NCBI GenBank assembly: GCA_016222805.1
Contig: JACRQG010000030.1
Coordinates: 67,101-131,100, forward strand
DNA: 64,000 nucleotides
Source: Verrucomicrobiota bacterium
Lineage (GTDB): Bacteria > Verrucomicrobiota > Verrucomicrobiia > Opitutales > Opitutaceae
Direction of reading: 5' to 3'
Made by a program: the position numbers and the translations under genes
The notes under the pieces: model-generated
The model's input: only the letters and a program-made list of their open reading frames with translations
Told to the model about the DNA's origin: nothing
Database searches by the model: none
Part shown: positions 1 to 64,000 of the stretch, piece by piece
Position numbering within the stretch: the first letter of the stretch is position 1
Layout of the letters: each line of letters starts with the position of its first letter

Positions 1-617
1 CACCCTCGGGCAGGACGATCAGGCCTTCGATCCGGCAGCTGCTGCCGCGCATGCGGCCGACTTTGCCGTCGGCGGTCCGCTCCACGCGCCGGTTGGAGGC
101 GACCTCCTTCACGATCGCCTCGCCATAGCCGTAATGCGTGACGGATCGAGCCTGGGGGAGGGCGGACCGGATCGCCTCCGCCGCGCGCTGGATCACGACG
201 CGGTGAAACGTGCCGTCGAAGCGCGAGTAGCCCTTGACCCCGAGTTCCTGGATGATCTTCTCCGCGGTGAAGTCGCAGCCCGGGGCGTCGTGCTGGTGCA
301 GCGTGTGCACCGCGACGCGGTCCGGCGTGGTGCCGGCGGCCTCCGCCAGGGCGGCGCGGAAGGCGTCGTGCGCTTCGTTGGCGATGCCGATCCAGTCGAC
401 GGCGCACAGCACGAGCGGACGCCCGGCGCCGAGCAGGACGATGCCGCGACAGCGGAGCGTGAGCTCATCGATGCGCTTCACCGGATCGTAGGCCATGGCG
501 GATCCCAGTGCCGGCGTGGCGTCCACGTCGAAGGTGGCGAGGGTGATGCCGGCCGGGGCGGCGACACCGGACTGGAGGAAGCAGGTGAGCGCGAAGAGCA
601 GGAAGAGGCGTCGCATG
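1..617 (-). CDS. Secreted neutral/alkaline ceramidase-like protein, partial (C-terminus beyond left edge)
   Basis: The reading frame is open from an ATG at 617 to the window edge, giving about 205 residues of N-terminal part. It starts with a short Sec signal peptide (MRRLFLLFALTCFLQSGVAA). The middle carries the segment HTLHQHDAPGCDF, preceded by a VLCAVDWIGI strand. I recognise this as resembling the N-terminal domain of neutral/alkaline non-lysosomal ceramidase-like proteins, which are abundant and mostly uncharacterised in Planctomycetes and Verrucomicrobia. The real substrate is unknown, and in a polysaccharide locus it may not be ceramide. It lies 168 bases downstream of a sulfatase on the same strand and may be the distal gene of that run. 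Confidence 0.6.
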
Positions 618-785
618 GCGATGGATCGGGGTTGAAGGAGGTTGGGCCGTGGCCCGACGCAGGAGAAGCCCAGAGTTCCAGGGTGGCGATCGAATCGCGG
701 CGTCCCGACGGCGGGAGCGCGCGGGCTCACGTCTGTCCACGCTTTCTCGTCGTTCAAGCGCGGCCGCAGAACGAGTGACCTCACC

Positions 786-2189
786 TCAGCCGTTGTCCGG
801 TCCCTTGCGGCGGGCAGGGCGGGAGGGATCGTAGGTGGGATTGACCGAGGGCATCTGGGCTCCGGTCCTGGCCCGGAAGGTGGCAAGCTTCTCGAGCAGC
901 GCGCGAACGCGCGCCGGGTCGGAGGCGGCGAGGTTCTGCGTCTCCGCGGGGTCGGTGCGCAGATTGAAGAGCTCCGGAGCCCGCCCGGTACCCGCGAGGG
1001 AATGCTCGTAATACTCGACGAGCTTCCAGTCCCCGGCCCGCACCGCCCCCGCGGGACCGCCGTCGCCGGCGCTGTGGTAGTGGGGATAATGCCAGAAGAC
1101 GGCGTCGCGAGCCGGCTCCGGTCCACCGCGCAGATGCGCCGCCAGGCTGATGCCGTCGACGGTCAGCGAAGGGCCGGCAGGCCGGCCGCTGAGTTCGAGG
1201 AGCGTGGGAAAGAAGTCGACAGTGGAAACTGGCGCCGCGCTCAGGCGCCCCGGCGCGATCACTCCCGGCCAGCGCATCAGGAGGGGCACCCGGATGCCGC
1301 CCTCGTGGAGCTGGGCCTTGCCACCCCGCCACGGGCTCTGGGAGGCGTCGCCGAGGAGGCCGCCGTTGTCACCCGTGAAGATCACGAGGGTGTTTTCCCG
1401 CAGGCCGAGTTCGTCGAGGCGCGCCAGGACCCGGCCGATTGAGAGGTCGAGCACTTCCATCATGGCGGCAATGACCGGGTTGTTGCCGGGGCGATCGGAG
1501 CCGGCGCGGGCACGGTGTTTCTCGACCAGGGTGCGAGGCGCCATGATGGGGGAGTGGATGGAATTGTGCGCCAGGTAGAGGAAGAACGGGCGCTGGCGGT
1601 GCCGGCCAAGGAAGTCGAGGGCCCGAGTGGTAATGGCCTCAACCCCGTGGGCGTCTTTCTCCGGATCGTCGGACTTGGCGGGCTTGTGGGTGATGAAGGT
1701 CTCCGCGAAGCCCTGGCGATCGGGCCCCTCGGGAATACTTTCGTCGCCGCGATAGGCGCGGGCGAGATGCCATTTGCCAAACAAAGCCGTGGCGTAGCCG
1801 CGGTCGGCCAGTTCCTCGGCGAGCGTGCGGGCGGACAGCGGCAGGTACTTCTGCCACTGCGGCTCCTGCAGGCGCGCATTGGGGAAGGCGCCGCCCGGGA
1901 TAAAGTCGGTGATGCGGGTTCGCGCCGGATACTGACCCGTCATAAAGGCGGCGCGGGTGGGAGAGCAGACCGGGCAGGCGGAGTAGGCGTCGGAGAAGCG
2001 AATCCCCTCGCGGCCGAGACGGTCGAGATTGGGAGTCTGGTAATAGGAGTTGCCGTAGATGCCGACGGGCGGGGTGCCGAGGTCGTCGCCAAGGATGAAG
2101 ATGAAGTTCGGGGGTGGCGCGGCGACCAGCGACAGGGAGAGCGAGACCAGGGCGAGGGCCAGGGAGGTCAGGGCGAGACGGGGTGACAT
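786..2189 (-). CDS. Secreted sulfatase (arylsulfatase family)
   Basis: A 467-residue type I sulfatase. The frame extends further upstream, but the ATG at 2189 gives a clean signal peptide (MSPRLALTSLALALVSLSLS), so that start was chosen. The metal-binding GDDLG motif lies near residue 35. The formylglycine site is C-S-P-T-R with Cys75, so it is a Cys-type enzyme needing a maturase. Later motifs GKWHLA and TGDNGG are also typical. It should remove sulfate esters from a polysaccharide in the periplasm or outside. It is separated by 601 bases of repeat-rich DNA from the oxidoreductase upstream, so it may have its own promoter. Confidence 0.93.
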   Translation of the reverse strand: MSPRLALTSLALALVSLSLSLVAAPPPNFIFILGDDLGTPPVGIYGNSYYQTPNLDRLGREGIRFSDAYSACPVCSPTRAAFMTGQYPARTRITDFIPGGAFPNARLQEPQWQKYLPLSARTLAEELADRGYATALFGKWHLARAYRGDESIPEGPDRQGFAETFITHKPAKSDDPEKDAHGVEAITTRALDFLGRHRQRPFFLYLAHNSIHSPIMAPRTLVEKHRARAGSDRPGNNPVIAAMMEVLDLSIGRVLARLDELGLRENTLVIFTGDNGGLLGDASQSPWRGGKAQLHEGGIRVPLLMRWPGVIAPGRLSAAPVSTVDFFPTLLELSGRPAGPSLTVDGISLAAHLRGGPEPARDAVFWHYPHYHSAGDGGPAGAVRAGDWKLVEYYEHSLAGTGRAPELFNLRTDPAETQNLAASDPARVRALLEKLATFRARTGAQMPSVNPTYDPSRPARRKGPDNG

Positions 2190-2262
2190 GGGGAAGGGGG
2201 AAACGAGGCGGGAAGGTTGGCCGCGCGGAAGAACGTCAATGCAGGATGACGCAAGTGTGCGG

Positions 2263-2289
2263 GTGTAGGCGGGGCGACCCCGCCCACGC
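2263..2289. repeat. GC-rich palindromic repeat, copy 1
   Basis: The sequence GTGTAGGCGGGGCGA is followed directly by CCCCGCCCACGC, forming a near-perfect hairpin. It belongs to a family seen nine times in intergenic DNA of this window (ends GTAGGCG / CGCCTAC). Confidence 0.7.
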
Positions 2290-2293
2290 ATTT

Positions 2294-2324
2294 GAACCAC
2301 GAATAAACACGAATCGACACGGAT
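2294..2324 (-). repeat. CCATCCGTGGTT-type dispersed repeat, copy 1
   Basis: Read on the minus strand this is a variant of ATCCGTGT..ATTCGTG..TTCGTGGTTC. Related copies lie at 2391-2414, 2675-2698 and 2711-2739. All four fall in the single 601-base gap between a sulfatase and an oxidoreductase. Confidence 0.6.
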
Positions 2325-2390
2325 ACCAAGCCGATGAGAAGAGGGACTACCGCTTGCATGGAGTGAAGTCGGTCGTCCGCCTTGATCCGG

Positions 2391-2414
2391 GTTCATCGGT
2401 GTCCATCCGTGGTT
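2391..2414 (+). repeat. CCATCCGTGGTT-type dispersed repeat, copy 2
   Basis: GTTCATCGGTGTCCATCC is followed by GTGGTT, the same core as the copy at 2711-2739 with few mismatches. It is non-coding. Confidence 0.6.
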
Positions 2415-2522
2415 AACCGGCTTGGGTCAGGTGGCTGCTGTGGAATCCAGGATGCTTCACACCTGATTGGCACGCACGGCGACGGGGGGCAGAATCCGAG
2501 CTGGGTGTTCTTTCGCACCTGG

Positions 2523-2550
2523 GTGTGGGCGGGGCGACCACGCCCCGCAT
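2523..2550. repeat. GC-rich palindromic repeat, copy 2
   Basis: GTGTGGGCGGGGCGA is followed by CCACGCCCCGCAT, a hairpin of the same family as 2263-2289. It is about 25 bases from copy 3 in opposite orientation, so the two may form one composite element. Confidence 0.65.
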
Positions 2551-2572
2551 ATTCGGTTGCGGGCCCTGCTTC

Positions 2573-2600
2573 GCGCGGGGCGAGGTCGCCCCGCCTACAA
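2573..2600. repeat. GC-rich palindromic repeat, copy 3
   Basis: GCGCGGGGCGAGG is followed by TCGCCCCGCCTACAA. The CGCCTAC end is the inverse of the GTAGGCG end of copy 1. Confidence 0.65.
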
Positions 2601-2674
2601 GGAGGCCAAGACGGAGTGGAACGAAGGAGCCTTGTGTTGGTTCCGAGGCAGCGCCTCTGATGTCGCCAGCCAAG

Positions 2675-2698
2675 GATGAACGCGAGCGGACACGGATG
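2675..2698 (-). repeat. CCATCCGTGGTT-type dispersed repeat, copy 3 (diverged)
   Basis: On the minus strand the core CATCCGTGTCCGCTCGCG is recognisable as a diverged copy, placed just before copy 4 in inverse orientation. Confidence 0.4.
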
Positions 2699-2710
2699 GG
2701 ACGAATTAAA

Positions 2711-2739
2711 TCCGTGTTCATTCGTGTCCATCCGTGGTT
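2711..2739 (+). repeat. CCATCCGTGGTT-type dispersed repeat, copy 4
   Basis: TCCGTGTTCATTCGTGTCC is followed by ATCCGTGGTT. It is the best-formed copy in the window. The rest of the 2190-2790 gap shows no ORF with protein-like features. Confidence 0.65.
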
Positions 2740-2790
2740 CTCCGGTTTGAGAGATATGATCCAGTCCGTGACCTTTGAGATTTGAGCGGG

Positions 2791-4251
2791 CTAAACCGCG
2801 ACGAAGTTGTACGGCGCCCGATGGGAACCGCGGGCCAGCGCGCGGGCCCGGGCGAGAGTGGAAGCATCGGCACCGGAGACGGCGCGGATCGTCTCGCCGC
2901 TCGGATCGAGTTCCAGCCAGGGCCCGAGGACGAAACGCGCTTTGGCGGACTCCAGATCGTTGGCGACAAGGTGACGTTCGAATTGCTCCAGGGCCGCTGC
3001 GGCGCCCGGGTGGTTCCGCACGGCGTCCCGGCAGGCCGCGGCGGACTCCGGCCGGCCCAGCCGCCAGGAGAGGTTGCCGATGTGGCAGAGGACCGCCGAG
3101 TAGTGACCCTGCAGCACCGGGGCGTTGAGGTCTTCGGCGCGACGCGAACGGACCGCACGCAGGAAATTGAGCATGTGCCGACTCCCGCCTTCACCGGGGA
3201 ACTGCTTCAGCCGCTTGCCGTCGCGATCGTAGATCCAGCCACCGCCTTTCAAGCCGACGAAGGAGCCTCCTTCGCAATCGAGGGCGAAGCCCTCCCGGAT
3301 GCCGCGGAACTGGTCCATGGCCTTCTGGCCGGCTTTGGCGGGAAGATTGCGATTCTCGACGAGCATCGGCAGCCCGGGATAATCGAGCAGCGTGAGTTGC
3401 GTGTTGGGTGTCTCGCCGGCGTCGTCGACCCCGAAGCGGCCGCCGAGGCACAGCGCGCGGCGGGGCAAATCCGTAAGCCCGGCCATCATCCGGCAGGCAT
3501 CGATCGGGTGCACGCCACTGTTGCCGAGATCGCCGTCCCCGGTCGACCAGACCCAGTGCCAGTCGTAATGCAGCTTGGGCCGGGTGAGGGGTTCCGCGGC
3601 CGCCGGGCCACAGTAGAGGTCGTAGTCGAGCGTGGTGGGGCGGTGCGGCGCGGCGCGGCCGATGCCAGGGCGGTATTCGTACCAGGCCACATGGGCGAAT
3701 TTCGGTTTTCCGATGTGGCCCTCCTTGATCCACGCCGCCGCGGCGCGGATGCCCTCGTCGGAACGATACTGGGTCCCCGATTGCACGATGCGGCCGGTCT
3801 GACGGGTAATCGCAACCATCTGCGCCCCCTCCCACATTTGATGGGAGATGGGCTTTTCCACATAGACATCTTTGCCGGCCCGGCAGGCCCAGATGGTCAG
3901 CAGGGCATGCCAGTGGTTGGGGGTCGCGATGATGACGGCGTCGACATCCGGACGCTCCAGGATCCGGCGCGGATCCGTGGCGGTAAACGGCTGGAGGCCG
4001 GCCTCCCGGGCAACGGCCACCTGGGCCGACAGGCGCTCGGGGTCCACATCACAGAGGGCGGTGAGGCGTGCCTCGGGGAGACCGAGCACCTGCTTGACGT
4101 GACTCTTGCCCTTGCCGCCCAGGCCGATCACGGCGAGGCGGACGGCTTCGTTGGCGCTGCCCGCGGCGGCGGCGAGCGAGCGGCGGACGGAGGGAAAGGC
4201 GAGCGTCGCAGCGGCGCTCGTGGTGCGGAGGAAGGAGCGGCGGGTGGTCAT
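2791..4251 (-). CDS. Tat-exported Gfo/Idh/MocA family oxidoreductase
   Basis: A 486-residue NAD(P)-type sugar oxidoreductase. A twin-arginine signal (TTRRSFLRTTSAAATLAFP) opens the protein. The Rossmann motif G-L-G-G-K-G spans residues 43-48. The family's EKP motif is at 132-134, and a GVHPIDACRMM segment lies in the C-terminal substrate domain. Tat export means it would fold with its nucleotide in the cytoplasm and act in the periplasm, as known for glucose-fructose oxidoreductase. Substrate is unknown; by context it is a sugar or sugar acid released from the polysaccharide. It follows the FG-GAP protein gene after a 208-base purine-rich spacer. Confidence 0.92.
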   Translation of the reverse strand: MTTRRSFLRTTSAAATLAFPSVRRSLAAAAGSANEAVRLAVIGLGGKGKSHVKQVLGLPEARLTALCDVDPERLSAQVAVAREAGLQPFTATDPRRILERPDVDAVIIATPNHWHALLTIWACRAGKDVYVEKPISHQMWEGAQMVAITRQTGRIVQSGTQYRSDEGIRAAAAWIKEGHIGKPKFAHVAWYEYRPGIGRAAPHRPTTLDYDLYCGPAAAEPLTRPKLHYDWHWVWSTGDGDLGNSGVHPIDACRMMAGLTDLPRRALCLGGRFGVDDAGETPNTQLTLLDYPGLPMLVENRNLPAKAGQKAMDQFRGIREGFALDCEGGSFVGLKGGGWIYDRDGKRLKQFPGEGGSRHMLNFLRAVRSRRAEDLNAPVLQGHYSAVLCHIGNLSWRLGRPESAAACRDAVRNHPGAAAALEQFERHLVANDLESAKARFVLGPWLELDPSGETIRAVSGADASTLARARALARGSHRAPYNFVAV

Positions 4252-4254
4252 GAG

Positions 4255-4455
4255 AAGGGCGGAAGACGGAAAACTCGGAAAACGGGGAAGACGTGGGAGA
4301 GAGGAAGACGCGGAAGACGTGGAAGAGAGGGAGACGGAGAAAGGAGGAAGACTGGGGAAACGCGGAAGACGTGGGAAAGAGGAAGACGGGGGAGGACAGG
4401 AAAACCTTGGCAGAGGGGGAAACGGGAGAAAGCAGGGAGGCTGGAAAAACGGGGG
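4255..4455. repeat. Purine-rich low-complexity tract with GGAAGACG words
   Basis: About 200 bases almost free of pyrimidines on the plus strand, built from imperfect repeats such as GGAAGACGTGGGAGAGA and GGAAGACGCGGAAGACGT. The transcript of the downstream oxidoreductase gene (minus strand) would therefore carry a C/U-rich leader. A shorter tract of the same style lies at 13480-13560. Confidence 0.75.
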
Positions 4456-4459
4456 TGGG

Positions 4460-6526
4460 TCAGTTCCAGCCGGGGAGGGAGACGTTGGCTTGGTAGTTGG
4501 ATTGGTTGTACAGGGGGTTCCGTTTCGGGCGATAGAGCTTCCCGGACTTGGGGTTGTCGGCCTGGGTGTAGATCCACATCTCGTGGGCGTCCCATACGAC
4601 GATTTCGTCGCGGCAGTCGCCGGTGAGATCGAGCACGGTGTAGGTCATTTCGGGATGACCGTCGGCCGGGAAGCGCAGGACCCGTCGGCCCCAGCCATCG
4701 TAGACGCCCTCGTCGACATTCGGCGAAAGCACCCAGAACTCCTCGCTCCGCCCGGTCCAGTTCAGCGGCATCATCATGCTGCCGTGCTGGGACGGCTCGC
4801 AGTCGTGGTACACCTTCATCCGGGAGTCGAAGAAGTGCACGATGCCCTGATTGGCGTGAAAATTGATCGTCACGGTTTCGAGCCCGGGCAGGTCGTCGCG
4901 GAAGTTGGCGAGGGTCGGGCTTTGCACGTGGCCCAGGTGCAGGTGGCGGAGAATTTTGCCCTGCAGGTCGGTCCAGAAGACGCCCTCGTCGCTGGCGGCA
5001 TTGAAAAGGGTCGGGCGCGGATCGTCCGGATGCAGGCGGACGATGGCGACGGCATCCGCGTGGTCCTTGATCTGGTCGTCGAGCGACCAGAGCTTGCGAC
5101 CGTCGTGATCGAACAGGCTGTAACCGATCGCGAACTCATCCTTGCCGTCGCCGTCGATGTCGGCGGCGTAGCCGAAGTGGCCCGTGTTGCACGAGGCCGT
5201 CCAGAGCAACTCAAGGCGATCGTTGTAGGCCCAGAGCGTGCTGTAGCGGTCCTTGAGGATTAGGTCTCCAGGATAACCCTGGCCACGCAGGTCGAGGAAG
5301 TAGATTGAATCCCCGAGGATGCGCGGGAACTTGTTGTGCGGGTCGTTCTTCTTGGTCGGCTTGGGCGAGGCCGGCGTGGGGATCTTGCGTTTGACGGCGC
5401 CGGTGAGGCCGTCGGCGACCACGAGCTCCTGATCGCGACAGTAGATGACCTCGGCCTTGCCGTCGCGATCGAGGTCATGGACCTGGAATGCGACATCGCT
5501 GGTCAGGCGGTCGCGCCACAGGTCGGGCTCGCCGGACTGCCACAGCCGCTTGCCGTCGAGGGTGAGCGCGGTGAGGCAGCCGACCTCGGAGTTGCGGTCC
5601 TTGGGGCCGTGGTTCTTCACCTGGGCGATCACGATCTCGAGACGCCCGTCACCATCGAGGTCGCCGAAGCGCACGTTGCGCCCGGTGCCGAAGCCCTCGG
5701 TCGGGATCTTTTTCCAGACGACCATCTGCGGGTTGGCGGCCTGCAGGCGCGCCTCGGTGTCCTCGCGATCCCGGATGGCCACCTCGGTTCGGCGGCGGGC
5801 CTCCGGGCGCATCGTGACCCGTACGTCGAGAAAACGGGTGGGCACATCGGCGAGCAAACCGATGCGCCCCTGGAGAAAGGTCGCATCTTCGGCGGCGAGG
5901 GAGGCGCCGTTGGAGAGGCGGGCTTGGATCTTGGGCCCGGCGACTTCCACCGTGGCGGTGAGCTCCTCGCCAACCTGCCAGGTGCAGGCCTGCCGGGCGA
6001 GGGTGGTAACGGTGGATTTCCGGTAGCCGGTGCCATGGTTCAGCAGGAGCAGCTGGGCTTCGCTGCCGTTCACGCCAAAGAAGTAAAGGCAGCGGTCATT
6101 GCGGTAGCGAAAGATCACACCGCTCCCGTTGTCGCGGGATTCAGGCGCGAAGCGTACCGTCAGTGTATAGTCACCCCAAAGGGGATCACCGGCGATGAGC
6201 ATCGGGTGAGTGTAGGACGACTCCTCCTTGGTCGACGTGCTGGCCTGGTAGACGAACTTGCGGCCGAATCCGCCCTCGCGCAGGACGCGCCAGGCGCGTT
6301 GGGAGGCCTCGCTGCGGAAGCAGGAGATCTCCCAGTTCCCCTGGCGACCGGTCTTGGGGACGTAGTGGTATTCGGCTTCGGCGCCGACGACTCCAGCGGA
6401 GAGCATCTCCACCTTGAGGGCGGAGAAGTCGTCGTGAAAGACGGTCTCCGGTGCGGATGCGGATTTCAGGAGCGGCGTCGACGCCGCCAGCAAGACCAAG
6501 CAGGGGAAGAGGGGAGGCGGAGTCAT
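4460..6526 (-). CDS. Secreted FG-GAP/VCBS-type beta-propeller protein with N-terminal lectin-like domain
   Basis: A 688-residue protein with a signal peptide ending near residue 24. Residues about 30-250 look like a concanavalin/DUF1080-type beta-sandwich (FHDDFS at the start, then WGDYTLTVRF and GVIFRYRND). From about 280 to the end there are at least four calcium-binding-like propeller loops: DLDGDGRLE, DLDRDGKAE, DIDGDGKDE and DLTGDCRDE. The C-terminus (WDAHEMWIYTQ followed by YRPKRNPLYNQ) recalls the end of PL11 rhamnogalacturonan lyases, so a lyase role is possible but not shown. Its position between a sulfatase and an oxidoreductase supports a polysaccharide-related role. Confidence 0.75.
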   Translation of the reverse strand: MTPPPLFPCLVLLAASTPLLKSASAPETVFHDDFSALKVEMLSAGVVGAEAEYHYVPKTGRQGNWEISCFRSEASQRAWRVLREGGFGRKFVYQASTSTKEESSYTHPMLIAGDPLWGDYTLTVRFAPESRDNGSGVIFRYRNDRCLYFFGVNGSEAQLLLLNHGTGYRKSTVTTLARQACTWQVGEELTATVEVAGPKIQARLSNGASLAAEDATFLQGRIGLLADVPTRFLDVRVTMRPEARRRTEVAIRDREDTEARLQAANPQMVVWKKIPTEGFGTGRNVRFGDLDGDGRLEIVIAQVKNHGPKDRNSEVGCLTALTLDGKRLWQSGEPDLWRDRLTSDVAFQVHDLDRDGKAEVIYCRDQELVVADGLTGAVKRKIPTPASPKPTKKNDPHNKFPRILGDSIYFLDLRGQGYPGDLILKDRYSTLWAYNDRLELLWTASCNTGHFGYAADIDGDGKDEFAIGYSLFDHDGRKLWSLDDQIKDHADAVAIVRLHPDDPRPTLFNAASDEGVFWTDLQGKILRHLHLGHVQSPTLANFRDDLPGLETVTINFHANQGIVHFFDSRMKVYHDCEPSQHGSMMMPLNWTGRSEEFWVLSPNVDEGVYDGWGRRVLRFPADGHPEMTYTVLDLTGDCRDEIVVWDAHEMWIYTQADNPKSGKLYRPKRNPLYNQSNYQANVSLPGWN

Positions 6527-6607
6527 GGAGAGGAAGCGACTTCGGAGAGAGAAAATCCCAGGGAGCGAACCAGCTAGCCAGGGCGGGGGGCCGGGGAGCA
6601 GGGCGAG

Positions 6608-8050
6608 TTAGCGGCGTTCTTTCTTCTTCTTGGTCGGCGCGGCGGTCATGGGCCAATGCTCGCTCTCCGTGCGGGCGGAACGGAAAAGCTCCGTGGCCCG
6701 GGCAACAAAGGCCGGTTGCGCTGCCGCGAGATCGCGCGACTCGGCGGGATCGGCGCGAAGGTCGTAGACCTCGATGGAGGCATCGGGGCTGGTGCGCACG
6801 GCCTTGAGGGAGCCGACACGCACGGCCTGGCTGATCGTATTGGCATGGTGTTCCCAATAGAAGGTGCGTTCGCTGGCCGCCGGCTGGCCGAGGAGGGCGG
6901 GCACGACGCTGATGCCGTCGAGGTTCGGCGGCGCCGGAATGCTGGCGAGGGCGGCGGCGGTGGGCAGGAAATCCCAGCCGCCCCATGGGAAGTCGCTGCG
7001 CCGACCGGCCGGGACCCGTCCCGGCCAGCGAACGATCATCGGCGTGCGGACGCCGCCCTCGTACAGCGAGCCCTTGTGTCCGCGGAAGACACCGTGGCTG
7101 CCGAAAAAGTCGTAGAGGTTGGCCCGGCCCGGGGCTCCGTTGTCGGAGCAGAAAAAGACGATGGTCCGCTCGTCGAGGCTGAGCTCGCGAAGTTTGGCCA
7201 TGACGCGGCCGACCTCGCGGTCGAGGCGCGTGACCATGGCGGCAAAGGTGGCGCGCGGGGCTGCGGTGGCGTTCTTGCCTCCCTTCTCACCCGGCTTGGG
7301 CGCGGGCGGCTCCGGGAACTTGCCGAGGTACTCCGCGAGGGAATCGTCGGGCACCTCGAGGAGCGAATGCGGGATCGTGTAGGCGAGGTAGAGGAAGAAG
7401 GGCCCGGAGCGGCTGCGCTCGAGGAAGGCGAGGGCCTCCTCGGTCATCAGGTCGTTGGAGTATTGGCCGCGCCGGCCGCCCAGGTTGCCGGCGAGCGTGA
7501 TCTCCTCCTCGTTCCGCCAGATCTTCTCGGGGTAGTAGAATTCGGCGAGGTCGTTGTTGAGGTAGCCGAACCAGTGGTCGAAACCCTGGCGATTGGGGAT
7601 GCCCTCGTTGCCCGGTTCGCCGAGCCCCCACTTGCCGGCGATGGCGGTGGCATAGCCGGCGCTCTTCAGCACCTCGGCGACGGTGACGTCTTCCGCCTTA
7701 AGCGGCACGCGGGCTACTCCGGCGCGACCGTGGTTGCCACGGATGCGCGTGTGCCCGGTGTGCTGCCCGGTCATGAGCACGCTGCGGGTCGGCGAGCAGA
7801 CCGACGCGCCCGCATAATATTGATCGAAGCAAGTTCCCTCGGACGCCATGCGATCCAGATGAGGCGTGCGAATCTTCCGCTGGCCGAAGGGGCCGATGTC
7901 GCCCCAGCCGAGGTCATCGGCCATGATGAAGACGATATTGGGAGGGGAGCCGGCCGGCGCGGCGGTGCTCGCAGCGCTCAGAGCCGGCGCAGCGAGGAGC
8001 GTGCAGAGGGAGAGGAGCAGGGAGGCAGAGAAGCGGAGACGGGGGCGCAT
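6608..8050 (-). CDS. Secreted sulfatase
   Basis: A 480-residue type I sulfatase. The frame is open further upstream, but the ATG at 8050 gives a normal signal peptide (RFSASLLLSLCTLLAAPALS). Metal-binding ADDLGWGD is near residue 44, and the formylglycine site is C-S-P-T-R with Cys85. GKWGLG and CSDNGAPGR follow the family pattern. The C-terminus ends in a run of lysines and arginines (TKKKKERR), as does that of some neighbours. It starts 87 bases after the DUF6807 gene and ends 81 bases before the FG-GAP gene, consistent with one transcription unit. Confidence 0.93.
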   Translation of the reverse strand: MRPRLRFSASLLLSLCTLLAAPALSAASTAAPAGSPPNIVFIMADDLGWGDIGPFGQRKIRTPHLDRMASEGTCFDQYYAGASVCSPTRSVLMTGQHTGHTRIRGNHGRAGVARVPLKAEDVTVAEVLKSAGYATAIAGKWGLGEPGNEGIPNRQGFDHWFGYLNNDLAEFYYPEKIWRNEEEITLAGNLGGRRGQYSNDLMTEEALAFLERSRSGPFFLYLAYTIPHSLLEVPDDSLAEYLGKFPEPPAPKPGEKGGKNATAAPRATFAAMVTRLDREVGRVMAKLRELSLDERTIVFFCSDNGAPGRANLYDFFGSHGVFRGHKGSLYEGGVRTPMIVRWPGRVPAGRRSDFPWGGWDFLPTAAALASIPAPPNLDGISVVPALLGQPAASERTFYWEHHANTISQAVRVGSLKAVRTSPDASIEVYDLRADPAESRDLAAAQPAFVARATELFRSARTESEHWPMTAAPTKKKKERR

Positions 8051-8137
8051 GGGAGCTGCTGGTTTGCGGGTGAGTGCGAGGACAATTAGGGCAGACAGAC
8101 GAAACGGTGGTCCGGCGCGAAACACCCGGGGATGTGA

Positions 8138-9118
8138 TTATGGCTGGGCGGCGTACGCGCGGAAAAGTTCCGCGACCCGGGCGGTCTTTTCGTTACCGCG
8201 GTGAAAGATGAGCCGGTAACGGAGTCGCAACTCGCCGCCGGCTGGGATGACCAGATCGCCGGCGTTGGGCTGGTCCTTCAGTTTCTCGAAATCGTGTTTT
8301 CCAAAGGGATTGGCGGAAAGCAGGCCGTAGTCGCGGGCGTGCCACCAGGTGGGATGGCGGGGATTTTGCGGGTGTTCGAGGAGCGCGATGCCGATGATGC
8401 GGCCGTCTGCGAGGGGGCCACTGTAGTCGACCCACGCGGCCCGCTTGCCCCAGGCCGGAACGCCCGATTCGCCGTTTGCGTTGACCAGGCGGCCCGTGCC
8501 CGGGCGCTTGTCCTTGCCCTTGCCGTGGGTGACGCGGATGGCCTCGTTCACGCGCACGGCCATGGTGCCCTCCTCGGTGTCGCCCAGCGTGACGGCGCCG
8601 TGCGTGGCCAACAGGCGGATGTCGTAGTCGAGGAACGTGCCGTCGGACGTCCGGGAGATGCGCAGCGTGGTTTCCTCGGTGAGCAGCGGCTGGCCCTCGG
8701 CGGCGAGCCAACGGTTGCGGACGCGCAGGATCCCGGTTGGGCCGTCCCGCGTTTCGAGGATGCGCTCCAACACGATGCGGCCCGTCTTCTTGTCGGGGAG
8801 TTCCCGCCAGAGGTCGTGGCCGTTGACCAAGCCGTGGGCGAACCAGACGCCGCGGTGCCAGTCGTGGTCCGGGACCTCGGCCGGGTTTTTCTTGAACGGG
8901 TAGTCCCGGGTGTAGGCTGTCCCGTCGGCATCGAGAATCGGGTACAGGCAGGGCTTGGGCCAGCCCTGGTGGAGGTAGTCGGAAAAATGCGTGCCGCCGA
9001 TCTCGATGCGGACGCGATCGGACTGGCGCGAGAACGCCACCGTGGCCGGGGCGGCGGCGCCGCAGGTCGTCACGGCCAGGGCGACGGTGAGAAGAGCGAG
9101 GCAGGGAATTCGGGGCAT
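8138..9118 (-). CDS. Secreted DUF6807 / PmoA-like family protein
   Basis: A 326-residue protein with a signal peptide (LALLTVALAVTTCGAAAPA). The segments YLHQGWPKPCLYPI, HDWHRGVWFAHG and DYSGPLADGRIIGIA mark it as the family often labelled methane oxygenase PmoA, now DUF6807. That label is historical and there is no sign of a methane monooxygenase. Histidines in HDWHRG and in HPTWWHARDYG could form an active or metal site. These proteins commonly accompany Gfo/Idh/MocA oxidoreductases in Planctomycetes and Verrucomicrobia, as here, where the oxidoreductase gene ends 23 bases upstream. The reaction is unknown. Confidence 0.8.
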   Translation of the reverse strand: MPRIPCLALLTVALAVTTCGAAAPATVAFSRQSDRVRIEIGGTHFSDYLHQGWPKPCLYPILDADGTAYTRDYPFKKNPAEVPDHDWHRGVWFAHGLVNGHDLWRELPDKKTGRIVLERILETRDGPTGILRVRNRWLAAEGQPLLTEETTLRISRTSDGTFLDYDIRLLATHGAVTLGDTEEGTMAVRVNEAIRVTHGKGKDKRPGTGRLVNANGESGVPAWGKRAAWVDYSGPLADGRIIGIALLEHPQNPRHPTWWHARDYGLLSANPFGKHDFEKLKDQPNAGDLVIPAGGELRLRYRLIFHRGNEKTARVAELFRAYAAQP

Positions 9119-9141
9119 GGCAGGAGAAAGGGAAGGTGGGT

Positions 9142-10179
9142 TCAGGTCATGCCACTAGCGCGCAGGACGATTTCGGCGGTGAGCAGTTCGCCCTCGAGGG
9201 AAACCTGGAGGGTCCGTTCGCCGCGCACGGCCGCGGCGAGTTCGAGGAAGTCGCCGACGTAGCGGCGGTAGGCGGGGTAGGTGAATTCCTGTGCGCCCTT
9301 GCGATGGGGGCCGGCGGCCTCCGCGAGATCGAGGACGAGCTTTCCGGGTTCGATCGGCGCCAGGGTGGCGGTGCCCTTGGTGCCAAGGACCTCGAAGGAT
9401 CGGGGCGGGGTGGCTCCGCCCTGGAGGGCCGTGTTGAAGATCACGGCTCGCGTGCGTTCGTATTCCAGAACGGCGACGTTGTTGTCGCGCAGGGAGTCCT
9501 CGAAACGCCCATGTCGCCCCAGGAAGGGAATCACGTTCTTGGGTCGCCCGAGCAGGCGCACGGTGGCGTCGATCAGGTGGGAACCGAGTTCATACATCGA
9601 TCCCCCGGCAAACTCGGCCCACTCCGGGCGGCGGGCAGGGGCCAGGAGGTTGCTGATGTGGCCGCGCACCAAAAAGACCTCGCCGAGCCAGCCGGCCCGG
9701 ACGGCCTCGAAGATCGCCTGGAATCCCGGATGGTAGCGCCACATGTAGCCGGACTGCAGCAGGAGGCCTTTTTCCCGGGCCAGGGCGACCAGGGCCTGGG
9801 CGTCGCCGAGCTTCGCTGCGCCGGGCTTTTCCAGGTGCACGTGTTTGCCGGCGCGCAAGGCGCGCAGGCCTAGGGACGTTTGATCACGGACATCCGACTC
9901 CACGGCGATCACCCGGGCGCGGGAGAAGAGCTCGTCCTCCGATACCAGGCGGGCACCGAGTCGCTCGGCGGTCTTCTGGCCGGCGGGTGAAGGATCGCAG
10001 ACCCCGACCACCTCCCAATCGGGCGAGCGCAGCGCCAACTCGAGCTTGGCTGGCGCATGGGAGTGGGTGGCACCCAGGAAGCCGAGGGGGAGGCGGCGGG
10101 TCGGGTCGGCGGCACGAAGGGCCCGAGTTCCAGCGAGGGCCACGCTGGCGGCGGAAGTGAGGAAGTGGCGGCGATGCAT
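9142..10179 (-). CDS. Tat-exported Gfo/Idh/MocA family oxidoreductase
   Basis: A 345-residue protein with a twin-arginine signal (MHRRHFLTSAASVALAG). The nucleotide-binding glycine loop is atypical, reading G-F-L-G-A-T-H-S-H near residues 33-41, while the family EKP motif is intact at 117-119. MYELGSHLIDATVRLLG is the usual C-terminal domain helix. It starts only three bases after the amidohydrolase stop codon and is followed 23 bases later by the DUF6807 gene, so the three are almost certainly co-transcribed. Substrate unknown. The altered glycine loop may mean a changed cofactor preference. Confidence 0.88.
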   Translation of the reverse strand: MHRRHFLTSAASVALAGTRALRAADPTRRLPLGFLGATHSHAPAKLELALRSPDWEVVGVCDPSPAGQKTAERLGARLVSEDELFSRARVIAVESDVRDQTSLGLRALRAGKHVHLEKPGAAKLGDAQALVALAREKGLLLQSGYMWRYHPGFQAIFEAVRAGWLGEVFLVRGHISNLLAPARRPEWAEFAGGSMYELGSHLIDATVRLLGRPKNVIPFLGRHGRFEDSLRDNNVAVLEYERTRAVIFNTALQGGATPPRSFEVLGTKGTATLAPIEPGKLVLDLAEAAGPHRKGAQEFTYPAYRRYVGDFLELAAAVRGERTLQVSLEGELLTAEIVLRASGMT

Positions 10180-10182
10180 GGA

Positions 10183-11250
10183 TCAGAGGCCGAAGAGGCG
10201 CCGGGCGTTGCGGAAATAGATCCTCTCTTCGACGGCGGCGGGCAAGAGCGCTGCGCCCACCGTGTCGATGATGAGTTGCGGTTCCACCCATGGGTGGTCG
10301 CTGGAAAAAAGCAGGCGATCGGGGCCGCTGAAATCGACGGCGAATCGCACGGCCTCGGGCAGGGGCGAGACGACATCAAGGTAGATGGACCGCACGTACT
10401 CACTTGGCTTGCGCTGGAGTTTTTGCGGGCCGCGCTTGAGGACCTGGATCTGATGATCGAGGCGGCCGACGATATACGGCAGCGTGCCGCCGAGATGGGG
10501 GCAGACGAGCTTCAGCCGCGGGAACTCGTCGAGCAGGCCGGAAAGAATCAGGCGCGTGAGGGCGAGGGTATTGTCGAACATGTTGCCCAGCGTGCTCGTC
10601 ATCTCGTAGGCCTTCACGAGGTCGGTGGTGATGGGCTTGGCCGGATGGAGCAACACGGGCACGTTGAGCTCGACCGCGCGAGCGAACACCGGCCGGAACT
10701 CGGGCTCATCGGGGAAGCGGCCGGCGAGATTCGTGTAGAGCAGAATGCCTTTCATCCCGAGTTGGCGGACGCAGCGGTCGAGCTCCGCCAGGGAGGCGGC
10801 GATGTCCTGCAGGGGGAGGACGCAGAGGCCGAAGAAACGGGTGGGATGCTGGCGCACCAGGCCGGCGACGAAATCGTTCAGCATTCGGGCGACGGCGGGG
10901 CCGTCGGCGCCGAACCACTCGGGGCCGGGGTCGTTGATGCTGAGCGCGGTCTGCGCGATGCCGGCCGCGTCCATCGTGGCGAGCTTGGCGGCGACGTCGG
11001 TGTAGAGGGGCGGTACCTTGCGGAGCCAGTCGCCCATCTGGAGGAAGCGAACGCCGTCCTTCACGTACACACGCGGATCGGTCTGGCGCCGGGACATGAG
11101 GTCGAGGACTTCCGGGCAGAACAGGTGGCTCTGGCAGTCGATGCGAAAGGCTGCGGGCGGCGCGGGCGGTCGCGCGGCGGGCATCCGGAGGGCCGACACC
11201 GCGGAGGCGGCGGCGGTGGTAGTGAGAAAACGACGGCGGGTGGCGCTCAT
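10183..11250 (-). CDS. Tat-exported amidohydrolase (ACMSD-like, amidohydrolase 2 family)
   Basis: A 355-residue TIM-barrel metal-dependent hydrolase or decarboxylase. The ATG at 11250 overlaps the stop of the MFS gene (ATGA), and it opens with a Tat signal (SATRRRFLTTTAAASAV). The usual D-x-H-x-H strand is changed to D-C-Q-S-H at 38-42. Other family motifs are LLHPAKP, CPHLGGTLPY and FSSDHPWVEPQ, which supply the metal histidines and the catalytic aspartate. Relatives act on 2-amino-3-carboxymuconate semialdehyde, resorcylates or lactones. Coupling to a transporter suggests it acts on a small acid or lactone handled in the same operon. Confidence 0.85.
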   Translation of the reverse strand: MSATRRRFLTTTAAASAVSALRMPAARPPAPPAAFRIDCQSHLFCPEVLDLMSRRQTDPRVYVKDGVRFLQMGDWLRKVPPLYTDVAAKLATMDAAGIAQTALSINDPGPEWFGADGPAVARMLNDFVAGLVRQHPTRFFGLCVLPLQDIAASLAELDRCVRQLGMKGILLYTNLAGRFPDEPEFRPVFARAVELNVPVLLHPAKPITTDLVKAYEMTSTLGNMFDNTLALTRLILSGLLDEFPRLKLVCPHLGGTLPYIVGRLDHQIQVLKRGPQKLQRKPSEYVRSIYLDVVSPLPEAVRFAVDFSGPDRLLFSSDHPWVEPQLIIDTVGAALLPAAVEERIYFRNARRLFGL

Positions 11251-12500
11251 GACTCGAGGGTGTGCCGGCGGGTTTCCGGGGCGAACCAGATGGCGAAAAG
11301 TCCCAGCCCGTAAATCAGCGCCGCGGCGGTGCCCACGGCCGGATAGCTGCCGCCCAGGCTGGTGAACAGGAAGCCGGCGGCGAGCACCCCGGCGGCGGTG
11401 GCGAAGCGGCCGACGTTGTAGGAAATGCCGCTGCCGGTGGCGCGGACGTGGGTTGGGAAAAGCTCGGGGAGGTAGAGCGGCAGCCAGCCGAAAAACAAGG
11501 TGGCGACCAGTCCTTGGGCAAAGACGATGGGAAAGAACGACGAACGCAGGGGCGCGGTGAGCTGGAACATGGCGACGGTGAGCGTGAGCGAACCCACGCT
11601 GATCAGGAAATAGGACAGCCGCCGGCCGAGCAGCGCGGCGACCTGCGCGCCCGCCAGGCTGCCGAGGATGGCGCCGAAGGCCCACCAACCCTGGGTCATG
11701 GCCTTGTAGTCCGCCTGCACGGCGCCGCCGATCTTGTCGGCCCAAGGGATCATCCACTTGCTCGCGGCCCAGGCGCCCACGAGGGGGATGGAGCCGAGCA
11801 GAATGCCGACAAGGGTGATGCGCAGCAGCGGGGGGCGAAACAGTTCGCGCAACGGGGCCGCCGGCGGGCGGGCGACCTCTTTTCCGCGCGAAGCCAGCCA
11901 CGTGGGCGACTCGGGCAGGAGGAAGAGGACGGCGAACCCGAGCAGCGCCGGCACTGCCGCCAAACGAAAGAGCCAGCGCCAGGAGTCGGCGGTGACGCTC
12001 CAAATCTGGGCGACCTGCGAAAGCAGGAGGATGCCCGCGTTGATCGCGGCCCCCATCAGGCCGGCGACGAGGGGGCGTGACTTGTCGGGCCAGGATTCCG
12101 CGACGAGCGCGACCGCGTTGGGCCAGACCCCGCCGACTCCCAGCCCCACGAGGAACCGCAGGGCCAGCATCTGTTCCTGGGTCGATACCCAGGCGCCGAG
12201 GCCGGCGAAGATCGAGTAGAAGAGGATGCTCACCCCCATGGCCCGCGAGCGGCCGATGCGGTCTCCAAGGCTGCCGAGCAGGATCCCGCCGATAGCGGCA
12301 CCACCCATCAGGGCCGCGGTGAACCGGGCAAACCAGTCACCGCCAAGGGTCGCAGTGTAGGCGGATCCGAGCAGGCTCTGGGAAACCGAGAGGGAGGCGA
12401 GCGGCATCAGGCCGAGCTCGAAGCCGTCGAACAGCAGCGCGCCGAAGGCGGCGGCGAGGACGGCGTACCGGGCGCCGCGGGAGAGGGGGGACGCGCTCAT
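11247..12500 (-). CDS. MFS transporter (sugar- or aromatic-acid-type)
   Basis: A 417-residue inner-membrane protein with about 12 hydrophobic segments. The ATG at 12500 was chosen over an upstream extension with no membrane or signal character. The MFS motif A is clear (GSLGDRIGRSRAM near residue 80), and PESPTW after helix 6 matches sugar-porter and aromatic-acid/H+ symporter relatives. DGFELGLMPLA in helix 1 also fits the acid transporters. Its last bases overlap the amidohydrolase start by four, so the two are translationally coupled. It probably imports a monomeric acid or sugar acid released from the polysaccharide. Confidence 0.9.
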   Translation of the reverse strand: MSASPLSRGARYAVLAAAFGALLFDGFELGLMPLASLSVSQSLLGSAYTATLGGDWFARFTAALMGGAAIGGILLGSLGDRIGRSRAMGVSILFYSIFAGLGAWVSTQEQMLALRFLVGLGVGGVWPNAVALVAESWPDKSRPLVAGLMGAAINAGILLLSQVAQIWSVTADSWRWLFRLAAVPALLGFAVLFLLPESPTWLASRGKEVARPPAAPLRELFRPPLLRITLVGILLGSIPLVGAWAASKWMIPWADKIGGAVQADYKAMTQGWWAFGAILGSLAGAQVAALLGRRLSYFLISVGSLTLTVAMFQLTAPLRSSFFPIVFAQGLVATLFFGWLPLYLPELFPTHVRATGSGISYNVGRFATAAGVLAAGFLFTSLGGSYPAVGTAAALIYGLGLFAIWFAPETRRHTLES

Positions 12501-12591
12501 GGGGGCGGGAAAAGATTGCCGCGGGTCTCGGCATGGCCAGCCCAGGGGCGTCTGCCACGACCAGGAGAACGAGCGGCGTCCATGGTGGAGT

Positions 12592-13479
12592 TCATTCCTT
12601 CGCGGGGCCACCGGCGGTGGGACCGAGCACCTGGATGATGGCACTGTTGTCGAGGGCACCGAGGCCGGCGGCCTCGGCGGCCTCCAGGAGGCGCCGGTGC
12701 GTTTCGCTCAACGGCATGGGCAGGCCGGCAGCCTGGCCTTGCTGGAGGATGAGGCGCACATCCTTGAGGTGCTGGGAAAGGCGGGCCTCGGGCGCGAAGT
12801 CACCGCGCAGCATCTTCTCGCCCTTGCGGTCCATGACGCGCGAATACGCCGGGCCGCGGCTCATGATGGCGAAGGCCTGCTCGGCATCGAGCCCGAGGCC
12901 GCGTGCGAGGGCGAGGCCCTCGGCCAGTGCGGCCCGGTTCAGCCCGAGGACAACGTTGGTCACGAGTTTCATCTTCGCCCCCGTGCCAGGCCCGCCGGTG
13001 TGATACGCCTCCCCGCCGAGTTTTGAGAAGAGGTCGGCGCAGTCCTGAAAGGCGGCGGCGTTGCCCCCCACCATCAGGATGGCGATGCCGTCCCGCACCT
13101 GGGCGCTGCTGCCCGAGACGGTGGCGTCGAGATAAGTGATGCCGCGAACCGCGAGACCATGGGCGAGCGCAGCGGCGGAGGCCGGATCGCCGGTGGTGGT
13201 GTCGATCAGAATGGACCCTGACTGAAGGGTGGAGGCGTGGGCGGTCAGCACCTCGGTCACCTCGCGATGACTGGGCAGGCTGAGCAGGATGCGGCGGCAA
13301 CGGCGGAACACTTCGCCCGAATCCGCCACCGCCTCACCGCCGTCGCGGGCGAGGAGATCCCGCCGGGTGGGGTCGAGATCGTGGCCGACCACGCGAAAGC
13401 CGCCGGCAAGGAGGCGTTGGGCCAGGACACTGCCGAGCAGGCCGATGCCGATCAGGCCGAGGGGGGGAGCGGAAGACAT
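12592..13479 (-). CDS. NAD(P)-dependent beta-hydroxyacid dehydrogenase (3-hydroxyisobutyrate / tartronate semialdehyde reductase family)
   Basis: A 295-residue cytoplasmic enzyme. The N-terminal Rossmann motif is G-L-I-G-I-G-L-L-G, residues 8-16. The substrate segment DATVSGS is near 118-124. The catalytic G-x-G-x-x-x-K-x-x-x-N motif puts the active lysine at 171. The start at 13479 was chosen because the upstream extension is low-complexity. In sugar-acid pathways this family reduces tartronate semialdehyde to glycerate, which would fit with the MFS gene 91 bases downstream. The exact substrate cannot be read from the sequence. Confidence 0.88.
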   Translation of the reverse strand: MSSAPPLGLIGIGLLGSVLAQRLLAGGFRVVGHDLDPTRRDLLARDGGEAVADSGEVFRRCRRILLSLPSHREVTEVLTAHASTLQSGSILIDTTTGDPASAAALAHGLAVRGITYLDATVSGSSAQVRDGIAILMVGGNAAAFQDCADLFSKLGGEAYHTGGPGTGAKMKLVTNVVLGLNRAALAEGLALARGLGLDAEQAFAIMSRGPAYSRVMDRKGEKMLRGDFAPEARLSQHLKDVRLILQQGQAAGLPMPLSETHRRLLEAAEAAGLGALDNSAIIQVLGPTAGGPAKE

Positions 13480-13560
13480 GGAAGACCAGGGAGGAGCGCG
13501 ACGGGGGGAGCGGAGGAGGGGGAGACGGGAAAAGGAGTAACCAGCGCAAGGAGGAAGACG
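13480..13560. repeat. Purine-rich tract, second example
   Basis: Plus strand is dominated by G and A (GGGGGGAGCGGAGGAGGG, GGAGGAAGACG). It lies directly before the dehydrogenase start on the minus strand and gives that mRNA a pyrimidine-rich leader. Confidence 0.55.
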
Positions 13561-13629
13561 AGGCGACAACGGACGTCGGTGGATACAGGGAAACGCCGGA
13601 AAGGGAATATGCCGGGCAGGCGCGATGGT

Positions 13630-14991
13630 CTACTGCGGCACGAGGCTGTTCAGGTAGACCTCGAGATTGGTGTAGGGCGGCGCCAGCGAGGTGCCGTTGC
13701 GATCGGCGGGGTTGCGCGGGTCGAGGCCGCGGGACTGCTCCCAGGTGTCGGGCATGCCGTCGGCATCGGAGTCGGCGGACGCCGGGGCGGACTGCAACTC
13801 GGGCCAGCCGCCGACCTGGGCGGGAGTGTCGATGATGCCCTTGGCGAAGGTGACCTGGCCGGTCTCCACCTCCCGCACGATGCGGCGGTCGACCGCGTCG
13901 CGACGCGGAAGCGTCGCCCCGACGCCGGCGAGCACGAGGCGGTAGGCCTCCGTGGCCGGTTGGGTCGTGACCGGAGCGAACGGGAACGGCTCGCGCCGGC
14001 GATTGACCCGCTCCGAAGTGCCTCCTTCGAAGTCGACCCCGCCGGCCCAGTTGTCAGCGGAGATCCGGGGGAAGCCTTCGACCACGTTGCCCTCGATGTA
14101 CCAGAAGGAATCGAAGCCGTAGGCGGCCCGGGTGTCGTCGATCCGGACGATGCGCCGGGCGACGGCGGGCAGCGTGGCGGGGCCGGGTTTGTAGTAGTTG
14201 TTGACCACGTTGATGCTGTCGGGCTTGCCGTCGCTTGAGCGGTGCTCCCAGTTGAAAATCACGGAGCAGCGATGGTCCATATGGACGGTGTGATCCTTGG
14301 CTTGGCCGGCGACGCTGGGGTTCCGCGCGGTGCAATGGGCGAAGAGGTTGTGGTGGTAGGAGGTGTTTTCGCCTCCCCAGGAGGCTCCGTAGCCGTGCGG
14401 CCCCTTGGGATGGATGCTGCGATGGAGCGGCTCGGCGACGAGGCACCATTGCACGGTGATATCCTTCGCGCCGTGCCAGGTGTTGACGGCCTCGTCGATC
14501 GACCAGCTGATCGAGCAGTGATCGAGGAGGATATTCCGGCCGGTGCGCACCTCGATGCCGTCCACGGTGCGTCCGGAGTCGGCGCCGGGTCGGACGCGGA
14601 GATGGCGGAGGATGACATTACTGGCGCCGGAAAGCCGCAGCGGGTGGCGCCGCAGGCAGATGCCGTCGCCCGGTGCGGTCTGGCCGGCGATGGTGAGATT
14701 CGATTGGGTAATGAGCAGATCCGACTGCAGGTCGATCGTGCCCGAGACCCGGAAGACCACCGTGCGGTTTCCGACGCTCACCGCCTCGCGCAGGGAACCG
14801 GGGCCGGCGTCGTTCAGGGTGGTGACGGCGTAGACGTCGCCGCCGCGGCCCCCCGAGGCGAAGCGGCCGAAACCCTCGGCGCCAGGGAAGGCGACGGGTT
14901 GGGCGACGAGATCGGGCAGCGCCAGACCGGCACAGAGCAGAGCCGTGAGCAGAGGCGGTTGGAATCGCAGGGGGCGGTGCGGGCGCGTCAT
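13630..14991 (-). CDS. Secreted pectate lyase-like protein (polysaccharide lyase family 1 type)
   Basis: A 453-residue right-handed parallel beta-helix protein with a signal peptide ending near residue 30. The opening FPGAEGFGRFASGGRGGDVY and the later SNLTIAGQTAPG, VILRHLRVRPG and LLDHCSISWSIDE segments are typical of Bacteroidetes/Verrucomicrobia pectate lyase 1 relatives. The C-terminal part has a calcium-loop segment DSDADGMPDTWE of the type found in secreted degradative enzymes. It likely cleaves galacturonan or a related acidic polymer by beta-elimination. It begins seven bases after the esterase stop, so the two are one operon. Confidence 0.87.
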   Translation of the reverse strand: MTRPHRPLRFQPPLLTALLCAGLALPDLVAQPVAFPGAEGFGRFASGGRGGDVYAVTTLNDAGPGSLREAVSVGNRTVVFRVSGTIDLQSDLLITQSNLTIAGQTAPGDGICLRRHPLRLSGASNVILRHLRVRPGADSGRTVDGIEVRTGRNILLDHCSISWSIDEAVNTWHGAKDITVQWCLVAEPLHRSIHPKGPHGYGASWGGENTSYHHNLFAHCTARNPSVAGQAKDHTVHMDHRCSVIFNWEHRSSDGKPDSINVVNNYYKPGPATLPAVARRIVRIDDTRAAYGFDSFWYIEGNVVEGFPRISADNWAGGVDFEGGTSERVNRRREPFPFAPVTTQPATEAYRLVLAGVGATLPRRDAVDRRIVREVETGQVTFAKGIIDTPAQVGGWPELQSAPASADSDADGMPDTWEQSRGLDPRNPADRNGTSLAPPYTNLEVYLNSLVPQ

Positions 14992-14998
14992 GGGACGA

Positions 14999-16222
14999 TT
15001 AGGGCTGGCGACGGGTCATCGCTTCGAGGACAAACGGCCACATCAGGTGCTGGTAGAAGCGGTGACCCTCGTTGCCCCAGCGGTGCTGGAAGTGGGCAGG
15101 GGTACCGGCTCCGGCGAAGATGGCGCGGACCTGGGCGGCCGCCCGATCGATTTCCGCAACCGAGAACAGCGGGTCCTTCCGCCCGTTGACGGCCAGGACG
15201 TGCCGTGGTGCCGCGAGGCCCACCACGCCGGGAAGGCCGCCCAGGTCCATCAAGCCCGGTACGGTGTTGCAGTCGCAGTGGAAGATGTAGCCGGACGCGC
15301 TCGCCGAAGGCGCGAACGAACAACTCGGCACGGCCACGCTGATCCGCTCGTCGACCGCAGCCGCAAACATCGTCACCATGCCTCCACCTGAGTTTCCCAT
15401 CACGAGAACGTGACGGGTGTCGACTCCCGGGAGCTGCAGGGCCCAGTCGAGGAGGCGCTGCAGATCCCACACCCGCTCGCCGATCGCGGTCCGCCCGGCC
15501 AGCAGGCAGTGGATCACGTGGCTGCGACAGTCACGCTCTCCATGCCGCCCCTCCAAGTCGGGGACGATGTGGGTTGAAATGCCGCGGGTCGCCGGGGCGA
15601 GCGCGAGGAACCCGCGTTTGACCGCCTGGACGGCTACGTCGCGGTCCTCGGCGATGGCCTTTTTCTCCTGGGCGGCGTCCGCGTAAATCCCCGCGGTCGT
15701 ATCGTGGCCTCTCCGGTCGTGACCATGTGGGAACAACGCCAGGGGCCAGGGCCGGGACCGCTTGGGTTGGAGCAGCCAGAAGGGAATCCGGAGACCGGGT
15801 TCTGTCTCGATGGATCCGCTTTGTCGGGTGTAGTCCCCGCAGTCCACGGGGGGATCCATTTCCACTGTCGACCGGTGCGTGCCGACCGAGGCGGCGATCC
15901 GACCCAACTCAAGTCGGGCGCGCAGGGCGGCGCGCGCGTCGTGCTGCCACGACGCAAACCCGCCGGGATAGTCGGCGCGGTACGCGAGCGGCTGCGTCCC
16001 TGGAGAGTACAGCCGCGCCAGGTAAGTGGCGATGGGCTCGGGGTAGGCGGCCGCACCCCTGACCTGGCCCGGCGCGGAGACGATGGCGGACAGGCACAAC
16101 CAGACGAGGCACGACGTGGGAAGCGGCAGGTGTCGGCGAGGAAACTCCGGCGAGGCGCGAACTGCGACCGGCGGGTGTTTCGGGGCACAGGGGGTACCGA
16201 GACGAGGCGCGAGGGAAATCAC
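14999..16222 (-). CDS. Secreted alpha/beta hydrolase (acetyl-xylan-esterase / dienelactone-hydrolase type)
   Basis: A serine hydrolase of up to 407 residues. The nucleophile elbow is G-N-S-G-G-G in VLVMGNSGGGMVTM. ALFPHGHDRRGHD holds the oxyanion region, and GNEGHRFY supplies the likely catalytic histidine. No ATG is available near the N-terminus. The GTG at 16222 overlaps the stop of a possible small ORF (GTGA), which supports it, although the hydrophobic signal segment (LPTSCLVWLCLSAIVSA) starts about 30 residues later. It probably removes acetyl or methyl esters from pectin-like material before the PL1 lyase acts. The start is uncertain by some tens of codons. Confidence 0.78.
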   Translation of the reverse strand: MISLAPRLGTPCAPKHPPVAVRASPEFPRRHLPLPTSCLVWLCLSAIVSAPGQVRGAAAYPEPIATYLARLYSPGTQPLAYRADYPGGFASWQHDARAALRARLELGRIAASVGTHRSTVEMDPPVDCGDYTRQSGSIETEPGLRIPFWLLQPKRSRPWPLALFPHGHDRRGHDTTAGIYADAAQEKKAIAEDRDVAVQAVKRGFLALAPATRGISTHIVPDLEGRHGERDCRSHVIHCLLAGRTAIGERVWDLQRLLDWALQLPGVDTRHVLVMGNSGGGMVTMFAAAVDERISVAVPSCSFAPSASASGYIFHCDCNTVPGLMDLGGLPGVVGLAAPRHVLAVNGRKDPLFSVAEIDRAAAQVRAIFAGAGTPAHFQHRWGNEGHRFYQHLMWPFVLEAMTRRQP

Positions 16223-16476
16223 GGGGAGAAACGTAGGCCAGCCTGCCCTCCAGCCGCGAGCAGCTGCTTTGTCCGGGCGTGACGGGCGCGGGATTTCGGG
16301 TCGGCGGCAAAGGGATCGAGGTTTGCAGGCGGCACGGCTGGCTTGCCGTAGTGGCCGGGCGCGGTGCGTAGGTCGTCCGCAACGCCTGGGAGGATAGACC
16401 ACCGCGGCGGGGTGGCCGATGGGACGGCGACGGCGATCCCCAGGCCGGCAACCGCGGGCAGCGACAAGGGGTTCAC
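16219..16476 (-). CDS. Possible small secreted or membrane peptide between receptor and esterase genes
   Basis: An 85-codon frame beginning with GTG at 16476, 15 bases after the TonB receptor stop, and ending in a GTGA overlap with the esterase start. The first 23 residues (NPLSLPAVAGLGIAVAVPSA) look like a weak signal peptide, followed by a proline-rich part and a basic tail. I recognise no family. Its neat fit in the gap and coupling to the next gene argue for translation; the high GC content, which produces many chance ORFs, argues against. Confidence 0.35.
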   Translation of the reverse strand: MNPLSLPAVAGLGIAVAVPSATPPRWSILPGVADDLRTAPGHYGKPAVPPANLDPFAADPKSRARHARTKQLLAAGGQAGLRFSP

Positions 16477-16491
16477 AGGCGGGGGCAGGAC

Positions 16492-19359
16492 TCAAAAGCG
16501 GCCCTTGATCCCGAAGTTGATGCGTTTGCCGATGACGGTGAGGGTGCGCGGCAGGTAGAGGCCTTCAACCTGTGTCTGCTGGATCTTTTCTCCCAGCACG
16601 TTCTGGAAATCGACAAATGGGTTGAGCCACGGGCGGAAGCGATATTGCACGCTGAGGTCGAGGTTGTCCTGCTCCATCTTTAACCGACGCAGGAAGGGGT
16701 CGGTGTTGGTTTCCTGGAGGTAGGTGTCCTGGTGGTTCAGCTGGGCCCGAAAGGTCCAGGGCCGCTGTTCATAAACCAGTCCGAGATTCCAGATGGCGGG
16801 GATCACGCCCTCGAGGCGGCCCTTGCCCTTGGACTTGGTGTAGTTGGCCATGACGCTGAACGGCCGCAGCCAGCGAGCGACGCCGCCGAGGTTCTGGTTG
16901 TAGGCGAGTTCGAAGCCGTTGATCTCGCCGTCGCCCGTGTTGGTCTGGGTGCGAAAGTCCCAGCCGATGTAATCGGGCTCCACGCTGTACTGGGCGGCGA
17001 GCTCGGCGGTGAGCGGCGTGTTGATGCTGGAGATGAAGTTCTTGATCTCCTTCTTGAACACCGTGGCGGAGAGCACTCCGACCGGCTCGAAGTAATACTC
17101 GAGACTCAGGTCGTAGTTCTTCGACGCCTGGGGCTTCAGGGCGGTGTTGTTCTGGGTCACACTCAGTCCGGCGGCATTGACACTGGTGAGGGGCTTCAGG
17201 TTGCCGAAGGGTGGGCGCCCGATGCTCTCGGAATAGCTGGCGCGGGCCATGAGCCCCTGGGTGACAGCATAGCGCGCGTGGAGGCCGGGGAACCAATTCT
17301 GGTAGTCGCTCGTCACCTTCACGGTGTGCGCCCATTCCTGACGCACGCGGGCCACCTGCTGGTCGATGGTGGCGGTGGAGGGCAGGGCGGGGCGGATCTG
17401 AATGTACTTCGGGCTTTCGGCGGAGATGTCGGTCTGCTCCATACGGAGGCCGGCGAGTAGTCCGAGCCGGCCGATCCTCACATCGCCCATGAGAAAGCCG
17501 GCCGACACCAACTCGCTGACTTCGCCGTTCTCCTGCATGGAGCGGTTCACGGCGTCGACGGCGAGGAAGTTCCACTCGGCCGGGTTCTGGAAGAAGTGCC
17601 GGACGGCGGCCTGCGCGTCGCCGAAGACCACCAGGGTCTGGTACCGGCCGCCGAAAAGCCGCGCGCTCGACCGGTCCTGCGCGGTCAACTTGAACTTGTT
17701 CGCATCGTACGGCCCGTTGGCGCCGGAGCGGTAGATAGCCTCCCAGCGGTCGGTGCTGCGTTCGCGGCTCTGGCCGCGGATGCGGAAGCCGGCCTTGAGG
17801 TAGGCGGGAAGCGCAGTCCGCAGGTTCTTCTGCGCATTGAAATGGACGCCCCAGATGTCCTCGGAACTCCGGCCGGGCTGGTAGGTGAAGTCGACCTGGC
17901 GGGCGCTATTATAGTTCTGGATGGCGGTTCCGGAGATGAGCTGCGTCGTGATGAAGAAGCCGCCCGGTTCGCGGCTCAGGGTGCGGCGCTGGTCCTGCTG
18001 GCCGCGCACCTGGAAAAGAGACTGGTCCTCCCAACTCTTGGCGGGTCCGTAGGCGGCGCCGTAGTCCAGGCGCAGGCTGCCCTCTTGCAGGCGGTGCTTG
18101 CCGCTGACCTGCAGCGAAAAGACCTGCTGATCGGTCAGGATCTCTTGGGACTGCATCTGCTCCTGCCCCGCCGTGAGCGTGATGTCGGTCGAGGTTGCGC
18201 CCGGGAGACGGCCGGCGGCGTTGTTATTGATGCTGGCGGTCCAGCGGCGGCGGCGATCGATGGCCTCGTAGTAATTGTACATCAGGCCGGCGGAGAGGGA
18301 GGAATTGGGGCTCAGCCGGTAGTCGAAGCGCAGGCCGGCACCGGTGCGCTTCCGCCCCTTGTAGTCGGGTTGCAGACGGAAGGAACGCAGGTTTGGCACG
18401 CCGGCAGGCTGGTCGTACTCCAGTTGCAGGTAATCCTGCGGCCGGTCGGTCTCGCTGTAGCTGGCGGTGAGGAACATCCCCAGGTTGCGCTCCTTCCCGT
18501 ACACGTCGGAGTACTGCATGCTGCCGAAGTAGGACGTCATCTTGCCGAGCGTGCGGTGGTTGGCGCCGGTGGCGTACTGCAGGTAACGACGCTGGGTGTC
18601 GAAGGCGGACTTGGTGATGAGGTTCACCGTGCCGCCGATGGCATCACCGTCCATGTCGGGCGTCGGCGCCTTGATGACCTCGATGCGCTCGATGAAGTCC
18701 GCCGGCAGTTGGTCGATGGCAAAGTCGCGGCTATCGCCCTTGGCCTGGGGGCTGGGCAGGCGCGTGCCGTCCATCGTGACCGCCGTGTGCTCGGCGCCGG
18801 CCCCGCGCACCCGGACCTGGGTGACCTCATCGACGGCGTCGCCGACGCCGATGCCGGGCACCCGTTTCAAGAACTCGCCCAGATTGCCGTCGGCGAGGTT
18901 GCCGTAGGCGTCCGTGGCGACGATGGTCTTCAGATTGGGCGCATTGCGCTGGGCGGCGATGGCGAGGGAGTTGCCCTCCCGCACGCCGGCGACCACCAGG
19001 GCATCCATCCGGTACACGTCGGAGGAAAGGGCCACCTGGGGCGCCGTGTTCAGGCCAGGCGCGACGGTGAGCGTCACGGTGCCGGGATTCAACCCGGGGT
19101 AGGTGACGCGCAGGGTACGTGAACCCGTGGGGACCTGCAGGAGGACGAACCGACCGTCGCGGTCGGTCAGGGCCGAACGGTCGGCCCCGGTGACAGTCAC
19201 CACGGCGTTGGTGAGCGTGTTGCCGGTGGCCTCGTTGATGACCAGGCCAGTGACGGTGCCTTCGGAAGGAGCCTGGGCGACGAGCGATGGCACGCTAGCC
19301 GGGGCGGCCACGATCAAGGTGAGGCGGAGCAGGAAGGAAGCACGGGGCGGCAGGAACAT
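16492..19359 (-). CDS. TonB-dependent receptor with carboxypeptidase-regulatory-like domain
   Basis: A 955-residue outer-membrane receptor. A signal peptide is followed by a CarboxypepD-reg-like domain (GTVTGLVINEATGNTL, near 30-110). The plug has the segment NLGEFLKRVPGIGV, then a long beta-barrel ending in the usual aromatic C-terminus (FGIKGRF). The ATG at 19359 gives the signal peptide; the open frame upstream is not protein-like. There is no SusD partner gene nearby. It likely imports oligosaccharides made by the linked lyase and sulfatases. It follows the GntR-type regulator gene by 136 bases that hold a possible operator. Confidence 0.93.
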   Translation of the reverse strand: MFLPPRASFLLRLTLIVAAPASVPSLVAQAPSEGTVTGLVINEATGNTLTNAVVTVTGADRSALTDRDGRFVLLQVPTGSRTLRVTYPGLNPGTVTLTVAPGLNTAPQVALSSDVYRMDALVVAGVREGNSLAIAAQRNAPNLKTIVATDAYGNLADGNLGEFLKRVPGIGVGDAVDEVTQVRVRGAGAEHTAVTMDGTRLPSPQAKGDSRDFAIDQLPADFIERIEVIKAPTPDMDGDAIGGTVNLITKSAFDTQRRYLQYATGANHRTLGKMTSYFGSMQYSDVYGKERNLGMFLTASYSETDRPQDYLQLEYDQPAGVPNLRSFRLQPDYKGRKRTGAGLRFDYRLSPNSSLSAGLMYNYYEAIDRRRRWTASINNNAAGRLPGATSTDITLTAGQEQMQSQEILTDQQVFSLQVSGKHRLQEGSLRLDYGAAYGPAKSWEDQSLFQVRGQQDQRRTLSREPGGFFITTQLISGTAIQNYNSARQVDFTYQPGRSSEDIWGVHFNAQKNLRTALPAYLKAGFRIRGQSRERSTDRWEAIYRSGANGPYDANKFKLTAQDRSSARLFGGRYQTLVVFGDAQAAVRHFFQNPAEWNFLAVDAVNRSMQENGEVSELVSAGFLMGDVRIGRLGLLAGLRMEQTDISAESPKYIQIRPALPSTATIDQQVARVRQEWAHTVKVTSDYQNWFPGLHARYAVTQGLMARASYSESIGRPPFGNLKPLTSVNAAGLSVTQNNTALKPQASKNYDLSLEYYFEPVGVLSATVFKKEIKNFISSINTPLTAELAAQYSVEPDYIGWDFRTQTNTGDGEINGFELAYNQNLGGVARWLRPFSVMANYTKSKGKGRLEGVIPAIWNLGLVYEQRPWTFRAQLNHQDTYLQETNTDPFLRRLKMEQDNLDLSVQYRFRPWLNPFVDFQNVLGEKIQQTQVEGLYLPRTLTVIGKRINFGIKGRF

Positions 19360-19387
19360 GGCGGGGAGTCTCCGGTTGAAACCAGGA

Positions 19388-19408
19388 CCGCCCGGGAGGT
19401 CCGGGCGG
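19388..19408. promoter_or_regulatory. Stem-loop in the leader of the TonB receptor gene
   Basis: CCGCCCGG and CCGGGCGG form a perfect 8-base inverted repeat with a 5-base loop, about 30 bases upstream of the receptor start. It may be an attenuator or simply a GC-rich hairpin. Confidence 0.35.
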
Positions 19409-19463
19409 CGGGGCGGACCGCCGCAATCGAAGGTGCCATGCCGGGGCGGGCACGGCGAAAGTG

Positions 19464-19484
19464 CTTGTATCGAATAGTGACAAG
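19464..19484. promoter_or_regulatory. Candidate operator in the regulator-receptor gap
   Basis: CTTGT..ACAAG arms flank an AT-richer centre (ATCGAATAGTG) inside otherwise very GC-rich DNA. The site lies between the GntR/LacI-type regulator gene and the TonB receptor gene and could be the regulator's binding site. Confidence 0.35.
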
Positions 19485-19495
19485 CCGGCGGCGGC

Positions 19496-20587
19496 TCAGG
19501 CGCCCCGGACGGGAGGGGCCACGGACGCGCCGTCAATGAAGCGCGGCATGAGGCGCTGATGGGTGACGGCCAGGGCCTGGCCACCCGCGAGGCGGGCGAT
19601 GGCCTGCATGAGTTGGCGGGCGATCACCGCCGAGTCGGAGCGGTAGCGGGCCACCGCGGGGGCGAGGTACTCGAGGAAGGGGTCATCCTCCCGGCAGATG
19701 ACGGACAGGTCGCGGGGGATCGCGAGGCCGAGGCGGGCGAGTACGGTGTAGGCGGCGGGGACCGCCAGGGTCTTCGTCACGAAAAGGGCGGTGGGGCGGT
19801 CGCGCCACGCGGCGAGGCGCCGCAGGCGGGATTCGATTTGCGCCATGGTGCCGTCGTGTTCGAGCACCAGGGGTGGCGGGGAGTCCGGGCGGCGGGCGGC
19901 GGCGAAGGCCCCGCAGGTCGTGGCATCGGCGGCAGAGCCGGTGCGCTGGAGGAGAATGGCGGTTCGGCGGTGCCCGGCGTTGGCGAGCAGGGTCGCGGCG
20001 TGCTGGGCAATGGCCGCGTGATCGTACTCGATCGAAGGCAGCTCGATTCCAGGGAAGGCGGAACCAACCAGGAGAGCGGGCGCGCCGCGGGCGCCAAACC
20101 AGGCCTGCATCGCCCGTGTGCTGGCGAACAGGATCCAGGCGGATCGCGGGTGGGACTGGAGCAGGCGGGCCAGGGGCGCTTCGGGTTTGGCGGAGTAGTG
20201 CTGTCCGCCTTCGCTCAGGATGAACTCGAGGTTGGCGCGCTCGACCAGGGACCGCAGGTCGCTCACCCAGTGGGCGACCGACGGGCGCAGCCGCCAGAGC
20301 GGCGCCGGCACGAGCACCACCACGCGGGCCGGACGGGCGACGGTGCCCGCGGGTGCGGCGGGATGGCGGATGACCATCGGGCGCCCCTGGCGCAAATCGA
20401 TCCGATCGCGCCGGGCGAGCACCCGCAGGGCCGCGCGCAGGGTGGTGCGGCTGATCGCGAGCTGCTGGCAGAGCTCGTGCTGACCCGGCAGATGTTCGAC
20501 CCAACGACCCTGTTTCAAACCGCTCTCCAGGACGGCGATCGTCTGGCTGATGAGGGTGGTGCGCCGGGGGAGCTCCGCGGGTTCCAT
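19496..20587 (-). CDS. GntR-type transcriptional regulator with LacI-like ligand-binding domain
   Basis: A 363-residue regulator. Residues about 10-75 are a GntR winged helix (LPGQHELCQQLAISRTTLRAALRVL). The rest resembles a periplasmic-binding-protein fold of the LacI type, with VVVLVPAPLW opening the first strand and RDLSVICREDDPFLEYLAP matching the usual late segment. The ATG at 20587 was preferred over a TTG three codons earlier. Its gene is first in the long minus-strand run of receptor, esterase, lyase and sulfatase genes, so it is the best candidate for a sugar-responsive controller of that run. Confidence 0.85.
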   Translation of the reverse strand: MEPAELPRRTTLISQTIAVLESGLKQGRWVEHLPGQHELCQQLAISRTTLRAALRVLARRDRIDLRQGRPMVIRHPAAPAGTVARPARVVVLVPAPLWRLRPSVAHWVSDLRSLVERANLEFILSEGGQHYSAKPEAPLARLLQSHPRSAWILFASTRAMQAWFGARGAPALLVGSAFPGIELPSIEYDHAAIAQHAATLLANAGHRRTAILLQRTGSAADATTCGAFAAARRPDSPPPLVLEHDGTMAQIESRLRRLAAWRDRPTALFVTKTLAVPAAYTVLARLGLAIPRDLSVICREDDPFLEYLAPAVARYRSDSAVIARQLMQAIARLAGGQALAVTHQRLMPRFIDGASVAPPVRGA

Positions 20588-20677
20588 CGAAACCAAGGTA
20601 GGAAAGGGTTGGGGAGGCCGGCCCGCCCAGGGCGAACGCGGCGTGAAACGACAAGGGATTCAGCCCAGCGCGGACGT

Positions 20678-20687
20678 GGTTGCAACC
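20678..20687. promoter_or_regulatory. Perfect 10-base palindrome upstream of the regulator gene
   Basis: GGTTGCAACC, 91 bases before the regulator start. LacI/GntR-type proteins often bind such sites, so it is a candidate for autoregulation. Confidence 0.3.
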
Positions 20688-20742
20688 CAAGGTGCGTCCG
20701 CGGCGGCACGGAGCGAAAGCGCGGCCGGTTTCCGCCCCTGCC

Positions 20743-23700
20743 CTACAGATCGAACGTCGCGCTGAGGATGAACTGGCGGGGATCGACGATGCGAAACGCG
20801 TTCGGCGAGCCGTCGGGGAAGGCGCTGATCGGCTGGAGGCGGCCGTTCTCCTGCAGGTTACGGACATTGAGCTGCAGCGTCGTCGCGACCGAGCCGGAGA
20901 GTTTCAGCCGGTAGGTGACGAAGGCGTCGGCGTAGAGCCGCGCGCGGTCGTAGATCGGCCGGCGCGGATCAAGCGCGGTGATGACGGCGGGCAGCTGCTC
21001 GACCCCGTAGTAGCCGATGGCGCCCTGGTCCTCCCAGCGCAGCGCGCCGCCGATGGTCATTCCCTTGAGCCAGCTGCGGTCGAGGCCCAGGCCGGCCAGG
21101 CGGTAACTGGTGCTGAGATTGGCGCGATACTTCCGGATTTGGGGGCGGGTCTTGCCCTGGTTGGCCACCGCGAGGTCGTAGGGCACCTTGACGCTGCTGG
21201 CGAAGAACTGCGACGGAGAGTTGGAGCCGTTGTAGCGCTCCGTCCACCACGGGCGGTTGATTTCCGGATCGATGATGCTGGTCCACACCGCCATGCGATC
21301 GTTGATCCACTGGGTGACGGCGGGGGCGAGCTTCGAGTCGATTGACTCCTGCTTGGTGAGATTGAACCGCGTGGTCCAGTGCGGCGACGGGTTCCAATGC
21401 ACCTCGAGTTCGAGGCCGCGCGCGGTGACATCCTGGGTTTCAGCCACGAGTTCGTTCTGCTCGTCGCGCGACTCGGGTCGCGTGAAGTAGGAGGCGTCGA
21501 GCTTGGTCAGGGCGGCGACCTGGCGGTTGACCTCGTCGGTGGTCAGGGTGCGGCCCTGGGCCGCGGCGGCGTTGGTAATCCAGGCGCGGGCGCGGGTGGT
21601 GAGGTTGAAGAACTGGTTGCTGTTCGGGGAATCGAAGTCGAGGTTGCGGATGCGCTGGGCGATGATGCGCATGCTGCCGTTGCGGGAATCGATCTGCGTC
21701 GTCTCGTACTTGTTGGCGCGCACGACCAGCTTGCCGCCAAAGAGATTGACCGAGAAGCCGTAGTCCTTGCCGTGTCCGGTCGGGTCCGGCAGCGGCCGGA
21801 GATAGAGGCCGACGGCGTAGCCCTGCGGCTGGAAGCTGTTCGACTCGTTGTAGTGGAAGTTCAGCCAGCGGGTCGGCTTCACCACGATGCCGCCGGTCTT
21901 GGTGCGGCCGCCGGCGTGCACCCAGTCGGCGGGGTTGAGCGTGAACGTCGAATCGTAGTCGAGCACGATGCCAGTGGGCGTCGACACGAAGCGCGTCTGG
22001 CCGCGCTGCCGCTGGTCGCGCTGGTCCTTGCGCAGGCCGAACGTGGTGACGACGCGGTCCTTGAGCAGGTGGCTCTGCAGCACGACCCCGCGGGTCTTGA
22101 GGAGCGAGCGATCCCAGGTGCTGGTGGAATCGTACCAATAGCCTGCGCCGAGCCTGCCCTGCTCGGTAACGAAGTTCGGCGTGGCCGTGGCGGTTCCCGG
22201 ATTGGTCCACCCGCCCCACCGGTACGGGTAGATCCCGGGAGTGAAGTCGCGCGGCGCCTGGTCGGCATTGGCGCCGACATTGTCGCCGACGTAGTAGCGA
22301 TGGAACGTGAGCGCGACATTGGGCCGCGCAAAGTCGGTGGCGGTGCCGGTGGGCGCCGGGTACCAGGCGTGGTTGGAGAGGATGACGTCGCGCCACGTGT
22401 CGCCGCGGGACCGGTATTCCTTGTACTCGCCGTAGCCGAGGAGCTGCTGCATCCCGAGCCAGCGCAGGGCGGAGGTCTCGCGGCGGAGGTCGAGGCGGTA
22501 GGCGAGCTGCGAGCGGTAGGTTTCCCGCTCGGAGGGCCCGCCCGAGACGCCCTTGCTGTTGTAGAAACCGATGTAGGGGCGCTGGAAAAACGGGTTGCGC
22601 GAGCCATCCGGGAGCCGCTCGTTGGCGTCGATGTAGAGGTAGCCGGTGACGCCGGAACTGCCGGCGGTGCCGTAGAGCCCGCGGTTGTCGCGCCGCGAGG
22701 CTTCGCGGAAGTACGCCGCCTGCAGGGCGAGCAGCTGGCGCGGCGTTTCCAGGAAGATCTGTTCTCCCTGCAGGTGGGTGACGAGGGTGGTCTCGTTGAT
22801 GCGGTTCATCGCCGCGAGGTTCACCTTGGACCAGTCGTAGATCGCCTTGTCGGTGACGGACGGATCGCTGGAGAACAGGGGCTGGGTGGCGCGGATCTGC
22901 TCCGGCACCGTGTTGACGAGGACGATGTTCTGGTTGCGACCCTCGGGGGTGTTGGTGCTGCTGGTGCGCCCGGGACCCCAGTAGCCGATGGCGCCGGTGG
23001 TATCGATGAACAGCGCGGACTGGTCGCGGATGCCGCCGGTGGTGAAGTAGGCGGGCACGGTGGTCGCGGTCCAGGTTTCCGGCATCCGCACTCCGTTGAT
23101 CCAGGCGGAGTAGGTGGGAGGATCCCAGGACGGCCGGCCGGCCTTGATCCAACCGGTGACCGCGTCGCGCGGCGGCGTGGTGTTGGGCCGGTTGCCGGTG
23201 ATGTGGTAGTAGAAGTGGGAGGCGGTGAGCGAGGTGTGCCGGAACGGCTGATACCGCACCATGGCGTTGAGCCGGCGGGAGTCGGTGCCGGAGGGCTTGC
23301 GCACGTAGCCGTCGTGTTGGAAGACCGCGCTGCCCCGGGCGGCGAACACCCCGCGCCGGAGCACGCGGTTGAGGTCGAGGCTCGAACGGTAGCCGCCGAA
23401 GCTGTCGAGGCGGTAGCCCACCTGGGAACGCTCGCGGTTGAGGCTGGCGGAGGCGGGGGCGAGATTCACGGTTCCGGAGGCGTTGCCGAGGCCGAAGACG
23501 GTCGAGTTGGGTCCGCGGCTGATCTCGACCGCGTCGAGGATCGACGGATCGATCGGCATGCGGCCGCTGGTCTCGAAGTTGGCGAAGGAGAGATTGGCCG
23601 CGCCGACGCCGCGCACGCGGTTGGCCGTGTTGGGGTTGAGGGAATTGTCGACCGGGCTGCCGTTGCGATCGACGGAGAACTCCGTGTAGGTGCCGATGCC

Positions 23701-24129
23701 CTCGGTGCCGGCTTCGTAGAGGAAGATGTCGTTGATATCGAGCATCGCGAAGTCGGCCATCTGCTCCTTGGTGACGACGCTGATGGCGGACGCGAGGTCC
23801 TCGACACGGGAGTTGAGGCGCGTGCCCGACATCGTGGAGGAGGCGTAGTAGCCGCGGGCATCCGCCGTGACCTCGAAGGGGGAGAGCATCACGGTCTCAT
23901 CGGAGCGCGCGGATGAGGCCGCGACGGGGCGCGGAGTGGAGCGGGCGCGGTCCGCCTCCAACGCGGCCACTTCCTCGGGGTCGAGGCGTCCATTGCGATT
24001 CAGGTCGTAGCGGGCGAGGGTGGCGGGATCGGGGGGGAGGTTCTGGGCGGGTGATTCGCCGGCGAGGGCCAGCGCGGACAGCACCGCAACAACGCAGTGC
24101 CGCGACAGGCGGAGGAGGGGGGCATCCAT
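20743..24129 (-). CDS. TonB-dependent receptor with N-terminal EF-hand-like segment
   Basis: A 1128-residue outer-membrane receptor. The ATG at 24129 gives a signal peptide up to about residue 29. Residues 42-53 form a canonical EF-hand loop (DLNRNGRLDPEE: Asp42, Asn44, Asn46, Asp50, Glu53). Next comes the LSPFEV segment common in verrucomicrobial receptors. The plug domain includes SAISVVTKEQMADF and DAVEISRGPNSTVFG, followed by the barrel ending ILSATFDL. It lacks the carboxypeptidase-like domain of the other two receptors. Ligand unknown. The gene is divergent from an aldehyde dehydrogenase gene. Confidence 0.92.
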   Translation of the reverse strand: MDAPLLRLSRHCVVAVLSALALAGESPAQNLPPDPATLARYDLNRNGRLDPEEVAALEADRARSTPRPVAASSARSDETVMLSPFEVTADARGYYASSTMSGTRLNSRVEDLASAISVVTKEQMADFAMLDINDIFLYEAGTEGIGTYTEFSVDRNGSPVDNSLNPNTANRVRGVGAANLSFANFETSGRMPIDPSILDAVEISRGPNSTVFGLGNASGTVNLAPASASLNRERSQVGYRLDSFGGYRSSLDLNRVLRRGVFAARGSAVFQHDGYVRKPSGTDSRRLNAMVRYQPFRHTSLTASHFYYHITGNRPNTTPPRDAVTGWIKAGRPSWDPPTYSAWINGVRMPETWTATTVPAYFTTGGIRDQSALFIDTTGAIGYWGPGRTSSTNTPEGRNQNIVLVNTVPEQIRATQPLFSSDPSVTDKAIYDWSKVNLAAMNRINETTLVTHLQGEQIFLETPRQLLALQAAYFREASRRDNRGLYGTAGSSGVTGYLYIDANERLPDGSRNPFFQRPYIGFYNSKGVSGGPSERETYRSQLAYRLDLRRETSALRWLGMQQLLGYGEYKEYRSRGDTWRDVILSNHAWYPAPTGTATDFARPNVALTFHRYYVGDNVGANADQAPRDFTPGIYPYRWGGWTNPGTATATPNFVTEQGRLGAGYWYDSTSTWDRSLLKTRGVVLQSHLLKDRVVTTFGLRKDQRDQRQRGQTRFVSTPTGIVLDYDSTFTLNPADWVHAGGRTKTGGIVVKPTRWLNFHYNESNSFQPQGYAVGLYLRPLPDPTGHGKDYGFSVNLFGGKLVVRANKYETTQIDSRNGSMRIIAQRIRNLDFDSPNSNQFFNLTTRARAWITNAAAAQGRTLTTDEVNRQVAALTKLDASYFTRPESRDEQNELVAETQDVTARGLELEVHWNPSPHWTTRFNLTKQESIDSKLAPAVTQWINDRMAVWTSIIDPEINRPWWTERYNGSNSPSQFFASSVKVPYDLAVANQGKTRPQIRKYRANLSTSYRLAGLGLDRSWLKGMTIGGALRWEDQGAIGYYGVEQLPAVITALDPRRPIYDRARLYADAFVTYRLKLSGSVATTLQLNVRNLQENGRLQPISAFPDGSPNAFRIVDPRQFILSATFDL

Positions 24130-24217
24130 GGGGCGGGGAATGGAGGAGGGTGGCACAGGGGGGGCTGCGCCGGGCAAAGCGGACCGAAGGTACTTCCGCG
24201 AGCGGACGAATACGAGC

Positions 24218-24240
24218 GTGAATCTCGGGCGTGCATTCAC
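24218..24240. promoter_or_regulatory. Inverted repeat in the divergent receptor/aldehyde dehydrogenase region
   Basis: GTGAAT and ATTCAC arms (extendable by one C/G pair) are separated by 11 bases. The site sits about 70 bases before the aldehyde dehydrogenase start and 90 before the receptor start, a good place for a shared operator. Confidence 0.4.
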
Positions 24241-24309
24241 GGGTGGCGGTCCGGCGCAGTGGTGGGATCGGCTTTTCGTCGAGAGAGGTTCCTGCTTCAG
24301 TGAAACGAC

Positions 24310-25704
24310 ATGTCGTCGTCCGCTGACCTCGCTTCGGGATCCGAGTTTGCCGCCCTGCTCGCGCGCCAGCGCGCCTTCTTTGCCAGCGGGAGCACGCGCC
24401 CGGCGGAGTTTCGCGAGCGCCAACTCGACCTCCTGCGGGCGACGCTCCAGCGCTTCGAGCCCGCGATGTTGGACGCGGTGCAGGCGGATCTTGGGCGGGA
24501 GGCCCGCGAAGCCTGGCTGGGGGAGATCCTGTTGGTGGTTCGCGAAGTGGAACTGGCGCGGCGGCAGCTGCGCCGATGGATGCGGGCCGAGCGGCGGGGG
24601 GTGCCGTGGATTGCGTGGCCCGGGCGGGCGGAGGTGCGGCGCGAACCCTTCGGCGTCGCGGGAATTCTGGGCCCGTGGAATTACCCGTTCTACCTCACCC
24701 TGAGCCCGCTGGTGGGAGCCCTGGCGGCCGGGAATTGCGCCGTAGTGAAGGTCTCGGAGTTTGCCCCGCACTGTGCGGAGGTGATGGCCCGGATGGCGGC
24801 CGAGACTTTCTCCCCGGAATACGTCACCGTAGTGCAGGGGGACCGCACCGTTGGGGAGCGGTTGCTGGGGGAGCGTTTTGACTGCCTGTTCTTCACCGGT
24901 GGGACGGAGACCGGGCGGCAGGTGATGGCGGCGGCGGCCCGCCACCTGACGCCGGTCACCCTGGAACTCGGAGGCAAGAGCCCCTGTATCGTCGCCGCGG
25001 ATGCTGACATCGCCGTGGCGGCCCGGCGCATCGTTTGGGGCAAGTTCCTCAACGCCGGCCAGACCTGCGTGGCGCCGGACTATGTGCTGGTGGACCGGAC
25101 GGTGGCGCCGGCGCTGATCGAGGCGATGCGGGTGGCGGTGGCGGACCTGTATCCCGCGGGCTGCGGGCGAATCGTGCACCGGCGGCATTTTGATCGTTTG
25201 GTGGCGCTGCTTGTCTCCGGGAGGTGCGTCTGCGGTGGAGGCTACGACGCCGCGCAGTTGACCATCGCGCCGACGATCCTGACGGAGGTTTCGCCTCAGG
25301 CGCCGGTGATGCAGGCGGAGATCTTCGGCCCGATTCTGCCGGTGCTCCCGGTGGCGGACCTCGAGGAGGCCATCCGGGAAGTGCGGTCGCGGCCCTCCCC
25401 GCTGGCCCTGTATCTCTTCACCCGGGACAGGACGATCCAGCGTCGGGTGCGCGAGGAGACGGCGTCGGGCGGCCTGGCGGTCAACGACGTCGTGCTCCAC
25501 CTGCTGGCGAGCGAGCTGCCGTTTGGCGGCGTCGGCGCAAGTGGCCTAGGAACCTACCACGGCCGGGCGAGCTTCGCGGCCTTCACGCAGCAGCGCAGCG
25601 TGCTGTACCGGCCGACCCGGCCGGATTTCGGGCTCCGGTATCTCCGGGGAGGCGTGCCCGGCCCCGCGCTGCGGTGCCTGTACCAGTGGTTGCTGCGGGA
25701 TTAG
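24310..25704 (+). CDS. Aldehyde dehydrogenase, ALDH3-like
   Basis: A 464-residue cytoplasmic NAD(P)-dependent aldehyde dehydrogenase. The oxyanion asparagine is Asn124 in GPWNYPF, the general base Glu219 in TLELGGKSP, and the nucleophile Cys253 in NAGQTCVAPDY. The order and spacing, with no N-terminal extension, fit the ALDH3 group that oxidises medium or long aliphatic and aromatic aldehydes. KVSEFAP replaces the usual KPSE. It is the only plus-strand gene between 1 and 30794, transcribed divergently from a TonB receptor. A link to polysaccharide breakdown is possible but not shown. Confidence 0.92.
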   Translation: MSSSADLASGSEFAALLARQRAFFASGSTRPAEFRERQLDLLRATLQRFEPAMLDAVQADLGREAREAWLGEILLVVREVELARRQLRRWMRAERRGVPWIAWPGRAEVRREPFGVAGILGPWNYPFYLTLSPLVGALAAGNCAVVKVSEFAPHCAEVMARMAAETFSPEYVTVVQGDRTVGERLLGERFDCLFFTGGTETGRQVMAAAARHLTPVTLELGGKSPCIVAADADIAVAARRIVWGKFLNAGQTCVAPDYVLVDRTVAPALIEAMRVAVADLYPAGCGRIVHRRHFDRLVALLVSGRCVCGGGYDAAQLTIAPTILTEVSPQAPVMQAEIFGPILPVLPVADLEEAIREVRSRPSPLALYLFTRDRTIQRRVREETASGGLAVNDVVLHLLASELPFGGVGASGLGTYHGRASFAAFTQQRSVLYRPTRPDFGLRYLRGGVPGPALRCLYQWLLRD

Positions 25705-25731
25705 TCCGGTGAGGTGCTCACGGTCGCTGGC

Positions 25732-25796
25732 ATGACCGCGGGTTTCCGCCGGTAGCCAAGAACGGCTGCCAAAAGGCGAACCCGCCCGCGGTTCAT
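25732..25796. terminator. Long imperfect stem-loop between convergent genes
   Basis: ATGACCGCGGGTTTCCGCC pairs imperfectly with GGCGAACCCGCCCGCGG plus TTCAT, and an inner pair GGTAGCC/GGCTGCC closes the loop. It lies between the ends of the aldehyde dehydrogenase and the next TonB receptor gene, so a two-way terminator is the simplest reading. It has no T-run and could instead be a REP-like element. Confidence 0.45.
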
Positions 25797-25843
25797 CACG
25801 AAAGCGGGGCGGAGGGGAGGATTCCCGGCGGGGAAGACTCCGA

Positions 25844-28800
25844 TCAGAAGGTCCCTTTGATGCCGATGGTCCAGAGCGACCCGGCTTGCTCGCGGCTGTA
25901 GAACTGGGCGTGCGGCAGCGTGCTCGGGCCCTCGACCTCCTGCTGGTCGGGCGTGTCGCCGACGTTGCGCAGGGCAAAGTAAACGCCGATCCGTCGGGTG
26001 AAGTAATACTCGCCGAGGATGTCGAGGAAGAGGCGAGAGGACTGCCACTGGTAGGTGCCCGGTTCGATGCTGTTGCCGGTACGCGCGCTGCCGCGGTTCT
26101 TGTCCTGGAAGCTCCAGTTCAGCCGGAAATTGAACTTCTCGCGCACGAGGGCGGCGCCCCAGCTCGCCTTCCGGCGGATGTAACTCTGGAAGTTGGCGGT
26201 GGCATCGCCAACGGGCCGCTGCACGGCGATGTTGCCGAAGAGGTGGACGCCGCGGGCCCAGCCCGGGAGAAACGTGAGCACCTGCTTGTAGCTGAAATCG
26301 GCCCCGTTCATGCGCACGGTGTCCGCCACGTTGTGGTTGGTGGCGACCTCGTAGCCGCCGTAGGTGTTCGCATCGAGGCCGTAGAGCGCGAGAAACTCCG
26401 GCGTGGGCATGAAGACGACGTTGCCGAAGAAGTTCTCGAACTCGCGCTGGAACGCCCCGGCGGAGATCTGGCCGACGCCCTCGAAGTAGTACTCGAGGCG
26501 CGCGCTCACGCTGCGGGCGGTCCAGGGCTTGATCGCGGAATTGTTTACCGAGATGCGGTTGTTCGGACTCGGAGGCGCGGTCTCGTCGGGCAGCGTAAGC
26601 CCGCCGGCGTACTGATTGAAGTCGGGTCGGCCGATGGAGTGATAGTAGGCGGCGCGGGCGATCAGATTCTCCCTCACGTTGAAGCTCGCGTTCAGGCTGG
26701 GGAACCAGCGCAGGTACTCCTTCTCCGTGCGCGCGCCGCGCTCGAGGTAGGTGAGCTTCGAGTAGTCGAGGGAATTGGTGCTCGCGACGATCGGGGTCGG
26801 ACGGCCGTTGGTCAGGATGACATTGCCGCTGGCGTCCCGCCGGTAGTTCCGCGTCGGATCGGTCAACGGGCCGGTGGCCTCCACGTTGGTCTGCTCGACC
26901 CGGATGCCGCCGACCAGCTTCAGGCGGCGCTGGAACCACGAGAGGTCGCCGCGGCCATACAGGGCCGAGACGAGTTCCTCGCCCCACTTCGAGCCGCCGA
27001 CCAGCGATCGGTAGCGGGCATTCTCGTCGAGCGTGAAATGGGTGGGGTTGGCCTGGTAGTGGTCCCAGACGGCGACGTTGTTCACGCGTTGCCAGGCCGG
27101 GAAGCCCCACGGGGCGGGGCGGCGCGAGTAGTTGGCCGCGAGGAAGCGGGCGGCGCTGTCGTCACTGCCGATCGGCGTGGTGCTGCCGCGGCCGTCGGCG
27201 CCCACGAAGGCATAGGAGAAGTTGGCCTGGCGCTGGTCGCGGCGGTCGTGCCGGACATCGAACCCGAGCTTGAGCTGCAGGGGGACCCGGCCGGAGAAAT
27301 CGCGCTGCACACTGCCCTGGGCGCCGGACTGCGTGACGTAGGACGTGATGGGATTGGAGGAGGCCGCGGTCAGGGCGTAGTTGCCGAGGTTCGTGGGATC
27401 CACCGGGGCGCCGGCGGCGTCGGTCACGGTGATGGAGTTGGGGCGCAGGTAGAAGATGTCGGCGAACGACACCGTGACATTTGAGCGCTGCGCCGTGGCG
27501 GTGCTGAAGTAGCCCTTGTCGACCGCGCGGAAGGTGTTCCGGGCCCGGGACTGGCCGAGGCCGGCCTCCATCTTCCACACCGGTCCGTCGTGCCGCCAGA
27601 CGAGGGAGGGGGACGAGGTCGAGTTGGTGCGGTCGCGAAAGTTGTTGTTGAGCTGGATCTGCCCGGCTCCCGGATTTCCGCGGGTCGAGTAGGGCGTGAA
27701 GTTGCCCGGCGCCACGCCCGTGATCGCGTACTGGATGGTGTGATTCAGCACCAGGAAATCGATGAAGTAGTGCTGGTACGACAGGGAGAGCCGGTCGGAC
27801 GGGCCGAAGCGGTAGTCGATCGTCGCCCCGAATGACGTGCGATCCGCGTTCTTGGTGCCCTCGCGCACCTGGGTCTGGGTCAGGTAGGGCTGCGCCGGGG
27901 TCGTGTGGGGGAAGGCCGTGCCGTTGGTGGTTTCCCGCACGCCGCGCCAGGCGTTCTGGATGAACTGCTCGGAGGTGCCGTTCTCCGAATGCCCGCCGGA
28001 GAGCGTGAAGCCGAAATCGCGCGTCACCGGCCGCACGTACGAAAAGTCGAAGCCCGGTTTCACCTTGTGGGTCGAGGCCTCGAAGGGCCCGGGGGTCTTC
28101 TTCCAATCCCGCGCGTTGTCGCGCATCATCAGGTAGGCGTTGGCCTTGAACTCGGGGCGGGAGCGCTCGAAGGCGCTCCGCGGGATCATGTTGATCGAAC
28201 CGGCCAGCGCCGAGGCCGGCGTCTCCGGAGTGGGGGAGTAGATCACCTCGATGCGCGAAGTGGCCGTGATCGAGGTCATGTCCATCTGCGAGCCGCGTGC
28301 CGTCGCATTGTTGCCGCCGGCGCTCGCCAGGTTGAAGCCGTTGACCATGATCGGCACGTTGTCGGAGGGCACGCCGTTGATGGAGATGCCGCGGGCCAGC
28401 GCCCCCGCTTCGTACTCGATGCTGATGCCCGGGACGAATTTCAGGAACTCGCCGACACTGCCCTCCGCCACGTTCCCGAATTCCTCGGTTGAGACGACGC
28501 TTTTCAGGTTGGGGGCGAAACGCTGCTCATTGATCGCAATCGCCGCCGCCTCCATGTCCCGGGAAGTCTGGACGACAAACTCGGCGAGTTTCACGACTTC
28601 ACCCGGGCGGGCACCGGCGGTGGCTGGTCCCACGCCGAGGTTGAAATCGAGGACCACCGTCTGCGACGCCGCGACGGTGACCGTCGAGGTTTGGGCGGAG
28701 AGGCCGGTGAAAAACGCCCGGACCTGGGCGGTGCCGGCCGGGACACCGGTGAGCCGATAGAACCCCGCGGTGTCGGTGAAGGCCTCGAGGCCCGCGGCTT

Positions 28801-28966
28801 CGATCGTGATGCGAGCATGTTCAAGGTATTCACCGGTGGCCGGGTTGGCGACACGGCCTTCGACTGTTCCAGTGGCGGATGGCGATGCTGCCCGGGGCGA
28901 CCAGATCGGGACGAGGGCAAGGAGCAGGGCAAGGCCCGTACGGGCGTACGAACGCAACGGGTTCAT
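25844..28966 (-). CDS. TonB-dependent receptor with carboxypeptidase-regulatory-like domain
   Basis: A 1040-residue outer-membrane receptor, a clear paralogue of the one at 16492-19359. A signal peptide is followed by a CarboxypepD-reg-like domain (GTVEGRVANPATGEYLEH). The plug (GSVGEFLKFVPGISIEYE) matches NLGEFLKRVPGIGV in the paralogue, and the barrel ends in TIGIKGTF. The ATG at 28966 was chosen because it opens the signal peptide. It is followed convergently by the aldehyde dehydrogenase, and its own upstream neighbour is a sulfatase gene 199 bases away on the same strand, so the pair may serve one substrate. Confidence 0.93.
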   Translation of the reverse strand: MNPLRSYARTGLALLLALVPIWSPRAASPSATGTVEGRVANPATGEYLEHARITIEAAGLEAFTDTAGFYRLTGVPAGTAQVRAFFTGLSAQTSTVTVAASQTVVLDFNLGVGPATAGARPGEVVKLAEFVVQTSRDMEAAAIAINEQRFAPNLKSVVSTEEFGNVAEGSVGEFLKFVPGISIEYEAGALARGISINGVPSDNVPIMVNGFNLASAGGNNATARGSQMDMTSITATSRIEVIYSPTPETPASALAGSINMIPRSAFERSRPEFKANAYLMMRDNARDWKKTPGPFEASTHKVKPGFDFSYVRPVTRDFGFTLSGGHSENGTSEQFIQNAWRGVRETTNGTAFPHTTPAQPYLTQTQVREGTKNADRTSFGATIDYRFGPSDRLSLSYQHYFIDFLVLNHTIQYAITGVAPGNFTPYSTRGNPGAGQIQLNNNFRDRTNSTSSPSLVWRHDGPVWKMEAGLGQSRARNTFRAVDKGYFSTATAQRSNVTVSFADIFYLRPNSITVTDAAGAPVDPTNLGNYALTAASSNPITSYVTQSGAQGSVQRDFSGRVPLQLKLGFDVRHDRRDQRQANFSYAFVGADGRGSTTPIGSDDSAARFLAANYSRRPAPWGFPAWQRVNNVAVWDHYQANPTHFTLDENARYRSLVGGSKWGEELVSALYGRGDLSWFQRRLKLVGGIRVEQTNVEATGPLTDPTRNYRRDASGNVILTNGRPTPIVASTNSLDYSKLTYLERGARTEKEYLRWFPSLNASFNVRENLIARAAYYHSIGRPDFNQYAGGLTLPDETAPPSPNNRISVNNSAIKPWTARSVSARLEYYFEGVGQISAGAFQREFENFFGNVVFMPTPEFLALYGLDANTYGGYEVATNHNVADTVRMNGADFSYKQVLTFLPGWARGVHLFGNIAVQRPVGDATANFQSYIRRKASWGAALVREKFNFRLNWSFQDKNRGSARTGNSIEPGTYQWQSSRLFLDILGEYYFTRRIGVYFALRNVGDTPDQQEVEGPSTLPHAQFYSREQAGSLWTIGIKGTF

Positions 28967-29080
28967 GGGGTGGCGCGGAGGGGACGACGCGGGGTGGCCG
29001 AACGTCCGCGAGTGTGCGCCGCGCCCAGCCGGGAGCAAGCGCCGTGTCGGCCTCCCGGAACCATCGGGACGCCTCCCCCT

Positions 29081-29155
29081 GTCGGCGGGGCGACCGAACC
29101 CCGCGACACGCTGATCGCGGTCCCACTTTCGAGGGGCGGGGTCGCGCCGCCCACC
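29081..29155. repeat. GC-rich palindromic repeat, copy 4 (composite)
   Basis: Two half-elements, GTCGGCGGGGCGACC at the left and GGGGCGGGGTCGCGCCGCCC at the right, separated by about 35 bases. It lies between a sulfatase and a TonB receptor gene. Confidence 0.5.
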
Positions 29156-29165
29156 TCGAGGGGAA

Positions 29166-30578
29166 CTACTTCTTCTTGGTCGCGGCGGCGACCGCGTCGA
29201 CCAGCTGGCTCTTGGCGGGCTGGAGATTGGCGCGGTGCTTTTCCACGGCCTGGGCGATGCGGGCGAGTTCCGCCGGGTGATCCGCGGCGACGTTGTGGGT
29301 CTCGCCCGGATCGATGCGGAGGTTGAAGAGCAGCGGCGGCTGGTGGGTGTCGGGTTTGGGCTGACCGTAGCCGGCCTGCGTCAGGTAGTGGGCCTTGAAG
29401 TCGCCGCTGCGCGCGGCGTAAAGCGTGGAACCGCGGTAGTAGAAGTAGCCTTCGCGCTCGACGTTGCCGGAGCCGAAGAGCAGCGGGCGAATGTCGCGGC
29501 CGTCGATAGCGCGGTCGGTCGGCACGGAGGCGCCGGCGAGTTGGGCATAGGTGGTGAAGAGATCCATCGTGCAGGCGAGGGTGCGCTGGACGGAGCCGGG
29601 CTGGATCCGTCCCGGCCACCAGGCGATGCCCGGCACGCGCATGCCACCCTCCCAGGTGGAACCCTTGCCCTCGCGCAGGAGGCCGGCGGAGCCCCCCTGC
29701 TGGTTCATGATCAGCCACGGACCGTTGTCGCTGCTGAAGAACACGAGGGTGTTGTCGGCGAGCTTCTCCTGGCGCAGCGTCTCGAGGATGCGGCCGACGC
29801 TGGCGTCGAGTTCCTCCACCACATCGCCATAGAGTCCGCGCGGACTCTTGCCGGCGAAGTTGCGCGACGCGAAGAGCGGGGTGTGGGGGAAGGTGTGGGG
29901 GAAATAGAGGAAGAAGGGCGCGGCCTTGTTGGACCGGATGAACTTCACGGCCTCCTCGGTGTAGCGCTGGGTGAGCTTGGTCTGGTCGGCGGGCTGCTCG
30001 ACGAGCTCGTGGTTTCGGTAGAGCGGGGCGTTCCACCACTCGGCGCGTTGGTCGGGGCGGGCGTTGGCCCGCTTGGGGGCGACCGGCGTCGGGTTCATGT
30101 CGTTGGAGTGGGGCAGCCCGAAGTTGAAGTCGAAACCGTGTTTCTGCGGATGACCGTTCGGGGTGTTTGACCACACCCCGAGGTGCCATTTGCCGATGAT
30201 GCCCGTGGTGTAGCCGCGCGACTTCAGCAGTTCGGGCAGGGTGACCTCCTCGAGGGGCAGGTGTCCGGTGGAAACCGCCCGGAGGACGCGGAACTGGTCG
30301 TGGCACATGCCGCTGCGGATCGGGTAGCGTCCGGTGAGCAGGGCCGCGCGGCTCGGGGTGCAGACCTCGGCAGCGGAATAGAACTCGGTGAAGCGCATGC
30401 CCTCGGCCGCCATGCGGTCGAGGTTGGGGGTGCGGATGGTGGGGTGGCCGTAGCAGCCGAGGTCACCATAACCCAGATCATCGGCGTAGATGATGATGAG
30501 GTTCGGAACGGCGGCGCGGGCGCCGACCAGGGCAAGCGAGCCGGTGAGCAGGAGACAGATCAGGCGGAGGGGTTTCAT
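29166..30578 (-). CDS. Secreted sulfatase
   Basis: A 470-residue type I sulfatase. The ATG at 30578 opens a signal peptide (MKPLRLICLLLTGSLALVGA); the long upstream open frame is arginine-rich shadow sequence. ADDLGYGDLG binds the metal, and C-T-P-S-R with Cys73 is the formylglycine site. GKWHLGVW and FSSDNGPWL complete the signature. The C-terminus ends in AAATKKK. It lies upstream of a TonB receptor gene on the same strand, and is divergent from the transglutaminase/TPR gene across a 216-base gap with no other gene. Confidence 0.93.
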   Translation of the reverse strand: MKPLRLICLLLTGSLALVGARAAVPNLIIIYADDLGYGDLGCYGHPTIRTPNLDRMAAEGMRFTEFYSAAEVCTPSRAALLTGRYPIRSGMCHDQFRVLRAVSTGHLPLEEVTLPELLKSRGYTTGIIGKWHLGVWSNTPNGHPQKHGFDFNFGLPHSNDMNPTPVAPKRANARPDQRAEWWNAPLYRNHELVEQPADQTKLTQRYTEEAVKFIRSNKAAPFFLYFPHTFPHTPLFASRNFAGKSPRGLYGDVVEELDASVGRILETLRQEKLADNTLVFFSSDNGPWLIMNQQGGSAGLLREGKGSTWEGGMRVPGIAWWPGRIQPGSVQRTLACTMDLFTTYAQLAGASVPTDRAIDGRDIRPLLFGSGNVEREGYFYYRGSTLYAARSGDFKAHYLTQAGYGQPKPDTHQPPLLFNLRIDPGETHNVAADHPAELARIAQAVEKHRANLQPAKSQLVDAVAAATKKK

Positions 30579-30794
30579 GACAGGGCGGAGAAAGTTTCGG
30601 GGGCGGAAGCGGCGGGGGCGAGCCTGATTGCGCAGCGGCGCGGTGGAAGGAACGGCGAACTCGGGCGGGAGGCGTCGGCGACGTCGGCGGCGGACGCCGC
30701 GGTGGTCCGTTCGGTTCGGCCGGGCACCGCGCGACCGGCATTCGCGCGGCGCCCGAGCGCACCTTGGATTGCGTCCTCCGGCCGGCTGGGTTGA

Positions 30795-31931
30795 ATGCTG
30801 GCCAGGATGCGTCCCTCCTGGCTTGCCCGTCCCTGGATCACCGCAGTCTTCGCTGTGTGGTGGACGGGAGGAGCCGCCCCGTTGGCTCCGGTGCCACCTG
30901 CCGGGGTGCCACCCGAGCAACCGGCGGCGGTTTATCTGGCACCGGAGAATCCGGCAGTGTTACTCCAGATGGACGCGGCGATGCGCGAGTACTTTGATCA
31001 GCGCGTCTCGCTGCGACAGCCGAGCGCTGAGGTGCTGGAAGCCATCGTCGCGGCCATCATTCGCCCCGCGGGGCTGGGCTTCGCCTACGACGGGGTCGGG
31101 ACCTTCGACGCGGGGGAGACCTTTCGGCGCCGTCGCGGGAACTGCCTGAGCTTCGCGTTGCTGGTGACCGCCGTCGCCCGGCACTACGGGTTCAAGACGA
31201 CGTTTCAGAACGTGGACCGGACGGGGCAGTGGGACCGCGTGGGCGATATCATCACCACGGTGCAGCACGTGAACGTGCGGGTCGAGACCCTCAGCGAAAT
31301 CTACGTCCTGGACCTGAGGCCGGACCTCGTGCCCGTCGCCGGACGGCAGACGGCGACCACGGTGACGGACGAGCGCTTGTTTGCCCTCTTCTACAACGAT
31401 GTCGGAATCGGGCACCTGATGCAGGGGCGTCCGGCCGAGGCGCGGCGCGCCCTGGAACTGGCGACACAGATTGATCCGCGGTGCGCCAGCATCTGGGCGA
31501 ACCGAGCGACGCTGCACGCCCGGTTCGGCGAATTGACCCTGGCGCGTTCGGCGTACGAGCGGTCGCTGCAACTGGATCGCCAGGGGCTCAACGCCCTGGT
31601 GGGGTTCGTGAGCGTGCTCAAGCAGCTCGGCACCCCCGGGGACTTGCGCCTCGCCGGGGAACTGGAACGGCGGGCGCAACAGGTGCAGGACCGCAATCCC
31701 TACTACCATCAGCACCTCGCGCAACTCGCCCAGGAGAAGGGTGATTGGCAGGGAGCGGACAAGCACCTGCGTCGAGCGATCGCGCTGAAGGAGGACGCCC
31801 CGGAATTCTACGAACAGTGGATCGTGACGCTGCAACATCTCGGCCGGGAAGAAGCGGCGCAGCGCGCCACGACCAGGCTCGCGAAGTTGCGCCAGCGGCT
31901 CGCGGAACGCCCCGCCCGCATCATGCCGTGA
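30795..31931 (+). CDS. Transglutaminase-like protein with C-terminal TPR repeats
   Basis: A 378-residue protein with a probable signal or anchor segment (WITAVFAVWW). Residues about 80-185 resemble a transglutaminase-like cysteine-protease fold: Cys117 in RRGNCLSFALLV, His158 in TVQHVNVR and Asp173 in VLDLRPD. Residues about 195-370 are tetratricopeptide repeats (LMQGRPAEARRALELATQID, then IWANRATLHARFGELTLA). Such proteins may cleave or cross-link peptides or bind cell-wall partners; the true activity is unknown. It stands alone on the plus strand between two minus-strand degradation blocks. A second ATG four codons in is an alternative start. Confidence 0.78.
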   Translation: MLARMRPSWLARPWITAVFAVWWTGGAAPLAPVPPAGVPPEQPAAVYLAPENPAVLLQMDAAMREYFDQRVSLRQPSAEVLEAIVAAIIRPAGLGFAYDGVGTFDAGETFRRRRGNCLSFALLVTAVARHYGFKTTFQNVDRTGQWDRVGDIITTVQHVNVRVETLSEIYVLDLRPDLVPVAGRQTATTVTDERLFALFYNDVGIGHLMQGRPAEARRALELATQIDPRCASIWANRATLHARFGELTLARSAYERSLQLDRQGLNALVGFVSVLKQLGTPGDLRLAGELERRAQQVQDRNPYYHQHLAQLAQEKGDWQGADKHLRRAIALKEDAPEFYEQWIVTLQHLGREEAAQRATTRLAKLRQRLAERPARIMP

Positions 31932-32002
31932 CCGGATTTCACCTCCGCCGGGATTGCTCCCAGCGTGACTCGAGGCCGAATCCCTTGGCGAAACTGGCAT
32001 GG

Positions 32003-32080
32003 TGTAGCCGGCCGCGTGGAGGCCGGCCCCGACCAGGGAGTTTGCAGGTGCCGGCCGGGGTCACCGACCCCGGCTACAAC
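32003..32080. repeat. GC-rich palindromic repeat, copy 5 (composite)
   Basis: Begins GTAGCCGGCCGCG and ends ACCCCGGCTAC, with a GCCGGGGTCACCGACCCCGG core hairpin. It fills most of the 249-base gap between the TPR gene and the GH2 gene. Confidence 0.6.
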
Positions 32081-32180
32081 GAGAGCTCCGGCCAAGGATC
32101 GCGCTGTCGCTTTAGCGCGGCCGGTGGGTTGCGTTCCGACGCGGCTGCACGTCAGCCGGATCGACGCTGGAGCTCAGACG

Positions 32181-35069
32181 TCACCGGAAAGCGGATTCGA
32201 GGAGAACGAGCCGCCGGTCTCCGCGGATCCGGGTTTCGACGGTGGTGACCTTCGCGTCGAGCGGCACTTCGATGACCTCGGTGGCCCCCGGCGCCAATAC
32301 GGCCGACGTCTCGCGGTCGTTGGCGGAGAGGTGAACGGCCAGGGGAACGCCGGAGGGGTTGAAAACGTGATGGCGGGCGGCAGTCCTTCCGGCCGGCACC
32401 CGACACCAGAAACGGCCCCGGCCCTCTGCCGGAGCGCCGGGGGCGAGTTCCGGGGTGCCACTCCAGTCCCGGTGCACGTAGGGCCCGAACGGCCGGCGGC
32501 CGAACGGGACGTAGACGATTCCGGGCCGATTGTTCCAGCCGCCCGGACCGCCGGCGAACTGATGGCCTTCGGCGGTCACGGTGATCTCGAGGGTGTCGCG
32601 ATAGCTGCCAGTGAGGGCCGGCCGGGAGTTGAGCATCAACCCGCTGTGGATCCCCGTCAGCACACCGCGCTCCGTCTCATACTGCCCCCAGACGATCGGG
32701 GCCTCGATCAGGACGTGGCGCTCGTGCCCGGTCGGGAGCGCGGCATAGGCGACCAGGTTGCGGAGCAGGCGATCGGCCACGGGATCGCGTCCGATGCGGT
32801 CGACGAGATCAAAACCGGAGTAGAGCACCGAGCCCTGGCCGGCGAAGAACTCGGCGAGGGCGATGCCCTCGAGGCCCTGGCTGTAGTTCGCCAGCACCGC
32901 GGTATCGCGGATGGCCTCCGGGTCGCGGAGGACCAACCCGTTGGTCACCGGATGCACCCGGGGGAGGCCGGGTTTGGTCTCGTCCCAGCCGTTCGGGTCG
33001 GACCACACCTGCAGGCGCCGGCGGTCGAGGCCGACGAGGATTGGATGGTCCGGCCGCTCGGGATTGATGGCGAGGCCGTCGCGCGAGGGGCGCGCCGGCG
33101 GCGGGTAGGAGGGATCGTCGATGCTCGTGGAGGGCATCCGGATGGCGGCAGGCAGGAGTCGCTGCAGGGCCGGGGCGGATGCCGCGGGTTGCCGCAGCAC
33201 GACGAGGCGACCGCCCCGGCGAACCCAGTCCGTGAGGGCGGTCACGGTGGCGGGATCAAGGCGGTCAACAGTGTCCTCGCCCACGAAGACTGGGAGCGCG
33301 AGAGGCGGTGTTTCGCTGGCCGGCACAGGCGTCGAGCCGATGCCGAGGCGTTCCAGGGCGGCGCGCGTGCGGCCGGGGGCATCGGCCAGCGCCACGGCGA
33401 GCACGCCTGCGGAGGGCACGCCGGAGTACGCGGTGGAGGCGATGAAGACCTCGGTCTCGTTTTCCGCCACGGAGCGGTCAGGGAGGTGCAGACGACCCCA
33501 GAGACGGTACGATCCGGTCGGCAGGTGGGCGGGGATGGTTACCGCGAGCGGGCGTCGGCTCGTGCCGTAGTAGGGCACGTCGATTCCTTGCTCACGGCCG
33601 GACGCGACGGCGCGCTGCGTGGCGTCGCGGAGTTCCCATTCGAGGCGGAGGTCGCGCAGATCCGCGGCGGGATCGGCGTCATTGACCACGTGGGCGATGG
33701 GGCGCAGCTCCGCGCCGGCGTAGACCTGGGGCGTGTAAAGTTCCCAGCTCAGCAGCACCGGCTGATAGGACGTGCGCAGCTGCCGCGCGGCGGGCTTGGG
33801 ATCCATGTCGGCGAAGCTCGCGATGTCGTGCCAGCGGTTGAAGAGGATCGTGAACGGAAAGACTCCCGAGAGCTCCGGGTTATGCGGCCGCAGGCGGCGG
33901 AAGAGTTCGGTCGCCTGTCGGACGGTGAACGACTGGTGGGCGAAGCCGAGCTGTCCCAGCTCCGCGGTGGGCGCATGGCCGGTCCAGCTGAGCTGCGCGA
34001 CCGGGTTCTTGTGGTTGGGGGTGAGGTTGGTCCGGCCGTCGGGACCGAGGTAGTTACCGACGCACTCGGTGAAGGTGAGCGGTTGGACCCGGCCGGGAGC
34101 GACGAGCCGGGGATCGTCGCGCAGGTGCAGGAAGGTGAACGGACTCTGGTAATACCAGCCCCAATACCGGTGGAGATCGTTGATTTCGCCGACGCGCCCG
34201 TAGCCGTAGCCGGCGTTGGCGATGTAAAGCCGGGTCGGATCCCACGGCTGCAGTTCGCCGTGGATGGCGCCGAGGAAGCCATCCCAGCGCGCCCCGGAGG
34301 CCCCTTCGCCCGCGACCTCATTGGTGAGGGCGTAGATCACGAGGGCGGGATGGTGCGCGATCGGGTGAAACTTGGTTTCCCGGAACCAGCGGGCGGCGGC
34401 GGCGCGGTCACCGGAGGCGTTGGCGCCGTTGACGCTGCCGCCGTAGTTGCCGCCGAAGACCAGCATGCCGAGCTCGTCGCAGACGTCGTACCAGGTCTCG
34501 TCGTCGGGGATGCGGATGATGTTGACGTTCAGGCTGCGCAGGTAGCGCACGTAGTCCTCGGCAAAGGCCCGGCTGCGTTCGAGCTTCTCCGGGATGCCGC
34601 GGTTGGGCGGGTTGATCGCGAGGCCGCGGAGGAAGTACGGGCGTCCGTTCAGGCACAGACGGCCGCGTTCGGTGGTGAAGGAACGAAACCCGATCCGCTC
34701 CTCCCGGCGCTCGCGGCGACCCTGGCGCGTGGCCAGGTCGAGAGTCACCTGGTACAAGGTCGGCGTGGAAGGCTCCCAGCGGCTCACCTCCAGGCCGGTG
34801 AGCGTCAGCCGGGTCACTCCGTCCACAGGGCGGGCGGTCACCCGGGCGCGGTGGAGCGGGATTTCCTGCGCCGGTTCGCTGCCGCCGACCCGAGCCAGGC
34901 GCACGGTGCTGGATTTCCAGTCGGGCTCGTTCCCAGCGGCCAGGCGAAGGTCGAGGGTCAGCGTGTCGACCGTGGTGAAGTACCAAATCTTCTCAATCCC
35001 CTCGGCGCGGAGGAACCCGGCGAGAAGGAGGAACACGGGGAGCAGGGAGCGAAGGAACCGCGCCGGCAT
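32181..35069 (-). CDS. Secreted glycoside hydrolase family 2-like protein
   Basis: A 962-residue protein. The ATG at 35069 gives a signal peptide (RFLRSLLPVFLLLAGFL). An immunoglobulin-like domain comes first (about 25-135), without the usual N-terminal sugar-binding jelly roll. A TIM barrel follows (about 140-430) with acid/base Glu251 in ALTNEVAGEG and nucleophile Glu335 in LTFTECVGNY. Residues about 560-780 contain a glutamine-amidotransferase-like segment (TDWVRRGGRLVVL). GH2 enzymes are beta-galactosidases, beta-mannosidases, beta-glucuronidases or relatives; which one cannot be said. It is the last gene of the minus-strand sulfatase block. Confidence 0.82.
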   Translation of the reverse strand: MPARFLRSLLPVFLLLAGFLRAEGIEKIWYFTTVDTLTLDLRLAAGNEPDWKSSTVRLARVGGSEPAQEIPLHRARVTARPVDGVTRLTLTGLEVSRWEPSTPTLYQVTLDLATRQGRRERREERIGFRSFTTERGRLCLNGRPYFLRGLAINPPNRGIPEKLERSRAFAEDYVRYLRSLNVNIIRIPDDETWYDVCDELGMLVFGGNYGGSVNGANASGDRAAAARWFRETKFHPIAHHPALVIYALTNEVAGEGASGARWDGFLGAIHGELQPWDPTRLYIANAGYGYGRVGEINDLHRYWGWYYQSPFTFLHLRDDPRLVAPGRVQPLTFTECVGNYLGPDGRTNLTPNHKNPVAQLSWTGHAPTAELGQLGFAHQSFTVRQATELFRRLRPHNPELSGVFPFTILFNRWHDIASFADMDPKPAARQLRTSYQPVLLSWELYTPQVYAGAELRPIAHVVNDADPAADLRDLRLEWELRDATQRAVASGREQGIDVPYYGTSRRPLAVTIPAHLPTGSYRLWGRLHLPDRSVAENETEVFIASTAYSGVPSAGVLAVALADAPGRTRAALERLGIGSTPVPASETPPLALPVFVGEDTVDRLDPATVTALTDWVRRGGRLVVLRQPAASAPALQRLLPAAIRMPSTSIDDPSYPPPARPSRDGLAINPERPDHPILVGLDRRRLQVWSDPNGWDETKPGLPRVHPVTNGLVLRDPEAIRDTAVLANYSQGLEGIALAEFFAGQGSVLYSGFDLVDRIGRDPVADRLLRNLVAYAALPTGHERHVLIEAPIVWGQYETERGVLTGIHSGLMLNSRPALTGSYRDTLEITVTAEGHQFAGGPGGWNNRPGIVYVPFGRRPFGPYVHRDWSGTPELAPGAPAEGRGRFWCRVPAGRTAARHHVFNPSGVPLAVHLSANDRETSAVLAPGATEVIEVPLDAKVTTVETRIRGDRRLVLLESAFR

Positions 35070-35131
35070 GGTCCGGTGAGTCAACCGGCGGACGCGCGAA
35101 ATGTCGAGGAGGCCGGCGCGCGGCCGCGCCT

Positions 35132-36223
35132 TTAGCCCTGCGTGAAGCGTTTGACGTGCCTGGCGATGACCGCCATCGCTCGATCGGGATCCTGGACGTT
35201 GCGCGGATAGTAATAGTAGGCGGCGAAGTCCGGCCGCAGCGCGAGCACGGCGGGATAGTGCCGGTCCATGGCGTCGATCATCGCAGCCTGGAGGTTGTGG
35301 TTCTCGAGCAGGAAAAACCCCTTGCGGCCCGGCACCGCGCGGGCGGCCCGCAGGAACGACTCGCCCTTGCCGCTGAGCAGGATCTTGCCCTTGCCGCTCT
35401 CCTGGCCCTCGCCGCCCCCTTCCATGGTCTTGTCGGTGGCGGCATCCCACGGCCGGCCATCCGCGCCGTAATAATCGAGGTGCTGGACGCCGGCGCCGGC
35501 GGCGAGCTCGTCGGCGCCGTTGTGCGCCTGCTGAAAGAGAAAGGTGAGCTTGTCCGGCCAGCGCTGCTTGGCGAAGGCGCAGACCTTGCTCCAGAAGTCT
35601 CGCGCGGCGCCATAGTGGGCGGTGATCGGAGCGTCCTCGCCCAGGGCGGCGACGGCGGCCTTCGACTTGTCGATGATGAAACACTTGGGCTCGTCGATGA
35701 TGAAGCCGGCGAGGTGCGGGTGCTGGCGGTAGAGTTCGGCGAGGGTGTCGCAGAAGAACTTCAACGTATCCGGATGGTGGACGCTGCTGATGCCTCCGGA
35801 GACCTTGGGCATAATGGCGGTCCTGCCCTGCTTGTTCACGATCAGGGTCTGGGGGTTGAGCATCGAGAACAGGCTCGGCACCTTGGGGGCGCCGGCGGTC
35901 AGGCCGCCCCAGCGCGAAGGGACCGCGATGACCTTCATGCCCACGCGGCTCGCCTCGGCGGCGATCAGGGAGTGGTTCTCGTAGGCGGCGAAGAGATCCT
36001 GCTCCAGCACGCCGACACAGACATACTGGGTGCCGATGTCGGCCATCCACTCCATGTCCGCGCGGATGTGGCGCGGCACGTAGGTGTACATGTGGGCGTT
36101 GAGGTAGTAGGCGCCAATCGCGGTGGTCGTGCGATTGACCGGACGGATCGGCGCCGCGGCGGACGCCGCGAGCGGGGCGGCGGAGAGCGCGGTCGAGGAG
36201 CGGAGGAAGGTGCGGCGATTCAT
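35132..36223 (-). CDS. Tat-exported protein of unknown function, probable TIM-barrel hydrolase
   Basis: A 363-residue protein with a Tat signal (MNRRTFLRSSTALSAAPLAA). No known family was recognised. Several features suggest a glycoside-hydrolase-like barrel: an early strand with YYLNAHMYTYVPRHIRAD, a strand-end acid in LAGFIIDEPKCFII, and a later LLENHNLQAAMIDAMDRH. Asp and Glu in IIDEPK are candidates for catalytic acids. The central linker is rich in Gly, Glu and Lys (MEGGGEGQESGKGK). It sits between a sulfatase and the GH2 gene, 62 bases before the latter, so it likely works on the same glycan. Confidence 0.7.
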   Translation of the reverse strand: MNRRTFLRSSTALSAAPLAASAAAPIRPVNRTTTAIGAYYLNAHMYTYVPRHIRADMEWMADIGTQYVCVGVLEQDLFAAYENHSLIAAEASRVGMKVIAVPSRWGGLTAGAPKVPSLFSMLNPQTLIVNKQGRTAIMPKVSGGISSVHHPDTLKFFCDTLAELYRQHPHLAGFIIDEPKCFIIDKSKAAVAALGEDAPITAHYGAARDFWSKVCAFAKQRWPDKLTFLFQQAHNGADELAAGAGVQHLDYYGADGRPWDAATDKTMEGGGEGQESGKGKILLSGKGESFLRAARAVPGRKGFFLLENHNLQAAMIDAMDRHYPAVLALRPDFAAYYYYPRNVQDPDRAMAVIARHVKRFTQG

Positions 36224-36290
36224 CGGGAAAACGGCGGTGGGGAGGCGTCCCGTTGGCCTCCGGCGCGCCCGATCGCCTCGGTTGCGCTGG

Positions 36291-36315
36291 CGCGGGGCGG
36301 GGTCGCCCCGCCTAC
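36291..36315. repeat. GC-rich palindromic repeat, copy 6
   Basis: GCGCGGGGCGGGG followed by TCGCCCCGCCTAC, between a sulfatase and the Tat-exported protein gene. Confidence 0.65.
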
Positions 36316-36338
36316 AGCGACGGGGCGGAGCGTGGGTG

Positions 36339-37817
36339 TCATTTGGCGGAGCCCTTCTTGTCTCCGGGTTCGTCCGGGAGGCGACCGTTGTAGCCGCGGA
36401 AAATGTCGAGGGGATCCTCCATTTGGGCGCCCTGATCGCCGGACTCGACCACCCAGCGGTCCACGAGGGCGCGCAGTTCGCGGAGCCGGGCGGCGTGGGC
36501 GGGATCGGCGGCGAGGTTGCGGACCTCGTGGGGGTCGGCGCGGAGGTCGTAGAGCTCCTCAAGGGGTTTGCGCGGGGCGGCAAACGCGGCGGCTTCGGGG
36601 GTGAGTTGGCCGGCGCGGGCGAGTTCCTTGACCAGGTTCCAGGTGGGATAGGATTTCTCCTTGTACGCGTTGTACTGCAGGTACGGGATCGCCGGCAGAT
36701 AGTTCCGGATGTACTTCCAGTCGGCGGTGCGCACGGCGCGCATCCGGTCGGTGGATTCATCCATGCGGTCGCGGGCTGCAAAGACATGGGTGCGCGGCAT
36801 GGTGCCCGGGGCGAGAAAGTCGCGGCCCTGCATCGCCGGGGCGGGGCGGGCGCCCGCGAGACCGATCAAGGCGGCCGTGACGTCGATGGCGGAGACCAGC
36901 TGGTCGTCGACGGTCCCGGCCCGCCGCCGGTCGGGCCAGGCGATGATCAGCGGCACGTGGATGCCTCCATCGTAGAGAAACTGCTTGGAGCGGAAAAGGC
37001 ACTGCCCGTTGTCGCCCATGAAGACGACGATCGTGTTGCCGGCGAGGCCGTCGCGTTCGAGCCGCGCGAGGACTTCGCCGACGTAGTGATCCATCAGGGC
37101 GACCGCATCGAGGTAATTGGCGTACTCCTCGCGGGCCACGGGATGGTCCGGATAGTACGGCGGGAGCTGCACGCGAGCGGCCTCGACATGGCCGACCGGC
37201 GAGTCCTTGGACCGGGCGAGGACCCAGCCGTCGCCCTTGTGGCTTTCGTTGATCGAGATTTGGGCGAAGAACGGCTGACCGGGCGCGCGTTCTTTCCAGG
37301 AGATGCCGTCGAAGGGGCGTTCCGCGATGAAGTTGAAGTCGGTTTTTCCGGTGCCGTCGGCGCCGGTGATCTTCAATCCACTCGGCCCGGTGTTTTCCTT
37401 GCGCGCCTTCTTGCCGCCGGGGGCGGCGAGGTTGGCGGTGAAGTAGCCTGCGTCGCGGAGACAGTCGGTCAGCGTGCGGGCGCCGGCGGGGAGCGGGCGC
37501 TTGTTCCACTGCCAGGTGCGGTGGTGGTGCGCCCCGATGCTCGTCTGGTACATGCCCGTCATGATCGCGGAGCGACTGGCGGAGCAGACCGGCGCGGTGG
37601 TGAAGGCGCGGGTGTAGCGGACGCCCCGGGCCGCGAGGGCGTCGAGATGGGGCGTCTGCACGAGGGGCGCGCCATAGCAGCCGAGTTGCGGCCCGATATC
37701 CTCCGCCAGGATGAAGAGGAGGTTGGGTCGGGTGGGTTGATCCGCCGCAGGCGCGAGCATGGGCGCGGACAACAGGAGCGCGGCGAGGAGGGCCGGAAGA
37801 CGGTGAGGCAGGTGCAC
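36339..37817 (-). CDS. Secreted sulfatase (sulfamidase-like Cys motif)
   Basis: A 492-residue sulfatase. The formylglycine site is C-S-A-S-R with Cys78, a variant common in N-sulfoglucosamine-sulfohydrolase-like sulfatases, and the metal site reads AEDIGPQLG. No ATG is present before the signal peptide; GTG at 37817 is the likeliest start, with TTG two codons earlier as alternative. GDNGQCLF is the usual DNG segment. The C-terminus ends in EPGDKKGSAK. It lies 225 bases downstream of an oxidoreductase gene and 115 upstream of the Tat-exported unknown protein gene. The target sulfate group is unknown. Confidence 0.9.
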   Translation of the reverse strand: MHLPHRLPALLAALLLSAPMLAPAADQPTRPNLLFILAEDIGPQLGCYGAPLVQTPHLDALAARGVRYTRAFTTAPVCSASRSAIMTGMYQTSIGAHHHRTWQWNKRPLPAGARTLTDCLRDAGYFTANLAAPGGKKARKENTGPSGLKITGADGTGKTDFNFIAERPFDGISWKERAPGQPFFAQISINESHKGDGWVLARSKDSPVGHVEAARVQLPPYYPDHPVAREEYANYLDAVALMDHYVGEVLARLERDGLAGNTIVVFMGDNGQCLFRSKQFLYDGGIHVPLIIAWPDRRRAGTVDDQLVSAIDVTAALIGLAGARPAPAMQGRDFLAPGTMPRTHVFAARDRMDESTDRMRAVRTADWKYIRNYLPAIPYLQYNAYKEKSYPTWNLVKELARAGQLTPEAAAFAAPRKPLEELYDLRADPHEVRNLAADPAHAARLRELRALVDRWVVESGDQGAQMEDPLDIFRGYNGRLPDEPGDKKGSAK

Positions 37818-38042
37818 AGGCAAGGGGAAAGGCGGGGTAAGGGTTACGACAAGGGAGCGGCCGGGGCAACCGGTGGCTCCATTCCGAGCGTTCGGTCCGA
37901 TGGCCTTGGTCGGCCCGGTGGCGCCGGGGTCGGTGCCGCGAGCGGAGGTGCCCCCATGCTGTTGTTCGAGGGTGGCATGCCGGCGGCGAAGGTCGCGGAG
38001 CCGCCGGCCGCGCTCCAGGGCAGGGCCGGCGGGCGGATTGGA

Positions 38043-39380
38043 TCAGAGCGTCCAGCCCTTGCGGTATTCGCGTTTCAGGAACGGATCAGCAGCGGAGGTG
38101 TTCTTCACGCGCATCCGGGCGGCGTCCCATTCAAGTTTCCGGCCGGCCCGGAAGGCGACGTTGCCGAGGTGGTTGGACTCCGTCAGCCAGCCGGAGTATT
38201 CGAAATCGGCGAGGACCTTCCCGCGGCCCTTGACGGCGTCGAGCCACTCCTGGTGGTGGCTGACAGCCTTGGGGAAGACCGGCGCCGGGCGCTGGTAGCC
38301 GGCGAAGTCCTTTTCCGGCAGGAGCACATGCTTGCCGTAGTCGGAAAGGAGCATGCCCTTCTTGCCAATGAAGAGGCAGGCGCTGCCCCACTGGGGGATG
38401 CCCTGCTGCTTCCAAATTTCGGGCCGATCCTCGCCCTGGTACCACGTCATCTTCACCGGCGGCAGCGAGCCGCGGGCCCCAAACTCGTACACCGCGCGCA
38501 TCGTCGCCGGGGCGATCTCCGGGTGGGGAGGAGGTCCGAAGGCCTCGATGGTGAGCGGCGCCTTAAGTTGCAGGGCCCAGAAGGGAAGATCGTTCCAGTG
38601 GGAGCCCAAATCGCTCATCGTGCCGTTGCCGAAGTCCCACCAGCGATACCACTTGGGCCCGGGGAAGTAGGCTTCGTTGAACGGGCGTTCCGGCGCGGGG
38701 CCGAGCCACAGATCCCAGTGCAGCCCCTCGGGCACGGGTTGTCCGGACGGACGCTCGGTGATGTAGATGCGATCCTTGTTCGCCTCGGCGGCCTCCTTGC
38801 TCTGCAGGCCCCAGGCGCGGGAAACCCAGACATGCACCTCGTGCACGGGACCGATCGCGCCGCCCTGGACCAGTTCGACCACGCGCCGGTAGTTGTCGGT
38901 CGCGTGGATCTGGATGCCCATCTGCGTCACCACCCCGGCGGCGGCCGCGGCTTCGCGGACCTTGCGCGCCTCGTAGACATTATGGGTGAGGGGCTTTTCG
39001 CAGTAGACGTGTTTCTTGTGCTTTAGCGCCAGCATTGTGGCGATCGCGTGCGTATGTTCGCAGGTGCTGACGACGACGGCGTCGAAGTCGCCCGGGCGAT
39101 CGAAGAGCTTGCGGAAGTCGACCTCGCGGCGGGCCTTCGGATAGGCGGCGACGGCGGGCGCCAGGCTCTTTTCGTTCACGTCGCACAGCGCCACGATGTT
39201 CTCGGAGGCGACACCCTTGAGATTGCTGCCGCCGCGTCCACCCGTGCCGATGATGGCGAGGTTGAGTTTGCTGTTCAGGTTCTGCCCGCGCAGGAAGGCG
39301 GGCGCGGAGAAGACGGCGGCGGTGGCGAGGGAGCGTCGGGCGAATTGGCGCCGGGTGAGAGCAGGGTGGCTGGAGTTCAT
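38043..39380 (-). CDS. Tat-exported Gfo/Idh/MocA family oxidoreductase
   Basis: A 445-residue enzyme. The Tat signal has two RR pairs ([20 protein letters not shown]). The Rossmann motif G-T-G-G-R-G-G covers residues 45-51, and EKP is at 128-130. Many aromatic residues ([22 protein letters not shown]) mark the Bacteroidetes/Planctomycetes subgroup that dominates polysaccharide loci. Relatives oxidise sugars at a ring carbon using bound NAD(P). The ATG at 39380 was chosen because the upstream extension is not protein-like. It follows the sugar isomerase-like gene by 133 bases, which carry a palindromic repeat. Confidence 0.92.
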
Positions 39381-39441
39381 GGGGTCGCTGGAAGGGTTGG
39401 GTTTCGGGACGATATGTCGGGCGAAGGTGATGTCGGCGGTG

Positions 39442-39466
39442 GTAGCCGGGGTCGGTGACCCCGGCG
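39442..39466. repeat. GC-rich palindromic repeat, copy 7
   Basis: GTAGCCGGGGTCGGTGACCC followed by CGGC, a near-perfect hairpin of the GTAGCCG subtype also seen at 32003-32080. Confidence 0.6.
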
Positions 39467-39513
39467 AAAGCGGAAAGCGTCTGCGGTCGCGGGGAGGCGC
39501 GGGCCAAACTCGT

Positions 39514-40359
39514 TCACAGATCGAGGACGCGATCCATGCGCCTGGCGATGTCGGTGAGGGCGGGCCAGTCGCCGCCGCGCACCTCGGCGGCCGCCCAGCC
39601 GGTGAAGCCGATCTTCGCCAGTTCGGCGCGCACGGCGGGCCAGTTGATATCGCCGTCGCCAATCGGCACGTCGAAACCCTTTTGCAGCCCCGTCTGCATC
39701 GCCTGCTTGTTGCTCCACTCCTTGATGTCGAGTTTCTGCGACCGTTTGCCCAGCACCTGGGCCCAATGTTCCGCGATGCCCCAGCGCATCATGTTTCCCA
39801 CGTCGAAGTGCACCTGCACCCACGGGCTTCCGATTTCGTCGATGAAGCGCGCCATGTCGAACGGGCTGATGAGGAAGGTGGCCCAGACGTTTTCCACCAG
39901 CAGCTTGATGCGCTGCTTCTCGGCGTGGGGCGCGGCGGCCTTGAGCTGGTCGCGGCAACGGTTCCAGTTGTCGACCAGGGACTGCTTCTGGTCGTAGCGG
40001 GCCACCACCAGCATCGAATCGGCGCCCAGTTTCTTGGTGAGGTCGATGCCGGGTTCGAGGTTCTCTGTCCGGGCTCCAACGGTACCGTCGATGAGGAGGC
40101 CGCTGTCCCGGCTGGCGGCGATCCAGGCGTCGGGTTCGGTGACGTGGGAGAGGCTGGGCTCGACCCCGTCGAAACCGCAGGCGCGGAGCTGGCGGAAGGC
40201 CTCGACCAGCGGCACGCTCTTGGCGCCGGTGACCATGCCCCACTTGAGCGACTTGCGGATCTTGCCGGTGAACTGGCCGGCGCGCGCGCCGGGGGCGGTG
40301 GCGAGAACGGCCGCCCCGAGGGCGGCGCCGGAGCGGTGGAGGAAGGTACGGCGATTCAT
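39514..40359 (-). CDS. Tat-exported sugar phosphate isomerase/epimerase-like TIM barrel
   Basis: A 281-residue protein of the xylose-isomerase-like TIM-barrel superfamily. The Tat signal is [20 protein letters not shown]. Metal ligands are suggested by Glu in [10 protein letters not shown], Asp in [12 protein letters not shown] and Glu in the final [12 protein letters not shown]. Export makes an ordinary intracellular sugar-phosphate role unlikely; related proteins near Gfo/Idh/MocA enzymes are candidates for keto-sugar epimerases or lyases. It begins 61 bases after a sulfatase stop and precedes an oxidoreductase gene. The pairing of the two exported enzymes is the main functional clue. Confidence 0.87.
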
Positions 40360-40420
40360 GGGAAGAGTGTGACGGGATGGGGGAGCGGGGGCGAGGGGGA
40401 TAACACCGGCGGCGGCCGGT

Positions 40421-41869
40421 TCAGGGGGAGGCCCGCCGACCGGCCGGCCGGAGGTGGGCGCGCATCTCTGCGGCGGCGTCGCGGGCCGCGAGGGCGAGCC
40501 GTTGCGCGACCTCCGGGTGCTGGGCGAGGCGGTTGAAGCGTTCGCCGGCGTCCGCGCCCAGGTCGTAGAGTTCGCGCGGGGTCACGGTCCCATCCCGGCC
40601 GGTCTCGACGTGGAGTTTCCAGCGTTCGTCGCGGATCGCGCGGTAGTTGACCTGACCTTCGGCGCTGCCGCCGAGGTAGTGAAAGAAGGCGTGCGGGCTG
40701 CGGTCGGATGCGCCGGTGAGCAACGGTCCGAGGTCCCGCCCGTCGATGACGCGGTCCGACGGAAGGCGCGCGCCCGCCAGCTGCGCGCAGGTTGGGAGGA
40801 GGTCGATGTTGCCGGCGACCGCGGCGGTGCGGCGTCCCGCGGGAATCTTCCCGGGCCAGCGGAAGATGGCGGGGACGCGGACGCCGCCCTCCCAGATCGT
40901 ACCCTTGCCCTCGCGCAGGGGTCCGGCGGAACCGCCGTCGATCCCGTAGGCCAGCCACGGTCCATTGTCGCTGGTGAAGACCACGAGGGTGCGTTCGTCG
41001 AGCCCGAGGCGCCGGAGTTGCCCGAGGATCTGGCCGACGCTCCAGTCGATCTCCATCACGACGTCGCCGTAGAGCCCGCGGGCCGACTTGCCGGCGAACT
41101 TTTCGGAGACAAACAACGGCACGTGTGGCATCGCGTGGGCGAGGTAGAGAAAGAACGGGCGGTCGCGGTGGCGGGAGATGAAGTCGAGGGCGGCCTCGGT
41201 GTAGCGGGTCGTGAGTTGTCGTTGGTCCGGGTTCGTCTCGATCACGGTCTCGTCGCGCATCAGCGGAAGATCGTTGGGGAAGCCTCCGCGGGGCGGATAG
41301 TAGGAGTCGGAGCCGGCGTAACCCGTGTACGCGGCCCGCTCCCGGGTGGCGCGCATGAGGGCGTCTTCGTTTTCCCGCGGCGGCATCTTGGGGTGGTAGC
41401 GCCACATGTCGTTCGAGAAAGGAAGGCCGAGGTACGCGTCGAAGCCCTGGCGCGTGGGCAGGAACTCCGGGGCGTCGCCGAGGTGCCACTTGCCGATCGC
41501 CATGGTGGCGTAGCCGGCCTGCTTGAGCACCTCGGCAATGGTCACTTCGGCCGGGTGGAGTCCCCAATTCGAGCCGGGGCCCGGGTTTCGGGCATGCCCG
41601 ACCCGCGCGGCGTAGCAGCCGGTCATCAGCTGGGCGCGGGAGGGACCGCAGAACGTGGCGGCATAAAAGCTCGTGAAGCGCAGCCCCTCGGCGGCGAGGC
41701 GGTCGATGTGCGGCGTCGCGATGTCCGGCGAACCGTAACACCCCAGATCGCCGTAGCCCTGATCGTCGGTGAAGATGATGACGATGTTCGGCCGGGCGGG
41801 GGTGGCCGCCGAGAGCGGACTGGCCGCCAGCGGGGCCAGCAGGAGGGCGAGGAGGAGACGAGAGGTCAT
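40421..41869 (-). CDS. Secreted sulfatase
   Basis: A 482-residue type I sulfatase with a signal peptide (SRLLLALLLAPLAASPLSA). The metal motif is TDDQGYGDLG and the formylglycine site C-G-P-S-R with Cys74, a different third-position variant from its neighbours. GKWHLGDAP and FTSDNGPWL follow. Its ATG at 41869 overlaps the stop of the upstream sulfatase (ATGA), so the two are translationally coupled. The frame runs further upstream only through the neighbouring gene. It is followed 61 bases later by the isomerase-like gene. Confidence 0.93.
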   Translation of the reverse strand: MTSRLLLALLLAPLAASPLSAATPARPNIVIIFTDDQGYGDLGCYGSPDIATPHIDRLAAEGLRFTSFYAATFCGPSRAQLMTGCYAARVGHARNPGPGSNWGLHPAEVTIAEVLKQAGYATMAIGKWHLGDAPEFLPTRQGFDAYLGLPFSNDMWRYHPKMPPRENEDALMRATRERAAYTGYAGSDSYYPPRGGFPNDLPLMRDETVIETNPDQRQLTTRYTEAALDFISRHRDRPFFLYLAHAMPHVPLFVSEKFAGKSARGLYGDVVMEIDWSVGQILGQLRRLGLDERTLVVFTSDNGPWLAYGIDGGSAGPLREGKGTIWEGGVRVPAIFRWPGKIPAGRRTAAVAGNIDLLPTCAQLAGARLPSDRVIDGRDLGPLLTGASDRSPHAFFHYLGGSAEGQVNYRAIRDERWKLHVETGRDGTVTPRELYDLGADAGERFNRLAQHPEVAQRLALAARDAAAEMRAHLRPAGRRASP

Positions 41870-43407
41870 GGCAGTGGGGCGGTGCGGGTGTTCTCGCGAT
41901 GGGACCGGAGCAGGGCGATCATCCGGGCGGCCACCTCCGGGTGTTCGCGCACGACGTTGCGTTCCTGGCGGAAGTCGGTGGCGAGGTTGTAGAGTTGATC
42001 CGGCGGAGCCTCGGGCCGGATCTTCCCGTCGGGCGTGATGTCGCTGTTGGTGCGCTCGCTGAAAGCGACGCTGCCGGGTCCGCCGCGGATGCCGGAGAAA
42101 CCGCCGTCGCCCTGCGCGCTGATGTAGACCCACGGACCGGAGCGGAGGGCGACGTTCTTCCGGGCAATGGGCTGCAGGACCAGATGCTCGCGGATCGGAG
42201 CGGCGGGCGAGCCGGTCAGCGTGGCCAGTTGGTTGAAACTGTCGGGCCCCGCGGCGGGATCGAGTTTCCGGCCGGTGAGGGCGGCAAAGGTCGCCAGCAA
42301 ATCGAGGTTGGCGATCAGCTGTGACGACGTGCTCCCGGCGGGAACGCGGCCGGGCCAGCGGACGAGAAACGGCACGCGGTGGCCGCCCTCCCAGGCGCCG
42401 AACTTGTAGCCGAGGAGCTCGCCGTTGGCGCGGTGGCCGGCCCGCCAGGCGTCCTGGCCGCCTTCGTTGAGCATGCCGCCGTTGTCGCTCGTGAAGATCA
42501 CGAGCGTGTGGTCGGCGAGCCGGAGTTCATCGAGGGTCGCCAGGATCTCCCCGACCATCCAGTCGAGTTCGTGGATGAAGTCCCCGTAGCGTCCGCAGTC
42601 GCTCGTGCCCTGGAATCGCGGGTGCGGGGTGAACGGGTGGTGAATCTGCGGGGTGGCGAAGTAGAGGAAGAATGGCCGACCTCGCTGCTGCCGGATCCAG
42701 GTGGTCGCCTTCTGCGTGAAGAGGGTGCCGAGCTGGTCGTCCTGATACAGGGCGTGGGCCGCGCGGGCGCCCGACATCGCTTGGGCGTTGAGGATCTTCT
42801 CCGGGTACTTCGGGGTCTCGGGTAGGCCGCCGAAGACGAGCGGATCCGCGGGATCGAGGCCGAGCACGCGGTGGTTCTCCACCAGCACGTAGGGAGCGTG
42901 GCTGCTCACCGTGGGCAGGCCGTAGTACCAGTCGAAACCCAGCTCCAGGGGGCCGGGCTTGAGCTCGCCGTTCCAGTCCGGGGTCTTGGTGCCGAAGCCG
43001 AGATGCCACTTGCCGATGCAGGCCGTGGCGTAGCCGGCGCCGCGCAGGAGCGAAGCCAGCGTGGTCTTCGCGGGGTCGATGATCAGCCCGGCGCGGCCGA
43101 AGATCGGCCCCCAGTTATCGACGCGGAAGGGATACTCGCCGGTCAGCAGGGCATAGCGCGATGGCGTGCAGGCCGCCGAGGCGGAGTGTGCATCGGTGAA
43201 GCGACGTCCTTCGCGGGCGAGTCGGTCGATGTGCGGGGTGCGGACCTTCGTGGCGCCGTAGCAGCCGACGTCGCCGTAGCCCAGATCATCCGCGTAAATC
43301 AGGACGATGTTGGGGGGCGAATCCGAGGCGGCGGCACGGAGCAAACCCGCGAGCAGCAGAAAGCAGATCGACAAACGGGCCGGGCGGCCGGGGAGGGGCG
43401 AAGCCAT
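41866..43407 (-). CDS. Secreted sulfatase
   Basis: A 513-residue type I sulfatase. A signal peptide (RLSICFLLLAGLLRAAA) precedes ADDLGYGDVG, and the formylglycine site is C-T-P-S-R with Cys80. KTPDWNGELKPGPLELGFDW and VLVENHRVLGLDPADP resemble the next sulfatase (43469-44965) closely enough to indicate a tandem duplication. Its stop overlaps the start of the sulfatase downstream. Substrate is a sulfated sugar, not further defined. Confidence 0.94.
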   Translation of the reverse strand: MASPLPGRPARLSICFLLLAGLLRAAASDSPPNIVLIYADDLGYGDVGCYGATKVRTPHIDRLAREGRRFTDAHSASAACTPSRYALLTGEYPFRVDNWGPIFGRAGLIIDPAKTTLASLLRGAGYATACIGKWHLGFGTKTPDWNGELKPGPLELGFDWYYGLPTVSSHAPYVLVENHRVLGLDPADPLVFGGLPETPKYPEKILNAQAMSGARAAHALYQDDQLGTLFTQKATTWIRQQRGRPFFLYFATPQIHHPFTPHPRFQGTSDCGRYGDFIHELDWMVGEILATLDELRLADHTLVIFTSDNGGMLNEGGQDAWRAGHRANGELLGYKFGAWEGGHRVPFLVRWPGRVPAGSTSSQLIANLDLLATFAALTGRKLDPAAGPDSFNQLATLTGSPAAPIREHLVLQPIARKNVALRSGPWVYISAQGDGGFSGIRGGPGSVAFSERTNSDITPDGKIRPEAPPDQLYNLATDFRQERNVVREHPEVAARMIALLRSHRENTRTAPLP

Positions 43408-43468
43408 GGGGTGTGGGGGAGAGGTTGGGGGCCGGCCGAAAGCGGGGCCGGCGGGACGGTGCGGCCGC

Positions 43469-44965
43469 TCAGCCGCCGCGGGCGCGGTCGAGCAGGGCCT
43501 TCATCTCGGCGACCTTGGCCGGCTGGTCCGCGGCGACATTCTGCTTCTCGCCGGAATCCTGCCGGAGGTCGAAGAGCTGAGGGGACGGAGAATTGCCGAG
43601 GTCGATCCCGACGTTCGGGTTCCGCGCCGGCCCGGTGCCCGGCTCGATGTATTTCCAGGTTGCGGTGCGCACGCTCAGACGGCCGTTGGCGGCGTGTTCG
43701 ATCACGTGGTCGCGTCCCCGCGAATCGTCGCCGACCAGGGTGGCGACGGCGTTGCGACTGTCGCGCAGGGCTCCGGCGGGGACGGCCTGGCCGGCGAGGG
43801 CGGCAAAGGTGGCGGGCAGGTCGAGCTGACTGAAGAGCGCGGCGCTCACTCCGGGTTTAATCCGGGCCGGCCAGCGCGCGAGGAACGGGACACGGGTGCC
43901 GGCCTCGAAGGCGCTGTACTTCCCACCCCGGAGCGGTCCCGACGGCGTGTGACCGCGGAGATGCTCCACCGAGCCATCGTGATAGCCGTCATCCACCACG
44001 GGGCCATTGTCGCTGCTGACGATGACGAGGGTATTGGCCGCCAGGCCGAGGCGATCGAGCGTCGCCAGCACCTGGCCGACGCTCCAGTCAAACTGGAGGA
44101 TGGCATCCCCCCGCAGGCCGAGTCCGCTCTTTCCGACGAAACGGGCGTGCGGCAGGCGCGGCACGTGGATGTCGTGGGTGGCGAAGTAGAGGAAGAAGGG
44201 CCGGGCGCGGTGTTGCTCGATGAATTGGTCGACCTTGCGCGCGAAGACGTCGGCCATGTCCTCATCCACCCACCGGGCGGCCTTGCCCCCGCTCATGTAG
44301 CCAATGCGGGAGATGCCGTTGACGATCGTCTGGTCGTGGCCGTGGCTGAAGCGGTACTTGAGCAGTTCCGGGTTGGCCTTTCCGGTCGGGTCGTTGCCGA
44401 TCGGCTGGCCGTAGCTGACGGAAATCGGATCCGCGGGATCGAGGCCGACCACGCGGTGATTCTCGACATAAACACAAGGCACGCGGTCGCCGGTGGCGGG
44501 CAGCAGAAACGCGTAGTTGAACCCGATCTCCAGGGGGCCGGGCTTGATCTCGCCGTTCCAGTCGAGGCGTTCGCCCCCAAGCCCGAGGTGCCACTTGCCG
44601 ACGACCCCGGTGGCGTAACCCGCCTTCTGCAGGAGGGAGGGAAACGTCACCGTGCCGGGGGCGATCAACGCGGGGGCATTGCCGGGGAGGATCTTTGCAT
44701 CGCTGCGGCGCCACGGATAGACGCCGGTGAGCAGCGCGAAGCGGGAGGGGGTGCAGGTCGCCGAGGTGGCGTGTGCGTCCGTAAAGCGCCGCCCTTCGCG
44801 GGCCAGGCGATCGATGTTCGGCGTCTGAATCTTGGTGGCGCCGTAGCAGCTCAGATCGCCGTAGCCGAGGTCATCGGCGTAGATCAGGATGACATTGGGG
44901 GGGCGGTCGGCGGCGAAGGCGCTCGCGACCATGGCGGAGAATAGGAGCGGCAGCAGGGATTTCAT
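43469..44965 (-). CDS. Secreted sulfatase
   Basis: A 498-residue type I sulfatase, first gene of the 32181-44965 block. A signal peptide (SLLPLLFSAMVASAFA) is followed by ADDLGYGDLS and formylglycine site C-T-P-S-R with Cys71. It is the nearest relative in the window of the following sulfatase (shared NGEIKPGPLEIGFNY and VENHRVVGLDPADP patterns). The start 61 bases from the upstream ankyrin gene's stop leaves little room for a promoter, so transcription may begin further upstream or inside that short gap. Confidence 0.94.
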   Translation of the reverse strand: MKSLLPLLFSAMVASAFAADRPPNVILIYADDLGYGDLSCYGATKIQTPNIDRLAREGRRFTDAHATSATCTPSRFALLTGVYPWRRSDAKILPGNAPALIAPGTVTFPSLLQKAGYATGVVGKWHLGLGGERLDWNGEIKPGPLEIGFNYAFLLPATGDRVPCVYVENHRVVGLDPADPISVSYGQPIGNDPTGKANPELLKYRFSHGHDQTIVNGISRIGYMSGGKAARWVDEDMADVFARKVDQFIEQHRARPFFLYFATHDIHVPRLPHARFVGKSGLGLRGDAILQFDWSVGQVLATLDRLGLAANTLVIVSSDNGPVVDDGYHDGSVEHLRGHTPSGPLRGGKYSAFEAGTRVPFLARWPARIKPGVSAALFSQLDLPATFAALAGQAVPAGALRDSRNAVATLVGDDSRGRDHVIEHAANGRLSVRTATWKYIEPGTGPARNPNVGIDLGNSPSPQLFDLRQDSGEKQNVAADQPAKVAEMKALLDRARGG

Positions 44966-45026
44966 GAAAGACAGGAGACTGGTGCGGCGGCTCTCTCCGC
45001 GTGGGGGCTGGCGAAGGCGGACGGAG

Positions 45027-46052
45027 TCACCACGGAGCCTGCGAGCTGCCCAGCTTGCGGAAGAAGCGGCGGATGGGCCCGGCCTGGCGCGGGCGCGCGG
45101 CGGGTGGGATCTGCTCGACGAAACCGCGATCGAGCGCGAGCCGCCCGACGGTGACGCCCTCGTAGTTGCGCGTCTCGATGCGCTCGCGGGTGAGCAGCGA
45201 CGGCGGCACCTGGTCGAGGTGCCCCTCGAACGCGGCGGCGTGCAGCGGGGTGTCGCCGTTGTCGTTGCGGGTGAGGAGCAGATCAGGCGTCAGATGGGCG
45301 TCCGGGATCTTGGCCAGCTGTCCCGTCTCGGCGGCGGCGTGGATGGCCGTGAACCCCGTCTTGCTGGCAAGCACGAGGTTCTCGCGCGTGAGGAGCGCAG
45401 GGGGAATCTGCTCGAGGTGGCCGGAGATGGCAGCGGCGTGGAAGACGGTGTCGCCGGCGCTGGTGGTCTCGCGCAGCGCTGCGGTGGTGAGCAGCGCGGG
45501 CGGCACCTGATCGAGGTGGCCGTTGAAGGCGGCCACATGCAGGACGGTCTCACCGCCGAGGTTTTTCACCGCGAGGTTCTCCGCCGTGAGGAAGCGCGGT
45601 GGCAGGCGGTCCAGCGCGCCATTTTCCGCCGCCTCGTGCAGCAGGGTGTTGCCGACATCGGTGCGCCGCGTCGCGACGTCGTCGGTCAGCAGCGAATCGG
45701 GCAGCTGGCCGAGATTTCCGTGGGCGGCCGCCAGGTGCAGGACGGTGACGCCCGCATTGCTTCGCGTGCCGAGCAGGTCGGCCGTGAGCAAGTCCGCCGG
45801 AATCTGATCAAGATGGCCGCCGAGGGCGGCGTGGTGCGCGGGGGTGTACCCGGCGTCGTTCTTGAGGGAAAGGGTCGCGACGGTAAGCGTGCCGGGGGGC
45901 AGATCGGGCAGGCGGCCGAGCTTGGCCGCGAGGTGCAGCGGCGTGTTGCCCGAGGCGTTGCGCGCCGTGAGCTGTTCGGGAGTCAGCGCGGCGGGCGGAA
46001 GCCGGGAGAGGCTTCCCTGGCGGATCGCGTCGAGCAGGGCGGAGTTTTCCAT
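45027..46052 (-). CDS. Ankyrin-like repeat protein with nine 33-residue repeats
   Basis: A 341-residue protein. From residue 23 to about 319 it consists of nine repeats of exactly 33 residues with no insertions. Each has the pattern L-T-x9/10-G-x-T-x-x-H-x-A-A-x-x-G-x-L-x-x-x-P. The T-x-x-H-x-A-A-x-x-G core is that of ankyrin repeats, but the second helix carries a conserved QIP/QVP and LLT instead of the usual VVKLLL. There is no signal peptide. The C-terminus is basic (RRFFRKLGSSQ). The ATG at 46052 begins a capping half-repeat. Probable protein-binding scaffold; partner unknown. Confidence 0.85.
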   Translation of the reverse strand: MENSALLDAIRQGSLSRLPPAALTPEQLTARNASGNTPLHLAAKLGRLPDLPPGTLTVATLSLKNDAGYTPAHHAALGGHLDQIPADLLTADLLGTRSNAGVTVLHLAAAHGNLGQLPDSLLTDDVATRRTDVGNTLLHEAAENGALDRLPPRFLTAENLAVKNLGGETVLHVAAFNGHLDQVPPALLTTAALRETTSAGDTVFHAAAISGHLEQIPPALLTRENLVLASKTGFTAIHAAAETGQLAKIPDAHLTPDLLLTRNDNGDTPLHAAAFEGHLDQVPPSLLTRERIETRNYEGVTVGRLALDRGFVEQIPPAARPRQAGPIRRFFRKLGSSQAPW

Positions 46053-46250
46053 CGCGGGCAGGCGCCAACCCAAACCGTGAAGCCGCGGGTGAGGCAATCA
46101 AAACGATGGAGGTGGAGCGGGGGAGCGGTACTCATCCTTGGCTCCCGACCCCGGCGGGGCTGCGTCCTTCCCCGACCAGCGGGCGGCGAGGGCAGGCCCC
46201 GGCTCGCGAATCGATTTGCCAAGAGGGGAGGGAGAAACAAGGTCGCGGTC

Positions 46251-46682
46251 ATGCAACCTGCCGAAGCCAAGAAGGGCGCCACGCCGGAGCCGCCCAAGGA
46301 TGCGATCCTGCTCGTGGACGACGAGAAGTCGCTTCTGGAGGTCTTCGAGGCGGCGTTGTCGCCGTTGTTCGAGGTCACGCTGGCGACGACCGCCCGGGAG
46401 GCGGACTTCCTGCTGCAGAAGAAGGCTTACAAGGTCGTGGTCGCGGACCATCTCATGCCGGGTGGCAACGGGATGAACTTCCTGGTGCGGGCGCGGGAGG
46501 AATTTCCGCACATGCAGCGCATTCTTGTCACGGGGTACATGAAGCCGGAGATGCTGCTGCGCAGTGTGAACGAGGCGGCGCTCTTCCGCTACCTGCTGAA
46601 ACCCGTCTCGCTGCCGGAACTGGTGCGGGTGGTGCAGGACGCCGCCAAGGCGCACGACGCGAGCGTCGCCGCGCAGGGTTAG
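46251..46682 (+). CDS. Single-domain response regulator (receiver)
   Basis: A 143-residue receiver domain with no output domain. The acidic pair is Asp23-Asp24 (LLVDDEKS), the phosphoacceptor Asp66 (VVADHLMPGGNG), the switch Thr94 (ILVTGYM) and the conserved Lys117 (LLKPVSLPE). The start is an ATG at 46251 with a GGGAGGGAG stretch upstream, one of few Shine-Dalgarno-like sequences here. It lies between the divergent ankyrin gene and the convergent UvrA gene with no kinase nearby, so its partner must be elsewhere. Confidence 0.93.
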   Translation: MQPAEAKKGATPEPPKDAILLVDDEKSLLEVFEAALSPLFEVTLATTAREADFLLQKKAYKVVVADHLMPGGNGMNFLVRAREEFPHMQRILVTGYMKPEMLLRSVNEAALFRYLLKPVSLPELVRVVQDAAKAHDASVAAQG

Positions 46683-46732
46683 CGCACGCGGGGAACTCCA
46701 GCCTTCACGCCGCGCGCTTGGGCTGGCGGTGT

Positions 46733-49700
46733 TCAGCCGAGTTGGCGGCGAGCTCTCAGGTAGGGGGCGGTCGGGCTGCGGCGGACTTTGAGCAGGCCGG
46801 CCAGCGGACCCTGGTAAATCAATTCTCCGCCCGCCGGACCCCCGACGGGACCGAGTTCGACGATATAGTCCGCCTCGGCGAGGAGATCGAGGTGGTGCTC
46901 GATCACGACGACGGTGTGGCCCTGATCGACCAGGGCGTGGAGCACGCGGATGAGTTTTTCGCAGTCGCTGAGGTGGAGCCCGATGGTGGGTTCCTCGAGC
47001 AGGTACAGGTTGCGGGGCTGCTCCCCGCGGCTCCGTTCGCGATAGGTGGCGAGGCCGGCGGAGAGCTCCGTGACCAGCTTCAGTCGCTGGGCTTCGCCGC
47101 CGGAAAGGGTCGGTGAGCTCTGCCCGAGCGTCAGGTACCCCAGGCCGCAGTCGACCATCAGCTGGCAGACCTGCGCGAGCTGGGAGTGAAAGTCGAAGAA
47201 CTGCGCGGCCTCCTCGAAGGTGAGCTCCAGGACCTGTCCGATGTTCTTTCCCTTCCACGTCAGCTCCGAGAGTTCGGAGCTGTACCGCGAGCCGCGGCAG
47301 GTGTCGCACGGCAGATAGGTGTCGGGCATGAACGCCATCTCGAGCTTGATCCGCCCCGCGCCTTCGCAGGCCGGGCAGCGGCCGCCGGCGGTGTTGAAGG
47401 AGAAGCGCGAGGCGGTGTAACCCCGCAGGCGCGATTCGGGAATCGTCGCGAAGAACTGCCGGATGAGGTCGAAGATCCCGAGGTAGGTGGCGGGGGTCGA
47501 CCGCGGAGTCTTGCCGATCGGTGCCTGGTCGACCTCGATGACGCGGCGGAAGCCATGCGCTCCGCGCAGCTCCGCGAAGGGCGGCGGTGCGTCGGCCGGT
47601 TCCGGCGCGAAACCGGTGGCGCGGACGAAGTCACGGCCCCGCAGGCGGCGTTCCCCGGCCTTGAGGGCGTGGGCGGCGGCCGGCTGCAGGACGTCGCGGA
47701 AGAGGGTCGACTTGCACGCGCCGCTCGGTCCGGCGACGAGAATCAGGCGACCGAGCGGCAGGCGCAGATCGAATCCCTTGAGATTGCGGAAACGGGCGCC
47801 GCGCAGCGTCAGCCAGGCGTCCGCCTGGCCAGGCGAGGGCACGGGCCGGCGCGTGCCGCGGAGCGGGTGGGGAATGCCGCGGGCAAGGAAAAGTCCGGTG
47901 AGTGATTTTGCGCTACGCTTGATTTCGGCCGGGGTGCCGCTGGCAAGGACCTCGCCTCCGTGCACGCCCGCGGCGGGGCCGAGATCGATGATGTGGTCCG
48001 CCTGGGCCATGAGTTCCTCGTCGTGTTCGACGACGAGGAGGGTGTTGCCCTTGGCGCGAAGCGACTGGAGGGTCGCGATCAGCCGATCGTTGTCGCGCGC
48101 GTGCAGGCCGATGCTCGGTTCATCGAGCACGTAGAGCACGCCGGAGAGGTTGGAGCCGAGCTGGGCAGCGAGGCGGATGCGTTGCGCTTCCCCGCCGGAC
48201 AGCGTTTCGGTCGGCCGATCGAGCGAGAGATAACCGAGGCCAACATGATCGAGGAACTTCAGCCGCTCCTCGATCTGGGGGCGGATGTCCTGGAGGATCA
48301 GCCGGCCGCGCCCATCGAGCTCGAGGTTCCTGAGTCGCCCCAACAGATCGCGCGGGGTCAGGCGCAGGAGTTCCGGCAATGAGAGCGGCGCGAGGCCGCG
48401 GCGGAAGAGCAGTTTCACCGCGCGGCCCACGCGGTTGAGGCGGGCCCCCTGGCACTCCGGGCAGGGTTGCCCCTGATCCGAAACGTCCTCCGCCGAATCG
48501 ATGCCGAACTCCCGCAGGCGGGCCGCGGGATCGTCCTCCTCGTCCTCGGTCTGCGCCTCGAGCATCCAGGGAAAGACGCGGCCGTGGCCGCGGCAGGTGG
48601 GGCACCAGCCCCGCGGCGAGTTGAACGAGAAGTTCTTCGGATCGAGCTCGGGGAAGGACTCCCCCGTCGCGATGTCGGTGCGCGTGGTGGAGAACCAGGA
48701 GAGGACCTCGCCCGTCGGGGTGAGGAGGAAACACGCGCCCTTGCCGAGGCGCAGCGCCGTTGCGAGGGAGGCCGGGCGCGATCGGGGCGAGGCCTCCGGC
48801 GCCTTCAGATCGGCTACCACCACCTCGATGTCGTGCTCCTTGTAGCGGTCCAGTTTCTGGAAGGCATCGACGCGCATCAGCCGCCCGTCGGCGCGCATCA
48901 GGGTGAAACCCTGGGCCGCGATCCAGGTGGCGATGGGCTGGTGATGACCCTTGCGGCCGCGGATCAGCGGGGCGCAGAGGTACAGATGGCGGGCCTTCCG
49001 GGCCCGGGGATTCCGCAGGACCCGCTCCAGCAGGCGGCGCAGCTGCGCCGGGGACAGCGGCTGCACCGGGCGTCCGGTGTCCGGATGGTGCTGCACGCCG
49101 AGCCGGGCATACAACAGCCGCAGGTACTGGGCCACCTCGGTGATGGTGGCGACCGTGGACTTGCGGGAGCCCCGCGTCACGCGCTGTTCAATCGCCACCG
49201 TCGGGGGGATGCCGGTGAGCCGGTCGATGGCCGGTCGCGGGAGCTGCTCGACGAACTGCCGCGCGTAAGGGGACATCGACTCCATGAAGCGCCGCTGGCC
49301 CTCCGCGAAGACGATGTCGAATGCGAGGGTCGACTTGCCGGAGCCGGACACACCGGTCACGACGTTGAGCTGTCGATGGGGAATCGTCAGCGAGAGGTTC
49401 TTCAGGTTGTTCTCCCGGGCGCCGAGGAGCGTCAGTCCGGACGCCGCCGAGGCCCGCGTCCGCGCGTCGGTTCTCTCCGGATCGACCCCATAGGGCGCCG
49501 CCGCCTCCGCGGCTAGCAACGCCGGCATCGTGTCACCCAAGAGGTGATACGGCGCGAGGGCGGCGCGGAGGAAGGGGGTGGTGGCGGTGGGGGCGGCGGC
49601 GACGTCTTCAGGGGTTCCGGCGGCAACGATGCGACCGCCGGCATCGCCGGCTTCCGGACCGATCTCGAGCAGCCAGTCGGCCGACTTCAGGACGTCGAGG

Positions 49701-52471
49701 TTGTGTTCGATCACGACGACGCTGTGGCCGCAGTCCACCAGGGCATGCAGCACGTTCAGCAGGCGCTTGACGTCGTGGCGGTGGAGCCCGGTCGTGGGTT
49801 CGTCGAGGAGCAGGAGGGCGCCGGCTGACGTTGGAGACTCCGGGGGGCGGTCGGCGGAAGCGGCGGCGTACGTGCCGAGATAGCGGACGAGCTTCAGGCG
49901 CTGGGATTCGCCGCCGCTGAGGGTGTTGAGCGGCTGGCCAAGGGTCAGGTACCCCAGGCCGACGGCCTCGAGGGCGGCGAGCCGTTGGTGGATTTCCGGA
50001 TGCTCTGCAAACAAGGCGAGCGCATCTCCCACGCTGGTGGCGAGGAGTTCGGCCACCGATCGGCCCTGCCAGGAGATTGCCAGGACCTCCGGCTTGAACC
50101 GCCGGCCCTCGCAGACCGGGCACGGCACGAACACATCCGAGAGAAACTGCATCTCGACCCGCTCGTAACCGAGTCCAAGGCAGTGATCGCAGCGACCCTC
50201 GCCACTGTTGAAGGAGAAGGACGAGGCGTTGAACCCGGCGGCCTGGGCGGCGGGCGTGGCGGCGTAGAGTTCGCGGATGAGTTCCCAGGCCTCGGTGTAG
50301 AGGGCGGGGTTGGACCGCGGGGTGCGCGAGAGGGGTGACTGGTCGACCAGGACGATTTCGCCCAAGGGCCGGTCCGAGGTGATGGTGGTGAGATCGGCGG
50401 GATCCTCCGTCAGCTGCAGGCGCTGGGTCAGGAGCCCCTGGTAGATCACGTGGTCCAGCAGGGTGGATTTGCCGGAGCCCGAGACGCCGCTGAGGCAGAC
50501 CAGCCGCTGGAGCGGGAGCGAAAAGTCCAGGTTGCGGACGTTGTGCTTGGTCGCGCCGCGAAAATGAAGGGACGGGTGGCCCGGCGGAACGGGGCGGCGG
50601 CGCGATGGCACCGGGATGGTCTCGCGGCCGGAAAAGTAGGACCCCGTGATGCTCGCCGGGTGGCGCAGCAGATCGGCGACCGGGCCCGCGAAGACGACCT
50701 GGCCGCCGCGGCTTCCGGGCTCGGGACCAATCTCGATGACGTGATCCGCCGCGCGGATCATCGCCTCGTCGTGTTCGACGACCACCACCGTATTGCCGGC
50801 GTCGGTCAGTGACCGGATGATCGCGATCAGGCGATCGATGTCGCGTGGGTGCAGGCCGACGCTGGGTTCGTCGAGGACGAACAGTGTGTCGACGAGCGAA
50901 GTGCCGAGGCAGCTGGTGAGGTTGACGCGCTCGACCTCGCCGCCGGAGAGCGTCTTCGAGGGGCGATCGAGGGTGAGGTACCCGAGCCCGACCTGTTCGA
51001 GGTAGCGCAGCCGGCTGAGGATCGACTCATGGGCGAGCGTCGCGCTGCGGGCTTCGGGCGCCGCAGAACTGTAACCTAATAGGTTACTTTGGCCGAGAAG
51101 GCGCAGGAGGTCGGAGACGGGGAGTTGGTAAAGCTCGGGCAGGGTGCGACCCTGCCACTTCCAGCACAGGGCCTCGGGCTGGAGGCGGTGGCCGCGGCAG
51201 TCGGGGCAGGGGTTGTAGGCCCGGTAGCGCGAGAGGAAGACGCGCACGTGCATCTTGTACGTGTTGCGCTCCAGCCACCGGAAAAACCCCTTCAGGCCGT
51301 ACCAGTACTTCGGCCAGGTCTTGCCGTTCTCCTCGCCGTAGCCCGGTTCGCCGTCGATGACGTACCGCTGCTGTTCCTCCGGCAGGGAGGCGAACGGGAC
51401 ATCGGTGCGGATCTTCCGCTTTCGCGCGAAGACCAGCAGGTCCTTCTTCGAATCACCGTAGATTTCGCTTTCCCAGCACTTGATCACCCCGTCGTCGATG
51501 GACCGCGAGTGGTCCGGCATCGCGAGGCGATAGTCGATTTCGATGACGCGACCGAAGCCGCGGCACTTCGGACACGCCCCCAGCGGGGAATTGAAGGAGA
51601 ACAGTGCCGGAGTGGCCGCCCGAAAGGTGCGCCCGGTCTTGGGGGAGTGGAGCCCGCGGGAGTAATGTCCGGCTTCCGCAAAGGCGCCGTCCTCTGTTTC
51701 ACGGAACAGGTGGACCTCGCCCTGGCCGAAATGCAGGGCGGTCTCCGCCGCCTCGAGGAAGCGCGCCTGGTTCGCTTCCGTGACGCTAACGCGGTCCTGC
51801 ACGACCCATACGTGATCGGGCGCGGGCGTTCCCAACGAGGAAGGGTCGGAGATGACTTCCTCGATCCGCCTGGCCATCGCCAGGCCGGGGGAGCGGGGCA
51901 GGAGGAGCCGCGCGTAACCCTGGTGCGTGAGGTTTTGAAAGATCTCCTTCCAGGTCAGGCTGGCGGGGCGCCGGACGCGAAACGCAAGGACGGCGGACTG
52001 GCCGGGGAGCCCGGTGCGGACCTTTTGCCAGATGGTCTGGGGATTGTCGTCCTCGACGGGTTCACCCGTGGCCGGATCGAAGCAGCGGGCGACGTGGCTG
52101 AACCAGACTTTGCAGAAATCCGTCAGCTCCGTCATCGTGCCGACCGTGGAGCGCGAGGTCTTGACGGTGTTGGTCTGCTCGATGGCGATCGAGGGACGGA
52201 TATTCTCGATCGCGTCGACCCTGGGCTTGTCGAGGAGGTCGAGAAACTGACGGGTGTAGGCGCTGAAAGTCTCGACGTAGCGCCGCTGGCCCTCGGCGTG
52301 AAGGGTATCGAAGACCAGGGAGGATTTGCCCGCACCGCTGAGGCCGGTGACGACCACATAGCGCCCCAGGGGGAGATCGAGGTCGAAACCCTTCAGGTTG
52401 TTCTGGCGGACGCCGCGAAGGCGGATGCACTCGGGGCGGCGTCGGCCGGCGGATGGTTCTGGGACGATCAC
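46733..52471 (-). CDS. uvrA: Double-length UvrA (two complete UvrA units, four ATPase modules)
   Basis: A 1912-residue DNA damage recognition ATPase, twice the usual ~940 residues. Four Walker A sites lie near residues 43 (GLSGAGKSS), 660 (GVSGSGKST), 1037 (GVSGSGKST) and 1579 (GPSGACKST). Four LSGGE signatures are near 506, 851, 1420 and 1788. Zinc-type Cys pairs (CPKCRG, CDHCLG, CPVCEG, CPACEG, CDTCRG) occur in both halves, and the second half begins near residue 1005. The fourth module has Cys for Gly in its P-loop and EEP instead of DEP in Walker B. Tandem UvrA of this kind is known in Chlamydiae. GTG at 52471 is the only fitting start. Confidence 0.93.
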   Translation of the reverse strand: MIVPEPSAGRRRPECIRLRGVRQNNLKGFDLDLPLGRYVVVTGLSGAGKSSLVFDTLHAEGQRRYVETFSAYTRQFLDLLDKPRVDAIENIRPSIAIEQTNTVKTSRSTVGTMTELTDFCKVWFSHVARCFDPATGEPVEDDNPQTIWQKVRTGLPGQSAVLAFRVRRPASLTWKEIFQNLTHQGYARLLLPRSPGLAMARRIEEVISDPSSLGTPAPDHVWVVQDRVSVTEANQARFLEAAETALHFGQGEVHLFRETEDGAFAEAGHYSRGLHSPKTGRTFRAATPALFSFNSPLGACPKCRGFGRVIEIDYRLAMPDHSRSIDDGVIKCWESEIYGDSKKDLLVFARKRKIRTDVPFASLPEEQQRYVIDGEPGYGEENGKTWPKYWYGLKGFFRWLERNTYKMHVRVFLSRYRAYNPCPDCRGHRLQPEALCWKWQGRTLPELYQLPVSDLLRLLGQSNLLGYSSAAPEARSATLAHESILSRLRYLEQVGLGYLTLDRPSKTLSGGEVERVNLTSCLGTSLVDTLFVLDEPSVGLHPRDIDRLIAIIRSLTDAGNTVVVVEHDEAMIRAADHVIEIGPEPGSRGGQVVFAGPVADLLRHPASITGSYFSGRETIPVPSRRRPVPPGHPSLHFRGATKHNVRNLDFSLPLQRLVCLSGVSGSGKSTLLDHVIYQGLLTQRLQLTEDPADLTTITSDRPLGEIVLVDQSPLSRTPRSNPALYTEAWELIRELYAATPAAQAAGFNASSFSFNSGEGRCDHCLGLGYERVEMQFLSDVFVPCPVCEGRRFKPEVLAISWQGRSVAELLATSVGDALALFAEHPEIHQRLAALEAVGLGYLTLGQPLNTLSGGESQRLKLVRYLGTYAAASADRPPESPTSAGALLLLDEPTTGLHRHDVKRLLNVLHALVDCGHSVVVIEHNLDVLKSADWLLEIGPEAGDAGGRIVAAGTPEDVAAAPTATTPFLRAALAPYHLLGDTMPALLAAEAAAPYGVDPERTDARTRASAASGLTLLGARENNLKNLSLTIPHRQLNVVTGVSGSGKSTLAFDIVFAEGQRRFMESMSPYARQFVEQLPRPAIDRLTGIPPTVAIEQRVTRGSRKSTVATITEVAQYLRLLYARLGVQHHPDTGRPVQPLSPAQLRRLLERVLRNPRARKARHLYLCAPLIRGRKGHHQPIATWIAAQGFTLMRADGRLMRVDAFQKLDRYKEHDIEVVVADLKAPEASPRSRPASLATALRLGKGACFLLTPTGEVLSWFSTTRTDIATGESFPELDPKNFSFNSPRGWCPTCRGHGRVFPWMLEAQTEDEEDDPAARLREFGIDSAEDVSDQGQPCPECQGARLNRVGRAVKLLFRRGLAPLSLPELLRLTPRDLLGRLRNLELDGRGRLILQDIRPQIEERLKFLDHVGLGYLSLDRPTETLSGGEAQRIRLAAQLGSNLSGVLYVLDEPSIGLHARDNDRLIATLQSLRAKGNTLLVVEHDEELMAQADHIIDLGPAAGVHGGEVLASGTPAEIKRSAKSLTGLFLARGIPHPLRGTRRPVPSPGQADAWLTLRGARFRNLKGFDLRLPLGRLILVAGPSGACKSTLFRDVLQPAAAHALKAGERRLRGRDFVRATGFAPEPADAPPPFAELRGAHGFRRVIEVDQAPIGKTPRSTPATYLGIFDLIRQFFATIPESRLRGYTASRFSFNTAGGRCPACEGAGRIKLEMAFMPDTYLPCDTCRGSRYSSELSELTWKGKNIGQVLELTFEEAAQFFDFHSQLAQVCQLMVDCGLGYLTLGQSSPTLSGGEAQRLKLVTELSAGLATYRERSRGEQPRNLYLLEEPTIGLHLSDCEKLIRVLHALVDQGHTVVVIEHHLDLLAEADYIVELGPVGGPAGGELIYQGPLAGLLKVRRSPTAPYLRARRQLG
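51071..51087. other. AT-rich 17-base palindrome inside uvrA
   Basis: GTAACCTA-A-TAGGTTAC, perfect 8-base arms around one base, inside a very GC-rich coding region. It encodes part of the linker QSNLLGYSS using CTA and TTA leucine codons that are otherwise rare here. It may be a protein-binding site or a remnant of an insertion. Confidence 0.5.
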
Positions 52472-52538
52472 GCGCCTACGAAGTGAACCCGACAGCGGAT
52501 GGCAAGCCGCAGACGAAAGGGAAGGAAAGAGCGCAGGT

Positions 52539-52590
52539 GTGTGGGCGGGGCGAGCACGGCCAGCGCGGGGCGGGGTCGCCCCGCCGACAC
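52539..52590. repeat. GC-rich palindromic repeat, copy 8 (composite)
   Basis: GTGTGTGGGCGGGGCGAGC on the left and GCGGGGCGGGGTCGCCCCGC on the right. It fills the 137-base gap between uvrA and the DeoR-type regulator gene. Confidence 0.6.
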
Positions 52591-52608
52591 GAAGGCTGCC
52601 GTTCAAGG

Positions 52609-53376
52609 CTAGGGCCGGGCGAGCGTGAGCTGGGCGCCGGCGGCGGCGATCGCCTGGGCGACGGTCGGAGCAGGCGGGGTGTCCGTCACCACGTTCATGC
52701 GGGGTCCGAACGGGGCGGTGAGGCTGAGGGCCTTCCGGCCGAACTTCGAGGCGTCGAGGGCGAAGACCGTGCGCTCGGCGGCGGCGATCATCCGGCGCTG
52801 CGCCGCGATCACGAGAGCGTTGTGGTTCCACACGCCGTTCTCCGTGATACCCATGCCGCCGAGGATCGCGACGTCGGCGTGCATCTGGGAGAGGGACGCC
52901 TCGCAGAGGGGGCCGACGAGGATGCCGAGGCGACCCAGGATGCTGCCGCCGCTGACGATGGTCTCGCTGCGGCCGACCTCGCCGAAGAGACTCGCGACCG
53001 GCAGCGAGTTCGTGATCACCTGCACCTGCTTGCCGACCAGCAGCCGTGCGACGGCGAAGGTGGTCGTGCCGCCGTCGAGGATGACCGTGGTGCCCGGCCG
53101 GACCTGCTCGGCAATCAGGCTGGCGATGGCGAACTTCCGGTCGGCCTGCCGCTGGAGGCGGGCGACGAAGTCGTTCTCCTGCGCGAGCGCGTCGGTTTCC
53201 ACCAGGGAGGCGCCGCCGTGGTGGCGGCGGACGATTCCCCGCCGCTCGAGATCGTCGAGTGCCCGGCGGACCGTGGACAGGGAGCCGCTGAAGCGCTCGG
53301 CCAGGGAATGAAGATCGGCGTACTTGTGCTCGCGGATGAACTTCTCGATCAGGTCGGTGCGCTGAGTGTTGGTCAT
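52609..53376 (-). CDS. DeoR family transcriptional regulator
   Basis: A 255-residue regulator. The N-terminal DeoR helix-turn-helix (LHSLAERFSGSLSTVRRALD then RRGIVRRHHGGAS) is typical. The DeoRC sensor domain has ILDGGTTTFAVARLL and VFALDASKFGRKAL, the latter being the usual late motif. Such proteins sense phosphorylated sugars and repress sugar catabolic genes. Its ATG overlaps the stop of the glycosyltransferase gene (four bases), so the two are coupled, an unusual pairing. Target genes are not evident. Confidence 0.92.
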   Translation of the reverse strand: MTNTQRTDLIEKFIREHKYADLHSLAERFSGSLSTVRRALDDLERRGIVRRHHGGASLVETDALAQENDFVARLQRQADRKFAIASLIAEQVRPGTTVILDGGTTTFAVARLLVGKQVQVITNSLPVASLFGEVGRSETIVSGGSILGRLGILVGPLCEASLSQMHADVAILGGMGITENGVWNHNALVIAAQRRMIAAAERTVFALDASKFGRKALSLTAPFGPRMNVVTDTPPAPTVAQAIAAAGAQLTLARP

Positions 53377-54464
53377 GGCGCGGCGGGAGGAGAGTACGGC
53401 TGAAAGAGCTCCAGGTAGGCCGCGATGGAGCGCGCGGGCGAAAACGTCTCGCGAGCGAACCGGCGGGCGGTGGTCGCCAGGGAATTCCGCGACGCCGTCG
53501 GCGCGGTGAAGAGCGCGCTGAGGGCCTGGCGAAAGGCAGGGCGATCATCGCGGGCGATGACCCAGCCGGTTTCGCCCGGGAGGAAGCACTCGGCAATGCC
53601 CTGGGCGGCGTAGGCGACGGCGGGCAGGCCGTGGGCCTGGGCCTCGATGAGGAAGTTGGACAGGGCTTCGCTCCAGGAAGCGTGCACGGCGACGTCGGCG
53701 GCGTGGTAGAGCCCGGCCGGATTGGGCAGGAACCCCGGGAACTTGACGCGATTTCCGAGGCCTCGCGCGGCGACGAGCCGCTCGCATTCCGCGCGGGCGG
53801 GCCCATCGCCGGCGAGCCAGAGCTGCCAGTCGGCGCCGGTGGGGAGCCCGGCGACGATTTCGATCAGTTCGCGCTGGTTCTTTTCCGGGCGAAACATCGC
53901 CACGCAGAGCAGCACCGTGGTGGCTGGTCCGGCGCCCAGGCGCGCGCGCCATTCGTCGCGGGCGGGAGCGGTCGGGGCGTCCTCGGGGGGAAAAACGAGG
54001 GCGTTGGGAATGACGCGAATCAGGGCCGGGTCCACGCGGTGGCGATCGATCAGGGTGGCGGCGGCCTCGCGGCTGTTGGCGACGATGCGGGCGGCGCGGC
54101 GGAGCGTCTGGCGGAACAACCAGGGCAGGGGCTTGCCGGTGCGCATCGTCGCGATCACCGGGGCCAGGCCGGTCAGGCGCCAGCCGTGACAGTTGGCCAT
54201 CCGTCCCATGCACAGGATCACATGGGGAGAGACGGCGCGCGCGACGGAGGGAAGCGCGGGGGCGAACCAATCCAGGTGAAAGTCGCGGGCTTGGAGGGTG
54301 CGATGATGGACTGCGTTTCCGACGGTGCGGGCGAGGGTTCCTCCGGGTCGAAAGGTGAGCAGGGTGGTCTGATGACCGGCGGCGGCGAAGGCGTTGGCGA
54401 GCAGCACCGACTGGCGTTCGGTGCCGCCATTGCGGAGGTAGTCCTGGAGGATGAGGAGGTTCAT
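53373..54464 (-). CDS. Family 4 glycosyltransferase
   Basis: A 363-residue GT-B enzyme. The N-terminal half starts NLLILQDYLRNGGTERQS (acceptor side). The C-terminal GT1 domain has FRPEKNQRELIE, the LAGDGPARAECERL loop and the E-x7-E pattern in SWSEALSNFLIEAQ. It likely transfers a sugar from a nucleotide donor to lipopolysaccharide or another surface glycan. No further cell-envelope genes adjoin it. The region 54465-54610 between it and the divergent lpd gene holds no other feature. Confidence 0.9.
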   Translation of the reverse strand: MNLLILQDYLRNGGTERQSVLLANAFAAAGHQTTLLTFRPGGTLARTVGNAVHHRTLQARDFHLDWFAPALPSVARAVSPHVILCMGRMANCHGWRLTGLAPVIATMRTGKPLPWLFRQTLRRAARIVANSREAAATLIDRHRVDPALIRVIPNALVFPPEDAPTAPARDEWRARLGAGPATTVLLCVAMFRPEKNQRELIEIVAGLPTGADWQLWLAGDGPARAECERLVAARGLGNRVKFPGFLPNPAGLYHAADVAVHASWSEALSNFLIEAQAHGLPAVAYAAQGIAECFLPGETGWVIARDDRPAFRQALSALFTAPTASRNSLATTARRFARETFSPARSIAAYLELFQPYSPPAAP

Positions 54465-54610
54465 CTCCTGGCGTGGAATGCCGTGGAGGTACGCCGCGGA
54501 AAGCTGCCTTTCATCGCGCGGAAGATGGGTGGCGGGGGCGGGCGGATCAATGCCAGGCTGTACCCGAGAATCCGTTTGACGGTGCTCGGAGCGGTGGCGA
54601 CGGTGGCGGT

Positions 54611-56017
54611 ATGGCTGAAACCATGGAATACGATCTCATTGTCATCGGTGGTGGTCCGGCGGGATACGCCGGGGCGATCCGCGCCGGGCAACTGGGCAAG
54701 AAGGTGGCGTGCATTGAGCTCGAGCGGGCGGGTGGCACGTGCCTGAACTGGGGCTGCATTCCGACCAAGGCCCTCCTGAAGAGCGCCGAACTCTACCGTT
54801 CCCTGCACAAGCTCGAGGCATTCGGCCTCAGCGCCAAGGACACGGGGTTCGACTTCGGCCGGGTCATGGACCGGTCGCGCCAAGTGGCGGGCCAGATGGC
54901 CAAGGGCGTGGAGTTCCTGTTCCGCAAGAACAAGGTCGACTACTTCGTGGGTCGCGGGATGGTGACCGTGCCGGGCATGGTCGAAATCACCGAGGGCGCC
55001 CACAAGGGTAAGTTCTTCAAGACCAAGAACGTCCTGCTTGCCACCGGGTGCCGCCCCCGCCGCCTGCCCGACGTGCCGGTGGATGGTCAGCGGGTGATGA
55101 CCTCCCGGGAGGCGCTCGAACCCCGGTCGACGCCTCCGAAGTCGCTGGTCATCATCGGAGCCGGGGCCATCGGCGTGGAGTTTGCGTATTTCTACAGCTC
55201 CTTCGGCACCAAGGTGACCCTGGTCGAAATGCTGCCGCAGATTGTGCCGGTGGAGGACGAGGACGTCGCGCGCGGACTGCAGCGGGCCTTCGAAAAGGGC
55301 GGCATGTCGGTGTACGCCGGCACGAAGGTCGAAAACGTCCGGGTCCGGAAGGACAAGGTGGAACTGACGCTCGTGAAGAGCGGCGAGCCCAATGGCACCG
55401 AAGTCGAGGCGGAGAGCCTGCTGGTGGCCATCGGCGTGGTGCCGAACCTCGACGGGGCGCTCTCCAACAAGGTCAAGGTCGACCTCGACCGGGGTTACGT
55501 GAAGGTCGACGACAACTACCAAAGCAGCGTTCCCGGCATCTACGCGGCGGGCGACATCATCGGGCCGCCGTGGCTGGCGCATGTCGCCACCTTTGAGGCC
55601 GTCAACGCGGTCAACGCGATGTTCGGCCACGCGCATGCCGGACGGGTGAAGATCTTTCCGGGGTGCACCTACTGCCAGCCGCAGATTGCCAGCGTCGGTC
55701 TCACCGAGAAGGCCTGCAAGGAGAAGGGCCTGGCGTACAAGGTGGGCAAGTTCCCGTTTACGGCGTCCGGCAAGGCGGTAGCGGCCGGCGACGCGGAGGG
55801 CTTCGTGAAGGTCATCTCCGACGCCAAGACCGGGGAGATTTTCGGCGTGCACATCCTCGGGAACGAGGCGCCGGAACTGATCGCCGAGTACGTGCTGGCG
55901 ATGAACATGGAGGGCACCGTCGACGAGGTCCACCGCGCCATCCATGCGCACCCGACGTTGAGCGAGGCCCTCATGGAGGCGGCCGCGGCCACCTCCGGTG
56001 AGGCGATTCACATCTGA
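54611..56017 (+). CDS. lpdA: Dihydrolipoamide dehydrogenase (E3)
   Basis: A 468-residue flavoprotein that reoxidises lipoamide in 2-oxoacid dehydrogenase or glycine cleavage complexes. FAD-binding GGGPAG is near residue 13-18, the redox disulfide Cys44/Cys49 in GGTCLNWGC, the NAD site GAGAIGVEF in the middle, and the interface His447-Glu452 in HAHPTLSE. ATG at 54611 was taken; ATG at 54623 (four codons later) is also possible. No E1 or E2 genes are present in the window, so it may serve complexes encoded elsewhere. Confidence 0.95.
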   Translation: MAETMEYDLIVIGGGPAGYAGAIRAGQLGKKVACIELERAGGTCLNWGCIPTKALLKSAELYRSLHKLEAFGLSAKDTGFDFGRVMDRSRQVAGQMAKGVEFLFRKNKVDYFVGRGMVTVPGMVEITEGAHKGKFFKTKNVLLATGCRPRRLPDVPVDGQRVMTSREALEPRSTPPKSLVIIGAGAIGVEFAYFYSSFGTKVTLVEMLPQIVPVEDEDVARGLQRAFEKGGMSVYAGTKVENVRVRKDKVELTLVKSGEPNGTEVEAESLLVAIGVVPNLDGALSNKVKVDLDRGYVKVDDNYQSSVPGIYAAGDIIGPPWLAHVATFEAVNAVNAMFGHAHAGRVKIFPGCTYCQPQIASVGLTEKACKEKGLAYKVGKFPFTASGKAVAAGDAEGFVKVISDAKTGEIFGVHILGNEAPELIAEYVLAMNMEGTVDEVHRAIHAHPTLSEALMEAAAATSGEAIHI

Positions 56018-56055
56018 GGCGAGCGATCCGGCGGGTTGACCTGGAACCGCCGCCT

Positions 56056-56108
56056 CTGTGGGCGCGACGACCTCGTCGCGTCGCGGGGCGGGGGCGCCCC
56101 GCCTACAG
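56056..56108. repeat. GC-rich palindromic repeat, copy 9 (composite)
   Basis: TGTGGGCGCGACGACC on the left and GCGGGGCGGGGGCGCCCCGC followed by CTACAGG on the right, between the convergent lpdA and pyrophosphatase genes. Confidence 0.55.
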
Positions 56109-56184
56109 GAGGGCGTTGTCTTCGTGTTCCACGGCCGGCCGGTCGGGGAGGACGCGTGGAGCGATTCCCGCCTGGGTCGGGCCG

Positions 56185-57522
56185 CTACTTGCGCTTGGCG
56201 CGGAAAGGGGAGGCGCTCTGCCGCGGGTTCGGCAGGGAGCCGTCGGCGGACATCTCCTTGATCAGGCTGGTGAGGTAGGGAATCAGCTGCTTCTTGCGGC
56301 TGACGACACCGGGCATGTCGAAGACCTCGTCCTGTTCGACGTGCGGATAGCGGATGCGCTCGATGAACGCGGCGTCGCCCTTGACCAGCAGCAGCGAATT
56401 CTGGGTGTTGATGTCGGTGATGAGCAGGGCGGCGAACGCGAGCTTCTCCTCTTCGCGGAGATGCTGGACCGCGCGGGCGATCGGCTGGGCGTGGGCCTGG
56501 AAGTTGGCGAAGCCGAGCTCCTCGACCTGCGACACCGCGAACCGGATGCCTTCCTCCTCGTAGACCTTGAAGTCGGACCGCACGACCTTCTCCGGGGGAT
56601 TGGCAAGGATGACGGAGCCGGAATTGAAGATCTCGTCCGCGAGGCACTTCGACTTGATACCGGCCAGGTCGGACAGCCACGAGAGGATCTGGGCGTCCTT
56701 TGGCGTGGTGGTCGGTCCGTTGAGATGCAGCGTGTCGGAGATTAGGCCCGACATCAGGATGCCGGCGATCTCGGGCGTGGGCTGGAGGCCGTCCCGGCGG
56801 AAGAGATCGGCGACGATGGTGCAGGTGGAGCCGACCGGTTCGTTGATGAAGAGGATGGGCTGGGTGGTGTTGAGCGCACCCAGTCGGTGGTGATCGATGA
56901 TCTCGCAAATCGTCACCTCGTCGGCCCCGGGCACGGCCTGGGTCAGTTCGTTGTGATCCACGAGCACCAGGCGCGTCCGGACCGGCTTGAAGATGTCGCT
57001 CTTGGTCATGATGCCCGTGAGCGCTCCCTCATCGTTGGTGACGAGCAGGGCGTGGGTGGTGACCGAGAACTTCTTGCGGACATCCGCGATGCGGGTGTCG
57101 GAGTCGACGGTGGCGAACTGGCGCTCGATGATGCGCTCGAGATTCGAGGCGGTACGAACCACCCATGAGGTGGTGGCGGAGTCGTAGGGGCTGACGATGA
57201 CGCTGACCCCCCGTTCCCGGGCCAGGGCCAGGGTCTCGTCGTCGATGCCGAGGCCGCTGGTGATGACGAGGGCACGGATGCCGAGCTCGATGGCCCGGCG
57301 TTGGATGTCGCGGCGGTCCCCGACGATGATGATCGCCTGATCCGCCGGGATATTCTCCTTGATCGAGATGCTCCAGAACGAGCGGATGTCCATCGTGCCG
57401 AGACGGACATAGAAGTCCTCAACGGTGTCGGCCTTGACCAGGTGGATGGCGGTGCCGTGGAGGGCGCGGGCGATGGAGGCGAGCGAGGTGTGCACCTGGC
57501 GCATCAACCGGGGTTCGCTCAC
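56185..57522 (-). CDS. Family II (Mn-dependent) inorganic pyrophosphatase with CBS/DRTGG domains, C-terminal piece of a frameshifted gene
   Basis: A 445-residue open frame that begins (GTG at 57522) in the middle of a protein. It carries a regulatory DRTGG-like segment ([14 protein letters not shown]), a second CBS domain ([20 protein letters not shown]), the DHH-type motifs VDHNE and IIDHHRLG, and the DHHA2 end with SRKKQ. The first catalytic motif and CBS1 lie in another frame just upstream (57419-57907). Together they form one CBS-pyrophosphatase, which would hydrolyse PPi with Mn under nucleotide control. As given, this piece lacks the GHRNPDADA metal-binding motif, so it should be inactive unless frameshifting rescues it. 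Confidence 0.82.
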
Positions 57523-57907
57523 CCGGGGGATCGGGGCGTCGGCGCTGGGTGGTCACGGGCAGGACCCGGATGTGGTGGCGGTCGAGCAGTTCGAGGGCTT
57601 CGGCGCAGGTGGCGTTTTCGCTGACGGAGATGACGGAAGGCGTCATCAGATCCCGGACTCGGGGGGAGACGTCGCTGAGGTAATGGGGGAGCGGTTGGTG
57701 GAAGCGCGCGAGGATGGTGTCGATCCGGGCGTTGGAATTGCCGCAACGGGCCGCCACAAATCCGGTTTCACCCCTGGCTTGCTTGTAGGCCGCATAGGCA
57801 ATGGCGGAACAGATCGCGTCGGCGTCCGGATTGCGGTGGCCGACCACGTAGGTGGGGGCGGCTGGGGCGGGGGCGGCGGCGGGTTCGTCGGTGCGAGGTG
57901 CGGTCAT
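57419..57907 (-). CDS. Family II pyrophosphatase, N-terminal piece of the same frameshifted gene
   Basis: A 162-residue frame from ATG 57907. After an Ala/Pro-rich leader it has the first metal motif GHRNPDADAICSAIAYAAYK, then the start of CBS1 (VRDLMTPSVISVSENATCAE, then HHIRVLPVTT). From about position 57545 the frame turns into non-homologous Arg/Pro-rich sequence, while the proper continuation ([17 protein letters not shown]) is in the frame one base further. Compared with relatives as I remember them, about 15-20 residues of CBS1 also seem to be missing at the junction. So a small deletion or an assembly error is likely. Confidence 0.75.
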   Translation of the reverse strand: MTAPRTDEPAAAPAPAAPTYVVGHRNPDADAICSAIAYAAYKQARGETGFVAARCGNSNARIDTILARFHQPLPHYLSDVSPRVRDLMTPSVISVSENATCAEALELLDRHHIRVLPVTTQRRRPDPPGERTPVDAPGAHLARLHRPRPPRHRHPPGQGRHR

Positions 57908-57956
57908 TTTGGGTGGGCGCGGACGATGGCGGGGGGCTGTCGATGGGGAAAGCGGG

Positions 57957-57987
57957 AAATAAAAAACCCGGCCGAAGAGGCCGGGTT
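57957..57987 (-). terminator. Rho-independent terminator of the prepilin-like gene
   Basis: On the minus strand AACCCGGCC-TCTTC-GGCCGGGTT forms a perfect 9-base stem followed by TTTTTTATTT. It is the clearest intrinsic terminator in the window, 27 bases after the prepilin stop. Confidence 0.9.
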
Positions 57988-58014
57988 GAAGGAGAGGGGG
58001 AGAGCCGCCGGGCT

Positions 58015-58839
58015 TCAGGGCCCGCGCTGGGCGATCGTCCCACCGGCGGTGCCAATCATGCCACCGGCGCCGGACGCGGGGGAGATGCCGTAGATGCGGG
58101 CGCTGTTGTTGGCGTTGGTCGTGTTGAAGGGGATGGCTTGCCGCACGTTGGTCGGCCGGGTCGTGCTCGTGGAGGTCGGGTTGTTGGAAATGAAGGGCGA
58201 CGGGCTCGTGGTGTTCGGGTAAAACGAGATGTTGCCGCCGAGGAAGGCGATGTAGCCACCGGTCGACTTGTATACCCCGCTGGTCTCGCTCCAGAGTCCG
58301 CTCGTCTGCAGGCCACGCGTGTAGATGACCGGGGTCATGGCGTTGTCGCTCATCTTGACGCCGCCGACGAACTCCCAGGAGGGTGAGCGGCCGGAGGTGA
58401 AGGTCGTGTTGAGCGTGTTGCGCTGGTTGGACGGCTGGATGATGAACGTGGGGTACGTGCCGTTGAAGGCCGGATCGTTCTTGGAGAAGTAGAACGTCGG
58501 GTCGACCAGGATGTTGTTCTTGGCGAGGATGCCGGGCCATTTCCAGGCGAGCTGAGGCGCGTTGAGGACCGAATTCTGGATGTTAATCGGGTCCGGCAGG
58601 CGGTCCGCGTTGTCGCCGGCGTAGATCTGCGCCGCCTTGAGGATTTCGCGCAGATTGTTGGCATCCACAGCGCGTTGCGCCTTCTCACGCACGGTTCCGA
58701 CGGTCGGAATCACGATGGCGGCCAGGATGCCGATGATCGCGATGACCGTCAGGAGTTCGATCAGCGTGAAGCCGCGACGACGGTTCTGGAGGTTGGCAGA
58801 CACTCCGGATAGCCCGGAGGCGCGACTTGGATTTCTCAT
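58015..58839 (-). CDS. Prepilin-like secreted protein with type IV pilin N-terminal methylation motif
   Basis: A 274-residue protein. After a short basic leader the cleavage motif reads RRRG|FTLIELLTVIAIIGILAA, so it is processed by prepilin peptidase and methylated on Phe. The long helix is followed by a Ser/Thr/Asn-rich C-terminal domain (FYPNTTSPSPF, NPTSTSTTRPTN) unlike pilins of type IV systems. This G-x-F-TLIELL plus Thr-rich layout is typical of the many paralogous pseudopilins of Planctomycetes and Verrucomicrobia. No assembly genes adjoin it. The ATG at 58839 was chosen so that the leader precedes the motif. Confidence 0.88.
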   Translation of the reverse strand: MRNPSRASGLSGVSANLQNRRRGFTLIELLTVIAIIGILAAIVIPTVGTVREKAQRAVDANNLREILKAAQIYAGDNADRLPDPINIQNSVLNAPQLAWKWPGILAKNNILVDPTFYFSKNDPAFNGTYPTFIIQPSNQRNTLNTTFTSGRSPSWEFVGGVKMSDNAMTPVIYTRGLQTSGLWSETSGVYKSTGGYIAFLGGNISFYPNTTSPSPFISNNPTSTSTTRPTNVRQAIPFNTTNANNSARIYGISPASGAGGMIGTAGGTIAQRGP

Positions 58840-58970
58840 TGGATAAGAGGGGGTGCGACAAGAAGACGCGAAAATCGTCGAAACAGTTTCTTCGAAAAAC
58901 CGCGGGCACAAGCAGAATTTGCCAGCCGCGGGCTCGACAAAACTTTTCTCGTCCGCCTACGCTGCGGACG

Positions 58971-59837
58971 ATGAAGATCTATCTCGATGGCAAGTTCGTC
59001 GACAGTGCCGAGGCCAAGGTGTCCGTGTTTGACCACGGGCTACTGTACGGCGACGGCGTCTTCGAGGGGATTCGGCTCTATGGCGGCAATGTGTTCCGGC
59101 TGGAAGAACACCTGGAGCGGCTGGAATACTCGGCGAAAGCCATCCTGCTGAAGCTTCCCTTGACGCGGGCGGAGCTCCGCGAGGCCACGTGCGAGACCTG
59201 CCGGCAGAATGGTCTCACCGACGCCTACATCCGCCTCGTGGTCACGCGCGGCGTGGGCGATCTGGGGCTGGCGCCCTGGCTCTGCCCGAAACCCTCGCTT
59301 TTCATCATCGCGAGCAAGATATCCCTCTATCCGCAGGAGCATTACGACAACGGCCTGGCCATCGTCACGGTGCCGACCCGCCGGATCAACCCGGCGGCGC
59401 TGCCGCCGACGGTGAAGTCGCTGAACTACCTCAACAACATCCTGGGCAAGATCGAGGCGAAGCAATTCGGCGCCCTCGAGGCGATCATGCTCAACGACCA
59501 GGGGTACGTCGCCGAATGCACCGCGGACAACGTCTTCATCGTCCACAAGGGCGAGATCCTGACGCCGGCCACCTCGCAAGGGGCGCTCAAGGGGGTCACC
59601 CGTTCGACCATCGTCGACATCGCCCGGGACCTGGGCCTGCCCTTGCGGGAAGCCAACCTGACCCGGTACGACATCTGGGTGGCGGACGAGTGCTTCCTGA
59701 CCGGGTCGGGGGCCGAGGTCATCCCGGCGGTCAAGCTGGACGGCCGGGAGATTGGCGATGGCAAGCCGGGGGCCGTGACCAAGCGCATTTTGGCCGAGTT
59801 CCGACGCCGGGTGCTGGTCGAGGGCACACGGATCTGA
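58971..59837 (+). CDS. ilvE: Class IV aminotransferase, branched-chain amino acid aminotransferase
   Basis: A 288-residue PLP enzyme. The N-terminal DHGLLYGDGVFEGIRLYGG, the PLP lysine Lys149 in PTVKSLNYLNN and the cofactor-binding EAIMLNDQGYVAEC and FLTGSGAEVIP are typical of branched-chain aminotransferases; D-alanine aminotransferase is the main alternative. It interconverts branched-chain amino acids and their 2-oxo acids with glutamate. The ATG at 58971 is preferred to the longer open frame upstream. It lies upstream of the mcsA-mcsB-clpC genes on the same strand, separated by 176 bases with an inverted repeat. Confidence 0.92.
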   Translation: MKIYLDGKFVDSAEAKVSVFDHGLLYGDGVFEGIRLYGGNVFRLEEHLERLEYSAKAILLKLPLTRAELREATCETCRQNGLTDAYIRLVVTRGVGDLGLAPWLCPKPSLFIIASKISLYPQEHYDNGLAIVTVPTRRINPAALPPTVKSLNYLNNILGKIEAKQFGALEAIMLNDQGYVAECTADNVFIVHKGEILTPATSQGALKGVTRSTIVDIARDLGLPLREANLTRYDIWVADECFLTGSGAEVIPAVKLDGREIGDGKPGAVTKRILAEFRRRVLVEGTRI

Positions 59838-59944
59838 GGGTCCGGACCGGCGGGTGGGGCGTTCGGTTACAGTTTTCGGCGGGCGTCACGATTACTCGGT
59901 TGGCGACAGCGCCTAGCGCCTTCGCGGCGCTGAACGTCACACTG

Positions 59945-59976
59945 CACACCCGTACTTGCCAGCGGAGGCGGGTGTG
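59945..59976. promoter_or_regulatory. Inverted repeat upstream of mcsA
   Basis: CACACCCG and CGGGTGTG, perfect 8-base arms with a 16-base spacer, ending 37 bases before the mcsA start. It is not a CtsR or CIRCE consensus. Could be an operator or a leader hairpin. Confidence 0.4.
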
Positions 59977-60013
59977 GCATGTTCCCTGCAACCACTTCTC
60001 ACTTTCTCTCTCC

Positions 60014-60523
60014 ATGCCCAGCCCGCTCAAGTGCGACCTCTGTGCCAAACCGGCGACCGTTCATTTGACCCAGATCGTCAATAACAAGGTCCACAAGGTG
60101 GATTTATGTGAGGCGTGCGCGCAGGCCAAGGGAGTGACCGACCCGAGCGGGTTCTCCCTGGCGGACCTCCTCCTGAAGGCTTCCCTCAATCCGGAGACGC
60201 CGGCGGCGCCAGGGGTGAGGTGCGAACAGTGCGGTTTCACGCCGGTCGATTTCAAGAAACTGGGCCGCTTCGGCTGCCCGGCCTGCTACGACACCTTCCG
60301 TTCCCTGGTCGAGCCGATGCTGGAGAACATGCACAACGGCGTCGCCCACACCGGCAAGGTCCCCACCCGCTCGCTGGAGCGGAAGACGCTGTACGATCGC
60401 CTGACCAAGCTCGAACTCGACCTGACTGAGGCGATCCGCACCGAGCGTTATGAGGACGCGGCACGTGCGCGTGACGAGATCAACCAGGTCAAACAGGCCT
60501 TCAACGCGGATGCCCAACGCTGA
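60014..60523 (+). CDS. mcsA: McsA, activator of protein arginine kinase
   Basis: A 169-residue zinc-binding protein. Four CxxC pairs (CDLCAK, CEACAQ, CEQCGF, CPACYD) are followed by a C-terminal UVR helix (LTEAIRTERYEDAARARDEI), as in Firmicute McsA. It activates the arginine kinase McsB and helps target proteins to ClpC. The start at 60014 follows a CU-rich leader (CTCACTTTCTCTCTCC) with no Shine-Dalgarno. The stop overlaps the mcsB start by 14 bases, so the two are coupled. Confidence 0.93.
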   Translation: MPSPLKCDLCAKPATVHLTQIVNNKVHKVDLCEACAQAKGVTDPSGFSLADLLLKASLNPETPAAPGVRCEQCGFTPVDFKKLGRFGCPACYDTFRSLVEPMLENMHNGVAHTGKVPTRSLERKTLYDRLTKLELDLTEAIRTERYEDAARARDEINQVKQAFNADAQR

Positions 60524-61619
60524 GATCCCCAACATTTCGTCCCTGCTGGGCACGCCGTCGGAGCTCACCGATTCCGGGAGTGCCAAGACGGCCATCGTCC
60601 TGATGACGCGCGTGCGGCTCGCACGCAATCTGTCCGGGTATCACTTCCCGGGCTGGGCCAAGCCGGAGGAGCGGGAGCGCGTGCTGGCTTCCTGCCGGGC
60701 GTCGGTGGCGGCGACGGCGCCGATGCGGCGTTGTTTCAATTTTGCCGTGGCCGACCTCAGTGATTTGGAGCGCCAGATCCTCGTCGAGCGCCATCTCATC
60801 AGCCGGGAGCTGAGCAGTGCGAAGGAGGGGGCCGGGGTGGTGATCAGCCGCGACCAGGCCTTTTCGGTCATGCTCAACGAGGAGGACCACCTGCGAATCC
60901 AGGTCCTCCGCGCCGGGTTCAACCTCAAGAAGGCGTGGTCGGCCATCAACGATCTCGATTCCCAACTGGAGGAGCATCTCGACTACGCCTTTTCGACCAC
61001 CCTGGGGTACCTGACGGCCTGTCCGACGAATCTCGGCACCGCGATGCGGGCCTCAGCCATGATGCACCTGCCCGCGCTGGTAATCTCCAACCAGATGGAG
61101 AAGGTCGTGCGGGCGGTGAACCAGCTGGGCATGGTGGTGCGCGGCCTCTTTGGCGAAGGCTCCGACGCCAGTGGCAGCATTTTCCAGATCTCGAACCAGA
61201 CCACGCTGGGCGAGTCCGAGGACGAGATCATCAAGCGACTCGGCAGTGTGCTGCAGTCGATCGTCGAGCACGAGCTGAACGCCCGAGAGAAGCTCCTCGA
61301 GGCTGACTCCGGCAAGCTCTACGACAAAATCGGCCGCGCGTACGGCATCCTGCAGAACAGCCATCTGTTGAGCTCGAGCGAGGCGATGAATCTCCTCTCC
61401 CTCCTGCGGCTTGGGATCGACCTCGGCGTCTTTCCCGAGGCCAATCGCTCCCTCGTCGATCGGATGTTGATCGAGGCCCAGCCGGGTCACCTGCAATACG
61501 CCCAGAAGGGCGAGCTGGAGCCCGGTCAGCGCGATGTGCTGCGCGCCGCCCGGCTCCGGTCCGAGTTCGCCGCGGTCGCGCGGCCCGACTTTCGCGCTCC
61601 CGCCCACGGAGGCAACTGA
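60510..61619 (+). CDS. mcsB: McsB, protein arginine kinase
   Basis: A 369-residue guanidino phosphotransferase-fold enzyme that phosphorylates arginine residues on proteins, marking them for ClpC-ClpP degradation. Motifs: TRVRLARN at 33-40, NEEDH at 123-127 (catalytic Glu), and the active cysteine Cys171 in ACPTNLGTAMRAS. The last differs from the usual GTGLRAS by having Ala for Gly. The ATG at 60510 lies inside the end of mcsA. It is followed 30 bases later by clpC. No ctsR gene lies in the cluster here. Confidence 0.95.
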   Translation: MPNAEIPNISSLLGTPSELTDSGSAKTAIVLMTRVRLARNLSGYHFPGWAKPEERERVLASCRASVAATAPMRRCFNFAVADLSDLERQILVERHLISRELSSAKEGAGVVISRDQAFSVMLNEEDHLRIQVLRAGFNLKKAWSAINDLDSQLEEHLDYAFSTTLGYLTACPTNLGTAMRASAMMHLPALVISNQMEKVVRAVNQLGMVVRGLFGEGSDASGSIFQISNQTTLGESEDEIIKRLGSVLQSIVEHELNAREKLLEADSGKLYDKIGRAYGILQNSHLLSSSEAMNLLSLLRLGIDLGVFPEANRSLVDRMLIEAQPGHLQYAQKGELEPGQRDVLRAARLRSEFAAVARPDFRAPAHGGN

Positions 61620-61649
61620 TCACCCGTCCCACCGACTCCTTTCTCACCC

Positions 61650-64000
61650 ATGTCGCAAGAACCGATGAACAATTTTACGCCACGTGCGCAGCAGGTGCTC
61701 GCGCTGGCCCGCAAGGAAGCCGATCGCTTCCATCACAACTACGTCGGCACCGAGCACATTCTGCTCGGGCTGATCAAGTTGGGGCAGGGCGTGGCCGTCA
61801 GCGTGCTCCAGAAGATGGGGCTCGACCTCGAGACCGTGCGGGGCGCCGTCGAGAAGCAGGTGGGCACCGGGCAGGAAACCAAGGCACAGGCCAGCATCCC
61901 GTACACGCCGCGCGTGAAGAAGGTCCTCGCGCTCGCCGGCAAGGAAGCCAAGACCCTCAACCACTCCTACGTCGGCACCGAGCACATCCTCCTCGGCCTG
62001 CTCCGCGAGGGGGAGGGCGTGGCGGCCCGCGTCCTGAAGTCGCTCGACATCGACATTGAGCGGACCCGCAACGAAATCCTGCGGGAACTGGATCCGCAGT
62101 TCTCGGCCAACCAGCCGGGGGAGAACCCGGAGGAGGCGGCGGCGGGCGCCCAGCAGCGTCCGGGCGCACAGGCGGAGGACAAGAAGGAGGTCAAGACCCC
62201 GGCCTTGAAGGCGTTTGGCCGCGACCTCACGGAGCTGGCCCGCAAGGGTGAGATGGACCCGGTGGTGGGCCGGCGAAACGAGATCCGCCGGGTGATCCAG
62301 ATTCTCTGCCGCCGCACCAAGAACAACCCGGTGCTCATCGGCGAGGCCGGCGTGGGCAAGACGGCGATTGTCGAGGGCCTGGCCCAGGAAATCGCGAGCG
62401 GCAACGTGCCCGAGATCCTCGCGGAGAAGAAGGTCGTGACCCTCGATCTCGCCCTGATGGTCGCCGGCACCAAGTACCGCGGCCAGTTCGAGGAACGCAT
62501 CAAGGCGGTGATGGACGAAATCAAGCGGGCCAAGAACATCATCCTCTTCATCGACGAACTGCACACGATCGTCGGGGCCGGCGCCGCCGAGGGCGCGATG
62601 GACGCCTCGAACATCTTCAAGCCGGCGCTGTCCCGCGGCGAGTTGCAGTGCGTGGGCGCGACGACGCTCAACGAATACCGCAAGTACATCGAGAAGGACT
62701 CCGCCCTGGACCGCCGCTTCCAATCCGTGAAGGTCGAGGCGCCGTCGGTGGAGGACACCGTGCTCATCCTCAAGGGCATCCGGTCGAAGTACGAGGACCA
62801 CCACAAGGCCACGTTCAGCGACAAGGCCCTGGAGGCGGCCGCCAAGCTTTCCGACCGCTACATCACCGGCCGTTTCCTCCCGGACAAGGCCATCGACGTG
62901 ATGGACGAGGCCGGGTCGCGCGCCCGCATCTCGGCGCTGAGCCGGCCGCCGGATGTCGAGAACCTGACCAAGGAGATCGAGACGGTCTGCGCCCTGAAGG
63001 AGAAGGCGATCAGCGAGCAGCACTTCGAGGAGGCGGCGAAGTTCCGCGATCAGGAGAAGCAGCTGCGCGCCCGGCAGGAGCAGATTACCGAGGAGTGGAA
63101 GAAGCAGCGCGACGAGAAGCGCGTGGCGATCGACGAGGATCTGATGATGCAGGTCGTGGCCGACTGGACGGGCATTCCGCTCTCCCGGATGGAAAAGAAG
63201 GAGAACGAGAAGCTGCTCCAGATGGAAATCGAGCTGCAGAAGGCGGTGATCGGGCAGGACGTGGCCGCGGTTTCCGTGGCGCGGGCCCTGCGGCGCTCGC
63301 GGGCCGACCTGAAGGATCCCCGCCGGCCGATCGGCTCGTTCCTCTTCGTGGGGCCGACCGGCGTCGGCAAGACGATGCTGGCGAAGCAGCTCGCGGCGCA
63401 GATGTTCGGCAACCAGGACGCGCTCATCCAGATCGACATGAGCGAGTACATGGAGAAGTTCGCGGTCTCGCGCCTCGTCGGCTCGCCTCCGGGCTACGTC
63501 GGCTACGAGGAGGGCGGGCAGCTGACCGAGGCGGTGCGCCGCCGCCCGTATTCGGTGATCCTCTTCGACGAAATCGAGAAGGCCCACCCCGACGCGTTGC
63601 AGTTGCTGCTCCAGATCATGGAGGATGGCCGGCTGACCGATTCACTCGGGCGCACGGTCGATTTCCGCAACACGATCATCATCATGACCTCGAACGTCGG
63701 GGCGCAGCTCCTGCAGCGCCAGACGACCATGGGCTTCTCCGCGGCGGCTTCGAGTTTCAACGATTCCGAGAAGATGCGCGAGAAGGTCCTCGAGGAGGCG
63801 AAGCGGATCTTCAAGCCGGAGTTCCTGAACCGGATTTCCGACATCATCTTCTTCCGCCCGCTCGACAAGAAGGACCTGATCAAGATCGTCGAACTCGAGA
63901 CTGCGAACTTCGCGAAGCGGCTGGCCGAGCGGAAGATTGCCCTCGAGTTCACGGAGGAGGCGAAGCAGCTCCTGATCGACAAGGGCTACGACGAGAAGTA
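61650..64000 (+). CDS. clpC: ClpC, AAA+ unfoldase of the ClpCP protease (partial, C-terminus beyond right edge)
   Basis: 783 residues present of an expected ~830-850. Two Clp-N repeats come first (residues about 8-140), then NBD1 with Walker A GEAGVGKT near 231 and Walker [13 protein letters not shown]-type middle segment ([17 protein letters not shown]) is typical of ClpC. NBD2 has Walker A GPTGVGKT near 568, and the pore loop segment [11 protein letters not shown]. It unfolds proteins for ClpP, with McsB-marked arginines as signal. The leader (CCACCGACTCCTTTCTCACC) is pyrimidine-rich. A second ATG five codons in is possible. Confidence 0.96.

Follow-up and report, generated by a model that had tools for sequence, protein, structure and literature searches.

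A conserved gene module around a Tat-signal amidohydrolase in a sulfatase-rich locus of a bacterium related to Opitutae

The window, that is, the whole stretch of 64,000 nucleotides analysed here, comes from a relative of Opitutae, a group of Verrucomicrobia, and is a sulfatase-rich glycan-utilisation locus. Its exported enzymes, several of which are redox enzymes, lie clustered and probably degrade a sulfated sugar polymer on the outer side of the cell membrane. The first-pass annotation had treated its six Tat-signal proteins as a unit, but a better unit is a conserved and uncharacterised module formed by the amidohydrolase AmiH, a HIBADH-like dehydrogenase, an acid-type MFS transporter, a PVC-type heme protein and a DUF6807 protein. 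In Opitutae, this module additionally includes GfoB, and its gene order is shuffled among loci. The linkage of these genes is observed directly; the chemistry predicted from sequence would be an oxidative breakdown of glycans in the periplasm, in which one oxidant could stand in for another.

Gene content and predicted export

All genes described here lie on the minus strand and include two runs. The first (13479 down to 786) comprises a sulfatase (PF00884; 786..2396), the Tat-signal Gfo/Idh/MocA oxidoreductase GfoA (2791..4251), a secreted FG-GAP/RGL11_C protein with a partial match to the C-terminal domain of rhamnogalacturonan lyase family 11 (4460..6526), another sulfatase (6608..8125, its true start probably nearer 8050), the DUF6807 protein (8138..9118), the Tat-signal Gfo/Idh/MocA relative GfoB (9142..10179), AmiH, a Tat-signal Amidohydro_2 protein (10183..11250), the MFS transporter (11247..12500), and the HIBADH-like beta-hydroxyacid dehydrogenase (12592..13479), which has no visible signal and is presumably cytoplasmic. 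The second run (44965 down to 32181) carries a GH2/beta-galactosidase-like protein (32181..35105; a weak assignment, start not fixed), Orph, a Tat-signal protein without family (35132..36223), the Tat-signal Gfo/Idh/MocA protein GfoC (38043..39380), XylI, a Tat-signal xylose-isomerase-like barrel (PF01261; 39514..40359), and sulfatases at 36339..37823, 40421..41857 (start approximate), 41866..43407 and 43469..44965. Between the runs lie a secreted pectate-lyase-like protein (13630..14991), which scores 117 bits with the PelZ model against a cut-off of 840 and just under the cut-off in Pfam, an esterase-like protein (14999..16495; AXE1, 22.4 bits), TonB-dependent receptors at 16492..19584, 20743..24126 (with a plug domain; start approximate) and 25844..28966, a GntR/Peripla_BP_3 regulator (19496..20596), and a sulfatase (29166..30920) that brings the sulfatases of the window to seven.

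The six Tat-signal proteins of the first-pass annotation were borne out: the frames starting at 4251, 10179, 11250, 36223, 39380 and 40359 are all open on the minus strand, and each begins with an RRxF-type twin-arginine signal (GfoA MTTRRSFLR, GfoB MHRRHFL, AmiH MSATRRRFL, Orph MNRRTFL, GfoC ..LTRRQFA, and XylI MNRRTFL). Tat export of all six is predicted from this motif, an uncharged stretch, and conservation, and a TatC gene is present in the genome. All 11 GfoB relatives encoded on the same strand carry the twin-arginine motif, as do 53 of the 61 AmiH loci, among which one match (L102) is doubtful and some loci are truncated; the AmiH proteins of L096 and L104 start without an export signal. 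By motif, the Gfo proteins of the window share the twin-arginine signal of GFOR-type enzymes. Tat-signal Gfo proteins are usual for the source genome and not peculiar to the window: at least 63 of 110 upstream regions of Gfo genes (from 111 matches) combine an RR motif with an uncharged stretch, compared with a mean of 3.4 and a maximum of 6 in 50 shuffles. The isomerase-like barrel, amidohydrolase and DUF6807 protein named together with the Gfo proteins were also recovered, as XylI (PF01261), AmiH (Amidohydro_2), and a PF14100 match of 222.2 bits against a gathering cut-off of 27.

Gfo/Idh/MocA oxidoreductases are expected to carry a GxGxxG dinucleotide loop and an EKP motif. Both are found in GfoA and GfoC, whereas GfoB keeps EKP but has a loop reading GFLGATHSH; a similar loop occurs in ten aligned relatives, two of them with DKP. 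This non-canonical loop argues against ordinary NAD(P) use by GfoB, and a reading of all three as ordinary oxidoreductases is not supported. With the BT_2158_fam model NF058561, GfoC, GfoA and GfoB score 293.5, 118.1 and 16 bits, respectively, all under the curated cut-off of 750. Residues 36-428 of GfoC align full-length to 8tdf_A (190 bits, E 4.9e-55), which we take to be a structure from the BT2158 work, and 8tdh is likewise a full-length match; judged by these alignments, GfoC is a distant full-length relative of the Bacteroides glycoside 3-dehydrogenases. GfoC-type genes occur in at least 14 of 223 genomes (up to seven candidates scored per genome) and GfoB-type genes in at least 4 of 199, the source genome included (E 1e-60, up to ten candidates per genome). 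A sulfatase lies within 2 kb of the GfoC-type gene in 9 of 13 loci, a set that excludes L121 (a short contig with a sulfatase nearby), and eight of these nine sulfatase-linked loci come from one family.

Orph has no Pfam or NCBIfam match, and a PDB sequence search gave no useful match. Its relatives are found in 3 of the 223 genomes of the order, including its own, the other two being about 30% identical. Most of the 50 structural matches listed for its model are to glycosidases or kindred enzymes acting on glycans, and none is to a Gfo-type enzyme, although their meaning is limited by the quality of the model (mean pLDDT 64.9). In this weak model, Orph looks like a glycosidase-like barrel, and the idea that it is a redox enzyme is unsupported.

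The module around AmiH in related genomes

In the 12 Opitutae AmiH loci (L051-L062), HIBADH, the MFS transporter and the heme protein each accompany AmiH 11 times, and GfoB and DUF6807 10 times each. The 49 other loci, which include L088 although it is titled Opitutus, have HIBADH in 11, MFS in 12, the heme protein in 12, GfoB in 2 and DUF6807 in 15, with shuffled gene order (e.g. L069, L080 and L097). The acid-type transporter and the HIBADH-type dehydrogenase in this unit suggest acid import. At 50% identity, 38 of the 61 AmiH loci have neither MFS nor HIBADH, partly owing to short contigs, so AmiH may have roles outside this setting as well.

DUF6807 and the heme protein form one open frame in 9 of the 25 DUF6807-bearing AmiH loci. 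All five fused frames scanned (L069, L080, L083, L088 and L105) contain DUF6807 and DUF7133 by Pfam, and four contain Cytochrom_C, which is absent from L069. A search of the source genome for the heme protein gave no orthologue (best match 32%, 82 bits). MFS or HIBADH accompanies AmiH in 23 loci; of these, 0 of 16 heme-bearing versus 4 of 7 heme-less loci have a GfoA/GfoC-type gene on the same strand within 6 kb of AmiH (Fisher P 0.004, in a test set up post hoc), and a relaxed recount (any strand, 20% identity, 8 kb) gives a canonical Gfo in 1 of 16 versus 4 of 7 (P 0.017), both P values being optimistic since the loci are related. The exclusion is not strict, since the heme-bearing locus L061 carries an opposite-strand Tat-type Gfo (12433-13779; BT_2158_fam 129 bits) about 3.5 kb from AmiH. 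GfoB itself is no replacement for the heme protein, as the two stand side by side in Opitutae.

DUF6807 is linked to Gfo genes in the source genome, with 4 of 9 genes within 3 kb (P 0.004), 3 of 9 within 2 kb (P 0.011), and 4 of 9 within 5 kb (P 0.021). For this pair, the co-occurrence sought by the first-pass annotation was found in this genome; elsewhere, AmiH and DUF6807 repeatedly occur with the heme protein. The DUF6807 model (pLDDT 87.1) matches the PL26 exo-rhamnogalacturonan lyase 5xq3_B (Z 18.6, rmsd 3.1, 239 aligned) and GalM 4bze (Z 16.9, rmsd 3.7, 231 aligned), and the modelled fold is a galactose-mutarotase-like or PL26-like supersandwich; a PDB sequence search gave no useful match. 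Its invariant residues are R71, H85, H88, D102, R105, E183, R189, H260, R262 and Y264. Among the papers searched, DUF6807 appeared by that name in one, as the last DUF number.

In ACMSD-type amidohydrolases, the metal motif of the first strand usually reads HxH or ExH. In AmiH, the first metal-ligand position instead reads Q40-x-H42 in all 26 aligned sequences, while H202, H252 and D318 are conserved. A Pfam scan of its neighbours covered 86 of 107 proteins selected by a length-and-GC rule in loci L062-L105; the 21 removed by hand were mostly short or doubtful frames, plus a partial heme-DUF6807 fusion (L063:11-1753). Among the 25 of 88 families listed, raw counts were 10 for sulfatase, 7 for Gfo, 6 each for HIBADH and MFS, 3 for DUF6807 and 2 for GH106.

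A candidate pathway and its alternatives

Redox-based glycan cleavage is a recently recognised alternative to hydrolysis. The first run may represent, in its local form, an oxidative module of the periplasm that is conserved among relatives, in which an exported oxidant (a Tat-exported Gfo here, the PVC-type heme-c protein in many relatives) would oxidise a sugar unit of a desulfated oligosaccharide, perhaps derived from a rhamnose- or uronate-containing sulfated glycan. The mutarotase-like supersandwich of DUF6807 would act on the same sugar, and AmiH would convert the oxidised product to an acid by hydrolysis or decarboxylation; the acid would be imported by the MFS symporter, and the HIBADH-type enzyme would continue in the cytoplasm, the reaction order, acid product and cofactor state being those we would predict. 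The second run, with four sulfatases, GfoC, the XylI barrel and glycosidase-like proteins, would probably resemble the oxidise-then-cleave route of Bacteroides. We hold this combined reading tentatively, at close to even chances. Its most specific form is rather improbable: one periplasmic pathway of DUF6807, AmiH, acid symporter and HIBADH in which either of two oxidants can serve, a heme-c protein linked to respiration or a Gfo that is Tat-exported and carries NAD(P). In this form, DUF6807 would cleave the bond or epimerise, and AmiH would be an amidohydrolase of a new kind, with a Gln motif, whose substrate is the oxidised sugar. As for the redox-based periplasmic glycan breakdown first put forward, the export motifs of the redox enzymes, the sulfatase-rich locus, the kinship of GfoC and the DUF6807-Gfo linkage speak for it, but the window contains no PF06439, the known eliminating partner, and Orph is not evidently a redox enzyme.

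A doubtful but credible alternative is that there is no common pathway, and that an ordinary sulfatase-rich locus holds Gfo proteins each acting alone, for example as transhydrogenating enzymes of the glucose-fructose oxidoreductase type. The 7.9-Mb genome has 111 GFO_IDH_MocA and 152 sulfatase matches (in a few cases two sulfatase matches belong to the same gene; proximity counts used 144, the tail and unlisted ones being left aside), and the widespread Tat-like signals of its Gfo proteins also fit this view. Three or more Gfo genes occur in 59 of 648 overlapping 64-kb windows, placed only on contigs with Gfo or sulfatase and with contig ends approximated, and these include every one of the 12 windows that hold at least seven sulfatases. 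Since both families cluster elsewhere in the genome, their closeness here says little for a joint pathway; the Gfo density of the window itself (3 in 64 kb versus 0.9 expected, P(3 or more) = 0.063) is not significant, and we rejected it as pathway evidence. What speaks against independent action is that HIBADH, MFS, AmiH, DUF6807 and the heme protein remain linked despite gene shuffling, that heme-DUF6807 fusions exist, and that GfoB recurs in 10 of the 12 Opitutae loci.

GfoC and XylI could also closely replicate the oxidation-elimination-hydration route of Bacteroides (BT2156-2160), relying on a DUF1080 lyase encoded at another place in the genome. The GfoC scores to BT_2158_fam and 8tdf agree with this, as do 38 PF06439 matches in the genome, of which 8 have a Gfo gene within 3 kb (P 0.010) and 5 within 2 kb (P 0.054). 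We nevertheless consider it unlikely: GfoC stays under the curated cut-off, PF06439 has no match in the window, none of the seven NCBIfam matches of XylI is named for a Bacteroides partner enzyme, and XylI adjoins GfoC in one of 13 GfoC-type loci (L144), for which reason a conserved GfoC-XylI pair was rejected. Finally, AmiH could be a decarboxylase of the ACMSD or gamma-resorcylate type in a module that handles phenolic or carboxylated side groups rather than the sugar ring, with the MFS protein as an aromatic-acid symporter. The closest solved structures of AmiH by sequence are indeed 5-carboxyvanillate and gamma-resorcylate decarboxylases (residues 85-354 match 4icm_A over the barrel, E 8.8e-39), and the MFS protein scores highest with an aromatic acid/H+ symport model (137 bits versus a cut-off of 419). 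However, the sialate:H+ model scores nearly the same (129 bits, also far under its cut-off), the Gln of AmiH is invariant, and no aromatic-pathway family appears by name among the 25 of 88 neighbour families listed, where sulfatase, Gfo, HIBADH and MFS are most frequent; we find this explanation very improbable.

If the AmiH module is real, it places two poorly characterised families, DUF6807 and the PVC-type heme proteins, in one pathway and defines an unusual exported amidohydrolase. It would also make it possible to study where the electrons of sugar oxidation go in a periplasm that lacks a free NAD pool, and would provide a marker set for finding the glycans that Verrucomicrobiota attack in this manner.

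Comparison with known systems

Oxidative glycan breakdown of the Bacteroides BT2156-2160 type, together with its glycoside 3-dehydrogenases, was reportedly described by Nasseri et al. in 2024. The window resembles this system in placing an isomerase-like barrel next to a Gfo/Idh/MocA protein akin to the BT_2158 family, and differs from it in the score of GfoC below the equivalog cut-off, the lack of a DUF1080 lyase in the window, and the interleaved sulfatases. AmiH belongs to the same superfamily as the ACMSD-type amidohydrolases and shares H202, H252 and D318, but has QxH in place of HxH or ExH as well as an export signal.

By title and the start of the abstract, none of the papers listed dealt with Tat-exported Gfo proteins of Verrucomicrobiota or Planctomycetota, and the word oxidoreductase is absent from the main text of PMC8857213. 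According to the accessible sections of one report, the glucose-fructose oxidoreductase of Zymomonas and the aldose-aldose oxidoreductase of Caulobacter are Gfo/Idh/MocA proteins with TAT signals, the former being periplasmic (PMC4628093). The Gfo/Idh/MocA proteins of the window share the twin-arginine signals, but their similarity to these enzymes is weak (about 43 bits for GfoB and 32-33 bits for GfoC) and the GfoB loop differs. For the LacABC/DUF1080 3-ketolactose route of Caulobacter, the available text proposes periplasmic oxidation before bond cleavage (PMC9007349); the same order is envisaged here, with a different candidate cleaving family. A related case is the Verrucomicrobia cosmid Lac161, for which a purified heme-family protein (TIGR02604, HEAT and cytochrome c domains) is described, in the sections available, as freeing glucose from lactose (PMC5342196). 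Those sections do not mention AmiH, MFS or HIBADH for Lac161, and our source genome differs in having no heme orthologue found; the putative Lac161 operon also encodes PF14100 (DUF6807), alongside the heme-family protein (PMC5342196).

Gene layout and the AmiH-centred module

The genes concerned form two close-packed runs, all on the minus strand, in a window of 67.7% GC from a genome of 7.9 Mb (51 contigs, 95.6% complete). The first run, from 13479 down to 786, encodes a HIBADH-like dehydrogenase (HIBADH, 12592-13479), an MFS transporter (11247-12500), the Amidohydro_2 protein AmiH (10183-11250), the Gfo/Idh/MocA protein GfoB (9142-10179), a DUF6807 (PF14100) protein (8138-9118), a sulfatase, an RGL11-like protein, a further Gfo/Idh/MocA protein, GfoA (2791-4251), and a sulfatase. 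The second, from 44965 down to 32181, encodes three sulfatases, the xylose-isomerase-like barrel XylI (39514-40359), the Gfo/Idh/MocA protein GfoC (38043-39380), a sulfatase, Orph (35132-36223) and a GH2-like protein. The stretch separating these runs encodes three TonB-dependent receptors and a regulator of the GntR type. The spacing of MFS, AmiH and GfoB fits a single transcript, since AmiH and MFS overlap by four bases and three bases separate AmiH from GfoB. Also on the minus strand are an ankyrin-repeat protein (45027-46097) that immediately precedes the second run with its sulfatases, a single 2357-aa frame (46733-53806) that by eye resembles two UvrA proteins in tandem, and a 298-aa frame (58015-58911) with a prepilin-like motif (RRGFTLIELL).

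The nearest relatives of AmiH come from Opitutus, Opitutaceae or Opitutae. Among 61 AmiH loci, the 12 from Opitutae (L051-L062) carry HIBADH in 11, MFS in 11, a PVC-type heme protein (TIGR02604 plus TIGR02603) in 11, GfoB in 10 and DUF6807 in 10, against 11, 12, 12, 2 and 15, respectively, of the 49 others. Many of these contigs are short; where at least 5.5 kb is available upstream (10 Opitutae, 27 others), HIBADH, MFS and the heme protein occur in 10/10, 10/10 and 9/10 Opitutae loci versus 7/27, 8/27 and 7/27 elsewhere. The module is thus nearly always found in these Opitutae, and a minority of the other AmiH loci have it. When neighbour frames were clustered separately, MFS and HIBADH each turned up in 22 loci and the heme protein in 21. 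Outside Opitutae the gene order varies (HIBADH-MFS-AmiH-heme-DUF6807 in L069 and L080, AmiH-HIBADH-MFS-heme in L097, AmiH-HIBADH-MFS in L075 and L077), which argues for a linkage reflecting function more than merely inherited order. The heme protein and DUF6807 form one open frame in 9 of the 25 DUF6807-bearing loci (L063, interrupted by the contig end, L069, L072, L079, L080, L081, L083, L088 and L105); Pfam confirmed the fusion in all five fused frames scanned, with Cytochrom_C in four. Among the papers listed by the literature searches, none was seen to describe the AmiH module, which gives limited support for its novelty.

Candidate activities

The DUF6807 model (pLDDT 87.1) matches galactose-mutarotase-like supersandwich proteins, the top match being the PL26 exo-rhamnogalacturonan lyase 5xq3_B (Z 18.6, rmsd 3.1 over 239 residues); other supersandwich enzymes and GalM (Z 16.9) follow closely. 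Since the scores of many such enzymes are alike, the fold points to a carbohydrate substrate without singling out a reaction. Across 24 aligned DUF6807 proteins, 25 columns are invariant, of which ten hold His, Arg, Asp, Glu or Tyr.

The solved structures closest to AmiH are 5-carboxyvanillate and gamma-resorcylate decarboxylases. All 26 aligned sequences, which share 57 to 80% identity with AmiH and are drawn from Verrucomicrobia, Planctomycetes, Microlunatus and others, have QxH as the first-strand motif. The relatives in L096 and L104 lack an export signal; the reaction may therefore be cytoplasmic in some relatives as well. In two actinobacterial (Microlunatus) records, L100 and L101, AmiH adjoins frames that by eye resemble GH78 and GH29 proteins. 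XylI is a barrel of the PF01261 family for which no close model was found. No family match was found for Orph, which shares D177-E178 and E307 with two relatives at about 30% identity and whose low-confidence structure model is barrel-like, with glycosidases among the best matches.

Against the BT_2158 glycoside 3-dehydrogenase model (cut-off 750 bits), GfoC scores 293.5 bits, well under that value, and GfoA 118 bits. The best solved relatives of GfoC are 8tdf and 8tdh, aligned over nearly the whole protein. GfoB, a superfamily member by Pfam, has a loop GFLGATHSH at the site of GLGGKG in GfoA and GTGGRG in GfoC. All ten relatives in the alignment, the most distant at 35% identity, retain a similar loop and, apart from two with DKP, the EKP motif.

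Predicted Tat export, Gfo abundance and sulfatases

The first-pass annotation described six frames with N-terminal RR motifs, three of them Gfo/Idh/MocA proteins, and the sequence bears this out; TatC is encoded in the genome. PF01408 matches number 111, and of the 110 N-terminal regions surveyed, 63 are Tat-like by a strict rule, whereas 50 shuffles gave a mean of 3.4 and at most 6. Inspection by eye added an RRxF or RKxF signal, missed by that rule, in 17 of the 47 others. Tat export of Gfo enzymes is thus, judging from predicted signals, a genuine pattern and normal for this organism. The density of Gfo genes in the window is unremarkable (three in 64 kb versus 0.9 expected, P 0.063). The genome holds 111 Gfo, 152 sulfatase, 38 PF06439 and 9 DUF6807 matches, and each of the 12 overlapping 64-kb stretches that contain at least seven sulfatases also has at least three Gfo.

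GfoC-type relatives occur in 14/223 order genomes at E 1e-100. In the 13 loci with longer flanking sequence, one of them the paralogue L148 from the window's own genome, nine have a sulfatase within 2 kb, eight of the nine being from one family. In the window's genome, a sulfatase start lies no more than 2.5 kb from 11/111 Gfo and no more than 4 kb from 23/111, measured start to start for 144 of the 152 sulfatase matches and so differently from the 13-locus count. The linkage looks to be above background, but the loci are not independent.

Possible alternative oxidants and published systems

Periplasmic redox breakdown of glycans, as originally proposed for the exported enzymes, is a reasonable reading that is supported in part; a route via 3-keto sugars is a more specific hypothesis. 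Of greater interest is a module centred on AmiH, which includes DUF6807 and may use interchangeable oxidants. A search of the window's genome for an orthologue of the heme protein found none (best match 32%, 82 bits; the assembly is incomplete), and L062 and L096, two loci with GfoA relatives (65% and 57%), also lack one near AmiH. In the 23 AmiH loci that carry MFS or HIBADH, a GfoA/GfoC-type gene on the same strand and no more than 6 kb away, GfoB being excluded by design, accompanies 0/16 heme-bearing versus 4/7 heme-less loci (P 0.004). A counterexample is the heme-bearing L061, with a BT_2158-like Gfo on the opposite strand about 3.5 kb away; under relaxed rules, the counts are 1/16 and 4/7 (P 0.017). 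Replacement of the heme protein by a Gfo is therefore a lead only: the test was devised post hoc, on loci that are related to one another and several of which lie on short contigs.

The Bacteroides oxidative route is reportedly the subject of a 2024 Nature paper. From a Verrucomicrobia cosmid, a purified TIGR02604/HEAT/cytochrome c protein cleaved lactose, freeing glucose with a Km of 1.8 mM, and the same putative operon has a PF14100 gene (PMC5342196); this is outside support for a heme-family protein and DUF6807 acting on glycosides. The periplasmic 3-ketolactose route proposed in Caulobacter (PMC9007349) and the TAT signals carried by GFOR and AAOR (PMC4628093) each parallel single elements.
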